From positions 21,700-85,699 of the IMG/VR virus record IMGVR_UViG_3300028030_000008: a DNA stretch of 64,000 nt; one strand, 5' to 3'. Below are positions 1 through 64,000 of the stretch, piece by piece. The notes beneath the pieces are model-generated. The model was not told the origin of the DNA. It was given only the letters and a program-made list of their open reading frames with translations, and made no database searches. Made by a program: the position numbers and the translations under genes. Source of the DNA: a virus. The number at the start of each line of letters is the position of its first letter. Position 1 is the first letter of the stretch.

Positions 1-226
1 CAACTCTCTCACGAAGCTCGTTCCAACGACCGTCAGGGTCTTCCCATGACAGTTTTTTGATAACATCGGTATCAACACGAGTACCAATTAACTCTTCGGA
101 CTTTCGAGAGAGTTTATCAAATGTTAATCCGGGGTGAGCTAAGTAGTATTCCTTTAGAATGTCAACATGCTCGTCTTGTACGGCTGTTTTCGCCGCTCTG
201 CGATGCACAACTCTCTGTTTCGTCAT
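1..226 (-). CDS. Hypothetical protein, 5' part only (cut by window edge)
   Basis: The first 75 codons of a minus-strand gene are visible; it begins MTKQRVVHRRAAKTAVQDEH and is open to the window edge. The N-terminus is basic, followed by a predicted helical segment that could be a helix-turn-helix. The ATG lies 7 bases after the -10 box of a divergent promoter, with no Shine-Dalgarno, so its mRNA is predicted to be leaderless. The late genes at the right end also run on the minus strand, so if the genome is circular or permuted this could be a packaging gene such as a small terminase, but no diagnostic motif is visible. I do not recognise the family. Confidence 0.6.
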   Translation of the reverse strand, partial: MTKQRVVHRRAAKTAVQDEHVDILKEYYLAHPGLTFDKLSRKSEELIGTRVDTDVIKKLSWEDPDGRWNELRERV

Positions 227-233
227 GGTATAG

Positions 234-262
234 AGTTTACACTAATTTTACCGAAAGTTCAA
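234..262 (-). promoter_or_regulatory. Sigma70-type promoter (TTGAAC-17-TAAACT), leftward
   Basis: The -35 TTGAAC is at 257-262 and the -10 TAAACT at 234-239 with a 17-base spacer, read on the minus strand. The start codon at 226 follows the -10 by 7 bases, so the transcript should start at or just before the ATG. Confidence 0.6.
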
Positions 263-297
263 ATCAAGGTTGCTAAAATGTTAATCAACCTTTGAAT

Positions 298-326
298 TTG
301 ACAAAACAGAAAGGGTGTGCTACAAT
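298..326 (+). promoter_or_regulatory. Consensus sigma70 promoter (TTGACA-17-TACAAT), rightward
   Basis: TTGACA is at 298-303 and TACAAT at 321-326 with exactly 17 bases between. The element TGTGC directly precedes the -10, as in several other promoters here. It drives the first plus-strand operon, and the ATG at 333 begins 6 bases after the -10. Confidence 0.85.
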
Positions 327-332
327 CACTTT

Positions 333-743
333 ATGGATGGATGGAACGTAAGCGACGACGTAAGAAGGCTAAACCCTGACATTTTTGGTGGCAAGCCGGT
401 GAAGCGAAATAGGAATAAGTTTGGCGCAACCAAGACAGTGGTTGACGGTATCAAGTTTGATAGCAAGGGCGAAGCAAATAGGTACTTGGAGCTCAAAGAA
501 CTTCAAGAGCTTGGCGCAATTTCAAATCTCGAACTGCAACCAAAGTTTACGCTCATTCCGGCTTTCGAGCATGGAGGGAAGAAGTACAGGGCGATGACGT
601 ACTCTGCTGATTTTCGATACACCTCTGGTACACTCACATTTGTTGAGGATTTTAAGGGTTTTGAAACAGAGGTATTTAAGATTAAGCGCAAACTTCTTTT
701 GTATCAAAATCCAAACATCAATTTCATTACCACCCGAAAATGA
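333..743 (+). CDS. DUF1064 family protein, PD-(D/E)XK nuclease-like
   Basis: The 136-aa protein matches the phage DUF1064 pattern: a basic N-terminus with the NKFGATKTVVDGIKFDSKGE motif, then LELQPKFTLIP, YSADFRY and a VEDFKG motif. The conserved E, D and DFK residues resemble a PD-(D/E)XK nuclease core, so a structure-specific or restriction-like DNase role is plausible but not proven. The start is placed at ATG 333, because an in-frame GTG at 315 lies inside the promoter -10 region and cannot be transcribed from it. No ribosome binding site is present, so translation is predicted to be leaderless. The stop overlaps the next ATG (ATGA). Confidence 0.85.
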   Translation: MDGWNVSDDVRRLNPDIFGGKPVKRNRNKFGATKTVVDGIKFDSKGEANRYLELKELQELGAISNLELQPKFTLIPAFEHGGKKYRAMTYSADFRYTSGTLTFVEDFKGFETEVFKIKRKLLLYQNPNINFITTRK

Positions 744-1273
744 AAGACATTAACCTAGATTTTGACGATAGTATTCAGGCGCGCGACGACAACATTTGGA
801 TACCAACCAAAAAGTTTAGGAAGCAGTACATTCGTGTAAAACCGAGATACCGAAACAAGATCGAGGTTGTTGAGGATTACGAGGGTAATCTCGTTGAGGA
901 AATTCCAGATGAAGAATACCGCTTGAGAATAGAGCGCCCACGAAGAACGCATTTCAAAGGGAGGGAAAGCGCGGGGACTAGAGGAGAGTGGGATTGGTTG
1001 ATAAAAATAGCGCAAGAGGTTATCAACGAATACGGAGATAAACCTGTAGAGTCAAAGAAAATAGTGGCTCTAATTTGCCCAAAGTACAACATGGCGCAGC
1101 AAACTCTTTCTCAGAGGCTAAGAAGATGTTGGCGCAGGGGGTGGATAAGGCGTTGGCAAATGCACAATAATCGAGGAGAGGCAATAGGGAGACACGGTAA
1201 AAAATTGCCCCACTTCTGGAAATTTGAAAGGATAGATGATGACAAATTTGGACACCCAAGAATTGACTATTAA
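740..1273 (+). CDS. Hypothetical phage protein with winged-helix-like C-terminal half
   Basis: This 177-aa basic protein is translationally coupled to the upstream gene by an ATGA overlap. The C-terminal half (about residues 80-170) has a helix, QQTLSQRLRRCWRRGW and then a basic HNNRGEAIGRHGKK stretch, suggesting a winged-helix nucleic-acid-binding fold. The N-terminal 60 residues are charged and lack a recognisable motif. The next gene is also winged-helix-like, so the pair may act together. The exact family is not recognised. Confidence 0.85.
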   Translation: MKDINLDFDDSIQARDDNIWIPTKKFRKQYIRVKPRYRNKIEVVEDYEGNLVEEIPDEEYRLRIERPRRTHFKGRESAGTRGEWDWLIKIAQEVINEYGDKPVESKKIVALICPKYNMAQQTLSQRLRRCWRRGWIRRWQMHNNRGEAIGRHGKKLPHFWKFERIDDDKFGHPRIDY

Positions 1274-1532
1274 CGAGAATGACAAACGGTGGGAGATTTT
1301 GTATAAAATCCTACTCGCCGAGTACAAAACACAAGAGCCGCAAGTTTCTCTGACAATTAGAGAAATGGGACATCGTATGGCGATGGTGCTTGGACAAGAT
1401 GCGTCAATTTCGAGTAGCGTGATTGCCCACTATCTCAAAAAGTTAAAGGATAATGGGTATATTGATTTTCCAAAAATGCGCCCCGGTGTGAAGTCGCGGG
1501 ACGCAAGTAAAATTATTTTGAAACAGGTCTAG
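1236..1532 (+). CDS. Small winged-helix protein
   Basis: The 98-aa protein has a typical winged-helix layout: a helix at about residues 20-33, TIREMGHRMAM, then SSSVIAHYLKKLKDNGYI as recognition helix and turn, then a basic wing (MRPGVKSRD). It probably binds DNA as a small regulator or replication accessory. The first ATG overlaps the upstream gene by 38 bases; a second ATG at 1239 is equally possible. Confidence 0.85.
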   Translation: MMTNLDTQELTINENDKRWEILYKILLAEYKTQEPQVSLTIREMGHRMAMVLGQDASISSSVIAHYLKKLKDNGYIDFPKMRPGVKSRDASKIILKQV

Positions 1533-1541
1533 GAGGGCCAA

Positions 1542-1805
1542 ATGAAACCGTTTTACAAAAGCAAGACCATGATATTCAATGCGGCGCTCGCAGCTTCGCC
1601 GTTCATCGTTGCAGCTTTAGTGTGGCTGCAATCTGTTTTCACCAATGAGGAATTTCTACCTGCGCTTGCATCTTTGTTGGCCGTACTTGGTGTAAATCTT
1701 GATATGGCGCTATCTGCGTCTGTTGTTACAGTTCTTGTTGCGGTGATTGGTATGATTTTGCGCTCAGTCACCGATACCGGCATTACCTTCAAGAAACTAT
1801 GGTAA
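1542..1805 (+). CDS. Small membrane protein, holin-like
   Basis: The 87-aa protein starts MKPFYKSKTMIFN and has two hydrophobic segments (about residues 12-30 and 36-73), ending in a short basic tail. The KSKT-FN start followed by hydrophobic helices and a VLRxVT-like end is common in small phage membrane proteins often annotated as putative holins. A good site (AGGAGG) lies 8 bases upstream. It is followed at once by another membrane protein and a secreted hydrolase-like protein, which supports a lysis role. That role is an inference from context. Confidence 0.85.
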   Translation: MKPFYKSKTMIFNAALAASPFIVAALVWLQSVFTNEEFLPALASLLAVLGVNLDMALSASVVTVLVAVIGMILRSVTDTGITFKKLW

Positions 1806-2080
1806 ACTACTGGCTAGAAGCAGTGACTATAGCGGTTCACTTGCTGGTACAAGTGTTCGTTGTAGTCGCTGCTTCACCTGCTTCGGTGCACGGGAGTCTC
1901 GTTGAAAAATGGGAAGCAGCTTTTATCTTACTCGTTATCTCTTTATTAAATTTCGCGTTGTACTCATCATTGCGGTCTTATTTTTCGGAATTATATATCC
2001 CGCAAGCGCGGGTTCACCGGATATTGAGCTTGCAAGAATCCTCGAAGGAGAAGCATCATTCGAGGACTGTGGATTCTTAG
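1799..2080 (+). CDS. Small membrane protein, possible second holin or spanin component
   Basis: The 93-aa protein has two membrane segments (about residues 5-25 and 40-60) and a hydrophilic, basic, Ser-rich tail. It overlaps the upstream gene by 7 bases and shares 172 bases with the following gene in another frame. Overlapping reading frames of small membrane proteins are typical of phage lysis cassettes. No sequence family is recognised. Confidence 0.65.
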   Translation: MVNYWLEAVTIAVHLLVQVFVVVAASPASVHGSLVEKWEAAFILLVISLLNFALYSSLRSYFSELYIPQARVHRILSLQESSKEKHHSRTVDS

Positions 2081-2331
2081 GACTTATTGCTGTAGCGCAT
2101 GTTTATAGCCGTAATAGTATAATGTACGGTTACGCAAAATCATCTCCGCAATCAAGGTTGGTGGCAGAAGTGTGGGAAAGTATACCCGACCCAACACACA
2201 ACTCAACATATATTTTTGGTGAAGCAGATTTACAAAAAAGTAAAGTGCGCTTGCTAGTATCAAAGGAAAAGCTCAAGCTAAAGTTGAGGGTACGCTGTAA
2301 TAGCGGAGACTTATTCGCGTATGGAAAATGA
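1909..2331 (+). CDS. Secreted protein with SleB-like cell-wall hydrolase motif
   Basis: The 140-aa protein has a convincing signal peptide (basic start, hydrophobic core, PASAG cleavage site near residue 35). Next comes ELARILEGEASFEDCGFLGL and AVAHVYSRN, which resembles the start of the SleB/CwlJ cell-wall hydrolase domain (ARxIxxEAxGE...GMVAVAxVxxNR). The C-terminal half is not conserved with that family as far as I can see, so activity is uncertain. It is out of frame with, and embedded in, the end of the upstream membrane gene. It is probably the muralytic partner of the holin-like proteins. Confidence 0.7.
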   Translation: MGSSFYLTRYLFIKFRVVLIIAVLFFGIIYPASAGSPDIELARILEGEASFEDCGFLGLIAVAHVYSRNSIMYGYAKSSPQSRLVAEVWESIPDPTHNSTYIFGEADLQKSKVRLLVSKEKLKLKLRVRCNSGDLFAYGK

Positions 2332-2340
2332 GGTTTAGAA

Positions 2341-2898
2341 ATGACAAATGACTTACAATCCGCAGCTATACACATCTACGGTAGTGACGCTCTAGCTATA
2401 GGCAGGAATTTGATTTACCAAGATTCTGGGCTAGACACTTCAATTGATTTCGTGGACGGTATCTTGCCGCAAGTTAATGTGCTACTCTTGCACCCAGACG
2501 CAAAGATGCCAGCGCGTGGGAGAAAAGGCGACATTGGGTATGATGTAAGAGCTGTAGAAAAAACTGTAATTCCGTTTGGTGGATTTATGTGGGTTTCTAC
2601 TGGAATTGCAATGTCGTTTCCAAAGTATTTGTGGTATGAAGTTAAGCCAAGGAGTGGATTTTCCTTAAACAGGGGAATTTTCGTTCATCCCGGGACAATC
2701 GAGCATACATACACCGGGGAACTCAAAATTGGTATTCTCAACCTTGGAGGTAATTTCGGCAATGAATTGGTCATCAACAAAAGCCAACGTATCGCTCAAA
2801 TCCTGTGGCATAAAAGGGTGGATGTAACGCACAATGAAGTTGACAAGCTCCAAGAAACAGAAAGAGGGGCGCAGGGGTTTGGGAGTAGCGGGCTGTGA
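2341..2898 (+). CDS. dut: dUTP diphosphatase (dUTPase)
   Basis: This enzyme hydrolyses dUTP to dUMP and pyrophosphate, keeping uracil out of phage DNA and supplying dUMP. The 185-aa protein shows the trimeric dUTPase motifs in order: GDIGYDVRA (motif 1), KPRSGFSLNRG (motif 2), PGTIEHTYTGELKIGILNLG (motif 3), KSQRIAQI (motif 4) and the C-terminal Gly-rich RGAQGFGSSGL (motif 5). An N-terminal extension of about 40 residues is unusual and has no known motif. The stop overlaps the GTG start of the next gene. Confidence 0.95.
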   Translation: MTNDLQSAAIHIYGSDALAIGRNLIYQDSGLDTSIDFVDGILPQVNVLLLHPDAKMPARGRKGDIGYDVRAVEKTVIPFGGFMWVSTGIAMSFPKYLWYEVKPRSGFSLNRGIFVHPGTIEHTYTGELKIGILNLGGNFGNELVINKSQRIAQILWHKRVDVTHNEVDKLQETERGAQGFGSSGL

Positions 2899-3152
2899 CA
2901 AGGGAAACCGCAGAATACTATAGCGAACTTGCAGAGTTGGGTTGTATTATTTGTCAAATGCCCGCCGAGATACATCACTTGACCGGCGCTGGGATGGCGC
3001 TTAAAAGCGAAAACGCAATACCGCTCTGCCCTCGACATCACAGAACGGGCGGATATGGAGTAGCTATTCACGCCGGAGAAAAGAAGTGGGAAGAAAACTT
3101 TGGAACGCAAGAGGAACTACTTGAGAGAGTAAAGAAGTTAATCGGTGACTAA
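2895..3152 (+). CDS. Ref-like HNH nuclease
   Basis: The 85-aa protein contains LGCIICQ, EIHHLTGAG and LCPRHHRTGGYGVAIHAGEKK followed by WEENFGTQEELL. This order matches the core of the phage P1 Ref (recombination-enhancing, RecA-dependent HNH nuclease) family, in a short form without a long N-terminal arm. The paired His and Cys residues bind metal and form the active site in that family. It probably nicks DNA at recombination intermediates. The start is a GTG overlapping the dUTPase stop (GTGA). Confidence 0.88.
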   Translation: MTRETAEYYSELAELGCIICQMPAEIHHLTGAGMALKSENAIPLCPRHHRTGGYGVAIHAGEKKWEENFGTQEELLERVKKLIGD

Positions 3153-3438
3153 TAAACAAACAGCAGCGTTATTGAAACTTCTGAGACTTAAACTGGAAGC
3201 CGAAATATACGAAGCAGACGCTACACTTGGGGATAATGTTGTTAGAGTGCAAAATGACAAGTACATCGGCAATAACAGATTCGGAGAATTTCTAAGTTCC
3301 CCAATAACGCACCCCAATAAATGGGAAAAAGAGGATGGATTGGCCGTTGCATTAACCGGATTACTAGCCTTTACCATTGAAATCGAGGAAATAGAAGAAA
3401 TGCTAACGAGTGGTACAGAAGATGAAGACTCCGCCTGA
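3145..3438 (+). CDS. Hypothetical acidic protein
   Basis: The 97-aa protein starts with GTG overlapping the upstream gene by 8 bases. It is mostly alpha-helical by composition, with an acidic C-terminus (EIEEIEEMLTSGTEDEDSA). No family is recognised. Tight coupling to the Ref-like nuclease suggests co-expression. Confidence 0.8.
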   Translation: MTNKQTAALLKLLRLKLEAEIYEADATLGDNVVRVQNDKYIGNNRFGEFLSSPITHPNKWEKEDGLAVALTGLLAFTIEIEEIEEMLTSGTEDEDSA

Positions 3439-4078
3439 AAAAGTTCTAAACGAAGTAAGCGAAAACGAGGAAATCACATACTGGACTCGTCGCTCTGAAT
3501 ATGAGATGGTCGAGGAGTTCGCTGAGGGATTTCTGTACATTTGGGTTTGGTCATTAGCAATGTTGGATATTTCCAACGCACTCGACATGCCATCAATTTT
3601 GTATGGCCTTCTGTTTAATCTCTTGTTTATCTGGACAATGGTTCGTGAATTTATCGAGTGGAAAGCAGAAGTACATGTTGTTACAGAGTACATTAGTGAC
3701 AAAGGTGGGTCTTACTACAAATTTTGGGGAGCTTTTAGGCAGAGAGACAAGGAAATCCCAATCTCAGGTTCATCGCCGGATATTTCGACAGATACGCTAC
3801 TCAGTGCAAGAATTTGGAGATTTATAACAGGCGAACATCTAAAAAAAATCACTTTGTCGTCTCAAGGGCGCACGTATATCAATGGTAGTAAAATGTCGCC
3901 ACAACTAAAAGCTGCAATCAAATCCGCCAGAGGAAGCCCAGCGGAAAAGAATGAAGCCGATTCTGATACAGTGCAGATTGCAAGAGAAGTCAGGAGGATG
4001 ATGAAGGACGGCACGCTTAGTAAGCACGAGGCAAGGCACTACGCAAGAAACTTAATCGAGAGAGCGGTAAATGGATAA
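3422..4078 (+). CDS. Membrane protein with PH-like (bPH) domain
   Basis: About 218 aa. Two hydrophobic helices (about residues 35-55 and 58-78) are followed by a beta-rich stretch starting EVHVVTEYISDKGG, as in bacterial PH-domain (bPH_2) membrane proteins. The C-terminal 80 residues are basic and helical (QIAREVRRMMKDGTLSKHEA), perhaps a short SHOCT-like oligomerisation segment. ATG 3422 is preferred; an in-frame GTG at 3410 is the alternative. Its role is unknown. Confidence 0.8.
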   Translation: MKTPPEKVLNEVSENEEITYWTRRSEYEMVEEFAEGFLYIWVWSLAMLDISNALDMPSILYGLLFNLLFIWTMVREFIEWKAEVHVVTEYISDKGGSYYKFWGAFRQRDKEIPISGSSPDISTDTLLSARIWRFITGEHLKKITLSSQGRTYINGSKMSPQLKAAIKSARGSPAEKNEADSDTVQIAREVRRMMKDGTLSKHEARHYARNLIERAVNG

Positions 4079-4627
<549 letters not shown>

Positions 4628-4646
4628 ATAGCGGGGCTAGGTAAGT

Positions 4647-5915
4647 ATGGAAGTTCAAACCTCGTGGTGGTTAATCCCACTTCTAGTAGAAGCAGCATTT
4701 AGAATAATCAGCAAAGGCAGAATAAAGCCTTCCGTTATGATTGGTACGCTTTTGTATGGCGTTTTCCTGATTTTGCTTAGAATTTACTCGAAGATTTACT
4801 CGAAGATTCAGGAGAATCGCTTCCAGAGAGCGATGCAAGCAAAAGAACTACCAAAGATCGCCAGAAACGCAACCGAAGCTGCATCAATTCATCGTTTGAA
4901 GCCAATGGAGGTTGTAAGCGGTAAACGTGGTAGAAGATTAGTCAAAACCAACTACCTTAGACATCACACGCTTATTGCATCACTGACAGGTGGTGGAAAA
5001 ACCAATTACATCAACTCGATGCTAGTTCAGTTCTTCTCAAAAGGTGTTGAATTTACTGATGTTGCAGACGTTTACCTGTTTGACTTGAAGGGAGTTGAGG
5101 AAGACTACTTGCACCTCTGGAAGCCTGTCGTGAAAGGCTACTTTAGCATCACGGCGGAAGGAAGCGGAATTAACAAGGCGATTGAGCAGCTTGAGGAAGT
5201 GGCTGACTTGCTCAAAAAGCCAAAGAGAAAGCACGCTATTGTTATTATCGACGAGGTTGCAAGTCTTACATCTTTTATCAAAGACCCCCAAATCAGGCAT
5301 TGGAGCGAAGCCACCCTTGATAAGTTGGCAATGCAATTACGCTCTCGCGGGACGCTGATTATAGCAACTCAGTATCCCAAGTTTGACATTATAGGGAGAG
5401 GTGTGACATCAAACTTGCCGCGCAAAATTGGTTTTATGGTAGACGATGTTAGTCAGGGGGAATTGATATTCAGAAGTAGGCCAAAGGAAAAAGATTTACC
5501 AAGATACCCCGGTGAGTTTTTAGTGAAAGAACCGGGAACAAGAGGGTTGATTTCCGGTAAATCCTTCCTCGTAAACTTACCCGACGAAATCAATAGCGCC
5601 GTAAAGAAGGTGCTTGATACCCAAATACAAGGAGACGCAAGGCTTGAATTTCTTGGGAAAATGATAGCAAATAAAGAAGTGGGAGCATCTCTCTTGGGTG
5701 TTAATAAGTTATCTGGTAACGGCTCCGGGATAAGGCAAGGGGATGCTCTGAGTATGCAAAGAAACTTTGTAGCAGCGAGTGCGTTAATTCCACCAAGCAA
5801 AAGAGGGCAACCGCACAAGCTGGCAGTAAGCTACGCAGAGGCATTTGGGCTTGTAAAAAAGTACATCGACGATGGTAGATGGGTAGAGGGATTGCCGCCG
5901 TCGCTGACAAAGTGA
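4647..5915 (+). CDS. FtsK/SpoIIIE-like DNA translocase
   Basis: The 422-aa protein has one or two N-terminal membrane helices (about residues 5-50) and then an FtsK/SpoIIIE ATPase domain. Walker A is SLTGGGKTNYIN (about residue 115), Walker B is AIVIIDEVASL (about 200), and RSRGTLIIATQYPKFDIIGRG is the typical sensor region. Such enzymes pump double-stranded DNA through a membrane-attached hexamer. No gamma DNA-reading domain is evident. In a phage it may serve genome entry, segregation of a plasmid-like state, or packaging; the context does not decide. Confidence 0.9.
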   Translation: MEVQTSWWLIPLLVEAAFRIISKGRIKPSVMIGTLLYGVFLILLRIYSKIYSKIQENRFQRAMQAKELPKIARNATEAASIHRLKPMEVVSGKRGRRLVKTNYLRHHTLIASLTGGGKTNYINSMLVQFFSKGVEFTDVADVYLFDLKGVEEDYLHLWKPVVKGYFSITAEGSGINKAIEQLEEVADLLKKPKRKHAIVIIDEVASLTSFIKDPQIRHWSEATLDKLAMQLRSRGTLIIATQYPKFDIIGRGVTSNLPRKIGFMVDDVSQGELIFRSRPKEKDLPRYPGEFLVKEPGTRGLISGKSFLVNLPDEINSAVKKVLDTQIQGDARLEFLGKMIANKEVGASLLGVNKLSGNGSGIRQGDALSMQRNFVAASALIPPSKRGQPHKLAVSYAEAFGLVKKYIDDGRWVEGLPPSLTK

Positions 5916-5924
5916 GGAGGAGTA

Positions 5925-6506
5925 ATGAGGGTTTTAGTTGCATGTGAATTTTCAGGGATAGTAAGGAGTGAATTTGCCAAGCTCGGACACGATGCTTGGA
6001 GTTGTGATTTACTCGAAACAGAAATTCCGGGTAATCATATCGTTGGGGACGTTTTAGATGTACTTGATGACGGATGGGATTTAATGATAGCACATCCCCC
6101 GTGTACGTATTTGTCAAACAGCGGAGTTAGGTGGCTACACACGCAAGAGGGGCGTTGGCAAAAAATGAAAGATGGGGCTACATTTTCCAGAAAGCTACTA
6201 AACGCGAATGTTCCAATGGTGGCCGCTGAGAATCCAATTCCTCACAAATACGCTGTAAATATAATTGGGGAAAAATACACCCAGATCATTCAGCCTTGGC
6301 AATTTGGTCACGGAGAGCAAAAAGCTACTTGTTTATGGCTACGAAACTTGCCGCCGTTAGTACCAACTAACATTGTTACAGGTAGGAAACAAAGGATATG
6401 GAAATTGCCACCAACGAAAGATAGATGGAAACTGAGAAGCGTAACCTACAAGGGAATCGCGGAGGCAATGGCGATGCAATGGGGAGGGAGCAAAAGTGGA
6501 CATTAG
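5925..6506 (+). CDS. C5-cytosine methyltransferase-like protein (short)
   Basis: The 193-aa protein begins RVLVACEFSGIVRSEF, an SAM-binding type start. It carries AHPPCTYLSNSG, equivalent to the catalytic PPC motif IV, and AAENP, equivalent to ENV motif VI. It is much shorter than ordinary Dcm enzymes and lacks a visible target-recognition domain. Such short Dcm-like proteins are common in phages and their activity is uncertain. A strong site (GAGGAGG) precedes the ATG. Confidence 0.87.
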   Translation: MRVLVACEFSGIVRSEFAKLGHDAWSCDLLETEIPGNHIVGDVLDVLDDGWDLMIAHPPCTYLSNSGVRWLHTQEGRWQKMKDGATFSRKLLNANVPMVAAENPIPHKYAVNIIGEKYTQIIQPWQFGHGEQKATCLWLRNLPPLVPTNIVTGRKQRIWKLPPTKDRWKLRSVTYKGIAEAMAMQWGGSKSGH

Positions 6507-6879
6507 AACAATTGAAAAACTTGCTATCGAACTAGAAGATAAACTCAGCAAGGAAATTTCAGGAGTTGAATGGCAAGCTGGCATCCTTGTTAAAAAGAAG
6601 CTAATCGAGTTGACTGGTATCGCGGCGATTGATGGCCGACGCTCTACTACTCGTAGATTGCTCCTCCCTGAATTTGTGGAGGCAACAAGGGATGAGAATA
6701 TAATAATACAAATTAAAGAAGCCTTTCAGTCATTTCTCGAAAAAGTAACAGGAGTGCGGGGCGGAGTGTACCAACCTAAAGACTCAGAAGAAGGAGAGAA
6801 GCAAATGAAGGCATTAACAGTAGTCGATGCAGTAGAGAAGAAAAGAAAACTCGAAACAGGAGGTGGTAATGGATATTGA
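6496..6879 (+). CDS. Hypothetical protein, paralog of next gene
   Basis: The 127-aa protein starts with GTG after GGGAGG and overlaps the methylase-like gene by 11 bases. Its first 60 residues follow the pattern MDIxxIxxLAxxLExxxxKxI...WQA, shared with the next gene, so the two arose by tandem duplication. The C-terminal 40 residues are polar and absent from the paralog. Function unknown. Confidence 0.82.
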   Translation: MDIRTIEKLAIELEDKLSKEISGVEWQAGILVKKKLIELTGIAAIDGRRSTTRRLLLPEFVEATRDENIIIQIKEAFQSFLEKVTGVRGGVYQPKDSEEGEKQMKALTVVDAVEKKRKLETGGGNGY

Positions 6880-7138
6880 CAAAATAAAGGAGCTCGCTGT
6901 CAAACTAGAGAATGGTTTTGATAAAACTATCCCAGATTGCGGGTGGCAAGCAAAAGTTTTTGAGGATAAGGAAGTGATTAGGCTAACTGGCTTTATTGAT
7001 TACCCTCGCTATGCCATTCGTAAAAAAATAAACATTGAATTTGCGTACAAAACAAGTAAAGGCATGGCGTTATTGCAAACAATGCTAAAACTTGATAAAT
7101 CTATGTGTAAGCTTCTCAAGAGTGCGGCGACTACATAA
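6869..7138 (+). CDS. Hypothetical protein, paralog of previous gene
   Basis: The 89-aa protein (MDIDKIKELAVKLENGF...) repeats the pattern of the upstream gene, including the WQAK and RLTGF core. The ATG at 6869 is chosen because GGAGG lies 7 bases upstream; an in-frame GTG at 6863 lies within that site. It overlaps the upstream gene by 11 bases and its TAA shares one base with the next ATG. Function unknown. Confidence 0.82.
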   Translation: MDIDKIKELAVKLENGFDKTIPDCGWQAKVFEDKEVIRLTGFIDYPRYAIRKKINIEFAYKTSKGMALLQTMLKLDKSMCKLLKSAATT

Positions 7139-7638
7139 TGCCAAACAGACCAACACATACCAAGATTACAATAGCACTAACAGCAAGTAGTCTGATACCG
7201 GCAATTATGATTGGGGCAGATGCGGCCATTCCGTTTCTTGGCGGAATTGCTTCCACGCTGTCAGTGAAACTTGGTAAATACTGGGTGGCGCTCAACCCTG
7301 ACCTAGACATTGTTCAAAACAACTCGGACTTAGCAAAAATGTTGGGCTTTTCATCCTACCAGCAATCAATTTCCCACAGGTCTGGATTGACAAAATCAAG
7401 TTGGAGGTATGTAGCAAAAAATCCACTTAATCTGATATGGATGTCTCATCTTCCCGTCATTGGGACGTTACCGAGATTTCTTATTGTATTGATTTTACTT
7501 GGGATTGTCGCGTTAATGCTTGGGGTTGAGTTAAAGGCGGTGTGGATACTGTGGTGGTTTCTGGGAATGGCGTGGTCTGATCTATGGCATATTATCGCGG
7601 ATATTTCGTGGAGTTGGATAAAAAGTAAGTGGAAATAA
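7138..7638 (+). CDS. DUF2227-like metal-binding membrane protein
   Basis: The 166-aa protein has membrane segments near residues 15-40, 110-130 and 133-152. Conserved-looking metal ligands follow DUF2227/YdjM style: NPDLDIVQ, SHRSGLTKSSW, SHLPVIGTLPRF, then SDLWHIIADISWSW. These Asp and His residues probably coordinate a metal at the membrane face. The family is of unknown reaction. It is the last gene of the first plus-strand operon and converges with the minus-strand operon six bases later. Confidence 0.85.
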   Translation: MPNRPTHTKITIALTASSLIPAIMIGADAAIPFLGGIASTLSVKLGKYWVALNPDLDIVQNNSDLAKMLGFSSYQQSISHRSGLTKSSWRYVAKNPLNLIWMSHLPVIGTLPRFLIVLILLGIVALMLGVELKAVWILWWFLGMAWSDLWHIIADISWSWIKSKWK

Positions 7639-7643
7639 CAGGC

Positions 7644-8036
7644 TTACCGCTTCGACAAAGACGGTTGCCGCTCTGGACACCCAAAAGGTTTTAGTTGGTT
7701 AGGGTTATCCAATATGCACTCATCCAATGGACAATTAAGGCACAATTCTCGACCAAGTTCGCATACCTTCCAGGGGGCTGACGATGCCAAAAAATCATTT
7801 CCGTTTCCATTACTAGCCCCTCTCCCCTTCCCTACATTCTTTGGTCTAACTATAGTTATGTTCATCAGGCCAGCTTCTTTAATTCTACGAAGGCGATACC
7901 AAACTGCTTGCATTGAATGAACTTCCGTAGCCAACCAAACCTTCTCCCGAATATCAGATACACCAACGGTTGCGCCGGGTGGAAAAACAGCATTGATTTC
8001 CTCAATCCACTTAGGCGCTTTAGATACTGCTTTCAA
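7644..8036 (-). CDS. Winged-helix protein with Cys cluster
   Basis: The 130-aa protein starts with TTG at 8036, chosen because AGGAGGGG lies 5 bases upstream. Residues 1-70 look like a winged helix (ATGVSD-like turn, then MQAVWYRLRRIKEAGL). The C-terminus has five cysteines in CELGRELCLNCPLDECILD plus a later GCP, a spacing that could hold zinc or an iron-sulfur cluster. That combination suggests a redox- or metal-responsive regulator, but this is inference. It is the last gene of the leftward operon. Confidence 0.82.
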   Translation of the reverse strand: MKAVSKAPKWIEEINAVFPPGATVGVSDIREKVWLATEVHSMQAVWYRLRRIKEAGLMNITIVRPKNVGKGRGASNGNGNDFLASSAPWKVCELGRELCLNCPLDECILDNPNQLKPFGCPERQPSLSKR

Positions 8037-8038
8037 CT

Positions 8039-8227
8039 CTACCCCTCCTCAGCCATATCTAATCCAAAGTAATGTTCGTTTTCCTCTGCCTTTTCCTCTA
8101 ACTCTCTTTCTTCTTGTACTATTTTTCTCCATAAATTCTGTAGTCTTCTGTAATCCTCACCATCCCCGACAGATGCAGCAACACTCATTGCGTTAAGAAC
8201 AGCTTGCTTCCTGTCACTTGCGTACAT
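8039..8227 (-). CDS. Small hypothetical protein
   Basis: The 62-aa acidic helical protein (MYASDRKQAVLNAM...) has an excellent site, AAGGAGG, 4 bases before the ATG. The C-terminal half is rich in Glu (EERELEEKAEENEH) and may form a short coiled coil. Function unknown. Confidence 0.78.
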   Translation of the reverse strand: MYASDRKQAVLNAMSVAASVGDGEDYRRLQNLWRKIVQEERELEEKAEENEHYFGLDMAEEG

Positions 8228-8236
8228 AAAACCTCC

Positions 8237-8761
8237 TTAAGAATTATCATCATTTGTTTTCGGTGAAACCATCTTTATTGAACTATGCAACAACCCAAGC
8301 TGTCGCCATGCCAATGTATCTGAAAGACGAACAACAGTTGTAGTGTGATGCGGCTTAATATTCAATAGAGCGCGTCTTTGCTGCTCGTGTAGCCAATAAA
8401 ACAATGTAGTTAAGGTTTTTAACAACACCCAGTAGGTGAGAATAATAGTGCCAAGTGAAATGATAGAGCCAATAACAGTCCCGGCAAGCAGCATAACGGA
8501 CAGCGAAAAGCTATGCCAACGATCTGCTAACGCAAACAGGAAGGCATTTCTACGCACGGCAAACGCCTCCCATGTATCCTTGCTCGACTGTCGATACGCC
8601 AAACGCTTACTCTCTTCTCCTCTCTCCCCTGCGATTTTCATAACAGTACGAGCGCTTTCTCGTTGCTCTACCGCACTATCAACACCACGAACCCCGATTA
8701 CACCAAGAACAACGCAGCAAAAAAGAAGACCGGCTATGACGGTAACAATAACGTTATCCAC
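8237..8761 (-). CDS. Membrane protein of unknown function
   Basis: The 174-aa protein starts with GTG. It has one hydrophobic segment at residues 4-24 and a closely spaced pair at about 88-130, with a charged loop of about 60 residues between. Length and layout resemble the neighbouring membrane protein, so the two may form a complex. No enzymatic motif is visible. Confidence 0.78.
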   Translation of the reverse strand: MDNVIVTVIAGLLFCCVVLGVIGVRGVDSAVEQRESARTVMKIAGERGEESKRLAYRQSSKDTWEAFAVRRNAFLFALADRWHSFSLSVMLLAGTVIGSIISLGTIILTYWVLLKTLTTLFYWLHEQQRRALLNIKPHHTTTVVRLSDTLAWRQLGLLHSSIKMVSPKTNDDNS

Positions 8762-8764
8762 AGT

Positions 8765-9313
8765 TTACCCCCTGTAAAACAGACGTGTATCTCCGGGCGT
8801 TTCAGGACTTTGCAAAGCATACGCCGCTGAGATTTGCTGGTACATCTCTCGTTTTGACTGCCCAGGCTGTAAAACAAAGAGCGTCTGCGTCGGAGGCGGC
8901 AATTTATTTCTGGCATTTGCCAACAACCCAAGCAAGAAAATCGCAACAATGACAATGCCGATTGTTCCAACAACGCCAATCCCAAACAATGTCAGCGCCA
9001 TTATTATGGCAACGCTATGAGTTGAAGAAGTCAACCCCATAGAAAAACTTTGAGCCGCACTCAAGGAACGTTCACTAAAAGCTGCTGCACTTGCCTGCAC
9101 TCGCTCACTGTAAGCCTGAGCGCTATCCAAGCGGCTGTCACCTTTGGCGCGAATGACGCTCGCCTCTCCTTGATAACGAGAATACACCTCATGCGCCCTC
9201 GCCGCATACTTGTCCGCAGCCGTATTATTGAGATAACCAAGACCAAAAATACCGGCCAATACTAACACGGCTATTAAAATAATCCCGAAGAATACGCTCG
9301 CTGCTCCGTTCAT
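8765..9313 (-). CDS. Membrane protein of unknown function
   Basis: About 182 aa. One hydrophobic helix lies at residues 7-28 and a pair at about 98-140; between them is an Ala/Ser-rich helical region (AQAYSERVQASAAAFSERSL). The ATG at 9313 is chosen over GTG 9319 because AAGGAGG stands 7 bases before the ATG. Its layout parallels the adjacent membrane gene. Function unknown. Confidence 0.8.
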   Translation of the reverse strand: MNGAASVFFGIILIAVLVLAGIFGLGYLNNTAADKYAARAHEVYSRYQGEASVIRAKGDSRLDSAQAYSERVQASAAAFSERSLSAAQSFSMGLTSSTHSVAIIMALTLFGIGVVGTIGIVIVAIFLLGLLANARNKLPPPTQTLFVLQPGQSKREMYQQISAAYALQSPETPGDTRLFYRG

Positions 9314-9507
9314 TTGCACTCCTCCTTAACAAGAAAAACGCATCTTGGGTAAGTATCCCTAGGGTCACTCTTTACCCTCTGGATTACGCCTCTATCCTGC
9401 AAGGACTGAATTGTTTCGGCTCTACGCTGATTCTTAGTTACCCAGAATATGGATACCACAGGGTGCGTTCGCAAAAAGGTGATGATTGCTTTTTCGTGCC
9501 TGTTCAT
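9310..9507 (-). CDS. Small winged-helix-like protein
   Basis: The 65-aa protein (MNRHEKAIITFLRTHPVVS...) has a helix-turn-helix-like segment, NQRRAETIQSLQDRGVIQRV, followed by a short beta wing (RCVFLV). It overlaps both neighbours by a few bases, indicating translational coupling. It may regulate the operon. Confidence 0.78.
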   Translation of the reverse strand: MNRHEKAIITFLRTHPVVSIFWVTKNQRRAETIQSLQDRGVIQRVKSDPRDTYPRCVFLVKEECK

Positions 9508-9890
9508 TAAGTATACCTCTTTTTCTTCGTGAGTTTATTAAACACGTACCGCGCAAATCCAATACGCCCTTGCATTTGACGTTTCGAGAAGGCCACAGCG
9601 AGCCCCGGCGGAATAGGGATACTGCCGGCGACTATGTTAATGCCATTCACCATAAGTAGCCACTGCGTCCAATAAGACTGTGATTTTGCTACAGTCAAGG
9701 ATAAGTAGATGTCGTCTTTGCTTTCCTTGAATACCTTACCGTTGAAATCAAAAACATTCCACACATCAACATTATTGGATTTCAACATACGCTTGACATC
9801 TCCGATAGACCAATCTAGTAGGGCAATGTCAAACTCATGCGTTTTCCCGTGTTGAATTTTCTTGTAAAGCGTATGAAAGAATGATAGCAT
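9507..9890 (-). CDS. Hypothetical protein
   Basis: About 127 aa. The ATG at 9890 is preferred over the in-frame GTG at 9896, because GAGG lies at proper distance. There is a moderately hydrophobic stretch (WLLMVNGINIVAGSIPIPPGLAVAF) near residues 78-103 and a basic C-terminus (NKLTKKKRYT). It may associate with membranes. No family recognised. Confidence 0.75.
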   Translation of the reverse strand: MLSFFHTLYKKIQHGKTHEFDIALLDWSIGDVKRMLKSNNVDVWNVFDFNGKVFKESKDDIYLSLTVAKSQSYWTQWLLMVNGINIVAGSIPIPPGLAVAFSKRQMQGRIGFARYVFNKLTKKKRYT

Positions 9891-9926
9891 ATACACCTCG
9901 CTCCCTAGTTATCCATTTCCATCTTG

Positions 9927-10169
9927 CTATAGCGGTTTTTTGTACTCTCGTTGTTTTGCGGAATCCCGAATAATAAACGTTGGGCTAGAGAGCATTTCAA
10001 GTAACTTGGCGTTCTGCTCTAAGATTATTTCATTTTGATCTAAAACGCGATGGATAAATTTCACCCTATCCTTATCCATTCCCATTTTCTCGATATTCGG
10101 TTTCCATGTAGCCGATACACTATCCGCTGAATATGTTTTTGCCGTCCTAGCTGTATACTCTTTTGTCAT
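9927..10169 (-). CDS. Small hypothetical protein
   Basis: The 80-aa polar protein has AAAGGAG before the ATG. The central part (HRVLDQNEIILEQNAKLLEML) is a likely amphipathic or coiled-coil helix. No family recognised. Confidence 0.77.
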   Translation of the reverse strand: MTKEYTARTAKTYSADSVSATWKPNIEKMGMDKDRVKFIHRVLDQNEIILEQNAKLLEMLSSPTFIIRDSAKQREYKKPL

Positions 10170-10195
10170 CTTAAACTCCTTTCTCTATAAGCATT

Positions 10196-10582
10196 TCAAA
10201 TAGCGTCTTGAGGAAAATGCCATTCTGACTTTGGCTTTCCCTGTCGCCAACATTCCCCATGCGCTGACCGCGATTTATTACTCGAATCGTAACCAGCAAA
10301 CACCGCATCATCTAAATCGTCACGCTCGATTAACTCGCCACAAATTCGACACGGTTCGTTGACATACATTGATCTTGCAAATAATTGCACCTTACCGCTC
10401 AGTACAGCTTGCTTAATACACTTATCGCATTGCCACCCGTTTTTTGTTTTGCGCCATCCCTGACAACGGTAAAACGCCTCAGCGTCAGCCTTGTTATCAA
10501 ACTCAGAGTAATCTAACAAATTATCACAAGAGTAACACCATACAGAATATTGAATTGATTTATGGATTTTCCCGTCGCCCAT
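10196..10582 (-). CDS. Zinc-ribbon protein
   Basis: The 128-aa protein has three Cys pairs: CYSC (about 16), CDKC (about 52) and CRIC (about 78), plus HGECW near residue 109. This suggests two zinc-binding sites. The pattern recalls DksA/TraR-type or small phage zinc-finger regulators but matches neither clearly. AGGAG stands 8 bases before the ATG. Confidence 0.8.
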   Translation of the reverse strand: MGDGKIHKSIQYSVWCYSCDNLLDYSEFDNKADAEAFYRCQGWRKTKNGWQCDKCIKQAVLSGKVQLFARSMYVNEPCRICGELIERDDLDDAVFAGYDSSNKSRSAHGECWRQGKPKSEWHFPQDAI

Positions 10583-10594
10583 GTCGCACTCCTG

Positions 10595-10720
10595 TTACCG
10601 CGCCAAATGAATGATGATAAACAGATTAAAAAACTTCACCGACACTTTCAAGCCAAGATTATCACGGCTAAAATAAAACCAAACGTAACGGGTTAAATGA
10701 GTTGAAAAGTTAGTCATCAT
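10595..10720 (-). CDS. 41-aa small protein
   Basis: A short gene of 41 codons (MMTNFSTHLTRYVWFYFSRD...) fits the gap between its neighbours exactly: 12 bases after the PP-loop gene stop and 12 bases before the next ATG. AAAAGGAAAC precedes the paired ATG codons at 10720 and 10717. It is aromatic and hydrophobic at the C-terminus (KFFNLFIIIHLAR), so it may be membrane-associated. Coding status rests on position and ribosome binding site only. Confidence 0.5.
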   Translation of the reverse strand: MMTNFSTHLTRYVWFYFSRDNLGLKVSVKFFNLFIIIHLAR

Positions 10721-10732
10721 GTTTCCTTTTCT

Positions 10733-11500
10733 CTAAAAACCAGTGCCACAATAAAGGCTGCATTGTATTGACGGCTCGGTATCGTACCGCCCGGCATTAG
10801 GAGGTAGTTCGTCCAAAAATACACGTACCATTTTACCATCTTCGTATCTTTTACAGATGGCTACATCGAGCTCTCGTTCAACCTCGCTCATTGTCCAAAA
10901 GACATCTGGTTTTACTACTCTAATACGATTCCAATACCCCATCCCCCCCTTAACGCACCCTGCCTTAAGACAATTTGCGTTCTTGAAACCAATATCGTAT
11001 GCAGATGGCCTTTTTATACCCTCACGCAATAGCAATTCCTGACAATTAGGTTTTGATATACCCCTCTCGACAAGAGGACATTCAATGTTTACAAGCGGGT
11101 TATTTTGCTTAAATCTTTCTAGCCTGTCCTTTTCTTCTACGCTAAAACCAAATATCTGCAAATCCGTATCTACTTTCTCAAAAGCCAGCCTTGGCTTCTT
11201 CTTCATTTCAAGTGAGCATCTTGCTCCCATTGGCCCAACAAGGTAGCGAGTTTTTCTGTAAACATCTATGGTATCAGTGTATTTTGGATTTTTCAAAACA
11301 GTCACTTTGTGGTTTAGCCAGTTTTGCAAATCATCCATAAATCGCCAATTATCGTCATCCTCCGAGCCAGTATCACATATTGCTAATTCTATTGGATAAA
11401 TGTCTTTGTACTTCTCAATTGCAAGTTTAGCTGCTATAGAAGATGTTACCCCTGCCGAAACCCACACTACAACGCGCTCGATAGTCCTTGTATTTTCCAT
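10733..11500 (-). CDS. PP-loop ATPase, PAPS reductase-like
   Basis: The 255-aa protein belongs to the adenine-nucleotide alpha hydrolase/PAPS reductase-like group. It begins VVVWVSAGVTSSIAA, a PP-loop with SAGVTS in place of the usual SGGxxS. CDTGSEDDDNWRFM follows, as in PAPS reductase. Cys pairs (GARCSLEM, NCLKAGC, QCSLYC) may bind a metal cluster. Phage members of this family are common; roles in DNA phosphorothioation, sulfur metabolism or nucleotide modification have been suggested, without proof here. It is the first gene of the leftward operon, 35 bases from a strong promoter. Confidence 0.88.
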   Translation of the reverse strand: MENTRTIERVVVWVSAGVTSSIAAKLAIEKYKDIYPIELAICDTGSEDDDNWRFMDDLQNWLNHKVTVLKNPKYTDTIDVYRKTRYLVGPMGARCSLEMKKKPRLAFEKVDTDLQIFGFSVEEKDRLERFKQNNPLVNIECPLVERGISKPNCQELLLREGIKRPSAYDIGFKNANCLKAGCVKGGMGYWNRIRVVKPDVFWTMSEVERELDVAICKRYEDGKMVRVFLDELPPNAGRYDTEPSIQCSLYCGTGF

Positions 11501-11535
11501 ACCCTACTTCTCCTACCGTGATTGCCAATACAGGT

Positions 11536-11564
11536 ATTATAGCACATCCATCATATATATGCAA
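11536..11564 (-). promoter_or_regulatory. Strong leftward promoter (TTGCAT-17-TATAAT)
   Basis: On the minus strand TTGCAT (11559-11564) and TATAAT (11536-11541) are 17 bases apart, with TGTGC directly before the -10 (extended -10). It drives the minus-strand operon ending at 7644. The leader of about 30 bases carries a TAGGAG site. Confidence 0.85.
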
Positions 11565-12294
11565 CTCTACACCCCAGTATATTAGCCCCAAATACACCAA
11601 CAATCAAGAGCATAAGCACACTTGCAGCAAGTAGAACGCATGCACCTTAAAAATTAGATATTCACATTAAACAACTTCTTTATCTTTATAAAAGGAAATG
11701 GCAGTAAAAGAAACTGCCAGCCGCGACGCGAAAGCCCCCTGCCCTGCTCAGTTATCTCTCTTTTGTTTTAGTAAGCTATGCGTTATATATGTTCTATTCG
11801 GGAATTGGGGATGGGATTATCGGGAAGGCAGTCGATAACGCTTCAAGTCGGCGCTGCTAATTCCGAGTAGGGTACTCTGCCAGTCAAAAACAAGGTACTC
11901 TAGTATACCTTTTCATCTTTGTGCATATCACACAACAAAGCAGAGTATTATATCTCATAATCATCATATCTTTGTGCATATCACACAAGAGGATTGACAC
12001 CTAAAAAGATTATACCCTTATTTGCACAATTGGTACTCTGGTACTAATCCTTTTGCTTGTCATAATGCCTTATTCTATGCACATTGCACAAATAAACCGG
12101 CTATTGTGTGGTATATCCAGGTCTTTTATAGTGCATACTGCACAAGTCAACATAATAAATGTCATAGTCAATTTGTGACAAAATTATGTCAATAGACATA
12201 ATGCACAAAAATAACCGGCTTATCCCCTATTTTGGCCTGGATTGTAGTGCAATCTGCACAAAAAAATTCGTTGAAATTAGTGACATTTGTCATC
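11565..12294. promoter_or_regulatory. Control region with TGCACAA site array
   Basis: This gap separates leftward and rightward operons and holds no convincing gene. Seven copies of TGCACAA (or its complement) lie at 11919, 11972, 12023, 12085, 12139, 12202 and 12255, about 5 or 6 helical turns apart. The first two sit inside identical 18-base sequences TTTGTGCATATCACACAA at 11918-11935 and 11971-11988. GGTACTCT occurs three times (11871, 11894, 12032). A 7-bp hairpin (TGGCAGT/ACTGCCA) lies at 11699-11719. An operator array or an iteron origin would both fit. Confidence 0.7.
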
Positions 12295-12323
12295 TTGAAA
12301 CTATGACACAAAATGTGTATAAT
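12295..12323 (+). promoter_or_regulatory. Promoter (TTGAAA-17-TATAAT), rightward
   Basis: TTGAAA at 12295-12300 and TATAAT at 12318-12323 are 17 bases apart, directly downstream of the last TGCACAA site, so binding there could control it. It drives the gene at 12381 with a leader of about 50 bases. Confidence 0.8.
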
Positions 12324-12380
12324 CTAAGGTATAGAAAATATGTGCAGCCAAATTTTATTCACCTAAAAAAGGAGACAAAA

Positions 12381-13145
12381 ATGAACATCCAAAATGAAGC
12401 AGTAAAAAAACTATCTGACAATAGCCGGAAGCAGTTAGTCGGGTACTTGGCTGAAATCGCCATGCGCCCGGAAGTCCTTACCCTGCTTAACCGCATGGCA
12501 AGCGCAAAGGCCGACGCCGCCAAAGTAATTCAGCAGGCGCAAGAAGACGCGCAAAAAGCCATTCAGGAATTCCTGCCGACTTACACGCAAGACATTCCCG
12601 GCAATGCGGCAAAGATGGCAGAACTTAGCCAGGCGGTAGTTGACGCCCAAAACCTTAAGCCCAGCGACCTACTGAACGGCTTAAAAGGTACGCTTTCTGG
12701 CAATGGCGCTTTTGTGGAAGTATCCACTCAGTATTTTGGGCGGGCGCCGATTGAACGTGCTAAAAAGTTGGATTATGTTGTGTCCTACTACAACACTAAG
12801 AGTAATAAAGGCTTTACCTTTGAACCCCTTGTTGATGACAAAGGGGAATTGACTGGCAAGGTGAAAATTTCCCAACTTGAACGTGTCAAGGATGGGAAGG
12901 TTAATTCCTGGAAATGGGTACATATTGCCGAAGTCAACAGCGACTCTTTCCGCAAACTGGTTGAAAAACACTGGGAGCTTTTGGGCATTACCGACCTGTT
13001 TGAAAGCGCCGCCGCGTTCAATAGAGACGGATTCGGACGTACCAGCGCCAAAAAGGACATTAGCCCTAATGCGCTGGTTGCTCAAGCCAACGGCGTATAC
13101 TGTGACAGAAACAACGTCTTGCCCAAACTTTTGAAGCGCATTTAA
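12381..13145 (+). CDS. Hypothetical protein, first gene of the small-gene block
   Basis: The 254-aa protein (MNIQNEAVKKLSDNSRKQLV...) starts at 12381 after AAAAAAGGAGA, although the frame is open upstream to 12186. Residues 35-65 are Ala/Gln-rich and helical (AKADAAKVIQQAQEDAQKA). The C-terminal half has mixed structure with a VSYYNTKSNKGFTFEPLVDD stretch. No domain is recognised. The consensus promoter, strong ribosome binding site and operator array suggest an abundant, tightly controlled protein. Confidence 0.88.
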   Translation: MNIQNEAVKKLSDNSRKQLVGYLAEIAMRPEVLTLLNRMASAKADAAKVIQQAQEDAQKAIQEFLPTYTQDIPGNAAKMAELSQAVVDAQNLKPSDLLNGLKGTLSGNGAFVEVSTQYFGRAPIERAKKLDYVVSYYNTKSNKGFTFEPLVDDKGELTGKVKISQLERVKDGKVNSWKWVHIAEVNSDSFRKLVEKHWELLGITDLFESAAAFNRDGFGRTSAKKDISPNALVAQANGVYCDRNNVLPKLLKRI

Positions 13146-13163
13146 CCGGTTGTTTTCTAATGC

Positions 13164-13201
13164 TTGCTCACTAGCCGTCATTTAACCTTGCTAGTGGGCA
13201 A
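13164..13201 (+). other. 11-bp stem-loop between genes
   Basis: TTGCTCACTAG (13164-13174) pairs with CTAGTGGGCAA (13191-13201), 11 pairs including one G-U. No run of T follows, so it is more likely a processing or stability element than a terminator. Confidence 0.6.
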
Positions 13202-13236
13202 CAATTAGCAAATAACTCAAAAAAGGAGAAAGAACA

Positions 13237-13515
13237 ATGACATTTACAGCGCAAAACAAATCAGCAACAAAACAATTGACGTTACTGTACGGGCAACCAA
13301 CCCGTACTAAGACCATAGGTGATTATCATGAAGTTGTCTACAATCACAACATGAGCAAAACTTATCCGACTCGGTATATTGAAGTCGGGGTATGGGAAGG
13401 GATAGAACGACTTCCCATAAAAGAGGAAAAACGTATCTTGATTGAAAAGCACAACTATAACGATTTCGTGAACGAATATGAAATGTTTAACTTGCTTCAA
13501 GTTTGGAATGAATAA
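13237..13515 (+). CDS. Hypothetical protein
   Basis: The 92-aa protein (MTFTAQNKSATKQLTLLYGQ...) follows AAAAAGGAGAAAG. It looks alpha/beta, with EVGVWEGIERLPI in the middle. No family recognised. It is flanked by stem-loops on both sides. Confidence 0.82.
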   Translation: MTFTAQNKSATKQLTLLYGQPTRTKTIGDYHEVVYNHNMSKTYPTRYIEVGVWEGIERLPIKEEKRILIEKHNYNDFVNEYEMFNLLQVWNE

Positions 13516-13538
13516 CCCGAAGCAAGCAGCCAAATAAA

Positions 13539-13601
13539 AAGCCACATGCCCCAGCATGTGGCTTCCCCTTGCTTCTCGTTTTTTTGGGCGGCAAGGGGAA
13601 G
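13539..13601 (+). terminator. Two adjacent, mutually exclusive stem-loops (terminator-like)
   Basis: Hairpin 1: AAGCCACATGC (13539-13549) with GCATGTGGCTT (13554-13564), 11 bp, loop CCCA. Hairpin 2: CTTCCCCTTGC (13562-13572) with GCAAGGGGAAG (13591-13601), 11 bp, with TTTTTTT inside its loop. They share three bases, so only one can form fully. Hairpin 1 followed by the T run could act as a weak terminator. Confidence 0.6.
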
Positions 13602-13653
13602 GCCATATACTCATGGCCGCCTATACGAGCGACTTACTCAAAAGGAGCTAAAA

Positions 13654-13818
13654 ATGAAAGTCACAAAAATGAAAACTATCTGGAAAAAAGGCGACGGCGG
13701 CAATAAGTTACGGAAAGTACTTGAAGACAACTTAGAAAAGTCTGTTGTCGCCCATGTTCCCCTTTATTTAGGGGATATGCTAATAGGAGAGGATGAAGAC
13801 GCCCTCTTGCAAGAATGA
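13654..13818 (+). CDS. Small hypothetical protein (possibly upstream half of a split gene)
   Basis: The 54-aa protein starts at 13654 after AAAAGGAGC. The same frame continues past its TGA stop (13816-13818) for 90 further codons of protein-like sequence ending in a zinc-ribbon motif. Either two genes lie end to end, or one 145-codon gene has been split by a TGA, or the TGA is read through; the stop is followed by C, a context known to favour readthrough. Confidence 0.65.
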   Translation: MKVTKMKTIWKKGDGGNKLRKVLEDNLEKSVVAHVPLYLGDMLIGEDEDALLQE

Positions 13819-13839
13819 CATGGCGATTTTTCTGACTAT

Positions 13840-14088
13840 TTGACGATCTCTCCCTCAAGGGACGGCGCAAGAGCCGTTTTTGACGCCCACAGCATCGGGA
13901 GCATCACGCAGGATGAAAGCGGCGGTAAAATGCACTTCATCCTTATCGGTGACTATAAGGGATGGGAAGAAGAATTTTATCCAAAAGAAAAAACATGCGC
14001 CGATTGCGCCATCCCCTCGCTATACAAAAACGGGGAAAGTATTTGCGCTATCTGCAAGGACATGGACAAGTTTATAGAACTTCGCTAA
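13840..14088 (+). CDS. Zinc-ribbon-like protein (possibly downstream half of a split gene)
   Basis: The frame is open from directly after the TGA at 13816. Possible starts are TTG 13840 (82 aa) and ATG 13930 (52 aa); neither has a good ribosome binding site, which is odd in this region. The C-terminus holds CADC...CAIC, a likely zinc knuckle. Absence of a start signal supports the idea that this is the second part of the upstream gene. Confidence 0.5.
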   Translation: MTISPSRDGARAVFDAHSIGSITQDESGGKMHFILIGDYKGWEEEFYPKEKTCADCAIPSLYKNGESICAICKDMDKFIELR

Positions 14089-14101
14089 AAATGCATGGCC
14101 G

Positions 14102-14132
14102 CGCGATTCCGGGGGAAATCCGGGGAATCGCG
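14102..14132 (+). other. GC-rich stem-loop
   Basis: CGCGATTCC (14102-14110) pairs with GGAATCGCG (14124-14132), 9 bp, followed by GTTTTG. It could be a weak terminator after the zinc-ribbon gene. Confidence 0.5.
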
Positions 14133-14142
14133 GTTTTGAAAA

Positions 14143-14313
14143 GTGCATGCCCGCCTTTCGGCCAAAAACTTGGCGACGGCTGACTTAGTTGACGATGACT
14201 ACCACAATACCATTAAAAAAGCAGCCATTGAAAAATGCTTTACCGATCCGGCGGCCATTTACGGCAGGCAATACGCTTCCTGGAAAGTTTGGTGGAATCC
14301 CGGAAGTAACTAA
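14143..14313 (+). CDS. Possible small gene or gene remnant
   Basis: A 56-codon frame from GTG 14143 ends in TAA at 14311. The sequence (ATADLVDDDYHN..., YASWKVWWNPGSN) has protein-like composition, but there is no ribosome binding site. It is in the same frame as the two preceding segments and is separated from them by stops at 14086 and 14137, so it may be the decayed end of a larger gene. Confidence 0.3.
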   Translation: MHARLSAKNLATADLVDDDYHNTIKKAAIEKCFTDPAAIYGRQYASWKVWWNPGSN

Positions 14314-14588
14314 CCAAAAAACTCTGATAAGTCATCCAGCAACCCAGGATACCGACTTATCAGAGTTTCTCTTAAAGCCGCCATATTTTGCTCATGAGCG
14401 GCCAATTCTTCGCAGCAATCATCTTCAATTACTCGCTTTACTTGTGGTTGCTGATTACTTAGCAATTCCTTATACAACGGCGAGTTTTTAGCAATACTAA
14501 AATGAACACGGCAAGCCGGGCGGCAAAACCTGGAACGGCTTGTCTTTGCTTCATAAACTTTACCACAATAATCACATTGGCGTTTCAT
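14310..14588 (-). CDS. Zinc-finger DNA-binding protein, probable autoregulator
   Basis: The 92-aa minus-strand protein begins MKRQCDYCGKVYEAKTSRSR followed by FCRPACR, a four-Cys zinc finger with basic surroundings typical of small phage DNA-binding proteins. An ideal AAGGAGG site precedes the ATG. It is the only leftward gene in this block and has its own promoter overlapped by repeats and a palindrome, consistent with self-repression. The C-terminal half is acidic and helical, possibly for dimerisation. Confidence 0.85.
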   Translation of the reverse strand: MKRQCDYCGKVYEAKTSRSRFCRPACRVHFSIAKNSPLYKELLSNQQPQVKRVIEDDCCEELAAHEQNMAALRETLISRYPGLLDDLSEFFG

Positions 14589-14607
14589 TTTACCCTCCTT
14601 TCTTGCG

Positions 14608-14679
14608 TTATAACGATAAGTGTAGTACCATTACTACGGAACGCAGTTACCATTATAACGATACTTTTGAAACAAGCAA
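14608..14679 (-). promoter_or_regulatory. Promoter and operator of the zinc-finger gene
   Basis: On the minus strand TTGCTT (14674-14679) and TATAAT (14652-14657) are 16 bases apart. The 11-mer TTATAACGATA occurs twice (14608-14618 and 14653-14663), the second copy covering the -10. Between them is a perfect palindrome GTAGTA-CCAT-TACTAC (14622-14637). Confidence 0.7.
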
Positions 14680-14694
14680 ATTTACGCTCTGTTT

Positions 14695-14788
14695 CCCGCT
14701 AGGCTGGAAGAGTCTGGCGAAACTAGACGCCGAAAGATAACGGTTCGATTCCGTTATTGGCGGGCAATAGCGCGTAAGTTGGGCGCTA
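14695..14788 (+). ncRNA. tRNA-shaped structured element
   Basis: CCCGCTA (14695-14701) pairs with TGGCGGG (14758-14764) like a 7-bp acceptor stem. Directly inside is ATAACGG-TTCGATT-CCGTTAT (14737-14757), a hairpin with a perfect T-loop but a 7-bp rather than 5-bp stem. GGCG/CGCC (14716-14731) forms an anticodon-arm-like hairpin with an 8-base loop lacking U33. A second hairpin TAGCGC/GCGCTA follows (14768-14788). It is not a functional tRNA by normal rules and may be a leader element or tRNA mimic for the gene at 14813. Confidence 0.5.
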
Positions 14789-14812
14789 AAACTAATTAAA
14801 AGGAGAAAAACA

Positions 14813-15040
14813 ATGTCAAAAACACTCAGATTAAACGCGAACGCAGGCGTAAATATCATAAGATGCCCCGTTGTGAACAAAAGAGGGGAGCGCTGTTTCG
14901 GCCACCAACACGTTCGCATTAGCCTAGAAGAACTGGCTAAAATACGGCACGGCAACGAGAAAGTCGTAACAGCTAACTTCTCTTGCAATCACAAAGGCGT
15001 CAAAAAAATCGTGCTGTTTCGTCGGCCCGCGTGGAAGTAA
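14813..15040 (+). CDS. Small hypothetical protein with Cys/His residues
   Basis: The 75-aa protein (MSKTLRLNANAGVNIIRC...) follows AAAAGGAGA. Spaced Cys and His residues (RCPVV, RCFGHQH, SCNHKG) could bind zinc. Its stop codon abuts the inverted-repeat element that follows. Confidence 0.82.
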   Translation: MSKTLRLNANAGVNIIRCPVVNKRGERCFGHQHVRISLEELAKIRHGNEKVVTANFSCNHKGVKKIVLFRRPAWK

Positions 15041-15226
15041 TTTGGGATAAAATTTGGGATATTAGGAGAAAGGTACCATTTCCCACCGAAAGCCCCAAAA
15101 CAAGGCGAAAGTGGGGCAAAACGTGGGATAATAGGCCGTTTTTGGGGGTAAAGTGGGGGAAATAGTGGGACGGGGCGGAGTTTTCGGCAAATACAACCCT
15201 CTCAATATCCCAAATATCCCAAATTT
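15039..15226. repeat. 188-bp element bounded by imperfect inverted repeats
   Basis: The left end carries TTTGGGAT twice (15041-15060). The right end carries the complement, ATCCCAAA, twice (15207-15224). Together they form terminal inverted repeats of about 25 bp. The interior is rich in GTGGGG/GTGGGA repeats. It starts exactly at the stop codon of the upstream gene and contains no convincing gene. It could be a MITE-like insertion or a large RNA hairpin. Confidence 0.55.
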
Positions 15227-15253
15227 CGGCGACCATGCCGCGTTTCGGACATT

Positions 15254-15284
15254 ATAAAATCAAAAAGTCATAAAATCAAAAAGT
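15254..15284 (+). repeat. Direct repeat of 15 bases
   Basis: ATAAAATCAAAAAGT occurs twice with a 16-base period, immediately upstream of the ribosome binding site of the gene at 15298. Confidence 0.7.
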
Positions 15285-15297
15285 AAGGTGATAGATA

Positions 15298-15546
15298 ATG
15301 GACAAAAGAAATTTCAAAAAGATGATAAGCAACAAAAAAGCGCGGAAAGTATACGCGCTTGACGGCAATGAGTTATTCGCGGCTGCTGTGCGCTTAGGCG
15401 CTAAAGCGGCCGAAAGCGTCCAGGATAGCTTTGACGTGGAGTTGATTGACAATTACACATTAGTTGCCAACTATGACAAAAATACCGATAAGGTCATTGT
15501 CTCCTTCTGGGGAGACAATGGGGAAGTTATCGCCATTCAAAAGTAA
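15298..15546 (+). CDS. Small hypothetical protein
   Basis: The 82-aa protein has a basic N-terminus (MDKRNFKKMISNKKARKVYA), then an alpha/beta region ending VIVSFWGDNGEVIAIQK. AAGGTGA precedes the ATG. No family recognised. Confidence 0.82.
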   Translation: MDKRNFKKMISNKKARKVYALDGNELFAAAVRLGAKAAESVQDSFDVELIDNYTLVANYDKNTDKVIVSFWGDNGEVIAIQK

Positions 15547-15575
15547 TTACATTGTAATTACACGAGGAGAGTACC

Positions 15576-16007
15576 ATGTTCAAAATAGGATACAACAAAA
15601 GCGGTAGTTTATTCGTGGATAAAGATGACGGGAACAGCGATGACGCCGTATTGGTTTTAACCAAGAAGCAATTAGTGCAATTACAGCAGTCTATTAACTT
15701 TGCGCTTAAAAGCCACCCGAATGTGAAGATATTTGACTTCGAGGGCGCGTATCGAAACTACCTTGTGCATAACATTAGCCTTAACTGGCCTCAAACGATT
15801 GAGTATTTGAGAGAATTTGACGAATTTTGCAATAAGACCTTCTTCTCAAAAGATGGCCTACGCCTAGCGATTAGACAGGCGCAAAAAAGAAGGAATTTCT
15901 ACGGCCTCGATTATACAAACAAAATATCGCGTATCAAAGGGCTGCGCGATGTCTACCCCCTCGGATTGATAGAAGCTAAATTCGTGGTAGAGATACTGTG
16001 GAGTTAA
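15576..16007 (+). CDS. Hypothetical protein
   Basis: The 143-aa protein (MFKIGYNKSGSLFVDKDDGN...) follows GAGGAGA. The middle is helical (KKQLVQLQQSINFALKSH) and the C-terminus basic. The next gene starts 3 bases after it. No family recognised. Confidence 0.84.
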   Translation: MFKIGYNKSGSLFVDKDDGNSDDAVLVLTKKQLVQLQQSINFALKSHPNVKIFDFEGAYRNYLVHNISLNWPQTIEYLREFDEFCNKTFFSKDGLRLAIRQAQKRRNFYGLDYTNKISRIKGLRDVYPLGLIEAKFVVEILWS

Positions 16008-16009
16008 AC

Positions 16010-16213
16010 ATGAAAGTCATAACATCGGCTAAACTGTTAAAAGAGCTTGAAAAGGCGGGCTTTATTACGTCTTTTCACCCAAAATATAAATACGTCAACG
16101 ATAACGCAGACCCGGACCCGTATAGAGTTTTCATGCACAAAGGGACTAAATACGAAGTCAACTATGTTGACGGATGTTTTTGTCCTTACGTGTTTCAGGT
16201 GGAGTCAAACTAA
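16010..16213 (+). CDS. Small hypothetical protein
   Basis: The 67-aa protein starts at ATG 16010, 7 bases after GGAG; a GTG at 15998 inside the upstream gene is less likely. It contains AKLLKELEKAGFITSFHPKY, a helix-turn-like segment, then a beta-rich end. Function unknown. Confidence 0.75.
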   Translation: MKVITSAKLLKELEKAGFITSFHPKYKYVNDNADPDPYRVFMHKGTKYEVNYVDGCFCPYVFQVESN

Positions 16214-16540
16214 ACGCTTTCTGGCAGTATCGCGTCACCTGCGTTAGTGGTGAGGGTAGCGAGCTATCGCCTCTAAATGAGACTGCGGTTTGTTTTACGC
16301 TTTCAGTCTATCTCTCGAAGGTAGATTGAGACTGTAGTACAAACTAAATAATATAAAGCTCACGCGAGCTGAGGAGGCAACACAGTCATCATCGGCGTAT
16401 CCACTCGAAAGAGACAAAGGGCTTGTAACCCGTTTGCGCGCTAAAGATGCTATTTTAATCTAAACCAGAAAGCGCCTCTATATGGGCGCAACGAAAGAGG
16501 TCGGCGCTATAGTAAATAGAGCCTCACTCGTTGCGCCACC
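16214..16540 (+). ncRNA. Large structured RNA between genes
   Basis: No gene is seen in this 354-base gap. CGCTTTCTGG (16215-16224) pairs perfectly with CCAGAAAGCG (16465-16474), closing a 260-nt domain. That domain contains smaller hairpins: TCACC/GGTGA, GCGA-gcta-TCGC, CAGTCT/AGACTG, AGCTC-acgc-GAGCT. A second stem, GGCGCAACGA (16485-16494) with TCGTTGCGCC (16528-16537), follows. Two perfect 10-bp stems in one intergenic region point to a conserved RNA or long leader for the tiny gene at 16568. Confidence 0.6.
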
Positions 16541-16567
16541 TTCTTAATCAAAAAAGGACAAAATAGC

Positions 16568-16639
16568 ATGTTAATAGTTTTTGCAATCGCTTGTATTATC
16601 ATCGCCATTATAATCGCCGATGGCGAAAGCCCACTCTGA
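16568..16639 (+). CDS. 23-aa hydrophobic peptide
   Basis: ATG 16568 opens MLIVFAIACIIIAIIIADGE, a single membrane-spanning segment of about 17 residues with a short acidic tail, ending TGA at 16637. AAAAAAGGAC lies upstream. The composition is not expected by chance, so a membrane micropeptide is plausible. Coding status is unproven. Confidence 0.45.
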   Translation: MLIVFAIACIIIAIIIADGESPL

Positions 16640-16747
16640 AACTGAATGACATTTAACGAAACCGCGTTAATCAATACGGTTAATGCGGCTTTGTTAGACG
16701 TTATTCAAAACTTCCCTAACTTGGGGAACTTTCAAAAAGGAGACAAG

Positions 16748-17065
16748 ATGATAAATAAAACCAGAAAAGAAGCAATGGAAGACAAAATAGAACTCTGTGT
16801 TCAATTGCTCCACGAACGAAAACATATACACGAAAGAGTAAAAGACCAGTGGATATTCGCTACAAACTATTTTCGCGGTAGCTTTTATGCGTGGGGGGAA
16901 ACCGGGAAAAACGGCGAACCAGACTACTTTACACATGACGAATTGCGGCACATGGAAGCAGAAGCCGTAAAACGTCATAACGACAAATATGGCGCTCCGA
17001 TTGGTATAAACGTATTTCACTCGGAAACGTTCAATCGTCCGGCTCGCGTGAAACATTTCGCATAA
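16748..17065 (+). CDS. Hypothetical protein
   Basis: The 105-aa protein starts at 16748 (MINKTRKEAMEDKIELCVQL), chosen because AAAAAGGAGA lies just upstream. The frame is open back to an ATG at 16646, but that segment matches a conserved leader hairpin also found before the gene at 22198. The N-terminus is helical and the C-terminus basic. Function unknown. Confidence 0.78.
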   Translation: MINKTRKEAMEDKIELCVQLLHERKHIHERVKDQWIFATNYFRGSFYAWGETGKNGEPDYFTHDELRHMEAEAVKRHNDKYGAPIGINVFHSETFNRPARVKHFA

Positions 17066-17091
17066 CCAACACAAAAAAGGAGACAAAAACA

Positions 17092-17475
17092 ATGAACGAA
17101 CCAAAAGTATCGATTCAAGTGAAAGTTCGGCAAAAGAATGACTACAGCGAGTGGGATGATATTCCCGTTCTCGCCTCTGCCCTCATCGAAGACAGCGACA
17201 AGAGCGGAGACGGGTACGCCAAATTCATTCTTGAAACAAGCGGCGGTGTAGAAGCCCGATGGAATAAGGTCGGCGACTCAAAAGGCCACCATGTCAGAAA
17301 GGAAGGGTATTATCCGTTCTGGCAAATTCAGATCGACAGCCAAACTATCGGCCCTCCCATGATGAAAAGTTTAGCCGAGGAATGGCTCGAAAGCCTGCAA
17401 CGGTGGATTAAGGCTGACAAGCTGCGAAAAAACACCAGAAGTACCATTAAGATTGTCCCGACGGAGGTGATATAA
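17092..17475 (+). CDS. Hypothetical protein
   Basis: The 127-aa protein (MNEPKVSIQVKVRQKNDYSE...) has a beta-rich N-terminal part and a C-terminal helix (SLAEEWLESLQRWIKADKLR). The site AAAAAAGGAGA is near-perfect. Its stop overlaps the next ATG. No family recognised. Confidence 0.85.
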   Translation: MNEPKVSIQVKVRQKNDYSEWDDIPVLASALIEDSDKSGDGYAKFILETSGGVEARWNKVGDSKGHHVRKEGYYPFWQIQIDSQTIGPPMMKSLAEEWLESLQRWIKADKLRKNTRSTIKIVPTEVI

Positions 17476-18095
17476 TGAGAACAATAAATCAAGGCGACTA
17501 CAGTAACGAACTAAGGAAGCTCGGTATAAACATGCTTTCTGGTGAAGGCTGCAATATGGGTACTCGAATTGACACCGATGTTTCCCCTACGGCAGCCCCC
17601 TTTGTAGAAGAATACCTCGGTGGTATGAAACTAACCCATTCCGGCTTTAACGGGTGGGGTGTAGACGAGTTCGGCAAATATCATGTCAACAGGATGTCCG
17701 CCTATCACTACGTGAACGACAAGTTTGTCAAACGCGATGGCTGGTCAACAGAAGACGGCTATTGCTTCAAACTACCCCGCAGCATGATTGACGAATTACT
17801 CATTTTCCTGCTACTGAAACAGAATGAGCATGTTGTCTATGTGCCAGCCGACGGGAAACCAGGATTTGCCATCGGTGGATTTATTCTTGTTATGAGCGAC
17901 GATGAATACTCCATGTTTCGTGGAGGATTAGACTATGACGGTAATTACGCTGACGGTGTTGGGCTACCTAAACCAAAACGCGCCGGGCATGTAATGCGGA
18001 TACAGTCGGATAGATACGACTTGTACTGGCGACACTTTGAAGGCCAAGACGCCTCTGCTAACCGTCACGCTTTTTCTGGCAAAATGATTGCGTAA
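17475..18095 (+). CDS. Hypothetical protein
   Basis: The 206-aa protein (MRTINQGDYSNELRKLGINM...) overlaps the upstream gene by one base (ATAATGA). It has many aromatic residues and a Gly/Asp-rich stretch (FRGGLDYDGNYADGVGLPKP). No known motif is visible. Confidence 0.85.
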   Translation: MRTINQGDYSNELRKLGINMLSGEGCNMGTRIDTDVSPTAAPFVEEYLGGMKLTHSGFNGWGVDEFGKYHVNRMSAYHYVNDKFVKRDGWSTEDGYCFKLPRSMIDELLIFLLLKQNEHVVYVPADGKPGFAIGGFILVMSDDEYSMFRGGLDYDGNYADGVGLPKPKRAGHVMRIQSDRYDLYWRHFEGQDASANRHAFSGKMIA

Positions 18096-18105
18096 GGAGA
18101 AGAAA

Positions 18106-18411
18106 ATGATAAGCAGAAACCCGAAAGACTTAACCCTTGTTGTAGATGTACCAGAACAAAAGCAACTGTCGTCTAATCTACGAAACGGCTGGATAACAAC
18201 AGCCGGTATCGGCGCAAAAATTTGGGATAAAGATGTAACCGAAATTTACGCCATTACCAGCAAGGGAGATATAGCGACTGGAAACATTCGTGTCCCGCAA
18301 GACGAACTTGTTGAGTTTTGCTGGCGCGTCCTAGAAGAAACTGGGGAAATTCCGCCTATGGCAGAAACAATCGCAAATATCCTAAAGGAGCGTAAACATG
18401 AATCAAGTTGA
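18106..18411 (+). CDS. Hypothetical protein
   Basis: About 101 aa, starting MISRNPKDLTLVVDVPEQKQ after AAGGAGA. It looks beta-rich with a C-terminal helix (MAETIANILKERKHESS). It overlaps the next gene by 14 bases. Function unknown. Confidence 0.8.
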   Translation: MISRNPKDLTLVVDVPEQKQLSSNLRNGWITTAGIGAKIWDKDVTEIYAITSKGDIATGNIRVPQDELVEFCWRVLEETGEIPPMAETIANILKERKHESS

Positions 18412-18589
18412 ATTAGCTTTAGCGGTTTTAGCCGCTCGCATGGGTGAAAAGGAAAAAACCCTGTTCAATCGCTCAGGCGTCGGTATCAACACGCGCACAA
18501 AGCGTAGTGTAAGTCAACGTCGGTGCAAAAACAAACAGCGCAAGCAAGCGCGAGCGATTAACCGTAAGCGAGGCCAGAAGATGAAATAA
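18398..18589 (+). CDS. Small very basic protein
   Basis: The 63-aa protein (MNQVELALAVLAARMGEKEK...) ends in a strongly basic tail (KRSVSQRRCKNKQRKQARAI). It probably binds nucleic acid non-specifically. AAAGGAG stands 8 bases before the ATG, within the upstream gene. Confidence 0.75.
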   Translation: MNQVELALAVLAARMGEKEKTLFNRSGVGINTRTKRSVSQRRCKNKQRKQARAINRKRGQKMK

Positions 18590-18616
18590 CACTAAACGCA
18601 ATCCAATAATTAAATA

Positions 18617-18669
18617 GTGGGGACTGGTCATCCCCACCCTAACCCAACCGAGGCCGGTGGCAAGTCCGG
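18617..18669 (+). other. Stem-loops in the leader of the next gene
   Basis: GTGGGGA (18617-18623) pairs with TCCCCAC (18631-18637), a perfect 7-bp hairpin. CCGG-tggcaagt-CCGG follows at 18654-18669; its GGTGGCAAGTCC core resembles GGTGGAAGTCC in the leader at 21097. Confidence 0.55.
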
Positions 18670-18713
18670 GAAAATGGGGAGCCGGGTAAATTAACCACAA
18701 AAAGGAGAAAACG

Positions 18714-19118
18714 ATGGATAAACAAAAAGAAGCGATACTACTGGTAGAAGGATGGGGCAAGCAATACATTGATGCCCTGCTATCAAACAAAGTAGATGAG
18801 TACGGGATAATCACTTCGCCCGGAAAGTTTGAAGGCGAACACTTCATTGTAAAATTCTTCTGGGATGTTAGCTTGGAAGGTGTAGCCGACGAAGAAATAT
18901 ACGATGTAGACACCCAATACTTCGTTTTTGAGTTGGCAGAGTGGGAAAGCCTTATACCGGGAATTGTATACGGCCTAGACGAGTACAGCGAAGAATTATG
19001 GCTCGTCCTCTGGGAGGACGACAACGGCTTTATCAATTCGTACTGGCCCACAGAGAGCGCCCTAAACGACTTACGGGAAGGCGCTCAAAAAGAAGCAGAG
19101 GAGGCGCAAGATGAGTAA
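18714..19118 (+). CDS. Acidic hypothetical protein
   Basis: The 134-aa protein is strongly acidic (EEIYDVDTQYFVFELAEWES, LWEDDNG) and follows AAAAAGGAGA. Such acidic early proteins can act as DNA mimics or bind host proteins, but nothing specific is visible. It overlaps the next gene by 8 bases. Confidence 0.84.
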   Translation: MDKQKEAILLVEGWGKQYIDALLSNKVDEYGIITSPGKFEGEHFIVKFFWDVSLEGVADEEIYDVDTQYFVFELAEWESLIPGIVYGLDEYSEELWLVLWEDDNGFINSYWPTESALNDLREGAQKEAEEAQDE

Positions 19119-19566
19119 AGACGGCCCGAAGTATTTAGACGAATTATCCGCGAACGGCACAGTGTGCCCAATTTGCGGAAGCGATAACGACGATTTGAGC
19201 TTTACTACAATTACTTACGAAAGCGCAGACGTTGCATTTGAAAAAGTTCACTGCGATAGATGCGGCTCAAAGTGGAACTCGGTTTGGAGTCCCGTTGCAT
19301 TGACTGAGTTTAAACCCAATGTAGAAATTCGGGATAACGGCGGTGTAACATTTGACCGCTACACTATTATTTACCCAGATGGAAGCTATGTTGCCGCAAG
19401 TGTAAACCCAACTCACCCGCAAGGCTTTTGGCAACATGGCGAGGGTTTGGAAATCGGTGGCGACAATCACCATCTCGGTAAGTTAATCACGTTTAGCGAA
19501 TTGCCTGATGTTTGCCAGCGTCTCGTAATTCAAGAATTACAATCAGAATTTCAAGGAGAAGAATAA
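19111..19566 (+). CDS. Zinc-ribbon hypothetical protein
   Basis: The 151-aa protein has an N-terminal zinc ribbon CPICGS...CDRCGS (about residues 19-52). A beta-rich domain with TIIYPDGSYVAASVNPTHPQ and an acidic C-terminus follow. Its TAA shares a base with the next ATG (TAATG). Function unknown. Confidence 0.84.
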   Translation: MSKDGPKYLDELSANGTVCPICGSDNDDLSFTTITYESADVAFEKVHCDRCGSKWNSVWSPVALTEFKPNVEIRDNGGVTFDRYTIIYPDGSYVAASVNPTHPQGFWQHGEGLEIGGDNHHLGKLITFSELPDVCQRLVIQELQSEFQGEE

Positions 19567-19826
19567 TGGTACACACAATAGTAACGAATAGCGCAATGAC
19601 GTATCACTCAACAGTCGTGGCGAGAATAGAAGATGGTAAAGTCATCCTCAACACGGGTGGATGGGAAACACCAACAACAAAGAAGCGCATGAACCAATTC
19701 GCCGAAATGATGGGGTTAAACTACACCGTTTTCCAAAAGGACTTTGAGTGGTTTGTTCAAGTTGGCAAAGACGATCCGATACCTTTTGACGGCAACACAG
19801 TTAAATTCGAGGTGCGCTATGGATGA
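19566..19826 (+). CDS. Conserved phage protein of unknown function
   Basis: The 86-aa protein (MVHTIVTNSAMTYHSTVVAR...) contains YHSTVVAR, LNTGGWETPTTKKRMNQF and VFQKDFEWFV. This order recurs in small proteins of many unrelated phages (HSTxVAR...LxTGGWxTxTTKxRxNQ). Function is unknown there too. The start is fixed by TAATG overlap and AAGGAGA upstream. Confidence 0.85.
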   Translation: MVHTIVTNSAMTYHSTVVARIEDGKVILNTGGWETPTTKKRMNQFAEMMGLNYTVFQKDFEWFVQVGKDDPIPFDGNTVKFEVRYG

Positions 19827-20283
19827 GATTACAGAACACGCGAAAAATCTCATGATACTCGCAGACGCTTTTGACGCTTTACAACAGTGGCTTAAAGATG
19901 AACTTGGCAGCGACGTTGAGTACATTCCAGACAGCGCTATCCAAGAAGCTATTGATGACTTCTGGGCCGAAGAAGGTGAAATTGATTTTGAGCAAGTGTC
20001 AGACGAAATTGTGTCTGCAACAAAGGATCACATCGCTGATACATTTATGACAAAGGATGACGCTATAGCCGAGTTCAAGGAAACTATCCTGCCGTCAATT
20101 CTTCAAAAAGAAGCCGAATATTACGTTTCCAGCGACGGAAAATACAGCGTAGACAAGCCAATGCGCCGAGAAGCGTGGAATAACTTCGTGGACTCTCTGT
20201 GCAAAGAGGGGCGCATTACACAAAACGCCTGCGATGACGACGATTGGTCTACTCCCGACGAATTGGAGAATGGATATGTTTAA
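19819..20283 (+). CDS. Acidic hypothetical protein
   Basis: The 154-aa protein starts MDEITEHAKNLMILADAFDA and is acidic and helical throughout (AIDDFWAEEGEIDFEQVSDE). It overlaps both neighbours by 8 bases. Charge could indicate DNA mimicry or protein binding; no family recognised. Confidence 0.82.
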   Translation: MDEITEHAKNLMILADAFDALQQWLKDELGSDVEYIPDSAIQEAIDDFWAEEGEIDFEQVSDEIVSATKDHIADTFMTKDDAIAEFKETILPSILQKEAEYYVSSDGKYSVDKPMRREAWNNFVDSLCKEGRITQNACDDDDWSTPDELENGYV

Positions 20284-20608
20284 TATGGAACTTACCCCAG
20301 AAGACGCAGAGGTGATTATCGCTGATGTTGATATTGACTCTCGGCTGACCGCTTTCGCCAAAAGCACGTTTAAGTGGAAGTATCACACGATTAGCAGCCA
20401 AGTGCTTTCTCGTATCGGCGCACTCAAAAAAGTCAGTGATGTCAAGGTTATCGCAAGAAAACTTCACTGTAAAATCCACCCCGACGAAATGGAAATTCTA
20501 CTCAAGCGACTCGTCTGGTTTGAGGAAACAAACGAGAGATTAGGCGAAAACGCCGGATTATTACTTGGTGACATTGTGTACGCCAAGTATGGCGTAGAGT
20601 TAATCTAG
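20276..20608 (+). CDS. Hypothetical protein
   Basis: The 110-aa protein starts at ATG 20276, 8 bases after GGAG. It contains DVDIDSRLTAFAKSTFKWKY and a likely helix-turn-helix (SSQVLSRIGALKKVSDVKVI). Function unknown. Confidence 0.8.
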   Translation: MFNMELTPEDAEVIIADVDIDSRLTAFAKSTFKWKYHTISSQVLSRIGALKKVSDVKVIARKLHCKIHPDEMEILLKRLVWFEETNERLGENAGLLLGDIVYAKYGVELI

Positions 20609-20618
20609 GAAGGCAACC

Positions 20619-21047
20619 ATGAGCCAAAGATTTACAAGTGTAAAAACCTTAACCAAAGCTCTCGGTATCTCCAAAAGGCAAGCAAAGGAAATCCGAGAAA
20701 CAATAAAAAATCCAACAAGCGTTTCTGCTATACGCAAGGCGCCAAAAGGCGACTGGGCGGTTGCCGTTTCACCAGAGCGTCTAGTAGAAATGCAGATGGA
20801 TCAAATAAACGAAATCCTCGGCTTACACGGAGTTGAAACAGTATACCTCGACAATCAAAAGTATCTCGGCAATAGCGGCTACTTTCGCCGCTACTATTGG
20901 GGCAGTTGTGTTTTGCTCTATATCAACACAGGGGAAACATACCAGCCAAGCATCGGTTACGAAGTGAGAACGGGGAAGTTTATTCTTCTTCCGGGCGGGT
21001 GGGGTTCGTGGCACGAAAACAATGTTGAGATTAACCCTGAGACTTAA
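20619..21047 (+). CDS. Protein with N-terminal helix-turn-helix
   Basis: The 142-aa protein begins MSQRFTSVKTLTKALGISKR followed by QAKEIRETI, a plausible helix-turn-helix. The rest is beta-rich with aromatic residues (YLGNSGYFRRYYWGSCVLLY, LLPGGWGSWHE). It may be a DNA-binding protein. Confidence 0.83.
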   Translation: MSQRFTSVKTLTKALGISKRQAKEIRETIKNPTSVSAIRKAPKGDWAVAVSPERLVEMQMDQINEILGLHGVETVYLDNQKYLGNSGYFRRYYWGSCVLLYINTGETYQPSIGYEVRTGKFILLPGGWGSWHENNVEINPET

Positions 21048-21127
21048 CTCCTTCGGGCTCGGGTTATGAAGTTGCCGCATCGGTGTAAAACCAACGGGTG
21101 GAAGTCCCGTCGGTAATTGGTAGTTAA
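21044..21127 (+). ncRNA. Three-way-junction leader RNA
   Basis: TTAACT (21044-21049) pairs with AGTTAA (21122-21127) and TTGCCG (21072-21077) with CGGTAA (21111-21116). Inside are a GGT/ACC mini-hairpin (21082-21092) and a strong hairpin ACGGG-TGGAAGT-CCCGT (21094-21110) with a 7-base, T-loop-like loop. The element spans the stop of one gene and the site of the next, so it may be a cis-regulator. Confidence 0.5.
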
Positions 21128-21151
21128 ACAAATTAAAAGGGAGACAAGAAG

Positions 21152-21856
21152 ATGAAACTTACTATTCAGCAAGACTTGTACGCAGAAGACCCGCTTACCG
21201 AATGGGACAACCCCTTTCGTTTTATCAGCAACCACAAAGACTACTATACAAGTAGGCGTAACGTTACAAACGCGCACGGCGACTCCGTGTACGATAAAGA
21301 CGGTGAACCGATCGGTATTGACGATTTAGACGCAATGGGTAAATTCTTTGAAGTTGAAAGATATGTTGTTGTCCCCGTAAGAGCGTATATGCACGGAGGA
21401 ATTTCGCTTTCTACCGGGTACGGTTATCCGTATAACGATGTGTGGGACTCTGGAACTTTCGGCTGGTTGTATGCTTCACCAGAAGATATTCGTAACAACT
21501 TCAACGCAAAACGCGCTTCTAAGAAAATGAGAGAGACGTTTACCCAAATGATGAAGTCGTTTGTCGAAACATGGGACGACTACTTCACCGGGAATGTCTT
21601 TTGGTTTTCCATCGAAGACGACAATGGGGAAATCAAAGACTCTTGTGGCGGTTTTTACGGCGACGTTGAAAAGTCCGGTATAGAACATCACGTTTCAGAA
21701 GAAGCATACGAAGCCTTGCTATGCAATGACCGTAAAGATATAGGAGGTAGCGAAGGATGGGGATTTTACATTGAGTATCAGTCCCCAGAGGAAAGAAACG
21801 AAGCAGATGCGCTACTCGAAGCAATAATCGGAACGACTTCCGCAATAGTTATCTAG
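21152..21856 (+). CDS. Hypothetical protein
   Basis: The 234-aa acidic protein (MKLTIQQDLYAEDPLTEWDN...) follows AAAAGGGAGA. It has ERYVVVPVRAYMHGGISLST and many aromatic residues. The overall layout, with a YxHGGxxLSTG-like core, is seen in uncharacterised phage proteins. Function unknown. Confidence 0.85.
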   Translation: MKLTIQQDLYAEDPLTEWDNPFRFISNHKDYYTSRRNVTNAHGDSVYDKDGEPIGIDDLDAMGKFFEVERYVVVPVRAYMHGGISLSTGYGYPYNDVWDSGTFGWLYASPEDIRNNFNAKRASKKMRETFTQMMKSFVETWDDYFTGNVFWFSIEDDNGEIKDSCGGFYGDVEKSGIEHHVSEEAYEALLCNDRKDIGGSEGWGFYIEYQSPEERNEADALLEAIIGTTSAIVI

Positions 21857-22197
21857 CAAACAATTATGCGTCGGTATAGCGGGATAATAATATACCTGCC
21901 TGTCCTAGAGACAGCGGCCTATCAAGTATTATATCAAGTGCGGTGGAGGGTAATCACCCGAAGAAGCTACACAAGACGAATATACGGATACCATCTCGGC
22001 GAGAAACCGGGGCGTATAACAAGTCGCGAATAACAAGAGGAAATGCACATGCTGCTTATCTCGAATCTTTTACATAGCATATACTTTTACTGCGTTATGG
22101 TGCCGAAGGCGGTTGTATTCGCCATACGCAACCCACCGAAAAAAGTACAGCCATATACCAAACTTCCCCAATCTAGGGAACTTTCAAAGGAGAACAC
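21857..22197 (+). ncRNA. Structured non-coding leader
   Basis: This 341-base gap has no gene. Hairpins include GGTATA/TATACC near 21876, CTGTC-ctaga-GACAG near 21901, ATACG/CGTAT around 22003, and GCGT(T)ATGG with CCATACGC around 22093-22130. The last 35 bases match the leader before 16748 (ACTTCCC...GGGAACTTTCAAA then GGAGA). Confidence 0.5.
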
Positions 22198-22521
22198 ATG
22201 AGTAAAAAGAAATTTGTCGTGACCGTCCCATTAACACGTGAGCAATGGTTTACGCTGATTAACGTTGCAGACAAACGCGGTTTATCCGTTTTTGAGCTTA
22301 TCGAGGACTTTGCGGACAGCCTAAACGCGAAAGAAGAAGACAAAGACATATACGTTGTAAACGCCATCAGGTCAATAACCCTCGCGGAAACATACGAGGT
22401 TCTCGCCAGCAATGAAGGAGAGGCCATTGAACTCGTAGAGGACGGCGACCCAAGTGTTATAGAAATTCGTTCCAGCTCAAAAGATGGCAGTCTCTATATT
22501 CTTGACGCCAAAGCTAAATAA
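22198..22521 (+). CDS. Hypothetical protein
   Basis: The 107-aa protein starts MSKKKFVVTVPLTREQWFTL, a beta strand then helix, and has acidic middle and C-terminal parts. The N-terminus could form a small ribbon-helix-helix-like unit (FVVTVPLTREQ...). A strong AAAGGAGA site precedes it. Confidence 0.82.
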   Translation: MSKKKFVVTVPLTREQWFTLINVADKRGLSVFELIEDFADSLNAKEEDKDIYVVNAIRSITLAETYEVLASNEGEAIELVEDGDPSVIEIRSSSKDGSLYILDAKAK

Positions 22522-22590
22522 GTAACATAAAACACCGCTAGTTTGCCCTCAAAACAACACATTAGCCCGCTGCACTGTATGCAGTAGAAT

Positions 22591-22619
22591 TTGTGCGTAA
22601 TAGTCCATCATGGTATACT
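22591..22619 (+). promoter_or_regulatory. Promoter (TTGTGC-17-TATACT), extended -10
   Basis: TTGTGC (22591-22596) and TATACT (22614-22619) are 17 bases apart, with TGG before the -10. The ATG at 22626 lies 6 bases after the -10, predicting a leaderless mRNA. Confidence 0.7.
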
Positions 22620-22625
22620 TAGCAC

Positions 22626-23171
22626 ATGAATACAGTGATTGGAAAGTGTAAAGAGTGCTTCAAAAACACAGCGCTGAACCAAGATGGACTTTGCAAAAAA
22701 TGCCAACTCGAAACGGTAGACTCTTTCGAGATGGCAGAAATAAGAGCGAAACTTCTGCGCTTCTATTACAGCGAGTTTGGCGCAAAAAGCGTTATTGCTA
22801 ATTGGCAAAAACTCGCCGACAATCTCTCCCGTTTAGTAAAGAGAGATAAAGCATGGACAGCGAGGTACATTAGGAGTATAGCAAACGGGGACAAAGGCTT
22901 TCGTCGTATTCCAGCGCAATTAAAACAAGCGATAGAAGGCTACTCTCCAAAGATTGTATTCACCGATGGGTTTGCTGTTGAAAATACGGTAAGTAAATAC
23001 CAACTTCCGGTTGGCTCAATCATCCTCGGTAAACCACGCAAGTGTAAATGGAGAGACTGCAACGTATGGTTCGTCCCGAAGTGGGACAGTCAGCTATACC
23101 ACACAAAAAAATGCAAAAAGCTCGCTCGAAACGAGCGCAGAAAAAAGCAAAGAGTACAAAAGAGATTCTAA
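22626..23171 (+). CDS. Double zinc-finger DNA-binding protein
   Basis: The 181-aa protein has an N-terminal CKECFKN...CKKCQ zinc finger, a central helical region that may hold a helix-turn-helix (QKLADNLSRLVKRDKAWTAR), and a C-terminal CKWRDCNVWFVP...YHTKKCKKL finger with a very basic tail. This resembles phage regulators that read DNA with small zinc fingers. It has its own promoter and predicted leaderless start, with no Shine-Dalgarno. Confidence 0.85.
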   Translation: MNTVIGKCKECFKNTALNQDGLCKKCQLETVDSFEMAEIRAKLLRFYYSEFGAKSVIANWQKLADNLSRLVKRDKAWTARYIRSIANGDKGFRRIPAQLKQAIEGYSPKIVFTDGFAVENTVSKYQLPVGSIILGKPRKCKWRDCNVWFVPKWDSQLYHTKKCKKLARNERRKKQRVQKRF

Positions 23172-23254
23172 CTTTTGTGCTTCATAATTTGTTATGAGGT
23201 ATATTTACGGTCAATGAATTGTTAGCTGGCTACGCGCTAGAGAGGAGTGGAATA

Positions 23255-23470
23255 ATGAGCGTTACAATTTTGGAAGTTTTACAAAATGCAGACCATAACA
23301 TCAACGCTACGCATCCTGTACAAATTGAAATGGGAAAAGAGCAACTAAAAAATGCTATTGTCCTGCTGGAAAAAGGATATGATATTGATGCGATTTTTGA
23401 TTACATTGTAGAATCATACGGTAGTGTTGAAGATGCACCAGAAGCAGTAGTCACAGAACGCGCCAGCTAA
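23255..23470 (+). CDS. Small hypothetical protein
   Basis: The 71-aa acidic protein starts at ATG 23255 after GAGAGGAG; the frame is open upstream to 23219 without a site. It is helical (MGKEQLKNAIVLLEKGYDID). Function unknown. Confidence 0.76.
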   Translation: MSVTILEVLQNADHNINATHPVQIEMGKEQLKNAIVLLEKGYDIDAIFDYIVESYGSVEDAPEAVVTERAS

Positions 23471-23476
23471 CAACCC

Positions 23477-23584
23477 GTTGTACGCGAAAAGCTATCAAGC
23501 CATACCTCATAGCTAATTCGCCTACAACCCAACTGCGATAGCGGCGCAATACGGCCAACCCGCGATCGCGTAAACTCTGGCCGT
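23477..23584 (+). other. Two stem-loops between genes
   Basis: Hairpin 1: GTTGTA-c-GCGAA-aa-GCTAT (23477-23495) pairs with ATAGC-taa-TTCGC-c-TACAAC (23509-23528), 16 pairs in all. Hairpin 2: ACGGCC (23551-23556) pairs with GGCCGT (23579-23584), enclosing the 10-base palindrome CGCGATCGCG. Confidence 0.6.
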
Positions 23585-23620
23585 TATATTACTCAACTAA
23601 TAAGCAAAAGGAGATTAAAA

Positions 23621-23881
23621 ATGTCAGTAGCAAGCGATTTAATTGAACGAATGGAAGCAGAAACAGGTCAGCGTATTGATGCCAATGATGGTAATAATTT
23701 GGCTATGGCTGGCCTGCTCGGAGCAATGTCTCGGCTAATGGGGAAGTCGCCGTCAAGTTACACTGAACGTGATGATGTTGCAGTCGGAGTGCTTATCAGG
23801 CATCAAATGTCCCCGGAATGGCAGCGAGAGAAAAAAGGTAAACAAATGTTGGCGTCTTTGGGCAAGTGGAATGTCGCCTGA
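23621..23881 (+). CDS. Small hypothetical protein
   Basis: The 86-aa protein (MSVASDLIERMEAETGQRID...) follows AAAAGGAGA. It is helical with a basic C-terminus (PEWQREKKGKQM). No family recognised. Confidence 0.82.
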   Translation: MSVASDLIERMEAETGQRIDANDGNNLAMAGLLGAMSRLMGKSPSSYTERDDVAVGVLIRHQMSPEWQREKKGKQMLASLGKWNVA

Positions 23882-23993
23882 CGTTTTGAAAGCTATTGCC
23901 GGATAGTCGTAATATAACCAGGGTATGCAGGCGAATTGCTAGACCTGCTGCCCTCGAAGCAAGTGCGTTTTACAAACTTATCAAACAAGAGGC

Positions 23994-24022
23994 ATCAGAC
24001 GATTTACCCGCAATCGCCTGAT
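23994..24022 (+). other. Stem-loop before gene at 24065
   Basis: ATCAG-a-CGATT (23994-24004) pairs with AATCG-c-CTGAT (24012-24022): two 5-bp helices with one A-C mismatch, the same design as the first hairpin at 23477. Confidence 0.55.
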
Positions 24023-24064
24023 CACCCTCTGTTATACCGCTACGGCGGGAAAGGAAATGAAGCA

Positions 24065-24472
24065 ATGTCAGCAGGTATGAATATTGGCGATAGAGAAGAT
24101 TATTGGCAATCTTATCGCTTCCCTACTACCCTTGATAAAGATGCCCCGCTGCATACATCTCCGCATTACACCGACAAACGTTTCAATAAAGAACAAGCAG
24201 TTTTTGGGAAACATCCAAAATCGCGGTATGGACACGACAATCTGAAATATGATTATTCTGATCGTCTTTGGCAATGGGATTATGACAAAGCTGAAAAATC
24301 CGTTGAAGTTGCAAACGCCAGCGGCGCGACATTAAGAAGTTGCAAACGGTACGAGGCCTATCTGTCTGCATACTTTAATAAGCCAATCGAGATTAAACAC
24401 ATTATTGCAGGTGTCAATCGTGGTAATGGTTATCCGTATTGTGTATTTGGCTACAAAAGCGCAGACAGTTAA
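24065..24472 (+). CDS. Hypothetical protein
   Basis: About 135 aa from ATG 24065 (MSAGMNIGDREDYWQSYRFP...), with AAAGGAAA upstream. The frame is open back to 23936, but that part overlaps stem-loops and is less protein-like. It is polar and rich in Tyr, Asp and Lys. No family recognised. Confidence 0.72.
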   Translation: MSAGMNIGDREDYWQSYRFPTTLDKDAPLHTSPHYTDKRFNKEQAVFGKHPKSRYGHDNLKYDYSDRLWQWDYDKAEKSVEVANASGATLRSCKRYEAYLSAYFNKPIEIKHIIAGVNRGNGYPYCVFGYKSADS

Positions 24473-24495
24473 TAGCTTCAACCTTAAAATTTCAG

Positions 24496-24536
24496 CTATC
24501 CACAGGTTATCCACAGAAAGAGGTGAGTTATCCACA
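24496..24536 (+). other. Three DnaA boxes (possible replication origin)
   Basis: CTATCCACA (24496-24504), TTATCCACA (24507-24515) and TTATCCACA (24528-24536) match the bacterial DnaA box. They all face the same way, with start-to-start spacings of 11 and 21 bases, i.e. one and two helical turns. This indicates host DnaA binding, either for origin firing or to control the adjacent promoter. Confidence 0.8.
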
Positions 24537-24544
24537 GGCAAAAG

Positions 24545-24572
24545 TTGCAAAATAGCACACAATTCCTATAAT
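24545..24572 (+). promoter_or_regulatory. Promoter of the tRNA region (TTGCAA-16-TATAAT)
   Basis: TTGCAA (24545-24550) and TATAAT (24567-24572) are 16 bases apart, 9 bases downstream of the last DnaA box. Transcription would begin just before the tRNA at 24586. Confidence 0.75.
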
Positions 24573-24585
24573 ATCAAGTAATCAT

Positions 24586-24657
24586 TGCGGAATAGCTTAA
24601 CGGTAGAGCGCCAGAATCATAATCTGGATGTTGCAGGTTCAAATCCCGCTTCCGCAA
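24586..24657 (+). tRNA. tRNA with CAT anticodon (Met, or Ile2)
   Basis: It folds as a full cloverleaf: acceptor TGCGGAA/TTCCGCA, D-arm GCTT-aacggta-GAGC, anticodon arm CCAGA-ATCATAA-TCTGG, and T-arm GCAGG-TTCAAAT-CCCGC with one A-C mismatch. The anticodon is CAT (24618-24620) and CCA is not encoded. The T1-A72 pair and the anticodon stem without three G-C pairs argue against initiator tRNA. It could be elongator Met, or Ile if C34 is lysidinylated. Confidence 0.92.
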
Positions 24658-24658
24658 C

Positions 24659-24857
24659 ATGACCTTAGAGATAACCGAGTTCAATAAGGTCATTCTAATC
24701 TAAGTTGAACGGACGGTGACAGCCGGAGAGACGACGTGCAGGCGTAGCAGAATGGGTATATGCCATGTCGAAAGACGAGGGGATGTCACGGACGGGTGTT
24801 CGGATGGGTTCGAGTCCCAGCTTCTCCTAGTGTAAGGTTAGATTCCTTGCCGCCTGT
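24659..24857 (+). ncRNA. Structured RNA with tRNA-like ends
   Basis: ATGACCTT/AAGGTCAT forms an 8-bp stem (24659-24694). GTGACA (24716-24721) pairs with TGTCAC (24784-24789). GCAGGCG (24738-24744) followed by TA and a D-arm-like GCAGAATGGGTATATGC pairs with CGCCTGT (24851-24857), just after a T-loop-like hairpin GTAAGG-TTAGATT-CCTTGC. A second T-arm-like hairpin, TGGG-TTCGAGT-CCCA, lies near 24805. The 120-nt span is too long for a normal tRNA and some pairings conflict, so it is a tRNA-like or decayed structure. Confidence 0.45.
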
Positions 24858-24874
24858 ATTTAAATAAACCGAAG

Positions 24875-25025
24875 ATGGCAGCGGCGTGTGGGAAACGCTA
24901 TGACTGGGAGTAGCAAATGGTTGGTGTCACTACCCTGAAACGGACCAACGTGAAACGCGAGACTGGTAAAACAGTGCCGTACAATGGATTGACCAACCAA
25001 AGCCGGTTCAAATCCGGCCTGCCAT
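24875..25025 (+). ncRNA. tRNA-like RNA with enlarged middle
   Basis: ATGGCAG (24875-24881) pairs perfectly with CTGCCAT (25019-25025). A D-arm-like GCGT-gtgggaa-ACGC (24884-24898) and a canonical T-arm GCCGG-TTCAAAT-CCGGC (25002-25018) sit in exactly the right places. About 102 bases replace the normal 22-base anticodon arm and variable loop, with GGTTGGT (24919-24925) able to pair with ACCAACC (24992-24998). It is either an intron-bearing tRNA or a tRNA-like RNA. Confidence 0.5.
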
Positions 25026-25045
25026 TCAAAAAAGCAACTGAAAAT

Positions 25046-25074
25046 TTGCAACAACAAATGTAACATGCTATAAT
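25046..25074 (+). promoter_or_regulatory. Promoter (TTGCAA-17-TATAAT)
   Basis: TTGCAA (25046-25051) and TATAAT (25069-25074) are 17 bases apart, with TGC before the -10. Transcription should begin near 25081, directly upstream of the structured leader. Confidence 0.82.
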
Positions 25075-25080
25075 TTCTTT

Positions 25081-25238
25081 AAGCCGTTGGCCCCGGCTAA
25101 AGAGACAAAGCGAACAATAGACTTCTGTTTTTCTATAGGTGTTGGTTGTTTGTTGGTTTTAGCTGAAAAGCAAAAAGCCTTTGTCTCGCAACCAACAATG
25201 GGCCTAACCAACATCTATAGAAGCGCAGAAGTTTTTTT
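25081..25238 (+). ncRNA. Pseudoknotted small RNA or attenuator ending in a long terminator
   Basis: ACTTCTG (25121-25127) pairs with CAGAAGT (25226-25232). A 16-bp helix continues inside, 25132-25147 with 25206-25221, and a run of seven T follows (25232-25238), so this is a Rho-independent terminator of 23 pairs. GAGACAAAG (25102-25110) can pair with CTTTGTCTC (25179-25187) in the loop, and GTTGGTTG (25141-25148) can instead pair with CAACCAAC (25189-25196). The alternatives suggest an RNA switch controlling the gene at 25268, or a stable small RNA of about 160 nt. Confidence 0.65.
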
Positions 25239-25267
25239 ATTGCCAAAAGAAAGTCCGGGGAGGCAAA

Positions 25268-25474
25268 ATGCAAACAGTGCAGCTAAAATCAATCACAGTA
25301 ATTGCAAACAAGCAAACCGTAGAAATTCCTCGTCATGAATTAAAGGTTGTTGATGGTGGATTTGAGTATGCCGACTTATTTATACCAATCCCAGAACCAG
25401 TAATGACAACTAATAAATACCCCGGATTCGTAATGTCTCTCAAGGAAGCTCTACAATGCAAAAAGAGTTACTAA
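25268..25474 (+). CDS. Small hypothetical protein
   Basis: The 68-aa protein (MQTVQLKSITVIANKQTVEI...) follows GGGGAGG. It is beta-rich at the N-terminus and acidic in the middle. It lies downstream of the long terminator hairpin, so its expression may depend on antitermination. Confidence 0.75.
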   Translation: MQTVQLKSITVIANKQTVEIPRHELKVVDGGFEYADLFIPIPEPVMTTNKYPGFVMSLKEALQCKKSY

Positions 25475-25645
25475 TAGGATGACAATATATTACTAAGAAT
25501 TTAGACGAAAAACCGGATGGTTAGCGGTCGGTGAATCCAAGTCCTAAAATCGCTGTGTGGTTGAGAGTACCACTACGTAGGTAGAAAACAATACCGACAA
25601 AAACTGCCTACACACTGAGTATCTATAAATTCCTAAAATGTAAAT

Positions 25646-25674
25646 TTGACAATCAAGTAATAAGGTGATAAAAT
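25646..25674 (+). promoter_or_regulatory. Consensus promoter (TTGACA-17-TAAAAT)
   Basis: TTGACA (25646-25651) and TAAAAT (25669-25674) are 17 bases apart. ATG 25675 abuts the -10 and a second in-frame ATG lies 6 bases later (25681). AAGGTG sits in the spacer and could serve only transcripts from further upstream. Confidence 0.85.
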
Positions 25675-25908
25675 ATGGGTATGAAGCCAAGTTCGCATAA
25701 TCCGACTTTTTCAAACGTCACGCCACAACAGGTACTTAAATTGCAAGAATTTGCACTAGAACTAACCGGAAAAAGAAGTGCGTCTGCGTTGCTCCGCTTA
25801 ATCGCAGATGACGGTTTTGTAACAAGTGCGCCCAATATCGGTATATCAATGGCGACACCGTTTGACGGTAAACAAAAAAGAGTGCTGGTCGTCGAGCGGC
25901 CAGAATAA
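25675..25908 (+). CDS. Ribbon-helix-helix-like regulator, copy 1
   Basis: The protein is 77 aa from ATG 25675, or 75 aa from ATG 25681. The core pattern, QxxKLQEFALELTGKRSASALLRLI, matches the next gene (KLELLSLQLLGRANMSALIRHI), so the two are paralogs. Helix spacing and small size suit an Arc/CopG-type DNA-binding dimer, though the N-terminal strand is not typical. Promoter, single gene and terminator make a self-contained unit, consistent with an autoregulator. Confidence 0.8.
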   Translation: MGMKPSSHNPTFSNVTPQQVLKLQEFALELTGKRSASALLRLIADDGFVTSAPNIGISMATPFDGKQKRVLVVERPE

Positions 25909-25915
25909 GGCACGG

Positions 25916-25938
25916 CAGTCCTAATAGGGCTGTTTTTT
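25916..25938 (+). terminator. Rho-independent terminator
   Basis: CAGTCC (25916-25921) pairs with GGGCTG (25927-25932), followed by six T. It ends the transcript of the first ribbon-helix-helix-like gene. Confidence 0.85.
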
Positions 25939-25955
25939 ATTTAACCACCCTAGAT

Positions 25956-25984
25956 TTGACAAATAGGAACATAAGGTATAGAAT
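25956..25984 (+). promoter_or_regulatory. Consensus promoter (TTGACA-17-TAGAAT)
   Basis: TTGACA (25956-25961) and TAGAAT (25979-25984) are 17 bases apart. ATG 25985 abuts the -10; the next in-frame ATG is at 25994. Confidence 0.85.
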
Positions 25985-26212
25985 ATGTCTCAAATGAAAA
26001 CAACCATTTCCGGGCTAACAGAAACAGAAAAAGCAAAACTTGAACTCCTGTCATTACAGCTACTTGGCAGGGCAAACATGTCAGCACTGATACGCCACAT
26101 AGCCAGTAATGGCGTCGTAAAAGATAAAGAAAGCATGAGCATGTCAGAATCGCTAAACGGGACTTTTGACGTTGGACTTAAAAAAGTGCTAATCGTAAAA
26201 ACACAAGCCTAG
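25985..26212 (+). CDS. Ribbon-helix-helix-like regulator, copy 2
   Basis: The protein is 75 aa from ATG 25985, or 72 aa from ATG 25994, which is the more likely start if transcription begins at the local promoter. It shares its helical core and the C-terminal KKVLIVK (RVLVVE in copy 1) with the previous gene. It is probably a DNA-binding regulator with a different target. Its stop codon overlaps a terminator. Confidence 0.8.
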   Translation: MSQMKTTISGLTETEKAKLELLSLQLLGRANMSALIRHIASNGVVKDKESMSMSESLNGTFDVGLKKVLIVKTQA

Positions 26213-26249
26213 CGCGGTGCGTCCGCCGACATACTGAGGCTTGTTTTTT
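26204..26249 (+). terminator. Rho-independent terminator
   Basis: CAAGCCT (26204-26210) pairs with AGGCTTG (26237-26243), enclosing a GCGG/CCGC hairpin, followed by six T. The stem begins in the last codons of the gene. Confidence 0.8.
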
Positions 26250-26286
26250 ATTCACAAAGCCCCTGTTATACCAACAATAAGCCCGG

Positions 26287-26710
26287 CCCAACCGTCTCAG
26301 GGGAGATGAGTGGTCACAAATACCTGCAAACCAAGATGCTAACCGTGAGGGAACGCCACCGGGAGAGGCCGGAAAATTCTTGGAAAGACGCGGAAATGCG
26401 AGAGTGTGGACAATTAGCTTGAGAGTGCCACGACATGCAGCGGATAAAGCGATGAAACTTGGAGATAGGCCCCAGGTGGAGCAGAGGGAGTTCTGGTAAC
26501 ATCAGGAATGATGTGCAATGTAAATCCGAGCCGGGGTTGTTAAACCAGAAGCCTGAAAAATAGTGGCGGATAGCCTGTGCAAATCGCACAGGGGAGCATG
26601 GGCTCAGTGTGTCTATCGAGCAATGTGACATCAAAACATAAAAGAGTTCTTTCAGTGATGTGAAGAATGAACATCACAGGAAGGGTTGGCAAATGCAGTT
26701 TTTGCCAACC
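26287..26710 (+). ncRNA. Large structured RNA, about 430 nt
   Basis: No gene is seen between 26213 and 26730. The segment is purine-rich, with many stem-loops: GTCTC/GAGAT (26294-26307), TTCTGGT (26491-26497) with ACCAGAA (26534-26540), CCTGTGC-aaatc-GCACAGG (26574-26592), GTGATGT (26655-26661) with ACATCAC (26671-26677), and GGTTGGCAAA (26684-26693) with TTTGCCAACC (26701-26710). Size and composition recall large ornate phage RNAs, but I cannot assign a family. No good promoter is visible for it after the upstream terminator. Confidence 0.6.
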
Positions 26711-26730
26711 ATACTGTAAGGAGAAATAAA

Positions 26731-27012
26731 ATGCTAACAATATCAGAAGTTTTAGATTACGAAAATGCAGCGTACCTCGCTTGTATTAGTAAACGATGGG
26801 GGGTTGTCTATTCGGAAATTCAAGAGAGCGACTACTGGTTGGGTGGTGATGTTGGAGGATTTACAAACGATAGTAACATTTTCTTTAGAACACCCCATCA
26901 AGCAGAAACGTACTATCAACGAAATTACCAACAAGTATTCGTGTTTGATAACGAGGGCGAAGCACAAGAGAAATGCAACGAACTTGAGGCTGCAATGCAA
27001 GAAAATGAATAA
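26731..27012 (+). CDS. Hypothetical protein
   Basis: The 93-aa protein starts at ATG 26731 (MLTISEVLDYENAAYLACIS...) after AAGGAGA; the open frame upstream to 26686 lies in the structured leader. It is acidic with aromatic residues. It overlaps the next gene by 8 bases. Function unknown. Confidence 0.78.
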   Translation: MLTISEVLDYENAAYLACISKRWGVVYSEIQESDYWLGGDVGGFTNDSNIFFRTPHQAETYYQRNYQQVFVFDNEGEAQEKCNELEAAMQENE

Positions 27013-27541
27013 GAAACGAAAGTGGTACGTTGTATGGAAAGGGAGAAAACCGGGCATATACATAACATGGTTAGCTTGCAAAAAACAAATTCACAAATAC
27101 CCGGGAGCAAGGTACAAAAGTTTTCCAACGAAAGCCGCAGCAGAAAAAGCCTTTGGAAACAACTTTGATAAGTTTCCAAAACACCGCAAAACGACAGCAT
27201 TTTCTCCTGAAACTGTGACTAAGGAAAGTAAGTCTGAAAGGATCAAACAACCTTCTCAAGCACCGAAACCCACTTTCAGGAAAAAGAAATTCAAAACAGT
27301 TCAAGTTTCATGTCCGTTATGCTTAGGGACAGGAACAGAACGAGACGGGGAGTCGTTCTGGGATTGTCGTAAGTGTAACGGAAAAGGAACTATCGAAATT
27401 TGGGTTGGAGTGACAGACAAGATTGTTTCTCAAGCTGTAATGAAAAAACGCTTTGACTACAAAGAACGTTTGGGTAAACAATATTTAAGAAGACAAAAAG
27501 ATTTTACCAATCGGCTAAATTTAGCGAAAGGAGCAAGATGA
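27005..27541 (+). CDS. RNase H1 hybrid-binding domain fused to a DnaJ-like zinc finger
   Basis: About 178 aa. Residues 1-48 (KKRKWYVVWKGRKPGIYITW, then YPGARYKSFPTKAAAEKAF) match the N-terminal hybrid-binding (caulimovirus viroplasmin-like) domain of RNase H1, which grips RNA:DNA hybrids. A basic linker follows, then CPLCLGTGTERDGESFWDCR and KCNGKGT, a DnaJ-type CxxCxGxG zinc site. The RNase H catalytic domain is absent. The protein probably binds R-loops or replication primers without cutting them. Confidence 0.85.
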   Translation: MNKKRKWYVVWKGRKPGIYITWLACKKQIHKYPGARYKSFPTKAAAEKAFGNNFDKFPKHRKTTAFSPETVTKESKSERIKQPSQAPKPTFRKKKFKTVQVSCPLCLGTGTERDGESFWDCRKCNGKGTIEIWVGVTDKIVSQAVMKKRFDYKERLGKQYLRRQKDFTNRLNLAKGAR

Positions 27542-27753
27542 ACGCTATAAGTAATTTTGTTTGGTTTGATAATAGCTCTATAGGTGTTAATATGGGGTCT
27601 GTAAGTGACTTTGACGTTGATACGATAAAAGATGTTGACGGCAAGAAACGTAAATTGTTACGCTTTATAATACCCGGCAGAACCCCTAGTGTTTTGATTA
27701 TTAACAACAAAGACGACATTGACAACTTTCTACAAAACGTCGCAAGGGTGTAG
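27538..27753 (+). CDS. Small hypothetical protein
   Basis: The 71-aa protein overlaps the upstream stop (ATGA) with AAAGGAG before it. It looks beta-rich (SVLIINNKDDIDNFLQNV). Function unknown. Confidence 0.78.
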   Translation: MNAISNFVWFDNSSIGVNMGSVSDFDVDTIKDVDGKKRKLLRFIIPGRTPSVLIINNKDDIDNFLQNVARV

Positions 27754-27755
27754 AA

Positions 27756-28058
27756 ATGAACGGGATAATAAGCAACGCAGACATTGATAAAAAGATAGAC
27801 GAACTTGCCGTTTTGTTTTCAACTCAATCCATTGAAGAAATAAAAAGCTGGCTTGAAATCCTAGACGAAAGAATAATAGAATGGGATGGAGTTGGCAGGT
27901 TGTGGGTAGTTAATAGCCTTGCGGCAGAAATACATGACCTCAGAGTTGATCGTGAGGAACTGCAAATAAATCTTGATAAATTAGAAGCTGAGTTTGGTGA
28001 ATTAGAGGCAAAATACGAAGAATTAAAGGAGGAGCACGGAGGCAACGATGATAAGTAA
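27756..28058 (+). CDS. Coiled-coil protein
   Basis: The 100-aa protein has a C-terminal coiled coil (DREELQINLDKLEAEFGELE and onward) of about 45 residues and an acidic end. It may be a scaffold or oligomer. It overlaps the next gene by 11 bases. Confidence 0.8.
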   Translation: MNGIISNADIDKKIDELAVLFSTQSIEEIKSWLEILDERIIEWDGVGRLWVVNSLAAEIHDLRVDREELQINLDKLEAEFGELEAKYEELKEEHGGNDDK

Positions 28059-28419
28059 TCCCGTTTCATTTTTTACAGATGGGTACACTGAGCGCAAATT
28101 CACACACGAGGGTGGAGACACACTGTATCATTTTTGCCCACACGACAATGGGCTATCAAATGTTTTTGATACCAACATTGTGTTTTTTGCAAATAGCGAA
28201 CAACATGCTATGAAAGTGCTTCAAGATATGTTTGAGTTTGTAATTTCTTGCTTTAAGGAACACCTGAACAATAAGCCGTCAAATAGCCACATTACCCAAA
28301 AAAGGATGACAAGATACGCAACATATCTTACTGCATTACGCAAAGGGAAGATTCGGTTAGAGAAAGCTCCGACCAACCAGTTCTACAAGGTTGGATGGGC
28401 AGAGAACGATACTATTTAG
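28048..28419 (+). CDS. Hypothetical protein
   Basis: The 123-aa protein (MISNPVSFFTDGYTERKFTH...) has AAAGGAGGAG upstream, inside the previous gene. The C-terminal half is basic and helical. No family recognised. Confidence 0.8.
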   Translation: MISNPVSFFTDGYTERKFTHEGGDTLYHFCPHDNGLSNVFDTNIVFFANSEQHAMKVLQDMFEFVISCFKEHLNNKPSNSHITQKRMTRYATYLTALRKGKIRLEKAPTNQFYKVGWAENDTI

Positions 28420-28428
28420 GAGGCGACT

Positions 28429-28668
28429 ATGGCAATGCGATTAACCGAAAAGCAAAAAGAGTTCATACAAATCACACTTGATGATATTGGGCGTCACGAT
28501 GGGGATACAAAGTGCTTTTGGGAATGTTTCCCAGCCGAAAGACGCACGGCGATTTCCTTGCAGAAAAAAGGGCTTGTTGAATTTAAGGACGGGGAAGAGC
28601 CGGTTGCTGGTAGTCACGACATGCTAATGGCGAGATTGACAAAGGCTGGACTAGAGGTGCTAAGATGA
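28429..28668 (+). CDS. Winged-helix-like small protein
   Basis: The 79-aa protein (MAMRLTEKQKEFIQITLDDI...) has the layout ERRTAISLQKKGLVEF...ARLTKAGLEVLR. This is typical of small winged-helix proteins in which the second helix is followed by a wing and 'LTxxGLxxL'. It probably binds DNA. Confidence 0.8.
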   Translation: MAMRLTEKQKEFIQITLDDIGRHDGDTKCFWECFPAERRTAISLQKKGLVEFKDGEEPVAGSHDMLMARLTKAGLEVLR

Positions 28669-29261
28669 AAGCATGGCATGTTTTCTTGGCAGATGACCCG
28701 ATAGAGTATTCTGATATTGTTTTCGCCGAAACAAGTGGCAAAGCAAAGGCTGCTTTTGCTAACAACCAACTGCTTGATTTTACAGACGTGCGTTGTCGGC
28801 GTGTGCCAGAATTAGATGGGGAAGTATTGAACAAAGAGGCAATACATAACGCTGGATTTGGGCTTCACTGTGATAATTGCCAAGCGCTTACATACGATCC
28901 GTTTTTTATCCATGATATGGTATACTGTGAGGAGTGTAAAATGAAAATTCCACAAATGATGATTGGCAATGTAGCAAGATGTGGTAGCAAAGAACACACG
29001 CTAAAAGGTAGATGTGGCGAGCATGGTATAGAAATCTTCTGTAAGGATTGCGACGCCTTGATTTTATGGCCGACACCGGATATTAGAGAACTTGATCGAG
29101 ATAAAAAGATGCAACTACAGGTTGGCTTGGCAATGGGCTACAACGTTGATGAATTTACTATTAACCATTTTCTACTCGAAGGCGGTTTTAAGGTTGTCAA
29201 CAATAGCAACTTTGAACAAGCGTTTAATTATGTCAAGAACGCATTACTTAATACCCTTTAA
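28665..29261 (+). CDS. Zinc-ribbon hypothetical protein
   Basis: The 198-aa protein overlaps the upstream stop by 4 bases. Residues 1-60 look like a small alpha/beta domain (KAWHVFLADDPIEYSDIVFA). The middle has Cys pairs CDNC...CEEC and a later CKDC, indicating zinc binding. The C-terminus is helical. Function unknown. Confidence 0.82.
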   Translation: MKAWHVFLADDPIEYSDIVFAETSGKAKAAFANNQLLDFTDVRCRRVPELDGEVLNKEAIHNAGFGLHCDNCQALTYDPFFIHDMVYCEECKMKIPQMMIGNVARCGSKEHTLKGRCGEHGIEIFCKDCDALILWPTPDIRELDRDKKMQLQVGLAMGYNVDEFTINHFLLEGGFKVVNNSNFEQAFNYVKNALLNTL

Positions 29262-29301
29262 TTATGTCAAACGGCCACCTGTCAAAAACTGAGATGTAAA
29301 T

Positions 29302-29330
29302 TTGCCAAAATATAACAGGTGTGCTATAAT
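29302..29330 (+). promoter_or_regulatory. Promoter (TTGCCA-17-TATAAT)
   Basis: TTGCCA (29302-29307) and TATAAT (29325-29330) are 17 bases apart, with TGTGC before the -10 as at 316-320. Confidence 0.82.
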
Positions 29331-29334
29331 TCTT

Positions 29335-29416
29335 ATGCAGGATAAATCAAACGTCATTGGGGAATGACCAGTCATACACGCGCTAATCTCCTCATCTGTC
29401 AGGAGCTTTGTTTTTT
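29335..29416 (+). ncRNA. Small RNA of about 80 nt with terminator
   Basis: Between a consensus promoter and a terminator lies a hairpin GTCATT-gggg-AATGAC (29353-29368). The terminator is CTCCT (29388-29392) with AGGAG (29401-29405), then CTTTG and six T. A 10-codon frame (MQDKSNVIGE) starts at 29335, 4 bases after the -10, so a leaderless micropeptide is an alternative. The remaining 100 bases to the next gene contain a CTACG/CGTAG hairpin and a repeated AGATTTTTAATTA. Confidence 0.65.
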
Positions 29417-29522
29417 ACCCACTACGTTGCGTGGCGTAGGGTAAATTCCCCACAAGGCTTTTGACAAATGTGGAGATTTTTAATTAGCAAAAGATTTTTA
29501 ATTAACGAAAGGAGCTAGTAAG

Positions 29523-29849
29523 ATGAACGATGATAGTGCAAAAATTCTTGGATGTTTCGGTAGTATTGTTGGCTTTATAGCATTGATGGTAGTCGGAAGT
29601 TTAGCGAGGGGGTGGGCGTTAGCTACAACTTGGGGATGGTTTATTGCGCCGTATTTCGGGCTACCGTCTCTCGGCGTAGTTCAAGCTATCGGCATTGCCC
29701 TGGTTGTATCTTTGCTAACATATCAAGGTACTGAAACAAAAGATGATGACAAAGACATACTAGAGGTACTGGCGTCACTTTTTGCAAGAGTGATATTTGT
29801 TCCTCTATTTTTTGTTGGTATTGGATGGATTGTGGTTCAATTTCTTTAA
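29523..29849 (+). CDS. Membrane protein
   Basis: The 108-aa protein has three or four hydrophobic segments (about residues 9-30, 35-52, 54-70 and 87-107). A short charged loop (QGTETKDDDKDI) lies near residue 71. AAAGGAG precedes the ATG. Function unknown. Confidence 0.82.
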   Translation: MNDDSAKILGCFGSIVGFIALMVVGSLARGWALATTWGWFIAPYFGLPSLGVVQAIGIALVVSLLTYQGTETKDDDKDILEVLASLFARVIFVPLFFVGIGWIVVQFL

Positions 29850-29861
29850 TTGGAGGTTAAT

Positions 29862-30494
29862 GTGGAAATTAAAGCAGGTCAAGTATTCGAGGAATTAACG
29901 AATGGCACAGTGTTTGTTGTCAAGAAGGTTTTAGCGCCCGTCAACGGAAACCCTATTATCGCAGTTGATACGTTTGGACAAAGACGCAACATAGAGTACA
30001 TCAAGAAGGAATGTCGTCTTGTTAGTGAAAAAGCAATGTTTCCCGAAGAAGCGCCATCTTCATTCAAAATTAAGGTAGGTCAAACGTTTGAGGAACTATT
30101 AACCGGTAAAGTATTTACTGTTCAAGAGATTTTAACATCTATTGATGGTAGCAGAGCAGTTGCAATTGGTGCAAACGGCGAAAGATATGACACATCGTTC
30201 ATTAAAAGACAATGCCGTTTAATTGGGGTCAAAGAAGAAACCCCATTACCATCTAGTATTAAGGCGTACATCATAGAAAACCACACAGTTACACATTTTT
30301 CACAACAAGACCCCTGGACGTTTATAGAAATAATGGTTACTTATGAAGGCCATGAATACTCTGGTGTTGGCTTTGCTCGTAGGGTTTACAAGGATAAGTG
30401 GATCGCAGAACTCGGTAGGGATATTGCTCTTGGTAGAGCTATCAAGGACGTAATTCGCAACATTGCCAATAACGATTGGGCTATTCCATTTTAG
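29862..30494 (+). CDS. Protein with two SH3-like repeats and a DUF1876-like domain
   Basis: The 210-aa protein starts with GTG 29862, 6 bases after GGAGG; TTG 29850 is unlikely. Residues 1-50 and about 70-125 are tandem copies of one domain (IKAGQVFEELTNGTVFVVKK and IKVGQTFEELLTGKVFTVQE). The C-terminal third (EIMVTYEGHEYSGVGFARRV...) resembles DUF1876, a dsRBD-like fold, and is shared with the next gene. Nucleic-acid binding is likely, the reaction unknown. Confidence 0.83.
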   Translation: MEIKAGQVFEELTNGTVFVVKKVLAPVNGNPIIAVDTFGQRRNIEYIKKECRLVSEKAMFPEEAPSSFKIKVGQTFEELLTGKVFTVQEILTSIDGSRAVAIGANGERYDTSFIKRQCRLIGVKEETPLPSSIKAYIIENHTVTHFSQQDPWTFIEIMVTYEGHEYSGVGFARRVYKDKWIAELGRDIALGRAIKDVIRNIANNDWAIPF

Positions 30495-30502
30495 GAGATA
30501 AA

Positions 30503-30916
30503 ATGACAGCTAGGGCTAAGGAAATCAAAGAAGACCTTTTCAAGCGTAATTTTGCGGAACTTGCCAAGGTGCTAAGTTCCGATGGTGTACTGCCCAGTGT
30601 TACTCTTTTGAGTGAAAAAAAAAACGTATTACCGCCCGCTGGCACGGAAGAAGCGTCTTTGTTTTTCAATATCAAAACGTATGTTGAGAAGAATTATCAA
30701 ATTAGTGACTTTTGGCAAAAAACTCCTTGGACTTATGTCGATGTGTATGTTGTTTACGATAATAGGTCTTATTTTGGTACAGGTTTTGTTCGCAGAAACT
30801 ATAAGGTTAAGTGGAATAAAGAGGCTGATATGGACGCTGCTTTGGCTAAAGCCATCGAAACTGCTACTTTTAGTATCATTAGTTTTTTAAGGAGACAAAA
30901 TGCTATTACTTGTTGA
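30503..30916 (+). CDS. DUF1876-like paralog of previous gene
   Basis: The 137-aa protein starts at 30503 after TAGGAGA. Its C-terminal part (TYVDVYVVYDNRSYFGTGFV and RRNYKVKW) is a clear copy of the last domain of the upstream gene, while the N-terminal 50 residues differ and the SH3-like repeats are absent. It overlaps the exonuclease gene by 17 bases. Confidence 0.82.
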   Translation: MTARAKEIKEDLFKRNFAELAKVLSSDGVLPSVTLLSEKKNVLPPAGTEEASLFFNIKTYVEKNYQISDFWQKTPWTYVDVYVVYDNRSYFGTGFVRRNYKVKWNKEADMDAALAKAIETATFSIISFLRRQNAITC

Positions 30917-31766
30917 TGCAAACTCAGTATTCGCTAGAGGCTATTTTGCTCCGGTGGACGATGAATACCAAGACAGTAAGCACTTTGCGGTGTACAGATT
31001 TGGGCAACGTCTTATTTCCTTCCTAAAAGACTATGAGCCAGAAACAGTTGTGTTAGCGTGGGACGGCTCAGTTCTTGTCCGTAGAGAATGGTATCCAAAG
31101 TACAAGGTTGGGCGTAAGCCTAAACCGGACGACTATTATCAGCAAATGGATTACACTAAAGGACTTGCTTTTAATTCCGGTTTCCTGAACGTGGAAATCG
31201 AGAACAGGGAAGCGGATGATGTCATTGCGGCTTACGCGAACTCTCATCGCGCAAATGTGTTAATCGTTACAGGGGATACGGATTTACTTCAACTAGTATA
31301 TGCAGAAGATTTCCTCAGTGTTCAAGTGGAACTTTTGAAGTGGAATCCGAAGATTGGCTCTCATCGTTTGCGGTTTGCAGCCCCAAGAGATGTTTATGAT
31401 TATATGGGTGTTTGGCCTAGTTGTGTTGCGGACTACAAGGGGATAGTTGGGGATTCGTCTGATAACTTTCCTGGTGTCACTGGTGTTGGCAAGGCAAAAG
31501 TTGCGCCTTGGCTAGAAGAATATGGAACGCTTGAGGAAATCTATGACTTTCTTGATGATTTACCCGGTATGAGGTTAAAATCTGGAAAGTGGTCAGCGGT
31601 TAGGCAAAAAATGATTGATGGTGAGGAAATGGCTTTCTTGTGCAGAAAACTGGCTAGACCGTTACCAATTGAAAGCAATGAACTTTCGTTTCCATTATTA
31701 ACCCCAAAGGCACAAGACATTCACAGTGCAATTAAAAAATTCAGGGAGGTACATGGTGAAAATTAA
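30900..31766 (+). CDS. 5'-3' exonuclease / flap endonuclease
   Basis: The 288-aa protein is a FEN-type nuclease removing RNA primers or flaps during replication. The acidic metal ligands are visible: LVDANS (start), AWDGS, READDVIAAYA and VTGDTDLLQL. The helix-three-turn-helix DNA grip, DYKGIVGDSSDNFPGVTGVG, follows, with K residues after it. Length matches phage T5 D15-type enzymes. It is probably the phage's main primer-removal enzyme. Confidence 0.93.
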   Translation: MLLLVDANSVFARGYFAPVDDEYQDSKHFAVYRFGQRLISFLKDYEPETVVLAWDGSVLVRREWYPKYKVGRKPKPDDYYQQMDYTKGLAFNSGFLNVEIENREADDVIAAYANSHRANVLIVTGDTDLLQLVYAEDFLSVQVELLKWNPKIGSHRLRFAAPRDVYDYMGVWPSCVADYKGIVGDSSDNFPGVTGVGKAKVAPWLEEYGTLEEIYDFLDDLPGMRLKSGKWSAVRQKMIDGEEMAFLCRKLARPLPIESNELSFPLLTPKAQDIHSAIKKFREVHGEN

Positions 31767-31971
31767 CATAGTAAATATTGGAATTGCCAGAAAAATGAAT
31801 GGAATAAAAGCTGCTCCTGCGGTTATTATTCTTGTCGAAAAGATACCAAGAGAGCGCACTTGTGAATACCATGAGGAACAAGCTCGTCTTCTTGCAAAAA
31901 CTCTTGAGGACGCATTGCCATATAGCACGCTAAAGAGTCTCACTAATACATTGCATCGAAGGTGGGGATAA
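31753..31971 (+). CDS. Small protein, partial paralog of next gene
   Basis: The 72-aa protein starts at ATG 31753 (or GTG 31756) after GGGAGG. The C-terminal part (EYHEEQARLLAKTLEDALPY...) matches residues 40-70 of the next protein (RYFDEQAQEIANALFEALPQ), indicating duplication. It overlaps the exonuclease gene by 14 bases. Function unknown. Confidence 0.76.
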   Translation: MVKINIVNIGIARKMNGIKAAPAVIILVEKIPRERTCEYHEEQARLLAKTLEDALPYSTLKSLTNTLHRRWG

Positions 31972-32400
31972 ATGAAAATAGTGAAATGCAGTATTGCTAA
32001 TCCACTTAATGACACAGAAGCGAAAAAGGCAATAATCGAGCTAACACACGGGCTGCCAAAAACCAACTCTTTACCAGAGACAGAGAGATACTTCGACGAA
32101 CAAGCGCAAGAAATAGCTAATGCTTTGTTTGAAGCGTTACCGCAAGGAACGTTTGACAGATTGGTAATTGCACTTATGTCAAAGAAGATGTCTCTGTATC
32201 ATGGAGTGTGTTCTAGTCTTGGCCGACAAATTCATTGGATGCCAGCTAGTGAAGCACTTCCTGTTGTTGGCTGGCTTGTACTTACAGTGGGTACTGATGG
32301 TGTTCTTGTTGGCACATATCATGTGGTTTTTAGGGGGTTGAATGGCGAAGAAATTCACGGCGTTACACATTGGGCTTACGTATCGGATATAGTACCATGA
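31972..32400 (+). CDS. DUF551-containing protein
   Basis: The 142-aa protein joins an N-terminal helical segment, shared with the upstream gene, to a C-terminal DUF551-like domain: HWMPASEALPVVGWLVLTVG ... THWAYVSDIVP. DUF551 is common in phages and of unknown function. It directly abuts the upstream gene and overlaps the methylase ATG. Confidence 0.82.
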   Translation: MKIVKCSIANPLNDTEAKKAIIELTHGLPKTNSLPETERYFDEQAQEIANALFEALPQGTFDRLVIALMSKKMSLYHGVCSSLGRQIHWMPASEALPVVGWLVLTVGTDGVLVGTYHVVFRGLNGEEIHGVTHWAYVSDIVP

Positions 32401-33155
32401 CAAAACTTCCCTTGATTGGGGAATTTTCACGCAACTCTATAGTTCAAGGTGACTGTGGAGAGTTGCTTGATAAACTTCCCGACGAGAGCATTGACTTGGT
32501 GATAACATCGCCACCTTACAATATGCTTGTGTCTTCTGGTGGTGGCGTGAAAAATAGTATGTCCGGTGGATGGGCAGCAGAACTAAGAAACGGTTACGAC
32601 AACTACGGGGACGATATGACTTGGCCTGAGTATATGGGATGGCAATATGAAATCTTGTTGAAGTTGTGGAGAGTTATCAAGCCAACTGGCGCAATCTTTT
32701 ACAATCACAAGCCACGTGTCCAATATGGGAAACTCGTATGGGCTATTCAGTGGATACCGGAGTCTACGCCGGTACGCCAGATGATTATTTGGCGAAGACC
32801 GGGAGGGTTAAACCACTCGAAGACTTTTTTCACCAACCAACACGAACATATTTGGTTACTAGCCAAGCCGGATTTCAAACTCAAAGGGAAGGGTATAATG
32901 GGTGATGTATGGGAAATGAAACCCGCGAAAAATCCTCATCCTGCGCCATTCCCGATTGACCTACCACGTAGGGCGTTGGTAGCATCTAAAATCCCAGATG
33001 GCGGCATTGTCCTTGACCCGTTTATGGGGAGCGGGACTACCGCCGTAGCGTGTAAGGAGGCTGGTATAAACTATCTTGGGTTTGAGCTTTCAGAGAAATA
33101 CATTGGGTGGGCTAACGAAAGACTTACTGCTATACCTGTAAGTTTTTCGACGTAA
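32397..33155 (+). CDS. DNA methyltransferase, N4-cytosine/N6-adenine (beta class)
   Basis: The 252-aa protein starts at 32397, overlapping the previous stop. Motif IV TSPPYNM is near residue 44 and motif I LDPFMGSGTTAVA near residue 217, in the beta-class order (IV before I). SPPY is more typical of N4-cytosine enzymes. It would modify phage DNA to escape restriction. No matching endonuclease is nearby. Confidence 0.92.
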   Translation: MTKLPLIGEFSRNSIVQGDCGELLDKLPDESIDLVITSPPYNMLVSSGGGVKNSMSGGWAAELRNGYDNYGDDMTWPEYMGWQYEILLKLWRVIKPTGAIFYNHKPRVQYGKLVWAIQWIPESTPVRQMIIWRRPGGLNHSKTFFTNQHEHIWLLAKPDFKLKGKGIMGDVWEMKPAKNPHPAPFPIDLPRRALVASKIPDGGIVLDPFMGSGTTAVACKEAGINYLGFELSEKYIGWANERLTAIPVSFST

Positions 33156-33162
33156 AAAGAGG

Positions 33163-33187
33163 TCGCCCGGCTGTGGGGACCGGGCGA
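33163..33187 (+). other. 8-bp GC-rich stem-loop after methylase gene
   Basis: TCGCCCGG (33163-33170) pairs with CCGGGCGA (33180-33187), loop CTGTGGGGA. There is no T run, so transcription may pass through; it may stabilise the upstream mRNA. Confidence 0.6.
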
Positions 33188-33274
33188 TTGAGAAAAAGGA
33201 GTAAGTATGGGGGAGTGTGGAGGCATTGGTATTGTACCTCACTATTTTTATTCAGTCAAGAAAAGGAGAGTAGT

Positions 33275-33838
33275 ATGGACGCAAAACAATTACAATTCAC
33301 AGTAACGTCGCTTGAGCCCGCTGTACGTAAAATACTCGAAACCGGATGGAACGGTGTACCTGGCGGTTCAGCCAGGCATGTTTTTAATGTAGTGATAGCG
33401 TGTGTCAATGGGACTTTAGTTGAGGACGCAGCATATTCGATGGATGCAGATTTCAGGAAAGCTGTTTTCGATTTAGATAAAGTAATTGATGTCAAAATCT
33501 ATCTCGAAAATGTATTGAGCGCTATCCTTGATATTGCCGGCGACTACAGTTTTTCTGTTGAAAACTTCCTTGTGTTAAGAGATGAAGAACGACTGGATAT
33601 GCTTCACCTGTTTTACAGCGACGATCTTGGAAAAGTTAAGCGTGTTCACTCTATTGGGGACAAGATATTTGTTATCGAGACTTACGCCCCGTTTCACGAC
33701 AGTGCACTGTTTTTCCCGTACTTTATCAACTTTGACGGAGACCGTGATAATTGCGTGTGGTTCTATGATATAAACCACGCAATCCTAATGGAAATCTCCG
33801 CGAAGTGGGGAGATGCGTTAATTAAATTAGTATCCTAA
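33275..33838 (+). CDS. Hypothetical protein
   Basis: The 187-aa protein starts at 33275 (MDAKQLQFTVTSLEPAVRKI...) after AAAGGAGAG. It looks alpha/beta, with aromatic-rich HDSALFFPYFINFDGDRD. No family recognised. Confidence 0.82.
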   Translation: MDAKQLQFTVTSLEPAVRKILETGWNGVPGGSARHVFNVVIACVNGTLVEDAAYSMDADFRKAVFDLDKVIDVKIYLENVLSAILDIAGDYSFSVENFLVLRDEERLDMLHLFYSDDLGKVKRVHSIGDKIFVIETYAPFHDSALFFPYFINFDGDRDNCVWFYDINHAILMEISAKWGDALIKLVS

Positions 33839-33850
33839 AACCCCAAAACC

Positions 33851-33859
33851 TGGTATAAT
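33851..33859 (+). promoter_or_regulatory. Extended -10 promoter before sbcD
   Basis: TGGTATAAT is an extended -10 with no clear -35 at proper spacing. A leader of about 10 bases with AAAGGAG precedes the ATG at 33876. Confidence 0.5.
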
Positions 33860-33875
33860 CACAAAAGGAGATTTC

Positions 33876-35027
33876 ATGCAGACATTTAAGTTTGCCCATA
33901 TCGCCGACGCTCATATTGGGCACGGGCAATGGTGGGGAGAGATAAAGAAGAAGCGCAGAGAAGACTTTGGTAACGCCTTCCTGTACGCAATTGATATGAT
34001 GATTTACCATGCTGTTGATTTTGTGGTGGACGCCGGCGATTTGGTTGATAAGCAATTTGCCCCGGAGTGGGATAGGTCTTTTGTGAGAGAAGGGCTTAAC
34101 AGGCTAAAGCAGAGTGGTATCCCATACTACGCAATTGACGGCAACCACAATTACAAGGACAGTATTGACGGGTTGTCTTTGCTGGACGAACTGGAAGATA
34201 TGGGGCTAGTTGAGCAAGTTGGTGAGTGGGCGCAGGTTTCATTGCAAGACGGTATCAGTATTGGTATATGTGGTTTGCCTTGGTCTGGCGCAGCTACACA
34301 GTCCTTACTCTCAAGTATCGGAGCGCCTGATTTTACCTCGCATTACAACATTCTTGTTGCTCATTGCGGCTTGGAAGGTTTAATGCCTCAAATGTACCCA
34401 GAAACAGTTCCTCTTGAAACATTCTACGGTATGAAATCCTATATTGATTACGTCGCTCTCGGTCACATTCACAAGCCGTTTAATGATGGCTTTATCAGGA
34501 TGCCGGGTTCTCCCGAAGTCTTGAATAAGGGTGAGGCTAATTACGATGGCGGTATCAACATTGTTACCGTAACTATTGACGATGATGGCAAGGCGACAAC
34601 CGAAGTCGAAAAAGTGGGAGTACCGCGCCGTCCCTGGGTATTTCTCGAAAGTGATGTTGGAAAATTTGACACCACAAGGGAGCTTTTTGCTGACATTCAA
34701 GATCAGATTGGGGATGAGGGGTTTTCTCATTTTACAAAAGAGCCAATTGTTGTTGTTGAGTTGACCGGGGGAAAAACATTCAGAGTCAATCGTCAAGGTA
34801 TCAGAGAGAGTATGGCAAAAGCGTATGGTGTATTTGTTTGTCAAATTGACGACAACTCTGTTCCCGTTGGAGTAGATACGGATGTTGAATTAACCGGCAA
34901 ACTAGCGTCTGAAATCGAGGTAGAGTTTTTTGGAAGGAACTTGGGTGATGACGCTCAAACTGCTCTTGAAATTAAGCGTCTGGTGTTGGCTGGATTTGAC
35001 AGTGAGAGAATATTGGAGGTGCTATGA
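33876..35027 (+). CDS. sbcD: SbcD/Mre11-like nuclease subunit
   Basis: The 383-aa metallophosphoesterase shows all five phosphoesterase motifs: IADAHIGH, DAGDLVD, DGNHNYKD, VAHCGLEG and LGHIHKP. With the SbcC-like ATPase downstream it forms the SbcCD (Mre11-Rad50, T4 gp47/46) complex, which resects DNA ends and opens hairpins to feed recombination. The stop overlaps the next ATG (ATGA). Confidence 0.94.
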   Translation: MQTFKFAHIADAHIGHGQWWGEIKKKRREDFGNAFLYAIDMMIYHAVDFVVDAGDLVDKQFAPEWDRSFVREGLNRLKQSGIPYYAIDGNHNYKDSIDGLSLLDELEDMGLVEQVGEWAQVSLQDGISIGICGLPWSGAATQSLLSSIGAPDFTSHYNILVAHCGLEGLMPQMYPETVPLETFYGMKSYIDYVALGHIHKPFNDGFIRMPGSPEVLNKGEANYDGGINIVTVTIDDDGKATTEVEKVGVPRRPWVFLESDVGKFDTTRELFADIQDQIGDEGFSHFTKEPIVVVELTGGKTFRVNRQGIRESMAKAYGVFVCQIDDNSVPVGVDTDVELTGKLASEIEVEFFGRNLGDDAQTALEIKRLVLAGFDSERILEVL

Positions 35028-35449
35028 AAAAGCAAACTACTCTGGTTGTACAACGGGCGGATATTGATAAGCTTGATTGCGATTTACTTTTGTCTGATTT
35101 TGGTATTGACGCAACAGATGAGGAGCAGTATTACCGTGTCGGCATTGTCAACAATGGAGTGTGTGGAATATCGAGACTTTTGCTGAAAAACACAACACCG
35201 CATGACGCTTATGCGCTAAAACTTACTTCTGGTAACATAACAATTAGCGTCATTGCTGAGTGCATAGGTGCTGTTGCAAAATCGGTAAACTCTGGTATAG
35301 CTACAGTTGACATCTTTTGCAATTGCCGCCCTAGTACCGGTGATAGCGTGGGTGGTATTATCGTCGAGCTAAAAGATAATTTCGGGAATGGACAAAACTG
35401 CTATACGCATGAAGCGCTCCTTGATGTTGTTGAGGTGTTAAATGGTTAA
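35024..35449 (+). CDS. Hypothetical protein between SbcD and SbcC
   Basis: The 141-aa protein (MKKQTTLVVQRADIDKLDCD...) is beta-rich with small polar and hydrophobic alternation. It overlaps both neighbours by 4 and 8 bases, so all three are translated together. It may be an accessory of the SbcCD complex. No family recognised. Confidence 0.84.
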   Translation: MKKQTTLVVQRADIDKLDCDLLLSDFGIDATDEEQYYRVGIVNNGVCGISRLLLKNTTPHDAYALKLTSGNITISVIAECIGAVAKSVNSGIATVDIFCNCRPSTGDSVGGIIVELKDNFGNGQNCYTHEALLDVVEVLNG

Positions 35450-37796
35450 ATCAATTCAACTCAAGGATTTTTGTTCTCACGAAGATACTTTTATCGAGTT
35501 CACGAGTGGCGTTAATGTAATTACAGGGCAATCCGACGCCGGTAAGTCAAATATCATTTACGCCATTCAGCTTGCGTTATTCGATTCCGTCGCCAGTAAA
35601 TTCAATAAAATGAGCGATATGATTAAGTGGGGCGCAACGGTAGCGGAGATTGAGATTAGCCTTGAGTTTGCAGGACAAGAGGCTACCATCGAGCGTACCA
35701 TTACTAAATCGTCAAGCTCTTGGCGATTAGAGACACCGGATGGAATTTACAAAGGTTCAAAAGAAGTAATCCCTCATCTTCTTGGTTTTCTTCAACTTTC
35801 CCCAACAACAAACTTGCCCGTTCTATGGGACAATGCAATAGCCATCAATCAATTTGGCGTAAAGGATGGTTTCGAGAATACACCGACCAAGCGTAAAGAA
35901 ATCTTCAACAAAGTGCTTGGCGTTGATGATTATAACTACGTGTGGGGGAAGTTGGCCGGTGCGGTTTCTTTGCTGAAAGAACAACAGCAAGGGAAAAAAG
36001 AAAGCGTCATAGCGCTTGAACCCATTGCATCTCAGCTTGACGATTTAGCCACAGAGCTTGATATGATGTCAGATAGAAAGACTGAGATTGAAGGGACTCT
36101 TGTGTCAAAGGATGAGGAGCTTGGTGAGCTAAAGTCTCGATTAGACGAACTGGAAGGTGTAAAGGGCAAGATTGATACACTTAAGCAGGAAGTCGAGCAA
36201 CTGAAAAATAAACTTGCTGTAGCGAATAACGAGCTTGCTGCAATTGACATTGAAATTGAGAGCGCTCGTGCAAGTGGGGTAGTTGTTGCAGAGCTAGAAG
36301 TCAAAGTTAAGTCCCTTCAAGAGAGTCAAGAAAAACTCAAGGCGCTTGAGGAAGCGCTAAATTTAGCCTATGAGCAATTGAGAAAATACGACCAACTTGA
36401 TGCACAGGGCAAATCAATAGATGCGGAAATTAGCGTCCTGAAAGATAAACTTGCACGCAGGGATGTTTACCTTGATGAACTCGACAGAAATGAGGGCATA
36501 GAAAATGAGGTTCGTTCTCTGTCTAGTAAGGTTGATGAGGAAACAAGAAAACATGCAGCCGATACTGTAGCGGTTAATCTGGAAATTACTCAACACGAAG
36601 GCGTAATTAAAAATCTCAAAAGTGGCTATGGTGTATGCCCAACTTGTGGCTCTGTTCTAAATGATGATTATTGTAGCCTAAGAGTCAGTAAGCTGGAAGG
36701 CGAACTTGAGTCTCTTAGATTGCGTAAGGCGGAGCTAAATAACCGAGATAGCGAGCGCAATAAGGCGTTAATAAGTATGCGCTCAAAGTTAGACAACTTA
36801 CGCGCAAAACAAGGCAGGGTGCGCTTTGTAAGAGACGAGTTGTCTCGTTTTGATGGTACCGAAGACGATATAAGAATAAAGGAAAAATTACGAGAGAGTA
36901 TTGCCGCTCAACTGATGTATATGGCGCGTCCTAGCATACAGGAGGCAAAAGAGCTTGTTGATTTAGCCAAAGCGGAAGTTGATGCTTTTGGTAGAATCGA
37001 AGCTAATTTGGCTGTGGCGCAATCAAGTGCAAATAAGTTACCGTTACTTTTTGACAAAAGAAATAAGTTGCAAGAGTGGATTAGCTCTCTTCAAGAAAAC
37101 GTCAATGCTGTGTCTCTCCGGCTTAGTGATCTAGAGGGTGAGTTTAGTCAAGAGTTGCTGTTTGATACGCGCAATTCCGTTACATCGGTATCTACAGAAA
37201 TCGCGGCATTAAACGCAGAGTTACACTCGCTCGAAAAAAGCATCAGAGAAGTATCTGTTAGGTATAGGCAGGCCGAAGAAGCAAAGTCTTCTCTCGATAA
37301 ACTTGCGCTTGATATGAAGGCGGATGAGAAAAAGATGACTCGTCTGACAAGCATTAGGGGGACAATCCGCGAAGCGGCTGGTGTTATCGCCGGTAAGTTA
37401 GTGCCAATCATTTCCCATGAGGCAAGCAAGATGTTCCAAAAGGCGTGGGAAGGGCGCAAGGATGTTTCTCTTGAGTGGACACCGGACTACGCTATCAATA
37501 TTACTATTGACGAGCAAGAAATTGGCTACACTTCCGGTGGGGGGATGCAGGTACTCGCCGCTCTTGCCGTTAGGCTTGCAGCGATGAAAACTATTGGCTC
37601 AATTGGGCTTTTGGTGGCAGACGAGATAAGTATGGGCGCTGTTGACGATGAGCTTAAAGAGGTTGTTCCAAGCATGATAGCAGATGTTTCTGAATACTCT
37701 CAAGTGATAGCTATAGATCACGGCGGGCTATTTGACAATGTAATTTCAAATAAAATAAAGGTGTGGTATAGGGATGGAAAATCAATTATTAGCTAA
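35442..37796 (+). CDS. sbcC: SbcC/Rad50-like ATPase
   Basis: The 784-aa SMC-type ATPase has N-terminal Walker A (GQSDAGKSNII). Long coiled coils flank a zinc hook CPTCGS (about residue 400), and C-terminal Walker B (LLVADE) follows. The signature is TSGGGMQ instead of LSGGE. It powers DNA-end resection with the SbcD subunit. Length fits short phage versions (gp46 class). Confidence 0.94.
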   Translation: MVKSIQLKDFCSHEDTFIEFTSGVNVITGQSDAGKSNIIYAIQLALFDSVASKFNKMSDMIKWGATVAEIEISLEFAGQEATIERTITKSSSSWRLETPDGIYKGSKEVIPHLLGFLQLSPTTNLPVLWDNAIAINQFGVKDGFENTPTKRKEIFNKVLGVDDYNYVWGKLAGAVSLLKEQQQGKKESVIALEPIASQLDDLATELDMMSDRKTEIEGTLVSKDEELGELKSRLDELEGVKGKIDTLKQEVEQLKNKLAVANNELAAIDIEIESARASGVVVAELEVKVKSLQESQEKLKALEEALNLAYEQLRKYDQLDAQGKSIDAEISVLKDKLARRDVYLDELDRNEGIENEVRSLSSKVDEETRKHAADTVAVNLEITQHEGVIKNLKSGYGVCPTCGSVLNDDYCSLRVSKLEGELESLRLRKAELNNRDSERNKALISMRSKLDNLRAKQGRVRFVRDELSRFDGTEDDIRIKEKLRESIAAQLMYMARPSIQEAKELVDLAKAEVDAFGRIEANLAVAQSSANKLPLLFDKRNKLQEWISSLQENVNAVSLRLSDLEGEFSQELLFDTRNSVTSVSTEIAALNAELHSLEKSIREVSVRYRQAEEAKSSLDKLALDMKADEKKMTRLTSIRGTIREAAGVIAGKLVPIISHEASKMFQKAWEGRKDVSLEWTPDYAINITIDEQEIGYTSGGGMQVLAALAVRLAAMKTIGSIGLLVADEISMGAVDDELKEVVPSMIADVSEYSQVIAIDHGGLFDNVISNKIKVWYRDGKSIIS

Positions 37797-38280
37797 AGTT
37801 GTTAATTTACACATATCTTCTTATATCGGGACGGCAATTGGCGCAACTCATTTTTACGGTGAACTTCAAATGCGCGGCGAGGGTGATGTTGAGTTGTTTA
37901 ACGTTTTAACAACAAAACAAGCCATTCGCCTTAGAAAAGAAGGGTATAGCCACTACGAAGCAGGTGACAAGTACAGAGGTTTTGAATGTAAAGACGATGC
38001 GATAGCCGAGGGCAAGAGGGTATGGAAAGAGCATTTTCCAGACGCGCAATTTCTTGTTCTTGGGAAGGTTATTCATATTGAACCCAAAAAACTACTAGAT
38101 GCGCCCAATGACGATGTGATAGCCGAGGTAAATGCTATCGTCGATGAATACGACGAGCGTATGAAGAAATACGAAGGCCGGAAAAACCTCAGAAAACCAA
38201 TCAGCATGGAAGATGAAAGATTTTTCGACGATAGCTACAAGGAGTGGGTAAGGTTGCTAAATGAAGCTATTACAAACTAA
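37774..38280 (+). CDS. Hypothetical protein
   Basis: The 168-aa protein overlaps the SbcC gene by 23 bases and the next methylase by 20. It contains LTTKQAIRLRKEGYSHYEAG and an acidic/basic helical C-terminus. No family recognised. Confidence 0.83.
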   Translation: MENQLLAKVVNLHISSYIGTAIGATHFYGELQMRGEGDVELFNVLTTKQAIRLRKEGYSHYEAGDKYRGFECKDDAIAEGKRVWKEHFPDAQFLVLGKVIHIEPKKLLDAPNDDVIAEVNAIVDEYDERMKKYEGRKNLRKPISMEDERFFDDSYKEWVRLLNEAITN

Positions 38281-39430
38281 TCAGGTAGTAAACGGGGATT
38301 GCCTTAAAATAGTAAAGACGTTTCCTGAAAACAACATAGACAGTATTATCACCGATCCTCCGTACCACTTGAAATCAATTGTCGAAAGGTTTGGCAAGAA
38401 AAGCTCTGTGCCAGCGCAGTATGGCAAGGACGGTAGTTTTGCTAGACTGTCCGGTGGATTTATGGGTATGAAGTGGGACGGTGGTGATATTGCTTTCCGC
38501 CCTGAAACGTGGGCTGAGTTTCTTCGAGTGGCGAAGCCCGGTGCGACATTGATGAGCTTTGGTGGGACAAGAACGTTTCATCGTATTGCCTGCGCTATTG
38601 AGGATGCTGGTTGGATTATCTACGATACGATTATGTGGGTTTACCTGACTGGTATGCCAAAGTCCAGAGACATCGGTAAAGACATAGACCGCACACTAGG
38701 TTTCGAGAGGGAGGTAATTGAAACCAGAGCGCAGGGTGGGGCAAAATTCAGGGCGACGCAGGAGTTGATTGACAACGGCGGCTTCAACGATCCGAGCAGA
38801 ACTGAATATCAAGTAACTGCGCCTGCTTCCGATGAAGCAAAAGTGTGGGACGGATATGGCACTGGATTATCTCCTGCATTTGAACCCATCATTGTTGCGA
38901 GAAAGCCGGTTGACGAGACTTACGCCAAAAACGCCTTAGAGTGGGGTGTTGCTGGACTAAACATAGAGGCGGGAAGATTAAATGGCAATTGGGCCAAGAA
39001 CGTGATTTTGTCTGAGGAGTTTGCTAACGCCATTGGAGATTTGTCCAGTTTCTTCTATTGCCCAAAACCTTCAATTAAAGAAAAAGAGGCTGGATTAAAA
39101 GATTTTGCTCCGAAGAAAGTTGACCCATCTAGGCTTGAGGGAAATCCGGGCGGCGACAACCCAAGAAATAGAGGAGTGAATAAACGCAAAAATACTCACC
39201 CATCGGTAAAGCCGATAAAACTATTAGAATATTTAGTTAAGCTCACGAAAACACCGACGGGTGGTATTGTTCTTGACCCGTTTGCCGGTTCAGGAACGAC
39301 AGGTGTTGCTTGTAAAATGCAAGGCCGTCCGTATATTTTAATCGACCAAAGTGAAGAATATTGCAAAATTGCAGAAGCAAGGATAGCTGCATATCATACA
39401 GCAGTGCAGGCATCTTTGTTTGACATCTAA
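38261..39430 (+). CDS. DNA methyltransferase, probably N6-adenine (beta class)
   Basis: The 389-aa enzyme has motif IV TDPPYHL (about residue 36) and motif I LDPFAGSGTTGVA (about residue 345), with a long target-recognition region between. DPPY favours N6-adenine methylation. It is larger than the methylase at 32.4 kb and should read a different site. No restriction partner is visible. Confidence 0.92.
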   Translation: MKLLQTNQVVNGDCLKIVKTFPENNIDSIITDPPYHLKSIVERFGKKSSVPAQYGKDGSFARLSGGFMGMKWDGGDIAFRPETWAEFLRVAKPGATLMSFGGTRTFHRIACAIEDAGWIIYDTIMWVYLTGMPKSRDIGKDIDRTLGFEREVIETRAQGGAKFRATQELIDNGGFNDPSRTEYQVTAPASDEAKVWDGYGTGLSPAFEPIIVARKPVDETYAKNALEWGVAGLNIEAGRLNGNWAKNVILSEEFANAIGDLSSFFYCPKPSIKEKEAGLKDFAPKKVDPSRLEGNPGGDNPRNRGVNKRKNTHPSVKPIKLLEYLVKLTKTPTGGIVLDPFAGSGTTGVACKMQGRPYILIDQSEEYCKIAEARIAAYHTAVQASLFDI

Positions 39431-39441
39431 AGGAGATTACA

Positions 39442-40005
39442 ATGAGAACATGTCCGTTATGTAGTCATCAATTTAGCCGCGCAAAAACGGTAGAGCCACG
39501 AAGTAAGTTCCATTATTGTCCAAGTTGCAACGGGGTGATTTACTACGATAAGAAGAAAACGCTAGGAAGAAAGCAAGGAGAGCGTATTGAGGAAGAAAAA
39601 GCGGCTGCTAATAAAATAGTCGAAACGTTTGAAAAAAGAGCGTCAAGTGTTCGTCAAGCTCCCTTTTACTTCGAGGGCGCTGCGAGAGTAAAAGAACTTG
39701 CAATGGCAAGAAATTTCATTGCCAAGTGTCGTACTTATATAAGCCGCTCCTCCTTGAACGGAAAGATTACAGCCTCAGACTTTGCATTAAGGATGGTGGA
39801 ATTTGTGTTCTCTGACAGTAGATGGGGGTGGATGGCTCAAGTGGCTAGTGGGCTATCCTCGATTATGGGGGTAAAGTTTGCTTCTATTGCGTCTGATTTG
39901 ACACGCTTGGTCAGTATAGAGATTACCAGAAGTGAAGCTGTTAGCAGGCGAATGAATTACCGCCCACCCGTAAATTTCAGTTCTGTGACCTATGCGGTTA
40001 TTTAA
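39442..40005 (+). CDS. Zinc-ribbon protein upstream of DnaB-like ATPase
   Basis: The 187-aa protein starts with CPLCSHQF...CPSCNG, a zinc ribbon, followed by a basic helical domain. It overlaps the DnaB-like gene by 14 bases. Position suggests a helicase partner such as a loader or primase accessory, but no loader motif is visible. Confidence 0.83.
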   Translation: MRTCPLCSHQFSRAKTVEPRSKFHYCPSCNGVIYYDKKKTLGRKQGERIEEEKAAANKIVETFEKRASSVRQAPFYFEGAARVKELAMARNFIAKCRTYISRSSLNGKITASDFALRMVEFVFSDSRWGWMAQVASGLSSIMGVKFASIASDLTRLVSIEITRSEAVSRRMNYRPPVNFSSVTYAVI

Positions 40006-41074
40006 TCCAACAATCAGTGGCCTTGTCGCCGCAACAGAGGAAGATTGGGGCGATACTAAACAAAATGTCGAAGATGCGATACGGTATCGCATTAAGCCAA
40101 TTGACGACGCCTTGTTTGGTATCAACATGAGAGACGGCGAAATGATAGGCGTCCACGCCGTCAAAAAGATGAGAAAGTCAACTCTTGTCCTCAATCTTGT
40201 TCTAGGTTTTGCTCATCAGCTAAAGGGAAGGTCGGAGGGGTATTGGGTGTGCGCCGACACACTGGAATCCGGTATGCCACCACAGGCGTATCGAGACAGC
40301 CTTATCGCTATGGCTGCTACAAGGTTGCTTGTGTCTAGGTTTTACGGGAATGACAGGGATAAATGGCCTAGCGTTGAAACGATAAAGGCTCACCCAGAGC
40401 TTGGCCCGATGATGAACATATCTCGTGAGTTTTTCTTGTACGGGAGACGAACACCGGAACAACAGGAGGCAATCGAACTTGCGAAAAGAGCGGTTGCAAG
40501 TATGCCAATCTCAATATTTGGCGCGGCGTCTTTTCAGGGAAAAACACGGAACGTTGATGCTACGGTAAAACGGTGGTCTGAGTTATATCACGGGAAGTAT
40601 ATTCATCGTCACAAGATTGGTGGCGAGATTAAAGAAGTTGATATGACTGGCTTGCATCATAGAATATTTAGCACTGACCACATTTCTCAACTATCAGGCT
40701 TTGGTGCATCGTCTTTCGAGATGCAAGAGACGGTTGTCAGTAAGTACGCTGAATTTTGCACTGAGCATCCTGGCTCTGTTGTTATTGCTGTTGGACAGAT
40801 TGGCTCTAGCTCTGCTAAAGACGAGAAGCGCGGCTTCGGAGATGCAAACACAAAGGGTGGTACTGCCCTTGCTGCCGAAGTGACGGTTTTATTCCGTACT
40901 GAATACGATAAGGACAAGTCACCGTTCAAAATGAAGATTTGGGTGCAAGATACGCGCAAAAGGCCGCCGCCGCCGATTATTCAGGATATAGATGACCAGT
41001 CTGGCGCGTTTCTTGGGACAAGAGTTGCAAGGAATGGAGAGGAAGGTGGTGTAAGGATAGATAGAAGATATTAA
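39992..41074 (+). CDS. DnaB-like RecA-fold ATPase with unusual P-loop
   Basis: The 360-aa protein resembles the C-terminal ATPase domain of DnaB helicases: GEMIGVHAVKKMRKSTLVLN at the P-loop, FSTDHISQL at Walker B, then VGQIGSS and KGGTALAAEV as in DnaB motif 3/4 regions. In the P-loop Gly before Lys is replaced by Arg (MRKST instead of MGKT/S). It lacks the N-terminal DnaB domain. It may be a replicative helicase or a structural relative with altered ATP use. Confidence 0.82.
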   Translation: MRLFNPTISGLVAATEEDWGDTKQNVEDAIRYRIKPIDDALFGINMRDGEMIGVHAVKKMRKSTLVLNLVLGFAHQLKGRSEGYWVCADTLESGMPPQAYRDSLIAMAATRLLVSRFYGNDRDKWPSVETIKAHPELGPMMNISREFFLYGRRTPEQQEAIELAKRAVASMPISIFGAASFQGKTRNVDATVKRWSELYHGKYIHRHKIGGEIKEVDMTGLHHRIFSTDHISQLSGFGASSFEMQETVVSKYAEFCTEHPGSVVIAVGQIGSSSAKDEKRGFGDANTKGGTALAAEVTVLFRTEYDKDKSPFKMKIWVQDTRKRPPPPIIQDIDDQSGAFLGTRVARNGEEGGVRIDRRY

Positions 41075-41102
41075 CCTTTAGCAATAATTTCCTGTATTAG
41101 TT

Positions 41103-41131
41103 TTGACAATAAATGAAAGGAGGTGTACAAT
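41103..41131 (+). promoter_or_regulatory. Consensus promoter (TTGACA-17-TACAAT)
   Basis: TTGACA (41103-41108) and TACAAT (41126-41131) are 17 bases apart. An ideal AAAGGAGG lies in the spacer, so it can serve only transcripts from upstream. From this promoter a GTG at 41138, 6 bases after the -10, would be the leaderless start. Confidence 0.82.
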
Positions 41132-41368
41132 ATGGGTGTGAGACAGACTAGATTACCTAAAGGTGTGAAAGCAAGACCAATTACGGCGAATTTACCGGAG
41201 GATTTGTATAATCGCCTGCTTGAGCTTGCGCGTAAAAATAGACGCTCCATGAGCGCCGAGGCTACTTTTGCAATCGAGGAGTACCTTAGCGAATACGAAT
41301 GGGCGACTAACAAGCCTTGGATAACTAAAAATTCTTTTGACAAAACCCCCGCCATAGAAGATAAATAG
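41132..41368 (+). CDS. Ribbon-helix-helix regulator (Arc type)
   Basis: The protein is 78 aa from ATG 41132, or 76 from GTG 41138. Residues 15-55 (ARPITANLPEDLYNRLLELA, then SMSAEATFAIEEYL) match the Arc/MetJ ribbon-helix-helix fold: strand, helix, turn, helix. It binds DNA as a dimer and probably regulates its own promoter. Both a Shine-Dalgarno and a leaderless start are possible. Confidence 0.88.
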   Translation: MGVRQTRLPKGVKARPITANLPEDLYNRLLELARKNRRSMSAEATFAIEEYLSEYEWATNKPWITKNSFDKTPAIEDK

Positions 41369-41588
41369 CCCTCCGCCCCAACCATCGCGGGGGCGATGAG
41401 TGGGCGCGGATAAACGCGATTGCTTGCAACGCGCATCCTCTCGATGATTTTGACCGTTTCTGCTGCTGTGATTACGCCCTGGTTTTGGCCTCCGGGGAAA
41501 CGAGGCAGGGGAGAGTCGTAGCCGTAGGAATACGGCGCGTGTACACAGAAACCGAGCATGTTAAGCGACTGGCTGGTCAACTACATAT
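41369..41588. other. Intergenic region beyond the TnpB right end
   Basis: It contains a hairpin motif (41377-41403; ATCGC/GCGAT stem, G-rich loop, then GATGAGTGG) nearly identical to the one at 26287-26313. The minus-strand part adjoining tnpB is where the TnpB guide RNA (omega RNA) scaffold should lie. I cannot fix the element's right boundary. Confidence 0.45.
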
Positions 41589-41601
41589 CGACTAAAAGTC
41601 G
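41589..41601 (-). other. Right-end hairpin of the TnpB element
   Basis: CGACT-AAA-AGTCG forms a 5-bp hairpin overlapping the tnpB stop codon, as expected for IS200/IS605-type right ends, where the guide RNA begins in the gene's 3' end. Confidence 0.5.
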
Positions 41602-42803
41602 GTAACTTGCCCGTCCGGTTGAAAACCGGCTAAAGAATTAGCCGAACCAGCGTGCTTAAGGGGCGGTTGACACGCCCCATCACCGACCAGGTCTTGCCTG
41701 GCGATGATACCGCGCAATCTAATGTTGCGGGCGGCATTTAGGTCAGAATTAGCAGAGTAACCGCAAGCTCCACACTTAAAATTATGACGCTTACGATTAG
41801 ACTTGGCAACAAAACCGCATACAGAACAACCCTGAGACGTGTGCTTTGGATCAATCTTGATGACCTCAAAGCCTTCGCTTCTGGCTTTGTAGCTAATAAA
41901 TTCATCAAGTTGATAGAAAGCCCATTGATTAAGGTCAGTACGGAACGCCTTACGCAGTTTGCGTCCCTTCCTGATACCCTTCAAATCTTCAAGGGCAATC
42001 ATTGGGTCGCCAGTCTCTTTAGCAAACTCAATAATGCGCTTACTGATAACGTGATTTGTATTCTTGGTAAAACGCGCTTGCTTTCCGCTTTGCCGTTTCA
42101 GAACGCGCCTGATGGAGCGCGTGTTCTTCTGTGCCTTCTTCCTTTGGAGGCTAGAGCGCGTTTTTTGATAGCGACCTCTAACGTGTTTCGTTTGACCGCC
42201 GCCAAAAAACAAACTACGTTTACCATCGGTCACAACAGCAAGATTGTTAATCCCCCTGTCAATACCGATAACCGCATCATTTGGCTTGCTAATTTCCGCT
42301 ACTTCCTTTTTGAACGTTACGGAAAGAAATACGCCGCGCCTGGAAACGTGAAGCCTTGCATCTCCAAGCTGCCAATCAGCAAGATATTCTTGCAACTTGG
42401 GTTCACCCTGAAATGTGACCCCTTTAATTCTGCCTGCGGTAGTCCAGATACTAAGGCCGGTTTTCTTGAAACCGAAGTCCCGTTCACGCGCCCCGCCTTG
42501 AAGCACAACCGCCGCATTTTTGAAATGTATTGGCTTCTTTGGCATCTTTTTGGCGGTACGCATTGCCTTGTACTTGGATGTAACGAACCTGAACAGGCTG
42601 CCAGTTACTTGCGCGGACAATCCGTAATCGGCCTTAACCTGATGGTAAATCAGCTTATGCAGCTTTACAGGATTAAGGATATTACCATTATCAAAAGCTA
42701 CCTTACTGGCAAAGTTACAAGCATCATTCCATGCCCTGATAGTGTCAATGGCGGTTTGCCTGTCAAGATTTATTTTAATCTTTGTAGCGCGTATAATATC
42801 CAT
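41592..42803 (-). CDS. tnpB: TnpB RNA-guided nuclease (IS200/IS605 family)
   Basis: The 403-aa protein is a full-length TnpB. RuvC motifs are intact: GIDRGINNL (D), IALEDLKGI (E) and YSANSDLNAARNI (D). The CSVCGF...CGACGY zinc finger lies between II and III. TnpB cuts DNA matching the guide in an RNA made from the element's right end. No tnpA transposase is present here. The start at 42803 lies 6 bases after a consensus -10, so translation is predicted to be leaderless; an upstream TTG lies within the promoter. Confidence 0.94.
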   Translation of the reverse strand: MDIIRATKIKINLDRQTAIDTIRAWNDACNFASKVAFDNGNILNPVKLHKLIYHQVKADYGLSAQVTGSLFRFVTSKYKAMRTAKKMPKKPIHFKNAAVVLQGGARERDFGFKKTGLSIWTTAGRIKGVTFQGEPKLQEYLADWQLGDARLHVSRRGVFLSVTFKKEVAEISKPNDAVIGIDRGINNLAVVTDGKRSLFFGGGQTKHVRGRYQKTRSSLQRKKAQKNTRSIRRVLKRQSGKQARFTKNTNHVISKRIIEFAKETGDPMIALEDLKGIRKGRKLRKAFRTDLNQWAFYQLDEFISYKARSEGFEVIKIDPKHTSQGCSVCGFVAKSNRKRHNFKCGACGYSANSDLNAARNIRLRGIIARQDLVGDGACQPPLKHAGSANSLAGFQPDGQVTDF

Positions 42804-42809
42804 ATAGTA

Positions 42810-42838
42810 ATTATAGCACAAGCTATAGGGATATGCAA
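42810..42838 (-). promoter_or_regulatory. Promoter of tnpB (TTGCAT-17-TATAAT)
   Basis: On the minus strand TTGCAT (42833-42838) and TATAAT (42810-42815) are 17 bases apart, preceded by TTGTGC. From the -10 to the start codon the sequence is nearly identical to the promoter at 298-326. Confidence 0.85.
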
Positions 42839-42972
42839 ATATATTATTGCGAGGCTGGGAAGTTACCCAAACTACGGGCGACCCGCTATCCCCCGTATCG
42901 CTTAAAGGCGGTAGTTCCTCGCGGGGGGAAAGACTATAGAGAGGGTGCGCCCGTTGGTTGAAAGGAGTGCAA

Positions 42973-43602
42973 ATGAATACATACCATAAAATTCAAACCG
43001 TTTTTAAGCGAGACCCAAATAACAAATACAAGACACTGTTACTCGGCGAATACGCATTAAGGGAATTTGAGTATCTTGCCAACAACGAGTGGGTTTTCAC
43101 TGAAAAGATTGATGGTACAAACATCAGAGTGATGTTCGATGGAGAAAGAATTACATTTGGCGGCAAAACTGACCGCGCTCAAATTCCAGCGCCTCTTGTT
43201 GCCCGGTTGAATGAGGTGTTTTTACCGGAGACAAGCTTATTCAAGGAAAAGTTCCCTGATGGAGTATGTCTGTACGGGGAGGGGTATGGCGCAAAAATCC
43301 AGAAAGGTGGAGGAAACTATCGCCAAGACCAAGACTTTGTTTTGTTTGATGTAAAAATTGGAGATTGGTGGTTACAGCGCGAGGATGTTCACCAAATAGC
43401 AATTGAGCTCGGGATTGACGTTGTGCCAATTATTGGCAGTGGAACGTTGCCGGAAATGGTTGATATTGTTTCTAGGGGATTTAATTCGACTTGGGGTGAT
43501 TTTGTTGCGGAAGGCATTGTTGCTCGCCCGAAAGTAGAATTAAAAACTCGTGGCGGTAATCGAATTATCACAAAAATAAAGCACAAAGATTTCACGAAAT
43601 GA
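42973..43602 (+). CDS. RNA ligase (Rnl2/DRB0094-like)
   Basis: The 209-aa protein has the ligase nucleotidyltransferase motifs: EKIDGTNIR (motif I, adenylated Lys), YGEGYGAKI (motif III region), EGIVARP (motif IV) and ITKIKHKDF (motif V). It seals nicks in RNA or tRNA, which would repair tRNAs cut by host defence nucleases. ATG 42973 follows AAAGGAG. It lies directly beyond the tnpB element and overlaps the next gene. Confidence 0.92.
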   Translation: MNTYHKIQTVFKRDPNNKYKTLLLGEYALREFEYLANNEWVFTEKIDGTNIRVMFDGERITFGGKTDRAQIPAPLVARLNEVFLPETSLFKEKFPDGVCLYGEGYGAKIQKGGGNYRQDQDFVLFDVKIGDWWLQREDVHQIAIELGIDVVPIIGSGTLPEMVDIVSRGFNSTWGDFVAEGIVARPKVELKTRGGNRIITKIKHKDFTK

Positions 43603-44066
43603 GAAACATACCATTAGAACAAGTACAGCAACTAAATAGGCATGGTTATACATTTTGGGGCAAAGGAAGAAACCGCAAGTTAATCGCGCCGGACGGGTTT
43701 AGTATTAGCCCTAACGAGGCAATTGCCAATATCCGCAAAGAAATTGAGCAGCGCAGAGTTGCCATGCAGGTCAATATTGATGATGGCGACTTTGACTTGC
43801 GGAGCTACCGAAGAAGAAGACGGCGCGAGGTGATGGCGAGAGTTTCGAGACTAAATCTTGAACTTTTGAAAGTTGATTTGAACCTTGTTAAAAGTTCAGG
43901 TAAACCTTGCCGATGTGGTGGTGAGCATTACTCTTTAATTGTCGGTGATGCTGAATTGTGCCCTGTTAGAACTGGCTTGCAAATGGTAAGGTTGATGCTG
44001 AATGAGAAAATTGAGCGAGTAGATGATAATATAGTCAATCTATTGCTAATAAAAGCGAGGAGGTGA
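43599..44066 (+). CDS. Hypothetical protein
   Basis: The 155-aa basic protein (MRNIPLEQVQQLNRHGYTFW...) overlaps the ligase stop (ATGA). It has an Arg-rich segment (SYRRRRRREVMARVSRL) and a CRCGG...CPV site. It may bind nucleic acid. No family recognised. Confidence 0.83.
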   Translation: MRNIPLEQVQQLNRHGYTFWGKGRNRKLIAPDGFSISPNEAIANIRKEIEQRRVAMQVNIDDGDFDLRSYRRRRRREVMARVSRLNLELLKVDLNLVKSSGKPCRCGGEHYSLIVGDAELCPVRTGLQMVRLMLNEKIERVDDNIVNLLLIKARR

Positions 44067-44068
44067 GT

Positions 44069-44266
44069 ATGACGATGAACAGAGAGGAACTGACAGAATT
44101 GGTAAACGATCTTGACAAGCTGCACGATTTAATGCGTGCTATTTCATCTAGGATGACACAAGCCGATGGGGAAATGCTAGTACATGGGAGAGAGCTAGAT
44201 GGTGCATCACTGAAAATTCTCAGTTGGATTAAGGCTATTGAAGCTATACTGGATGGTGTGCAATGA
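44069..44266 (+). CDS. Small helical protein
   Basis: The 65-aa protein starts at ATG 44069 after GAGGAGG (an in-frame GTG at 44063 lies in the site). It is fully helical (REELTELVNDLDKLHDLMRA). It overlaps the next gene by 4 bases. Function unknown. Confidence 0.78.
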   Translation: MTMNREELTELVNDLDKLHDLMRAISSRMTQADGEMLVHGRELDGASLKILSWIKAIEAILDGVQ

Positions 44267-45384
44267 AGTTCACAGTACCAGATATAAAAAAGTTCTATGA
44301 AGGGGTGAAAGAGGTTGAGGTTTCCACTAAAGGAGCGTTTGGGCAAGGATTGCTTATTGTTGCTACAGGTGGCCTTGTTACCGTTACCGGATACGGAGAT
44401 GGGACGTATGCAAAATATGTACAAAATGCAGATGTCTCCGTTGATGGGACGTGTGTAATTTCAACAATGAAGACACTGGACGCCTTGACCGGAGAGGCTA
44501 ACTTTAAGATTGCCAACAACCGCCTAAAGGTTACGACCAACGGGTATATCACGCTACCGATCACGAGCGACGATCCGAGCTTGTGGGATTTCGATATACC
44601 ACAAGAGCAGACTTATTTTCCTGCCGGAAACATCAAGGCGCTGACGCATATCCAAAGAGATGACACCGGAGCGAAGGTTGCGTGGGACAATGTGTTTGTG
44701 TGGGATGGCTTGGCGTTTTGTGTCAACTCAAACGCAATTGCGTTTGCTACGCAACCATCCGAGTATGATGGGGACATTGTGCCCATACATTTGTCTTTCG
44801 TTGACAAGCTAACCAAGGGTACAATGATTAGTGCGTCTGATGGTAGTGTGTGGGGTGTTCGTGATGTTGGCGACGGTGTGCTGACGATGAAGTATTCGAC
44901 AACCGAAATTAACACTGTCGCGCAAATGCTAAACAACCTAAAGTTTATGCACAATAAGGCAATTCTTGTGAGTAACGGTAAAGTTACTGGACACTACTGC
45001 AAGGTGCAAAAATCCGATATTGTCAATGCCCTCTTACTAGCCAGAGCGCAATGGACGCAATGGAGTGAAACGAAGGTCGGGTTGGTGTGGATTGAGTCTA
45101 CAGAGGATGGGCTAAATATCAAGTTGATTGATAAAAGCTCAGAGATGGACAGAACGATAGACTCGATATTTGGCGGAGAGCCATTTGGCGCTGTGTTTCA
45201 TTTGCAAAAAACGCTCCAATGCGCTCAAGCGCTACAAGGAGGGGAAATCACCTTGTACGGTGGATGGAATAGCGGGATGCCACTGTCGTTCACAGATGGC
45301 GTGTCTTCCCACATGATTTTCCACTCGGAATCCCCAGAGATAAAAATGTACCCGGAACGTGGAGCGTTCAATGTTGACACCTAG
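44263..45384 (+). CDS. Sliding-clamp (DnaN)-like protein
   Basis: The 373-aa length and the repeated strand pattern (GLVTVTGYGDGTYAKYVQNA, then the ANFKIANNRLKVTT type) suit the beta-clamp fold of three tandem domains. No loader or polymerase is visible here to confirm. Its place next to the RecT-like and helicase genes supports a processivity factor. Identity is inferred from fold-like features, not motifs. Confidence 0.72.
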   Translation: MKFTVPDIKKFYEGVKEVEVSTKGAFGQGLLIVATGGLVTVTGYGDGTYAKYVQNADVSVDGTCVISTMKTLDALTGEANFKIANNRLKVTTNGYITLPITSDDPSLWDFDIPQEQTYFPAGNIKALTHIQRDDTGAKVAWDNVFVWDGLAFCVNSNAIAFATQPSEYDGDIVPIHLSFVDKLTKGTMISASDGSVWGVRDVGDGVLTMKYSTTEINTVAQMLNNLKFMHNKAILVSNGKVTGHYCKVQKSDIVNALLLARAQWTQWSETKVGLVWIESTEDGLNIKLIDKSSEMDRTIDSIFGGEPFGAVFHLQKTLQCAQALQGGEITLYGGWNSGMPLSFTDGVSSHMIFHSESPEIKMYPERGAFNVDT

Positions 45385-46873
45385 AAAGCGCAAAATACCA
45401 CTATCGCTAACCGAGCGCGTGAGGCGTGGTGACGATATTGGTATTCGGACTGATACTGACGCTGATTACATTTGCAAAAAGTGCTTTGATGATGGTGTTG
45501 CAAGTTGGACTTACAAGAAGAGTGGTAAGAAGTATTGCGCTATTTGTGGTGAAATCAAACAAAGAATCCATCGCTCTGTTTTAGAGCAAACCCCTGAGTT
45601 TAGGGGAACTTACGAAAGAGAATTAGTCGAAAGGCTACGAAAGGAGAGTAGTATGAATACAACGTTGGCAAGAAGTGTCGATGATGAAAGAAAGTTGGCA
45701 TTGTTCACCCAAGAGCGTATTTTGGAAGAAAAGAATAATATGCTTAAGGCGATGATTGTTCCGGCCAAGATAACAGACCCGGTGCAGCGAGATGCTGCCG
45801 CGATGATTTTGGCGGATTTCAAAGTAAATTGGGGTCTTAACGCTTTTGTTGGTGAAGTCTATATTATGGACTTAGGTAATGGAAAATGGGCTGCTCCAAT
45901 TGGATACAAGGGTTATATCAAAATTGCCAGACAGCAGGATGTAAAACTTGGACAAAGACATGTTCTTGGCAAGAGAGTAATTTTGAGCGAGGCGGAGATT
46001 ATCCAAGATAAAGCTCACTACTGCTCATTGTGCGGCGGTATTGGCACAATTGGAATTAACAAAAAATCCTGTTGGGTGTGCAACGGCAAGGGAGAGTTTG
46101 ACCCCAAAGATGTTATTGCTATTAAAGTACCATTGTATGTTATCGAAGATAAGGTTGCGGCAGAGGCAGCCGGTATTGAGTATGAACCAACATGGGGTCT
46201 TGGGGTGTGGCAGAAAGGAGCAAGTAATATCGCAAAAAGTAAGTCGCCTGCATGGGGCGCTTACAAGAACGCGGTCAAGGACGCTATTCGCAAAGCGTAC
46301 TCCCTCGACGACATAAGTATTGCTGGTCACAATGTTGCTATTGTAGATGCAGACACTTACGAGGGTAACGTTGTTGACAGCGAAGCAACTGTCGTTGACG
46401 AGAAGTATGATAAGCTTGACAGCGCCATTGAAGCTTCCGGTGTTGAGTATGACAACAAGGGAGCATTTATGAAATGGCTAAAGGAGAGAATATCGGCGTC
46501 AGACCTCTTTGGTGATTACGAAGAAATCCTGACAATTATGAATGACCTTGAGTTATCATATTTAACAAAAGACGAGCGTGCCTTAGCCCTAAAGGTTGGC
46601 GGTTGGAAAATGAATTACTACCCACTAGGTCGTGGCGTGTTCTTGCAACTCGTGAAAGATAAGCCAATAGACAGCGTGCTTAAAATGCTGATTGAGCTTG
46701 ATTTTAAAAAGCCAGCCGAGGTGTCTACTGCGTTGTATGGCAAAGAACTTAAAGCGCTTACGCCTGTCGAGGCCGCGAACTTGTGTTGGTTCTTGTCACA
46801 AGATAAGCAGAGCGAGCCAAATAAGAAGAAGGCAGTCGAGGCTACTGCGCTAGGAGAGATGCTTGAATGGTAG
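45371..46873 (+). CDS. RecT-like single-strand annealing protein with zinc sites
   Basis: The 500-aa protein starts at ATG 45371 after GGAG (GTG 45359 is the alternative). A zinc ribbon CKKC...CAIC lies at about residues 35-60. The core (ADFKVNWGLNAFVGEVYIMD, then WAAPIGYKGYIKIARQQ) follows the RecT/Redbeta pattern 'LNPFxxEIYxx...GYxGxIKIA'. A second zinc site (CSLCGG...CWVCNG) is inserted. It would anneal single strands for recombination. The C-terminal 150 residues are unassigned. Confidence 0.85.
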   Translation: MLTPRKRKIPLSLTERVRRGDDIGIRTDTDADYICKKCFDDGVASWTYKKSGKKYCAICGEIKQRIHRSVLEQTPEFRGTYERELVERLRKESSMNTTLARSVDDERKLALFTQERILEEKNNMLKAMIVPAKITDPVQRDAAAMILADFKVNWGLNAFVGEVYIMDLGNGKWAAPIGYKGYIKIARQQDVKLGQRHVLGKRVILSEAEIIQDKAHYCSLCGGIGTIGINKKSCWVCNGKGEFDPKDVIAIKVPLYVIEDKVAAEAAGIEYEPTWGLGVWQKGASNIAKSKSPAWGAYKNAVKDAIRKAYSLDDISIAGHNVAIVDADTYEGNVVDSEATVVDEKYDKLDSAIEASGVEYDNKGAFMKWLKERISASDLFGDYEEILTIMNDLELSYLTKDERALALKVGGWKMNYYPLGRGVFLQLVKDKPIDSVLKMLIELDFKKPAEVSTALYGKELKALTPVEAANLCWFLSQDKQSEPNKKKAVEATALGEMLEW

Positions 46874-47700
46874 ACACACTAACAACAAAGTCGACAATGG
46901 ACACTTACTTTGAGATGATTTCTGGTCAAGGGCTAAAGATAACATCTCAGCCAACAAAGGAGGCTTATCTTGAAATGGCGCACTTCCTGAGAAACGTGCG
47001 CCATACAACACGCTTGGCTTGGGGTTATCTCTTGGTTTCAATCCCAAAGAAGTACGGCGATACATATAATCAGGTGGCTGCAATTTCCGGTTATTCGCCG
47101 TCAACATTAGCCAACCTGAAATCAATTGCAAATCGTATTCCTGTTGAACGTGTTCCGCCCGGCCTGACAGATGGGCATTTGATAGCTGTGTGCGACCAGC
47201 GAGTACCGAGGGAAGTTGAGGATGAACTGCTACAGGCATGTGCGGACTCCGCTCATAGCGATGAAGGGCTGTGGACACCGGCGAGGTTTCGTCGAGAGAT
47301 AAAAGAAAGACTTGGATTGCCAGACACGCAAAGGTCATCTGCTACGCAAGATACAATGGAGGAGAACTATGAATTGAACTTGAAATTAGCGGAAGCGTCA
47401 AGGGTTGTTTTGCAAGCAACTCAACTTGTAGAGCAGATGGCAGCAGTAATTGACGACGCACCGCTCGGCCCAGAAGCAGAGGAGCTTTCGACAAAAGCTC
47501 AGAAGTTTGTGAGCGAGCCGTACCCTATGCCAGTTGAGATTGTTGGTGAATGGGAGTTCAAACAATCAGTAAAGGGAGGTGTAGTGCCTGTGTTTGTAGA
47601 AGAAACAGCAATTGGGAAGGTTAAACATGCGTCTGATATGGGATTGCCGGACGCAGCGATGCGTGACCTCGAAATGAGATTAGGAGTGAATAATGCTTGA
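46867..47700 (+). CDS. Hypothetical protein with helix-turn-helix-like middle
   Basis: The 277-aa protein has a helical N-terminal half (YNQVAAISGYSPSTLANLKS resembles a helix-turn-helix). The C-terminus ends GLPDAAMRDLEMRLGV, a motif also present near the N-terminus of the protein encoded at 47824. It may act with that protein. Family not recognised. Confidence 0.83.
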   Translation: MVDTLTTKSTMDTYFEMISGQGLKITSQPTKEAYLEMAHFLRNVRHTTRLAWGYLLVSIPKKYGDTYNQVAAISGYSPSTLANLKSIANRIPVERVPPGLTDGHLIAVCDQRVPREVEDELLQACADSAHSDEGLWTPARFRREIKERLGLPDTQRSSATQDTMEENYELNLKLAEASRVVLQATQLVEQMAAVIDDAPLGPEAEELSTKAQKFVSEPYPMPVEIVGEWEFKQSVKGGVVPVFVEETAIGKVKHASDMGLPDAAMRDLEMRLGVNNA

Positions 47701-47827
47701 GATACCTTACATTTATGTCTCGTTTGCCTCTGGATTTTGCTTAGGGACAATGGCAATTCTAGGTTTAGCTTGGCTCGCCGCTCGCGATGCCAAAAAGAAA
47801 GACAACAAGAGAAAGGAGAAAGAATGA
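47693..47827 (+). CDS. 44-aa single-pass membrane protein
   Basis: ATG 47693 (after GGAG, overlapping the upstream stop) opens MLEIPYIYVSFASGFCLGTM. The membrane segment covers about residues 6-29, followed by a strongly basic tail (ARDAKKKDNKRKEKE). It overlaps the next ATG by 4 bases, so both ends are coupled to genes. Function unknown. Confidence 0.7.
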   Translation: MLEIPYIYVSFASGFCLGTMAILGLAWLAARDAKKKDNKRKEKE

Positions 47828-48993
47828 ACACGCCAACTATTCAGATGAAACGATTTTTTACTGTGGGAAATGAAGTTGTACAAAAAGGGAAGGACGATCA
47901 ACTCGTTACGACGCTCTCGCTACTCATGTCTGGATTGAACAGTAATTTAACTGCGACCAAAGTGAACGGAAGCGAGATTGGATTACCGGACGCAGCAATG
48001 AAGGCGCTTGTACATGAGCGCGGTGGCTTTCCTTGGAAGGCGTTCTCTCATCCGGCGCTCACGCTTGATTTACGAAGGGGCTTACTCGAAAATCTGGGGA
48101 GTGATAAAGAAGTTCTCTTGCGTTTGCGAGACAATACTATAACCAATGTGTTCAGCGCGGATTACTCGGTTATCGACAACTTTGACGTGGCCGAGGCAAT
48201 GATACGCTTGCAACTCAACGGGGATATTCCCGGTATTGACGATTTGCTGGTTGAGAAGTTTTTCTTATCAAATGATAACCGCAGGATGCACATGCGGTTA
48301 GTTGCGCCAAATGCGTGGAGCTTTAATCTGAGCGACAATGACCCGTACTATGGCTCAATTGTTATCTCGAACAACGAGGGAGGTGAAGGAAGTTTTACCG
48401 TGCAGGCTGCTGTGCAACGGCTAGCTTGCTTTAATTACCAAATTGGAGAGACCATTGTTTCCGCAGAACATCGGCTCGGGAACGGAGATGACTTAGGCGG
48501 TACAATTGGAAAGGCTTTTGATAGCTTGGGCGGTGCGATTGGGCGTATGAAGGACAGCCTTGCTAACATGATGGATGTGAGTGTTCGGTATCCAAACAAG
48601 ATGCTTGAGAAGCTCATTGAGGACTTAGCTTTACCAAACAAAGCGGCAATCGAAGCAAGAGACTACCTGGTTGGCAATCTCGAAAACAGAAATATGTATG
48701 AGGTTGTACAAGCTGTAACGTGGGGTAGCCAGCAGCTAAGTCACGGAAGAAGTGACACAAGATGGGCGCGAAGAACTGGGCTTGAGGCAAATCTATGGAA
48801 TGTGTCACTTGATACCCTTCGTGCTGTTGGGGATGGGATTGATATTGAGGCCCTGTACTTATCACCGGAGGATTCCATTCAGCAAGCAATTGCTACCTAT
48901 TTGCGTAACAAGGCGATGGTAGTTGATGGTGTGGCGCATGAAGTCCTCGATACGACAGCCAATGAGGTTGCGGTGATGGATTTTGCTAGTTAG
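47824..48993 (+). CDS. DUF932-like protein
   Basis: The 389-aa protein starts at 47824 after AAAGGAGA. It contains FSADYSVIDNFDVAEAMIRL, like the 'SDRYxxIDNxxVxEA' core of DUF932 proteins found in phages and plasmids, then a beta-rich core with a Gly-rich SNNEGGEGSFTVQAAVQRLA. Members are of unknown role and often near recombination genes. It shares the GLPDAAM motif with the product of the gene at 46867. It is the last gene of the plus block. Confidence 0.83.
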   Translation: MNTPTIQMKRFFTVGNEVVQKGKDDQLVTTLSLLMSGLNSNLTATKVNGSEIGLPDAAMKALVHERGGFPWKAFSHPALTLDLRRGLLENLGSDKEVLLRLRDNTITNVFSADYSVIDNFDVAEAMIRLQLNGDIPGIDDLLVEKFFLSNDNRRMHMRLVAPNAWSFNLSDNDPYYGSIVISNNEGGEGSFTVQAAVQRLACFNYQIGETIVSAEHRLGNGDDLGGTIGKAFDSLGGAIGRMKDSLANMMDVSVRYPNKMLEKLIEDLALPNKAAIEARDYLVGNLENRNMYEVVQAVTWGSQQLSHGRSDTRWARRTGLEANLWNVSLDTLRAVGDGIDIEALYLSPEDSIQQAIATYLRNKAMVVDGVAHEVLDTTANEVAVMDFAS

Positions 48994-49006
48994 TCGTAGT
49001 TTTAGC

Positions 49007-49031
49007 CTCCCTCGTGTGGAGAGCGGGGGAG
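49007..49031. terminator. Hairpin at convergent gene ends
   Basis: CCTCCC pairs with GGGAGG around a 14-base loop in the 44-base gap between converging genes. It has no T run but is placed as a bidirectional terminator would be. Confidence 0.45.
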
Positions 49032-49037
49032 GTCAAC

Positions 49038-49433
49038 TTACCGTGACGACGGAAAAAGCTTCTCTTGTCTATCTTCTGGCAAGTTGCCAATAGCTGTTCT
49101 GAGAACCGCGTCGTCAACGTTATTCAGGAAGCGCTCTATCGTTGGTAAATCAACTTGCAAGAACACGTCAAGGTTTCTTCCGATGGTGACACTGTTTACA
49201 AGCGCGATTAAATTATCCTCATCTATAGCATGTGCTTCTTTTTCTCTACCCGAAATCGCCTCTAGCATCTCCAATAGAGATAACTGGTCTTTTACAATAA
49301 TCTTGTAGCGCTCAAGGGCAACTTCGAGCTGTTCGGCTATTTCTGCGCGTTCCTCAAACGCCAGCTTTTGTTGACGTACTGAGTGTACTAATGCGTGTCC
49401 AACGCGCGAAACTATATCGCCTTTATTCTTCAT
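49038..49433 (-). CDS. Hypothetical helical protein
   Basis: The 131-aa protein starts at ATG 49433 (MKNKGDIVSRVGHALVHSVR...) after GGGAG. It is helical (AFEERAEIAEQLEVALERYK) and may form coiled coils. It overlaps the membrane gene upstream by 11 bases. It is the last gene of the late operon. Function unknown. Confidence 0.8.
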   Translation of the reverse strand: MKNKGDIVSRVGHALVHSVRQQKLAFEERAEIAEQLEVALERYKIIVKDQLSLLEMLEAISGREKEAHAIDEDNLIALVNSVTIGRNLDVFLQVDLPTIERFLNNVDDAVLRTAIGNLPEDRQEKLFPSSR

Positions 49434-49773
49434 TATCTTTTTCTCCCTTGAGATAGATATGAGATTTAATAATAATCGCCAAGCTGATAATTGCACTTGC
49501 GGTCAACCACGCAGCTAGTGTGGATATTGCTGTTTTGTGCATGGACACGGTTACGCTATTACGTAGTGGTGTGAACATGGCAATGGTGATTCCAAGAGCT
49601 ATACCAGATAGTGATTGTATTCCAAGTGTCGCTAAAATCATCATAATAATTCCGGTTAATCCGTTTGCGCCAGAAAGGACGCTTTTACCTAAGTTGACTA
49701 TCCAAATTGTTAAAAAAATAAGTACCAGCAAATTTGCAATAGCGCAAATCATACCAGAAATTTGTACTATCAT
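49423..49773 (-). CDS. Membrane protein, possible late holin
   Basis: The 116-aa protein has about four hydrophobic helices (residues 4-28, 37-53, 55-66, 82-104) and a charged C-terminus (KGEKDNEE). Position after the tail genes is typical for holins. Its start overlaps the upstream gene (ATGA). Confidence 0.78.
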   Translation of the reverse strand: MIVQISGMICAIANLLVLIFLTIWIVNLGKSVLSGANGLTGIIMMILATLGIQSLSGIALGITIAMFTPLRNSVTVSMHKTAISTLAAWLTASAIISLAIIIKSHIYLKGEKDNEE

Positions 49774-49925
49774 CTTGCCACCTGTCTGAGTCTAATGTTT
49801 ATTTCGTTGATAAGAGTTTTATTTTCACGAATAAGGACAATGTGCCTTTCTTGCTTCTTGTCCCGACGAGCTTTTTTGGGTTTCTGCTCTATGGATTTTT
49901 TTTTCCTGAGAAACTTAAGTATCAT
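49770..49925 (-). CDS. 51-aa basic protein
   Basis: ATG 49925 opens MILKFLRKKKSIEQKPKKAR, a strongly basic helical protein that stops at 49770. It overlaps both neighbours by 4 bases (ATGA at each end), which is good evidence that it is translated. Function unknown. Confidence 0.72.
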   Translation of the reverse strand: MILKFLRKKKSIEQKPKKARRDKKQERHIVLIRENKTLINEINIRLRQVAR

Positions 49926-50203
49926 TGTTTTCTTAGCTCGCTATGAATTGTGTCTTTTACAACTTCCTCTAGTGAGATTGATTTTATAATACTCTCTAGT
50001 GTCGCGTGTAGCTTTTCTTGCAAGCGAGTTAGCTCTGCCGCTTGCAAATGGTACTTCTCTGTCATTTGCTCAACTCTTTCGATGTCATCTTTATGTTGAC
50101 GCCACAAAAACCACACTGCAATAAATAGTGTGATATTGTTAAGTATCAGCGCTCCGTATACGTCTATGAGCCTTGAGCCTAGTCCGAAAACCTCAGTCTC
50201 CAC
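49922..50203 (-). CDS. Membrane-anchored coiled-coil protein
   Basis: The 93-aa protein starts with GTG. It has one membrane helix (ALILNNITLFIAVWFLW, about residues 18-34), then a helical coiled-coil region. It may be a spanin-like or hemolysin XhlA-like lysis accessory. It overlaps both neighbours. Confidence 0.77.
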   Translation of the reverse strand: METEVFGLGSRLIDVYGALILNNITLFIAVWFLWRQHKDDIERVEQMTEKYHLQAAELTRLQEKLHATLESIIKSISLEEVVKDTIHSELRKQ

Positions 50204-50381
50204 TATCGAGAAGCTCCCTTAATTTGACAATTTGTGCGTTTACTGCTATTTGTAAGCGTATATTGCTGCTTAACGCAGTATTGGCTTCATCACGCATTTT
50301 AACAAGCTCTTTCGCTTGTGTGGTTGCTTGTTGCATTTTTGCTTCCAGTGATAGGATTTCTTTTTCGATTTTGTCTTTCAT
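50193..50381 (-). CDS. Small coiled-coil protein
   Basis: The 62-aa protein (MKDKIEKEILSLEAKMQQAT...) is a continuous heptad-like helix with AAGGAAAA before the ATG. It could pair with the following coiled-coil protein. Confidence 0.75.
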   Translation of the reverse strand: MKDKIEKEILSLEAKMQQATTQAKELVKMRDEANTALSSNIRLQIAVNAQIVKLRELLDSGD

Positions 50382-50422
50382 TACGTTTTCCTTGTTGTTA
50401 CACTATATGTAAAGGAGTTGCT

Positions 50423-50662
50423 ATGTCTTGGAAAAGTAGTTTGATGTTTGCCGTTGTACTGTTAATCGCACTGCTCGTTGTTATTGCTATTGGGTTTAAT
50501 TTAGGTTCAAGCGCAAGTGGGCAATATACTATATTTATGCCTATAGTTTTTGATGACCACCAGAGTCAACCGGACTGCGATTGGGATTATTGGATGAGTC
50601 GTCCAATGACGGGAACTGCTTTCCTCCCCCCTGTTGGTTGTTCTCCGATACCTACTCCTTAA
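50423..50662 (+). CDS. Small membrane or secreted protein on the opposite strand
   Basis: The 79-aa protein starts at ATG 50423 after AAAGGAG. A membrane or signal segment (SLMFAVVLLIALLVVIAIGF) is followed by a short acidic, Cys- and Pro-containing exterior part (QPDCDWDYWMS...). It is the only plus-strand gene in the late block, and its TAA overlaps the complementary stop of the fibre gene. It might be an exclusion-type protein expressed separately; that is speculation. Confidence 0.68.
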   Translation: MSWKSSLMFAVVLLIALLVVIAIGFNLGSSASGQYTIFMPIVFDDHQSQPDCDWDYWMSRPMTGTAFLPPVGCSPIPTP

Positions 50663-53600
50663 ACTATTTTTAGAGTACCACTATCGCTCCAAACGTCACC
50701 GGAGGACAATCCAGAAGAAGATGTTGGGATAGCTGATATATTTAACGTAGCTGTTTTTGTTCTACTACTTACGTCTAAGTTGTAATTAACGACAGTGTTT
50801 TTACTTTGTAGTTCGAGTGGGGTTACATAAGTTGAAGATATTGGGTCGTGTATTTTGAAATACATTACGTTTGGAAACATTCCAGACGCTCTTTGACCAA
50901 CAGCATTTATTTGTGCTAAATAGCCACTGTTTGTTTCATCATACCACTGAATTGATTTTGTGTCTTCGTATGTACTTGCTGTGGCAAAGCGTAATCCGTT
51001 TGTGTTTAATGTTACGTCTCCGCCGCCAGTAACAAAACTTCCATCTGTATCAATATAAGCCTGCGTAGTAGTTCCACCACGAAAGTTCAATTTCCCCTCA
51101 GAGGCATCGAATAAGATATTTGCTTTACTAGCGGAATTATCCCCAAGGAGAACATCACGGGTGTTTAATGTCTCGCTGTTCCAAGAAACGCCATCTGCGT
51201 TTATTAAGGCAAAGCTAGGGTTGCTGTCATTGTCAGTTGCAAATAACCCATTTTCGTTCAGCCAAACTTTAGCGTTATCTTCCCCAACTGCCATAAACTC
51301 GTGAGTTGAATTTCTTACGGTAATTGGAGCATCGCTTGCGTAGATTGCTGCTATTTCGTCTGCTGCGTATGCACGCTTTGTTATAGTAAAATTAGAAATA
51401 TAGCCATTCCATGAACCAACAAATTTGATTGTACTTAAAAAGTCTACTGATGTGTAAGTGGTTGTTCCGATACTCACGTCGTTTATATATAAAGTTGCTG
51501 TGCCGTTATTAAGTGTTACGGTAATATGCAGCCATGTTTGTTGTGGTAGCTGTGCGGCGCTAAAGGCAATACTATTCCCGTCAATCCTTGCCGCGCCAGT
51601 GCCGTCTGAGCGATAGAAGAAGTCAAAATCGGTCGTTGCGTTTCCCCCATCAAATAAATACCCATAGCTGTAGTTATCCTCTAGGTACGCCCACATCATT
51701 ATGGTAAGTTCATCGTCGTTTGGAGACCAAGCATAACGCAAATCGGTGGCAGAAATTGCAGATGTCGACCCATCACTTCCAGTTGCTCCGTTCATCGCGT
51801 AGTAGAAAAAAGGTATGTGGTGGTCAAGGTTTGTTATTTGAATATCATCCAGATAAACCGTATGTGTTACATTACTACCGTAAGCGGCATAGACCCTAAT
51901 ATAACTTAGCGTTTTTAATGGGTTTATCTCTAATGACAATTGCAATTTATGCCATTCGTTTAGACTTGTACCTATGTAGACATTTTCCCCAATCGAATCA
52001 TTAGTAGCATCAGTATAATAAATTCTAAGTAAAAATTGAATGGTATTAGTTTGTGATAGAATGAAATAACGCAGCGATAGTGATACATCGCCGGTCAATG
52101 CTGTTCCACTAGCGAAATCCCCTTGAATACCTGAGTATCCGCTACCCGTTGCTGTTATTTTGCAACTATATCCAGCGTGTAACGATTGATCGCTACTGCG
52201 CGTATAGTTTGTGTTCCCTCCGTAGCCAGTCCAACCCGTAGTGTTAGATTCAAATACAGGGTTGGTGATGTAGTTTGTTGCCGCTTGGCTTACTCTTAGA
52301 GAGCCTAGATTGAATGGGGACTCTATTGATGGGCCATTTACTGCTGTTTCTGTGGTTGGTTTTTGCCCTAGATGTCCGTTGGTATTTACTTGGTATCCCC
52401 GCGAATTAAACGGTGTGTACAAGCTAACGTCTGTCGCAACAAATCCAATCCCGTTCCCACTAATAATTCCTCCGCTTATTAGCAGTTGGTCAGCCGAATG
52501 GTCATATAGTAGCCCGTGACTATTAGAGTAGTCTCCAATTTCAACATCACCTACGTCCGTTCCGGTAGTAGTTAATTGGAACGTTTTGTTAGTGCTATCT
52601 TCGCCCCACCAAGAATTTCCATCTGCGCCAATTGATACGGTTTGTGTTGCGCCATCGTACATACTCAAGTCTAAACCGTGAACCTCGAAATTCGTATCAG
52701 ATAGCAGCAGGTATTTACTTGTTGTATCTTGCCCCGCCCATAATCCGTACTCTAAGCCAACTCCGCTAATTCCATCGAGATTTCCAAGTCTTACGTGTGT
52801 AGTAAAATTGCTCGGTTCCCCTCCTGTGACTGTATCCCAAGTTTGCACTTGAGAGTACGGCGCACCCGCTGCATCAAGTACAGTGGCTTCCCACACGCCT
52901 GTCGAGCCTGATCCTGTCTGTCCATAAGACATTGCAATAGACCCAGCGTTCACGGTTTCTGCGCTACTGTATCCAGTTGTCGTTGTTGTGAATGTCCAAG
53001 ATTGTTCGCCGCCACTTAGGTCTGAGTAGCTTGTAACTTGTCCGTACACATTGGATACAACCAGTCCTCCGCCAGACGTGTCTATAACTTGCAGTTTCAC
53101 ATAATCATTCGCTACGAAAACGGCTGTGTTGTCCCATCCTTCCAAGTCTTCGATGTATAGCGTTGCCGTACTTCCCGTATTCGGGATTGTAAAGACCCTA
53201 CTTAATCGCGCTCTTGACTTGGTAATGGTTAGTCCCCCGGCCAAAGCTGCGTTTACATCAGCGGTAAACGACTGAACGTGCATCTCGTCTGCGTACATCG
53301 AGCGAAAGTCGGCGTGTCCTCCGCTTGAGCCATAAGAAATGCCCCATCCTGTAGTTTGTGACACATAATCATCTGACGAGAGAGACTTACTGGCTGCCCA
53401 ATTTGAGAATACAACATCATCGCCTTGAGGATTTAGGAGCAGGTCTGCGGTTGGGGTAATAGTTAAATCACCTGCTGTAGTTGTGATACTTTGCGCTCCG
53501 ACAAAATCAAGGTCGGCGTCAAGTTGTATGTCTGATTGAAATGTATGAGAGCCAGTCCAAGTTGGGGTTATTGTTAAGTCGAGGTCAATATTGTTACTGG

Positions 53601-54042
53601 TTTCAGTTAGCCCGTAGCCGAGGAAGTCAGTGACATCAATATCAAAAGTTCCGCCTGTAGCTATGTTCCCTCCGCCATCAAGTCCGTTCCCGGCAGTAAA
53701 TGAGACTGTTGTGTGGTCTATATGCTCGTTTGCGACAAAGTTCAATAGGGCATCATGGTCAACCCCGGCAGGTAAAACAACACCAGATACATCCTGCCCT
53801 GACAGTGATAAATCAATGCTTGATGTATCACTTACTGTTACGGGTGCATGGTGTTGTGATGGGGTAACACCACTTAAGCTGTCATGTGATGTTGTTGGTG
53901 CGCGGTTTACACTGACCGGGGTTGCTAACCCGGACGTGTAATTTATTCTGTCTTCGAGGTTGCGGCGAACAGCTTTTAGCCTGTCGATTTCGAGGTCTAT
54001 CTGTTTGAATTTTCTTTGAATTTGCGCGTTTGTTAGTGTCAT
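50659..54042 (-). CDS. Large tail fibre / receptor-binding protein
   Basis: The 1127-aa protein starts with a coiled coil (about residues 5-30). A long beta-rich Ser/Thr/Gly region with fibre-like strands follows. Around residues 590-745 is a carbohydrate-binding-like jelly roll (NYITNPVFESNTTGWTGYGG ... VYLDDIQITN). At about 755-910 is a LamG-like domain (DDELTIMMWAYLEDNYS ... WLHITVTLNNGTATLYINDV). The C-terminal 200 residues look like a trimeric fibre end. It probably reads cell-surface sugars. Confidence 0.88.
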   Translation of the reverse strand: MTLTNAQIQRKFKQIDLEIDRLKAVRRNLEDRINYTSGLATPVSVNRAPTTSHDSLSGVTPSQHHAPVTVSDTSSIDLSLSGQDVSGVVLPAGVDHDALLNFVANEHIDHTTVSFTAGNGLDGGGNIATGGTFDIDVTDFLGYGLTETSNNIDLDLTITPTWTGSHTFQSDIQLDADLDFVGAQSITTTAGDLTITPTADLLLNPQGDDVVFSNWAASKSLSSDDYVSQTTGWGISYGSSGGHADFRSMYADEMHVQSFTADVNAALAGGLTITKSRARLSRVFTIPNTGSTATLYIEDLEGWDNTAVFVANDYVKLQVIDTSGGGLVVSNVYGQVTSYSDLSGGEQSWTFTTTTTGYSSAETVNAGSIAMSYGQTGSGSTGVWEATVLDAAGAPYSQVQTWDTVTGGEPSNFTTHVRLGNLDGISGVGLEYGLWAGQDTTSKYLLLSDTNFEVHGLDLSMYDGATQTVSIGADGNSWWGEDSTNKTFQLTTTGTDVGDVEIGDYSNSHGLLYDHSADQLLISGGIISGNGIGFVATDVSLYTPFNSRGYQVNTNGHLGQKPTTETAVNGPSIESPFNLGSLRVSQAATNYITNPVFESNTTGWTGYGGNTNYTRSSDQSLHAGYSCKITATGSGYSGIQGDFASGTALTGDVSLSLRYFILSQTNTIQFLLRIYYTDATNDSIGENVYIGTSLNEWHKLQLSLEINPLKTLSYIRVYAAYGSNVTHTVYLDDIQITNLDHHIPFFYYAMNGATGSDGSTSAISATDLRYAWSPNDDELTIMMWAYLEDNYSYGYLFDGGNATTDFDFFYRSDGTGAARIDGNSIAFSAAQLPQQTWLHITVTLNNGTATLYINDVSIGTTTYTSVDFLSTIKFVGSWNGYISNFTITKRAYAADEIAAIYASDAPITVRNSTHEFMAVGEDNAKVWLNENGLFATDNDSNPSFALINADGVSWNSETLNTRDVLLGDNSASKANILFDASEGKLNFRGGTTTQAYIDTDGSFVTGGGDVTLNTNGLRFATASTYEDTKSIQWYDETNSGYLAQINAVGQRASGMFPNVMYFKIHDPISSTYVTPLELQSKNTVVNYNLDVSSRTKTATLNISAIPTSSSGLSSGDVWSDSGTLKIV

Positions 54043-56292
54043 CTATAACTCCGCCAATCTCGCCAAGTTCTGCATGTAAACTTCAAAGGTTTTTTTTGCA
54101 GAACCCGGTGTTAGCTTAACAGTTTTTGCATCGTAGTCAACTTCAACTGCTACAAGTTGCTCTCTCGCCCAATATGAGCCCAAGTCTGTGCCACTTGCTC
54201 CCGATTGAACCGCTCTCCAATCTTCAATCTCAATTGCCTGTCCTGTAGCTTTAACTTCATCAAACGGAACTTCAACTCCGCTTGGTGTGAATATCGAACC
54301 ATCTTGCGCTGAGTATTGAGAGCCCATGCGAGCATACTTGTTTTCACCGAGCCATTTTTGCACAAGATACTCAGCCTCGTCTTCTGTATCAACATTGTCA
54401 AGCTGAATTGTTATTGCTCGGTAGTATCCATTGAAGTAAGCATCGGTATCGCTAAACCAATCGGTGAGAGTTTCCTCGCCGAGTTTGTTTACATACTTAC
54501 CGCGAACCTTTTGGTGAGCTTCTTGCATATCACCGCCTGTTGATGCTTCAACTGGTGCGGTACGGCGAATTTGATAAACTACAGTGTCAGGGTCTTGTGT
54601 TTCCAAGTACATTGTTTGGCTGTCATCTGTTTTGACGCCCCAAGCTAGTTTATTGTAGCTCCCGTCTCCAAACGCGCACGCTTTAGATAGAGCGTCTTTT
54701 GGTGTCTCAAACTCGTAAACCATTGGCTCTATCTCGTAGGATATTGTTTCGATATTTGCGGTGCTGTTGCTCAGGTTATGACCTGACTGACTTAGTTGCT
54801 CAACGACGTATTCTGCAAGTGTCGAAACTGTTATACTGTCCGTAGTTGAATAGACTCTTACGTTTGACAATTGTGCGAACATTGTCTCAAGACCCGTTCC
54901 ACCAAGATATGACTTAAATACCAGCCTAAACTTGGTTGGGCTGCCACTTGTTGTTTCATTGATAGCAGTTCGATTTTGCGCTATTGCCCCTGCTCTCCAA
55001 TCGGTGGGCCAAATAGTAGCGTCGTTATCGTCTGTAATCGAAAATGCGTAAGCTGCGTAAATTGCAAGCTCGTCATTATCTACCCACGCGGAAATATCAC
55101 CGGACGCAGTTACGTCAACCTGCTTACTTGCGATAGTCCAACTGGACACTGTTGCGTAATCGTCTTGGGTTACATTGTAGAGAACCCACCCGGTAGATTG
55201 AGAAACAACCCTCTCTCCAATGTCATTATCGTAGGTTATTGTTGTACCGCTCGGTGTTCCGTTTATCAACGCGGAGAACATTGGGTATCCGGTGGAAATT
55301 TCATCGTTGATTGCCCATCCGGTAATGTCGTTTTCATCGTCAACGGTAATAGTATCTAGGCTAGTGTCATTTGATTGAATTGTGGCTACGGCTTTTTGGG
55401 AGGTGTTGACCAACATTTGTCCTGCCGCGAGCGTGCTTTCTCCCAAGTCACTTGTGTAAGTAATAACTGCGCCAGAAACGCTTGAGATTTGTGCTGAAAA
55501 TGGAGGCCCATAAACAGTAATCTCGTCGTCTGATGCCCAACTCGATATGTTGCCGTCAACCGTAAACCCACTGGATGGTGCACTTGCGTCTGTGATTGTT
55601 ACACTTGCGTTTTGCGTAGTGTTATACAAAATCATAGTGTTGGCAACGTTACTTACGCCAGATTCATTCTTGTAGTAAACGTACCCATTGCCATCGTCAA
55701 TCGAGTCAACTTGTCCATCAAAGATAACGCCGCCGCCGAGTGACATTGACAAGTCTAGCTTGATACGCTGCGCGGTTTCTGCGCTTCCATCGTAAAGCTC
55801 CCCCTTAAATTCGTACTCAAGCTCGGTGTAGGCATTTACATCTGCTTCCTCTGTTGAAGCGTGCATAAATAAACCGATAGCGTTTGAACCAGTGCCAAAT
55901 TGGTCTGGGCGGTACAGCCCCCTTGGGACTTCCGATGGAGTATTCCACATATTCAGGCGTTTATCGCAGAAATGTCGGTAAAGCTCATCATCGCCCGCGA
56001 TAACGCCAAAGCCAATGGCGGTTACTGAGATTTTGTCACCAGACGGCGAAGATGTTTCTTCAACTTGGCGGATTTGACCCACAAAGAGGTAAGTGCTAAG
56101 ACTTTTGCGAATAATAAGCTTGCATCCAAAATTGAACTCTGGATAACTATGCCCAATTTCTCTTTCAACATAAAACTTGAGATAGCCAAAGCCTCCGCCT
56201 TCTTCTCCGTAGTGATTGGAAAATTGGATACCGAGGGCGTCGGTGATAACTACTTGATTATCTCTATCGTCGTATGATTCAATGTGTAGCAT
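54043..56292 (-). CDS. Tail-associated (Tal-like) protein with three internal repeats
   Basis: The 749-aa protein follows the distal tail gene, as Tal/baseplate hub proteins do. The N-terminal 200 residues resemble the ReqiPepy6 Gp37-like class of siphovirus tail proteins. Three tandem repeats of about 60-70 residues (residues 220-425) share the pattern 'N(T/V)(T/S)Q...ISxWxxxDEI...ITYxxDxGE'. The C-terminus has a hub-like domain. No peptidase motif is visible. It abuts the genes on both sides. Confidence 0.85.
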   Translation of the reverse strand: MLHIESYDDRDNQVVITDALGIQFSNHYGEEGGGFGYLKFYVEREIGHSYPEFNFGCKLIIRKSLSTYLFVGQIRQVEETSSPSGDKISVTAIGFGVIAGDDELYRHFCDKRLNMWNTPSEVPRGLYRPDQFGTGSNAIGLFMHASTEEADVNAYTELEYEFKGELYDGSAETAQRIKLDLSMSLGGGVIFDGQVDSIDDGNGYVYYKNESGVSNVANTMILYNTTQNASVTITDASAPSSGFTVDGNISSWASDDEITVYGPPFSAQISSVSGAVITYTSDLGESTLAAGQMLVNTSQKAVATIQSNDTSLDTITVDDENDITGWAINDEISTGYPMFSALINGTPSGTTITYDNDIGERVVSQSTGWVLYNVTQDDYATVSSWTIASKQVDVTASGDISAWVDNDELAIYAAYAFSITDDNDATIWPTDWRAGAIAQNRTAINETTSGSPTKFRLVFKSYLGGTGLETMFAQLSNVRVYSTTDSITVSTLAEYVVEQLSQSGHNLSNSTANIETISYEIEPMVYEFETPKDALSKACAFGDGSYNKLAWGVKTDDSQTMYLETQDPDTVVYQIRRTAPVEASTGGDMQEAHQKVRGKYVNKLGEETLTDWFSDTDAYFNGYYRAITIQLDNVDTEDEAEYLVQKWLGENKYARMGSQYSAQDGSIFTPSGVEVPFDEVKATGQAIEIEDWRAVQSGASGTDLGSYWAREQLVAVEVDYDAKTVKLTPGSAKKTFEVYMQNLARLAEL

Positions 56293-57753
56293 TTACGCTA
56301 CCTCAAATGGGTAGATAGTTCCGAACGTGCAATACATATCAAATGTTAATAAAGTTGTACCTTCTGTATACTGATTTTCAGTACCCTCTAGCGGTAAAAT
56401 TGCTACGTTGTAGTTTTTGTCAGAGTCAATAATAAAACTTTCCGGTGGAGTGCCCTTCTTCCAACTCACTCCGCCTTCTATTCGTTCTGTAATATCAACT
56501 CCACCTACTCTATCTGTCGTTATATACGCACTTCCATCAACAGCAGACACTATCAGGTATCTGTGATAATCGCTGTTGTACCCGAAATCTGTTACCGTGT
56601 ATGTGCTAATGTGCGCTACAATGGAGTCTTGAGGGATAAACCATAGAAAGTCAAAGTCTATTTCTGCTGTGGATGGTGTTCCGCCTGTCAGGTCAAAGTA
56701 AACATTGACAGACATTGTGTCATTGTTAATCATTTCTTCTTTTGCGGAAAATGGTGGCAGTGCTACAGAGTGAAAATCGTAATTCACTGCAAGGATAGAA
56801 TCGCTTTGTGTAATATCTATAGACTCATCAGACCACGCACTTATTCTAATGCTTGTACTCCAAGTTCCGCCACTGCTGTTGATATTATACCCAAATAGCA
56901 CATTGAACATTCCAAAATGCGTACTTGAGATGTTCATATCGTTGAATATATCAAATGCGATACTGTTAGTATTATCTGGGTTAGTTAGCTCGTAATATTG
57001 CCCACCAGAGAACGAGCTATTAGACACAATACTCCAAGTCCCACATTGGTATCCAGTTTGAGGTGTTCCATCTTCTGCCTCAACTAGCCCCGGTACTGGG
57101 TCGGTGTAGTTATCAACCTCAGACACAGCGATAATAACGTTGTTCGACGAGTTAGCCCCGATTGCTGTAGCTGTGTGGCATGTTATTTTTGCATGCAATA
57201 GTGAAATATCGCCCTTAAGAGACGAGGATGATATACCGAGAGAGTCCGTTATTGATGTTTGGACAGTTTGCCCAAGATGAGTTAATGAGTCTGGATCGCT
57301 TGTTGCCCAAGCCTTAATCATTACCTTGTACTCGAAAAGTTGAGCCAGCTTGTAATTAGAGACAACAGGCTTGTTGTTTTTTCCAGTAGATTTCGGGGGG
57401 CTAGAACGAAGGTAACGATACCAAGTTGACATTACGGAACTATCAAATTCGGCGGGTCTAAACTCGATATATCCCCCATCTTTGTCCCTAAAAGCTCGCG
57501 ACAGGGTTCTTTGCGCCGCAGCAATTTCTTCCCATGTGTCACCGGCGATGATGATGCGTAAGTCTATCTCTACATCTCCGTAGTCTATGCCGTTTACTTT
57601 TCCGCCGGATAACCCCTCTGAGTACAATACCTTTTCTCTCTCTGCCTCTTTGAAGTCGTAGGTGGAAATAATGTAAGTTTCGTTATCGTCATTGGTAAGC
57701 GAGCAGGTAATGGTGCTGCCATTCTCTGGATGAATTTTGAATAACCCTGCCAT
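56293..57753 (-). CDS. Distal tail (Dit)-like protein
   Basis: The 486-aa protein lies between the tape measure and Tal-like genes, the usual Dit place. It starts GLFKIHPENGSTITCSLTND and has the phage tail-family pattern EREKVLYSEGLSGGKVNGID followed by RAFRDKDGGYIEFRPAEF. The C-terminal half is an added beta-rich module, perhaps carbohydrate-binding. It joins the tail tube to the baseplate. Confidence 0.86.
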   Translation of the reverse strand: MAGLFKIHPENGSTITCSLTNDDNETYIISTYDFKEAEREKVLYSEGLSGGKVNGIDYGDVEIDLRIIIAGDTWEEIAAAQRTLSRAFRDKDGGYIEFRPAEFDSSVMSTWYRYLRSSPPKSTGKNNKPVVSNYKLAQLFEYKVMIKAWATSDPDSLTHLGQTVQTSITDSLGISSSSLKGDISLLHAKITCHTATAIGANSSNNVIIAVSEVDNYTDPVPGLVEAEDGTPQTGYQCGTWSIVSNSSFSGGQYYELTNPDNTNSIAFDIFNDMNISSTHFGMFNVLFGYNINSSGGTWSTSIRISAWSDESIDITQSDSILAVNYDFHSVALPPFSAKEEMINNDTMSVNVYFDLTGGTPSTAEIDFDFLWFIPQDSIVAHISTYTVTDFGYNSDYHRYLIVSAVDGSAYITTDRVGGVDITERIEGGVSWKKGTPPESFIIDSDKNYNVAILPLEGTENQYTEGTTLLTFDMYCTFGTIYPFEVA

Positions 57754-57755
57754 TT

Positions 57756-60700
57756 CTAACCTCCGATTACAGCAGCGGCTCTTGAGCGAGCTATGACTGC
57801 GTTGATTGCGTCTTCTATGCCTCTAGCGTCGTTGGGGCTTGTTACATTCGGGAATTGCATAGTGACGCTTCCAATTACAACACCGCTGCCAACCGAACCA
57901 GCGTTACTACCTTGAGACGGCATACCAATATACCTTGAGCCAATTCCAACCTTGTCGAGTGACATCATTAGGTTTCTAAAATGACTGGCTACATTTGAGG
58001 GAAGAACTGTTTCATCTTTGTGGAGTATGGCCCTGTAGCCGTCAAATGGTATTTTCCAAGCGCCAGACGCAAGTGCGCCGTCAGCGCCGCCACCGGAGGG
58101 GCCAACATTTCCACCAAGCGTATCGCCAATACCCTTAGCAGCTTTTAGTGCTGCTTCGAGATACTTCTTTAGTTTCTTTGCGTCACTTGCCGTACTACTC
58201 ATTTTGTCAGCCATAGTACCCATCCAAGATATAACATTTGACAGGTCTAGTTCCATTAGGGCTTCAATCGAGGAGATAAGGTTTCTTATTGCCGTTTCAA
58301 CATCGTCAATTGACTCCATCATTGCCTTGAAATGCTCAACAACGGCTTGGATGTATGTGTTTAGTAGCGTGAAGGTTTCGCTAACTGTAGCAGTCATTGT
58401 TGACAATCTAGTCTCAATATTCGCTGACATCACATTGAACTCTGTCGTAATTGCGGTGTTCATATCTGGGATAATCGAATGACCAACAAGATTGTCGCTC
58501 ATCGTTTGCATTGCTGTTTCGGTGTCGAGTGCGGCCTGTTTCATTGGTGCGGAAACAGCTTCTCCTGCGGCAAGACTTTCCGTATTCAAGCTAGGTGTTA
58601 AGGTTGAAGCTATCCACGAAGGAATACCTTCCAGTGGGGCAATGATGTCGGTATTGAGAACTTCTGACACGCCCGCGAAGCCAGCTACAATGCCAGCGCC
58701 CTCTTGTAACCCCCCGCCTTCGCTGAGGTTATTCGATGCTTCAAAAAATCTATCAACGCTGCCAGTTGTGCCGTCTATTGCAGCTTGCATGGCTATAGAG
58801 TTGGCTTCAATTCTCGCGGCTGCATCTTCGCCACTAACAGCAGTTGCATTGAAGAACTCTGTCATCTTTGGCGTCATTGTTTCTATGTAAGAAAGAAGCT
58901 CTCTCGGTATCGCGCCTTGGAATGTTCCATTTAGGATTTCATCCATTGCGTTTTTGTTTTCTGCAAAGAATTGGTCGAATTGCCCACTTGCCTCGGCAGA
59001 TGTTAGTCCAAGCGCTATCATCGCCTTGTCCGGGGCCTCAGTAAACATATCTATTGCATCTTGGGTTTGCGATTTTATACGCTCAAGTGAGGTATTAAAC
59101 TCTTTTTCTGCATCCGTCAAGCCAGAACCAAACCATCCACTACCCTTTATTTCCTCCATTTGCACAGCTATTGGCGGGATATTTGCAATTTCGTTGGCGA
59201 TGGCGGTTCGCATTTTGTTGCCGCCTTCTTGCCCAATTGCGCTCATTTGGGCCGGTAGCGGAGCGAATGTTTCGGCCAGCTTCGGTCCAACACTTCTAGC
59301 AACTTCTTCGAGATTACCGATGACGATTGGCTCCCAGTCTGGCGCAACTGATAGCGGCCCTTTTTCTGCTAAACTGCCGGGCAGGTATGATTTTATCCAG
59401 CCCATAGCGTTGCTAATGTCGCCCAGTCTATCCTTAACACCCTGGACGAAATCATCTATCATATCAGAGGCGTAGTCCTTGAACTTTTGGGGCCAAGTTG
59501 AAACTACTTCTTTAATTTTGTTCCAAATGGTTTTTATCGCAACGTCAAACAGATACGCTTTTCTTTTTATTTCGTCTGGAATACCTTGAATGTATTCGAT
59601 AAAGTCAAGAGCAAGGGTGGCTACTACTTCGAGTAAATTATCCTTCATGTTTGTAATGATTTGAATAGCATCGTCCTTGATGTCGGTAATAATAGAGTGT
59701 CCAACTAAATCATCCCATAGCTTCGTAAACCATCCAACGACCTTACTCCAAATTTCTTCTGCAACGCCAACGATTACGTCAAGGAATACCCCCCATGCTT
59801 TTCCTACATCGCCGCCAATTAACTCCCATATAGTTTTGAGTTGACCAACTAAGCCGTGCAAAATAGCTTTTGCTTCATCAACTTTTTCTCGTATCCAATC
59901 AATTGCCTCTCCCACCTTAACTGCTGCTGCGTCAAACTGGTCAGCGATTGCATCTTGCCCAAACACTCTAAGAATATCGGCGATTCCGCTGAGTATATCT
60001 TCTCCCATTGCTAGTAAGAACGTGGCAATACCAGAACCGGCATCAATTACAATTTGAAGTATACCGGCAAATAAGTCTGTAAAACCGCTGTTTATTTGTT
60101 GAAAACCTTCGTCGAATGTGTCTGCACTGAATAATTTTACAAACCCGCTGACAGCTTCAACAACACCCGTAAACCCACGAACTATTCCGGCTAACACACC
60201 TTCGAGATACGGCCATAATTCATTAAAGTGTTTGACGGCTGTTACTACTACAGTTATAACCAGAGATACTTTGCCTAAAAATACAGCCAGCTTACCGAGC
60301 ATTGGCAATAATGGCGTTACTTTCAAAAGTACAACCCCGATAACAGCCGCGACGGGCTTGATGTTTTCCGAAATTGTTTTGAACAACAGCGCGACTTCTC
60401 CGCCAAGTCTACCTTCTCCCATGAAATCTGCAAAAGCCTGTGTTAGTCCTGCTTGCTCCAATCCAGAACGAAAGGCGTCACTGAGCGCAGTCGCTATAGC
60501 CTTACCAAGTGGCGCAAACAAGTTAGCGATTGCGCCACCTAAGTCCCACTTTTGTAAATCAGTAAGCAGTTTACCGAACCTGTCTCCAATTGCGCTCGTG
60601 TCCCCTAGCAATATAGAGGCAAAAATATCTGAGATTGCAGCAACAATTTCGCCAAAAACGCCGGAAAGACTAAGAAGCAAGCTACTTAGTTTCTTGACAA

Positions 60701-63700
60701 GCCCCTCTGTTCCGCCAGACAATTCCTTCCATCGTTCAAGGATATTGTTGACAAACGAGCCTATCGGTAGAATCAAGTAGGTGGCGAGTAGTTTTGGGAA
60801 CTTTTTTATCATCCCGCCAACTTGAAGTATTATTGTAAGTAATGTTCCGAAGGCAACTTTGAAATTATCCATTGCAAACTGAAATTCTTGGTTGTTCTTT
60901 AGCTTGGTAAATATTTCCGACACGCTTTTGAAAAATTCACCAAAGCCATCCATGAAACCTTGCCAAACGTCTTTGGATATTTCAACAACAGTGTCCCAAT
61001 TCTGGATAACGCCAATGATGATTGCGCCAATGATGCCAAATTTGAACCCAACTTTAGCCACCGTTTTGAGTAGTTTTCCGAAGCCTCCGCTTCCTTGTAG
61101 AAATGTTGCAACCTTGGCGAAGATTGCGGCAATGCGGCTTGTGATAGGCGAAGTTGTAAAGCTTACGATGCCACCAAGTATAATTGACAAAATACCAAAG
61201 TTTTCACTGGTAACGTTTTCGGCTACCCATTTTCTAGTTTTACCAAATAGACCGCTGAGTGCGGTTCGTATGGTGTCCCCAATGCTAGACAGGGCAGCAC
61301 TGATTTTCTTCTTTGCCCCTTCTCCGAATTTCTCAACGACAATTGTTCCGGCTTCTTCTGCCAAACCACCTATTCTTCTAGTGGTTTCCTCTGCCAAGCC
61401 CTTACCATCACCGCTTACGCCAAGAAAGTCGTCGATTATCGTTGTTCCTTCTGTGAAACCTTTTGTTTTTCTCGCGCCAGCGCCACCAAGTTCGTCTAAA
61501 TCTTTTTTTAGTTGGACTAGCTTTGCGGAATGTTCATCTATACCCGCGAGTACACCAGACCTTCGAGATGCGTCAAGGTACTTTGTTTCCAGGCGGATTA
61601 GTTCTTTTGTGTATTCTTTCTGAGAAATTTCACCTTTACTCAGTTTGTCATCAAGCATAGCAAGTTCTCTTGCATAGCCACTGTTGATAAATTCAAGCTG
61701 TCTATTTACAGCCCCTTTGATCGCTTTAGTTGCCCTCGCTGCACCTTTAGCTCCAGCGGCCCCGACACTGGCTGCTGCCCTTGCTGTTCTTCCAAACGAA
61801 TCTTCTGATAAATTCTGGAAGTCCAAGAACTTCTCTTGCCAGCTAACTTGCTCTTTTGTAGCAGCAACTTGCTTCTTTGCATTTCTTAGTTTGTCTCGCA
61901 ATTCTTTTGGTACAAAGCCAGCTTTTTCGGCAGCAGATATTTCTTCTTCTATTCTTGAAACATCTGCCATTGCTTTTTTATTTTCAAGTTGCAAGCGTAA
62001 GAATTTTTTAAGAGCGTCATTACCTTCACCAAGACTGTCAGTAACTCCCTGAAATGCAGTTTCGTCTATTTTACCAGTACGGTTAAGCTCCTCGACGATT
62101 TCAACGAAATTGTCTCTAACGTCAGAGAACATCTGGAAACCACCTTTGCCAAATTCCTCAGCAAAGTAGTCTTGAATTGGTGATAGCGCCTTTTCGACAA
62201 ATGAGAAGTCAGCAGATTCCCAACTGCCGCCAAAGGTGTCAACCAGCCCATTACCCCACTCGTCTATGTTTGAGAGTGGCCCTTTTTTCGGAGGTGAACC
62301 CGGCATTAGGTAGTCTGCTATTGCATTTCCAACTTCGATAACGGCGTCAATAATTTGGCCTATTACGCTGTAAATGCCTTCCGCCACTTGAGACATAAAA
62401 CCAGCGCCCCAATCGAAACCTTGCTCGACTAGGGAGTTGAGGTATTCTGAAACACCTTCAACCATACTTGCAATCAGTCCATGAACCCAATTGATTGCGC
62501 CCTCCCAATCTCCTTGCGTAATAGCGTCTGATAGAGATTCTAGCTTTCCTGACAACCAATCTATTATCGGAGATATTTTATCAAGCGCGGATTGGAACAG
62601 CGGGAATATTCTATTACCAAGCGCTAAGAGTGACTCTTGTACCGGGAGAAATGCAAGTTTGATATTTCTCATTGCCTGAGACATCATTGAGGCAAAGTCT
62701 GTGTACATAATATTGGCTTGTTCGGTTGCGCCAGTCAAGTCACTCATGGCTACGCCGGTTGTACTTAGAGCCTCAACTGCCTTGCCGCCCAAGTCTTCAT
62801 ACATAGTCCCCATCAGGGCTACACCGGCTTGCTGTTTAGTCATATTCCCATTGGCTTGTCTTATTTGCTCGACGACAAACTCAAAGGCATCAGCAACTCC
62901 AACTGTCCCGTCAGATAATTTAGCAAGTAAATCATCTGAGGCGATACCAAGTTGCTTTAACCCCTGCTTCGTTGTATCTGTACCATCAAGTATTCTTACC
63001 CGAAATTCTTTGAATAGGTCGATGGCTTTGTCTGTACCTAGCGTCCCGGAACCTTGAAAGCCAGTTTCTAGCAGGTTGAATAGCGTTTCTGCATTGCCAC
63101 CGGCGTTTGCAATTTGTACAGAATACTCAGTAATAGAGTCTAGGACATCTGGCCCAATTACACCCCTCTGGGATAATCCCGCAATAAAATCAAAGGACTC
63201 GGCGGATGTTAAACCGAAGTTCTTGATAAGAACTTGCACTGCATCGAAACTGTCTTGTACGTCAATGTTATAAGCGTCTCTTAGTCTAAACGCATCTTCT
63301 ACTGCGTCTTGGATAACTTCATTTGAGGTTATCCCAAGTCGTTGAAATCTTGAAACGGCAATATTAACAGCATCCCCGACATCTGTAATATCTCGGCCAA
63401 AGTTATCACCAAAAACACCTTTAACAATATCACCGCCCTCTGTGAACTGAAAGGCGGCTTGCAGTTTAAGGTCTACAGATTTAATCTCAGCAGCGATACC
63501 GCCAGTCAATCCAGATATTGCGCCGCGCACATCTGTAATATTTGCCAGTAGAGTTCCACCAAATGCGCCAAGAAACGCGCCCTTAAGAACATCGAGGGAT
63601 TTGTTTAATGTTCCTACAGTTTGGGTTGTTTGGCTAAGAGCCTGTTTTGTTTTGTCAATATCACCGCTACCGGAAGAAAAGATACCAAATAGTTTTCTTA

Positions 63701-64000
63701 ATCGTTCTGATAGTCGCCCAAATAGGTTTGTGTCTTGTTTCGTTTCGGTGCCGAGGGATTTTTGTTTTTCCTCTAATTGTTCGCTTTCTTTGCCTAGCTT
63801 GTTCATGCGGGCAATCATACCGCGAGTGGCATTAGTCGTTTCGTTTAACACCCTACGCTGGCTGTTCGCCATTTCTACAATCTTTTTTCCAGCTTCGGTT
63901 GACGTATCTGTAGTCTTCACTAGCCGCTCAAGACCGGCCTCGTATTTTGCTACAGCCGTCATAGCTCTATTGAACTCTCTATCGCTGACCTTGCCGGTAC
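57756..64000 (-). CDS. Tail tape measure protein (N-terminus beyond window)
   Basis: The frame stays open to the right edge (…TGKVSDREFNRAMTAVAKYE…), so the visible 2081 residues are not the whole protein. It contains a TP901/PhageMin_Tail-type region (DAVEDAFRLRDAYNIDVQDS ... QAGVALMGTMYEDLGGKAVE). Repeated membrane-like helices and long helical stretches follow, with MPGSPPKKGPLSNIDEWG and LPGSLAEKGPLSVAPDWE repeats. It sets tail length and spans the tail tube. Over 2000 residues predicts a tail of about 300 nm by the usual 0.15 nm per residue. Confidence 0.95.
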   Translation of the reverse strand, partial: TGKVSDREFNRAMTAVAKYEAGLERLVKTTDTSTEAGKKIVEMANSQRRVLNETTNATRGMIARMNKLGKESEQLEEKQKSLGTETKQDTNLFGRLSERLRKLFGIFSSGSGDIDKTKQALSQTTQTVGTLNKSLDVLKGAFLGAFGGTLLANITDVRGAISGLTGGIAAEIKSVDLKLQAAFQFTEGGDIVKGVFGDNFGRDITDVGDAVNIAVSRFQRLGITSNEVIQDAVEDAFRLRDAYNIDVQDSFDAVQVLIKNFGLTSAESFDFIAGLSQRGVIGPDVLDSITEYSVQIANAGGNAETLFNLLETGFQGSGTLGTDKAIDLFKEFRVRILDGTDTTKQGLKQLGIASDDLLAKLSDGTVGVADAFEFVVEQIRQANGNMTKQQAGVALMGTMYEDLGGKAVEALSTTGVAMSDLTGATEQANIMYTDFASMMSQAMRNIKLAFLPVQESLLALGNRIFPLFQSALDKISPIIDWLSGKLESLSDAITQGDWEGAINWVHGLIASMVEGVSEYLNSLVEQGFDWGAGFMSQVAEGIYSVIGQIIDAVIEVGNAIADYLMPGSPPKKGPLSNIDEWGNGLVDTFGGSWESADFSFVEKALSPIQDYFAEEFGKGGFQMFSDVRDNFVEIVEELNRTGKIDETAFQGVTDSLGEGNDALKKFLRLQLENKKAMADVSRIEEEISAAEKAGFVPKELRDKLRNAKKQVAATKEQVSWQEKFLDFQNLSEDSFGRTARAAASVGAAGAKGAARATKAIKGAVNRQLEFINSGYARELAMLDDKLSKGEISQKEYTKELIRLETKYLDASRRSGVLAGIDEHSAKLVQLKKDLDELGGAGARKTKGFTEGTTIIDDFLGVSGDGKGLAEETTRRIGGLAEEAGTIVVEKFGEGAKKKISAALSSIGDTIRTALSGLFGKTRKWVAENVTSENFGILSIILGGIVSFTTSPITSRIAAIFAKVATFLQGSGGFGKLLKTVAKVGFKFGIIGAIIIGVIQNWDTVVEISKDVWQGFMDGFGEFFKSVSEIFTKLKNNQEFQFAMDNFKVAFGTLLTIILQVGGMIKKFPKLLATYLILPIGSFVNNILERWKELSGGTEGLVKKLSSLLLSLSGVFGEIVAAISDIFASILLGDTSAIGDRFGKLLTDLQKWDLGGAIANLFAPLGKAIATALSDAFRSGLEQAGLTQAFADFMGEGRLGGEVALLFKTISENIKPVAAVIGVVLLKVTPLLPMLGKLAVFLGKVSLVITVVVTAVKHFNELWPYLEGVLAGIVRGFTGVVEAVSGFVKLFSADTFDEGFQQINSGFTDLFAGILQIVIDAGSGIATFLLAMGEDILSGIADILRVFGQDAIADQFDAAAVKVGEAIDWIREKVDEAKAILHGLVGQLKTIWELIGGDVGKAWGVFLDVIVGVAEEIWSKVVGWFTKLWDDLVGHSIITDIKDDAIQIITNMKDNLLEVVATLALDFIEYIQGIPDEIKRKAYLFDVAIKTIWNKIKEVVSTWPQKFKDYASDMIDDFVQGVKDRLGDISNAMGWIKSYLPGSLAEKGPLSVAPDWEPIVIGNLEEVARSVGPKLAETFAPLPAQMSAIGQEGGNKMRTAIANEIANIPPIAVQMEEIKGSGWFGSGLTDAEKEFNTSLERIKSQTQDAIDMFTEAPDKAMIALGLTSAEASGQFDQFFAENKNAMDEILNGTFQGAIPRELLSYIETMTPKMTEFFNATAVSGEDAAARIEANSIAMQAAIDGTTGSVDRFFEASNNLSEGGGLQEGAGIVAGFAGVSEVLNTDIIAPLEGIPSWIASTLTPSLNTESLAAGEAVSAPMKQAALDTETAMQTMSDNLVGHSIIPDMNTAITTEFNVMSANIETRLSTMTATVSETFTLLNTYIQAVVEHFKAMMESIDDVETAIRNLISSIEALMELDLSNVISWMGTMADKMSSTASDAKKLKKYLEAALKAAKGIGDTLGGNVGPSGGGADGALASGAWKIPFDGYRAILHKDETVLPSNVASHFRNLMMSLDKVGIGSRYIGMPSQGSNAGSVGSGVVIGSVTMQFPNVTSPNDARGIEDAINAVIARSRAAAVIGG

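Follow-up and report, generated by a model that had tools for sequence, protein, structure and literature searches.

The window analysed here, a stretch of 64,000 nucleotides, corresponds to bases 21700-85699 of an 85,699-base (85.7-kb) IMG/VR phage record with a GC content of 44%. The upstream 21.7 kb of the record was joined to the window before genome-wide counts were made, and negative coordinates refer to positions outside the window. The phage encodes a large terminase and a major head protein, as recognized with PHROGs. Among named phages, the large terminase has only distant, mostly T4-like relatives, and a protein search with the capsid protein returned none. Scans with the capsid protein, a 2068-aa protein and the protein encoded at 25675 found no relatives; the large terminase of L003, the closest phage found, is about 70% identical to the one studied here. 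As to the host, scans of genome contigs with tnpB and the terminase gave no close match, phage and plasmid protein searches gave distant, mixed matches only, and no WhiB-like motif was seen. Promoters were scored as the number of matches, out of 12, to the -35 and -10 hexamers of the sigma-70-type consensus.

The features under study are promoter-like sequences followed almost immediately by a start codon (Table 1). The start positions listed in the first-pass annotation all exist, with those at 226 and 42803 lying on the minus strand. Each had been said to follow a strong promoter with a 17-base spacer. That description fits 333, 25681, 25994, 41138 and 29335, but not 226 and 22626, whose promoters match at only 8 of 12 positions; the promoter of 42803 has a perfect extended -10 element, TGCTATAAT, together with a -35 box that can be read with a spacer of 17 or 18 bases. 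The distance from the -10 box to the start codon is 6 bases at -17681, 333, 22626, 25681, 41138 and 42803 and 7 bases at 226, while 25994 and 29335 lie outside the 6-7-base range of leaderless genes. Translation of the micro-ORF at 29335 is doubtful, since 4 bases is short for transcription to start on its A; a weak hairpin and T-run lie 3′ of it at 29388-29415. The small terminase gene aligns with the ORF in the terS position of L003, and the protein encoded at 41132 matches Pfam RHH_5 (E=9e-7; 28.9 bits, cut-off 26).

Table 1. Promoter-like sequences, candidate start codons and adjoining features, in window coordinates.
Feature	Position	Strand	Remarks
TTGCTA-N17-TATAAT-ACTACT-ATG, 175-aa gene	-17681 (record base 4018)		TGC before -10; outside window
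Promoter TTGAAC-N17-TAAACT	234..262	-	8/12; 7 bases before ATG 226 of small terminase gene
Small terminase gene (terS)	1..226 in window	-	Start 226, continues to -277; precedes large terminase gene
Promoter TTGACA-N17-TACAAT	298..326	+	11/12; TGC before -10; 6 bases before ATG 333
DUF1064 gene	333..743	+	Proposed leaderless start 333; Pfam PF06356, E=1e-30
Promoter TTGTGC-N17-TATACT (weak)	22591..22619	+	8/12; TGG before -10; 6 bases before ATG 22626
181-aa gene, no assigned function	22626..23171	+	Proposed leaderless start 22626; in-frame stop 6 bases upstream
Promoter TTGACA-N17-TAAAAT	25646..25674	+	11/12; AAGGTG in spacer
Small protein gene	25675..25908	+	ATG 25675 touches -10 box; in-frame ATG 25681 at 6 bases
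Hairpin and T-run, end of first cassette	25914..25939	+	z -2.8
Promoter TTGACA-N17-TAGAAT	25956..25984	+	11/12; AAGG in spacer
Small protein gene	25985..26212	+	ATG 25985 touches -10 box; in-frame ATG 25994 at 9 bases
Hairpin and T-run, end of second cassette	26203..26250	+	z -3.0
Promoter TTGCCA-N17-TATAAT	29302..29330	+	11/12; TGC before -10; 4 bases before ATG 29335
Micro-ORF MQDKSNVIGE	29335..29367	+	10 codons
Promoter TTGACA-N17-TACAAT	41103..41131	+	11/12; full AAAGGAGGTG Shine-Dalgarno site in spacer
RHH protein gene	41132..41368	+	ATG 41132 touches -10 box; in-frame GTG 41138 at 6 bases
Promoter TTGCAT-N17-TATAAT (or TTTGCA-N18)	42810..42838	-	TGC before -10; 6 bases before ATG 42803
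tnpB gene	41592..42803	-	Proposed leaderless start 42803; Pfam PF07282, PF01385

Chance expectation was taken from shuffled sequences and from 30 first-order Markov sequences resampled from the genome. When all promoter-like sites were counted, there was no excess over the shuffles; the excess resides in the best promoters and in their distances to start codons. Seven promoters with a 17-base spacer and a score of 11/12 or better occur in the record, against 0-2 in the Markov sequences. At four of the seven, an ORF of 70 or more codons starts 6-9 bases past the -10 box (binomial P = 1.6e-5 for long ORFs starting 5-9 bases away), and a fifth is followed by the micro-ORF. Starts of ORFs of at least 60 codons were also counted after promoters of at least 9/12, at distances up to 40 bases. 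Exactly 6 bases separated six ORF starts from the -10 box, versus none in 29 Markov runs and one in the other run, and this pile-up stands out from the other distances (P about 3e-5). Five ORF starts fell at distance 0, and distances other than 0 and 6 held 0-2 each; the 0-base cases include the 25675, 25985 and 41132 genes, all of which have a further in-frame start at 6 or 9 bases. Could hexamers have fallen by chance beside start codons, with the real promoters elsewhere and translation by some other route independent of a Shine-Dalgarno (SD) sequence? Such a coincidence would fit the total counts, the two weak sites and the resemblance of some ribosome-binding regions to a -10 box (e.g., GGAGGTGATATAATG at 17475), yet the resampled genomes come nowhere near the observed numbers of top-scoring sites and of starts at exactly 6 bases, and we regard coincidence as very improbable.

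Few usable alternatives to these start codons are present. Every gene start is preceded by an in-frame stop at a distance of 6-51 bases, except that of tnpB (192 bases); for -17681, 226 and 22626 it is 6-24 bases upstream (18 bases for 226), with no ATG, GTG or TTG in between. Other upstream starts are a GTG inside the promoter of 333 and a GTG 15 bases upstream of 41138. No SD serves the start codon at -17681, 226, 333, 22626 or 42803, in agreement with the earlier statement that 333, 22626 and tnpB lack one, and over the next 40 codons none of the eight genes offers an in-frame start backed by an SD. Because usable SD-backed starts are missing, transcripts from these promoters, if the promoters are used, would have no leader with an SD.

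The pattern had been expected to persist in close relatives, and in L003 it is kept at terS but absent at the divergent promoter. The terS gene of L003 is preceded by TTGAAA-N17-TAAACT-N6-ATG, where the boxes and spacing are retained and the spacer sequence has changed (start region TTGAAAgttcatgcggtttatgtTAAACTctgaatATG in L003 versus TTGAACtttcggtaaaattagtgTAAACTctataccATG in the present phage). This conserved case also argues against coincidence. The divergent promoter of L003 (TTGACA-N17-TATAGT) is followed by a 22-base leader with GGGGA and then by a small ORF that precedes a DUF1064-like gene, and the leaderless layout is absent there. With one close relative only, the layout is kept at one of two comparable promoters.

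The same geometry was sought in other phages by scanning IMG/VR for TTGACA-N17-TATAAT with an ATG no more than 30 bases downstream, which gave at least 169 distinct promoters. Among the matches listed, ORFs of 40 codons or more start most often at 6 (14 starts) and 7 (10 starts) bases, with a second peak at 23-30 bases (3-8 per position) and about one per position between the two. The 6-7-base peak in these listed matches holds 24 starts versus 2.5 expected (P = 7e-16 against neighbouring distances), or 24 of the 169 listed promoters, all of which were preselected for an ATG within 30 bases. Promoters of 11/12 on the sampled contigs, not chosen via an ATG, also gave a short peak (14 versus 2.8 expected), and TGTGCTATAAT alone gave a weaker one (8 versus 2.3 expected). 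An SD accompanies 40 of 59 longer-leader starts and 0 of 29 short-distance starts among the matches listed; the latter figure arises largely by construction, since the -10 box fills that stretch, and is not counted as independent evidence. The sampled leaderless genes, which come from many unrelated contigs, include those for DNA polymerase, clamp loader, primases, exonucleases and terminases. Several of their starts agree with homologues; a DNA polymerase, for example, matched its homologue from residue 3. The spacing is retained in four pairs of homologous genes located on different contigs, one pair with 59% protein identity and a different spacer, and in three of the four both members had been fetched for matching the promoter pattern. 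Clustering of leaderless promoters in certain contigs was considered and rejected, as they mix with SD-led ones as expected by chance. The same count on 50-kb pieces of one Synechococcus, one Prochlorococcus and one E. coli phage, which contain similar numbers of promoter-like sites, showed no 6-base peak, a further point against coincidence. Judging from these sequences, leaderless expression looks common in other uncultivated phages.

Three of the genes have a composite arrangement. At 25675, 25985 and 41132, the SD-like AAGGTG, AAGG and AAAGGAGGTG, respectively, lie 7-8 bases (8 bases for AAAGGAGGTG) before the ATG abutting the -10 box. Transcripts begun at the local promoter cannot carry the spacer SD or this ATG, while RNA from upstream could, and a leaderless start is not the sole option for 25681, 25994 and 41138. 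The proteins encoded at 25675 and 25985 are paralogues (34% identity) without a Pfam match, and each gene has its own hairpin terminator; the structure predicted for the 25675 protein is of low confidence (mean pLDDT 48) and consists of two helices. In IMG/VR, 25 promoters combine a touching ATG with a long ORF, and 5 of them have an in-frame start 6 bases further along, versus 3 of 76 in the closed-frame comparison (P = 0.02). Since most promoters of this kind are without an SD, the second codon is favoured as the real leaderless start. It is possible, if unlikely, that the three small genes have a ribosome-binding site built into the promoter and are translated in two modes, with read-through RNA from upstream carrying the SD and starting at the first ATG, and local RNA without the SD starting leaderless at the second codon. 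The placement of the SD-like motifs suggests this, as do the lack of a visible hairpin between the upstream gene end at 41074 and the promoter at 41103 and the finding that some E. coli mRNAs are both leaderless and SD-led (PMC4965119). However, a terminator-like hairpin directly precedes the promoter of 25985, the usual lack of an SD at touching-ATG promoters in IMG/VR indicates that the touching ATG may be incidental, and the scan with the 25675 protein found no relatives of these genes.

Overall, we consider it likely that ordinary sigma-70-type promoters make leaderless or near-leaderless mRNAs in this phage by a known mechanism. Host RNA polymerase presumably reads these promoters and would begin transcription at the start codon itself or no more than about 3 bases from it; ribosomes would initiate at the 5′-terminal AUG (GUG at 41138) without an SD, probably via the 70S pathway by which leaderless mRNAs are known to be translated. 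We infer promoter activity, RNA start and ribosome binding mode from sequence. The leaderless reading, first put forward in the first-pass annotation, is upheld by the position of the start codons, the upstream stops, the lack of SD-backed alternatives, terS of L003 and the two-peak distances elsewhere. Against it stand the weak promoters at 226 and 22626, the three genes with an SD and ATG usable by upstream RNA, the 22-base leader in L003, and the distances of 9 (25994) and 4 bases (29335), which are off the optimum. The annotation had gone further, and to it the set looked like a designed class of early genes translated without leaders. Phage early genes typically have strong host-type promoters, and some members of the set are small regulator-like proteins. 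However, besides DUF1064 and small RHH or RHH-like genes, the set includes tnpB and terS, the head of the leftward packaging genes; in other phages the layout is found at genes for DNA polymerase, primase, exonuclease and terminase, and the mixing of leaderless with SD-led promoters within contigs is that expected by chance. The layout appears to mark the first genes of several kinds of transcription unit rather than one timed class, and a designed early class is highly unlikely.

TA-led (leaderless) genes occur in many bacteria (Zheng et al. 2011; PMC3160421). Like these, the phage genes have a TANNNT whose first T is about 12 bases before the start, lack an SD at -17681, 226, 333, 22626 and 42803, and stand alongside SD-led genes in one genome. 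TA-led genes are cellular and most often found in Actinobacteria and Deinococcus-Thermus, whereas the present ones belong to a 44% GC phage and have a clear TATAAT-like box and, at the best sites, a TTGACA box. In Deinococcus, a -10 motif lies 6-7 bases before the ORF (PMC12340547), the distance seen here; nearly a third of genes are of this type in Deinococcus-Thermus, in contrast to about eight in the phage, several with an extended -10 (TGC). Lambda cI and transposon tetR, as cited in PMC4965119, are likewise mobile-element genes expressed from leaderless mRNA. Those two examples encode repressors; the present set, with RHH-type genes and tnpB, is larger and extends beyond repressors, and no homology is claimed. 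Some E. coli mRNAs have a 5′-terminal AUG plus an SD and are both leaderless and SD-led (PMC4965119). Two start modes per gene region are similarly suspected at 25675, 25985 and 41132, but in E. coli both starts reside on one mRNA, and in the phage only RNA begun upstream would carry the SD.

What is new is modest, namely several probably leaderless genes in one phage together with a sign of their commonness in uncultivated phages; a search limited to open-access papers found none on leaderless geometry being common in such phages. Gene finders that expect an SD or take the longest ORF would mis-start or miss these genes, and for phages that cannot be cultured the geometry predicts exactly where the RNAs begin. 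A broader proposal, which we hold to be doubtful, is that leaderless expression is a common second mode in uncultivated tailed phages and that some regulator genes carry an SD in their own promoter. If true, the start codon and efficiency of such regulator genes would switch with the source of the RNA. The two-peak pattern also suggests that the spacing between the -10 box and ATG might give a clue to hosts proficient in leaderless translation, because the examined Synechococcus, Prochlorococcus and E. coli phage sequences are without the short peak. A Mycobacterium phage had too few promoters to judge, and a Thermus phage contained one 6-base site.

At 25045-25290, a promoter (TTGCAA-N17-TATAAT, with TGC preceding the -10 box) leads into a stretch of about 200 bases that holds a long imperfect hairpin with a folding energy of -71 kcal/mol (z -5.2) and a T-run. 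No Shine-Dalgarno-led ORF was found in these 200 bases, and there was no match in Rfam. We predict that the product of this locus is probably a non-coding structured RNA.

Structured RNA candidate and other small features (L003 is the nearest relative found)
Feature	Position	Strand	Basis
Promoter, long imperfect hairpin, T-run	25045-25290	+	sequence, folding energy
Strong promoter, micro-ORF, weak hairpin with T-run	29302-29415	+	sequence
tRNA-Met gene with own promoter	24540-24658	+	sequence
Small ORF with membrane-like stretch, between divergent promoter and DUF1064-like gene	L003 311-526		

The micro-ORF has 10 codons and starts 4 bases past the -10 box, with the weak hairpin and T-run lying 3' of it. 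This unit possibly yields a short RNA, about 75 bases long, ahead of the Shine-Dalgarno-led gene at 29523.

The tRNA-Met promoter (TTGCAA-N16-TATAAT) ends at 24572. Just upstream of this unit, the minus strand carries a divergent promoter-like site in which TGTGC precedes TATTTT.

The small ORF of L003 has no counterpart in the window's phage. The tnpB gene (41592-42803, minus strand) shares only 30-37% identity with its closest named relatives, and no obvious tnpA partner was seen. A tandem pair of cassettes occupies 25646-26250 (plus strand), each consisting of a promoter, a small gene (the two being paralogous) and a terminator-like hairpin.
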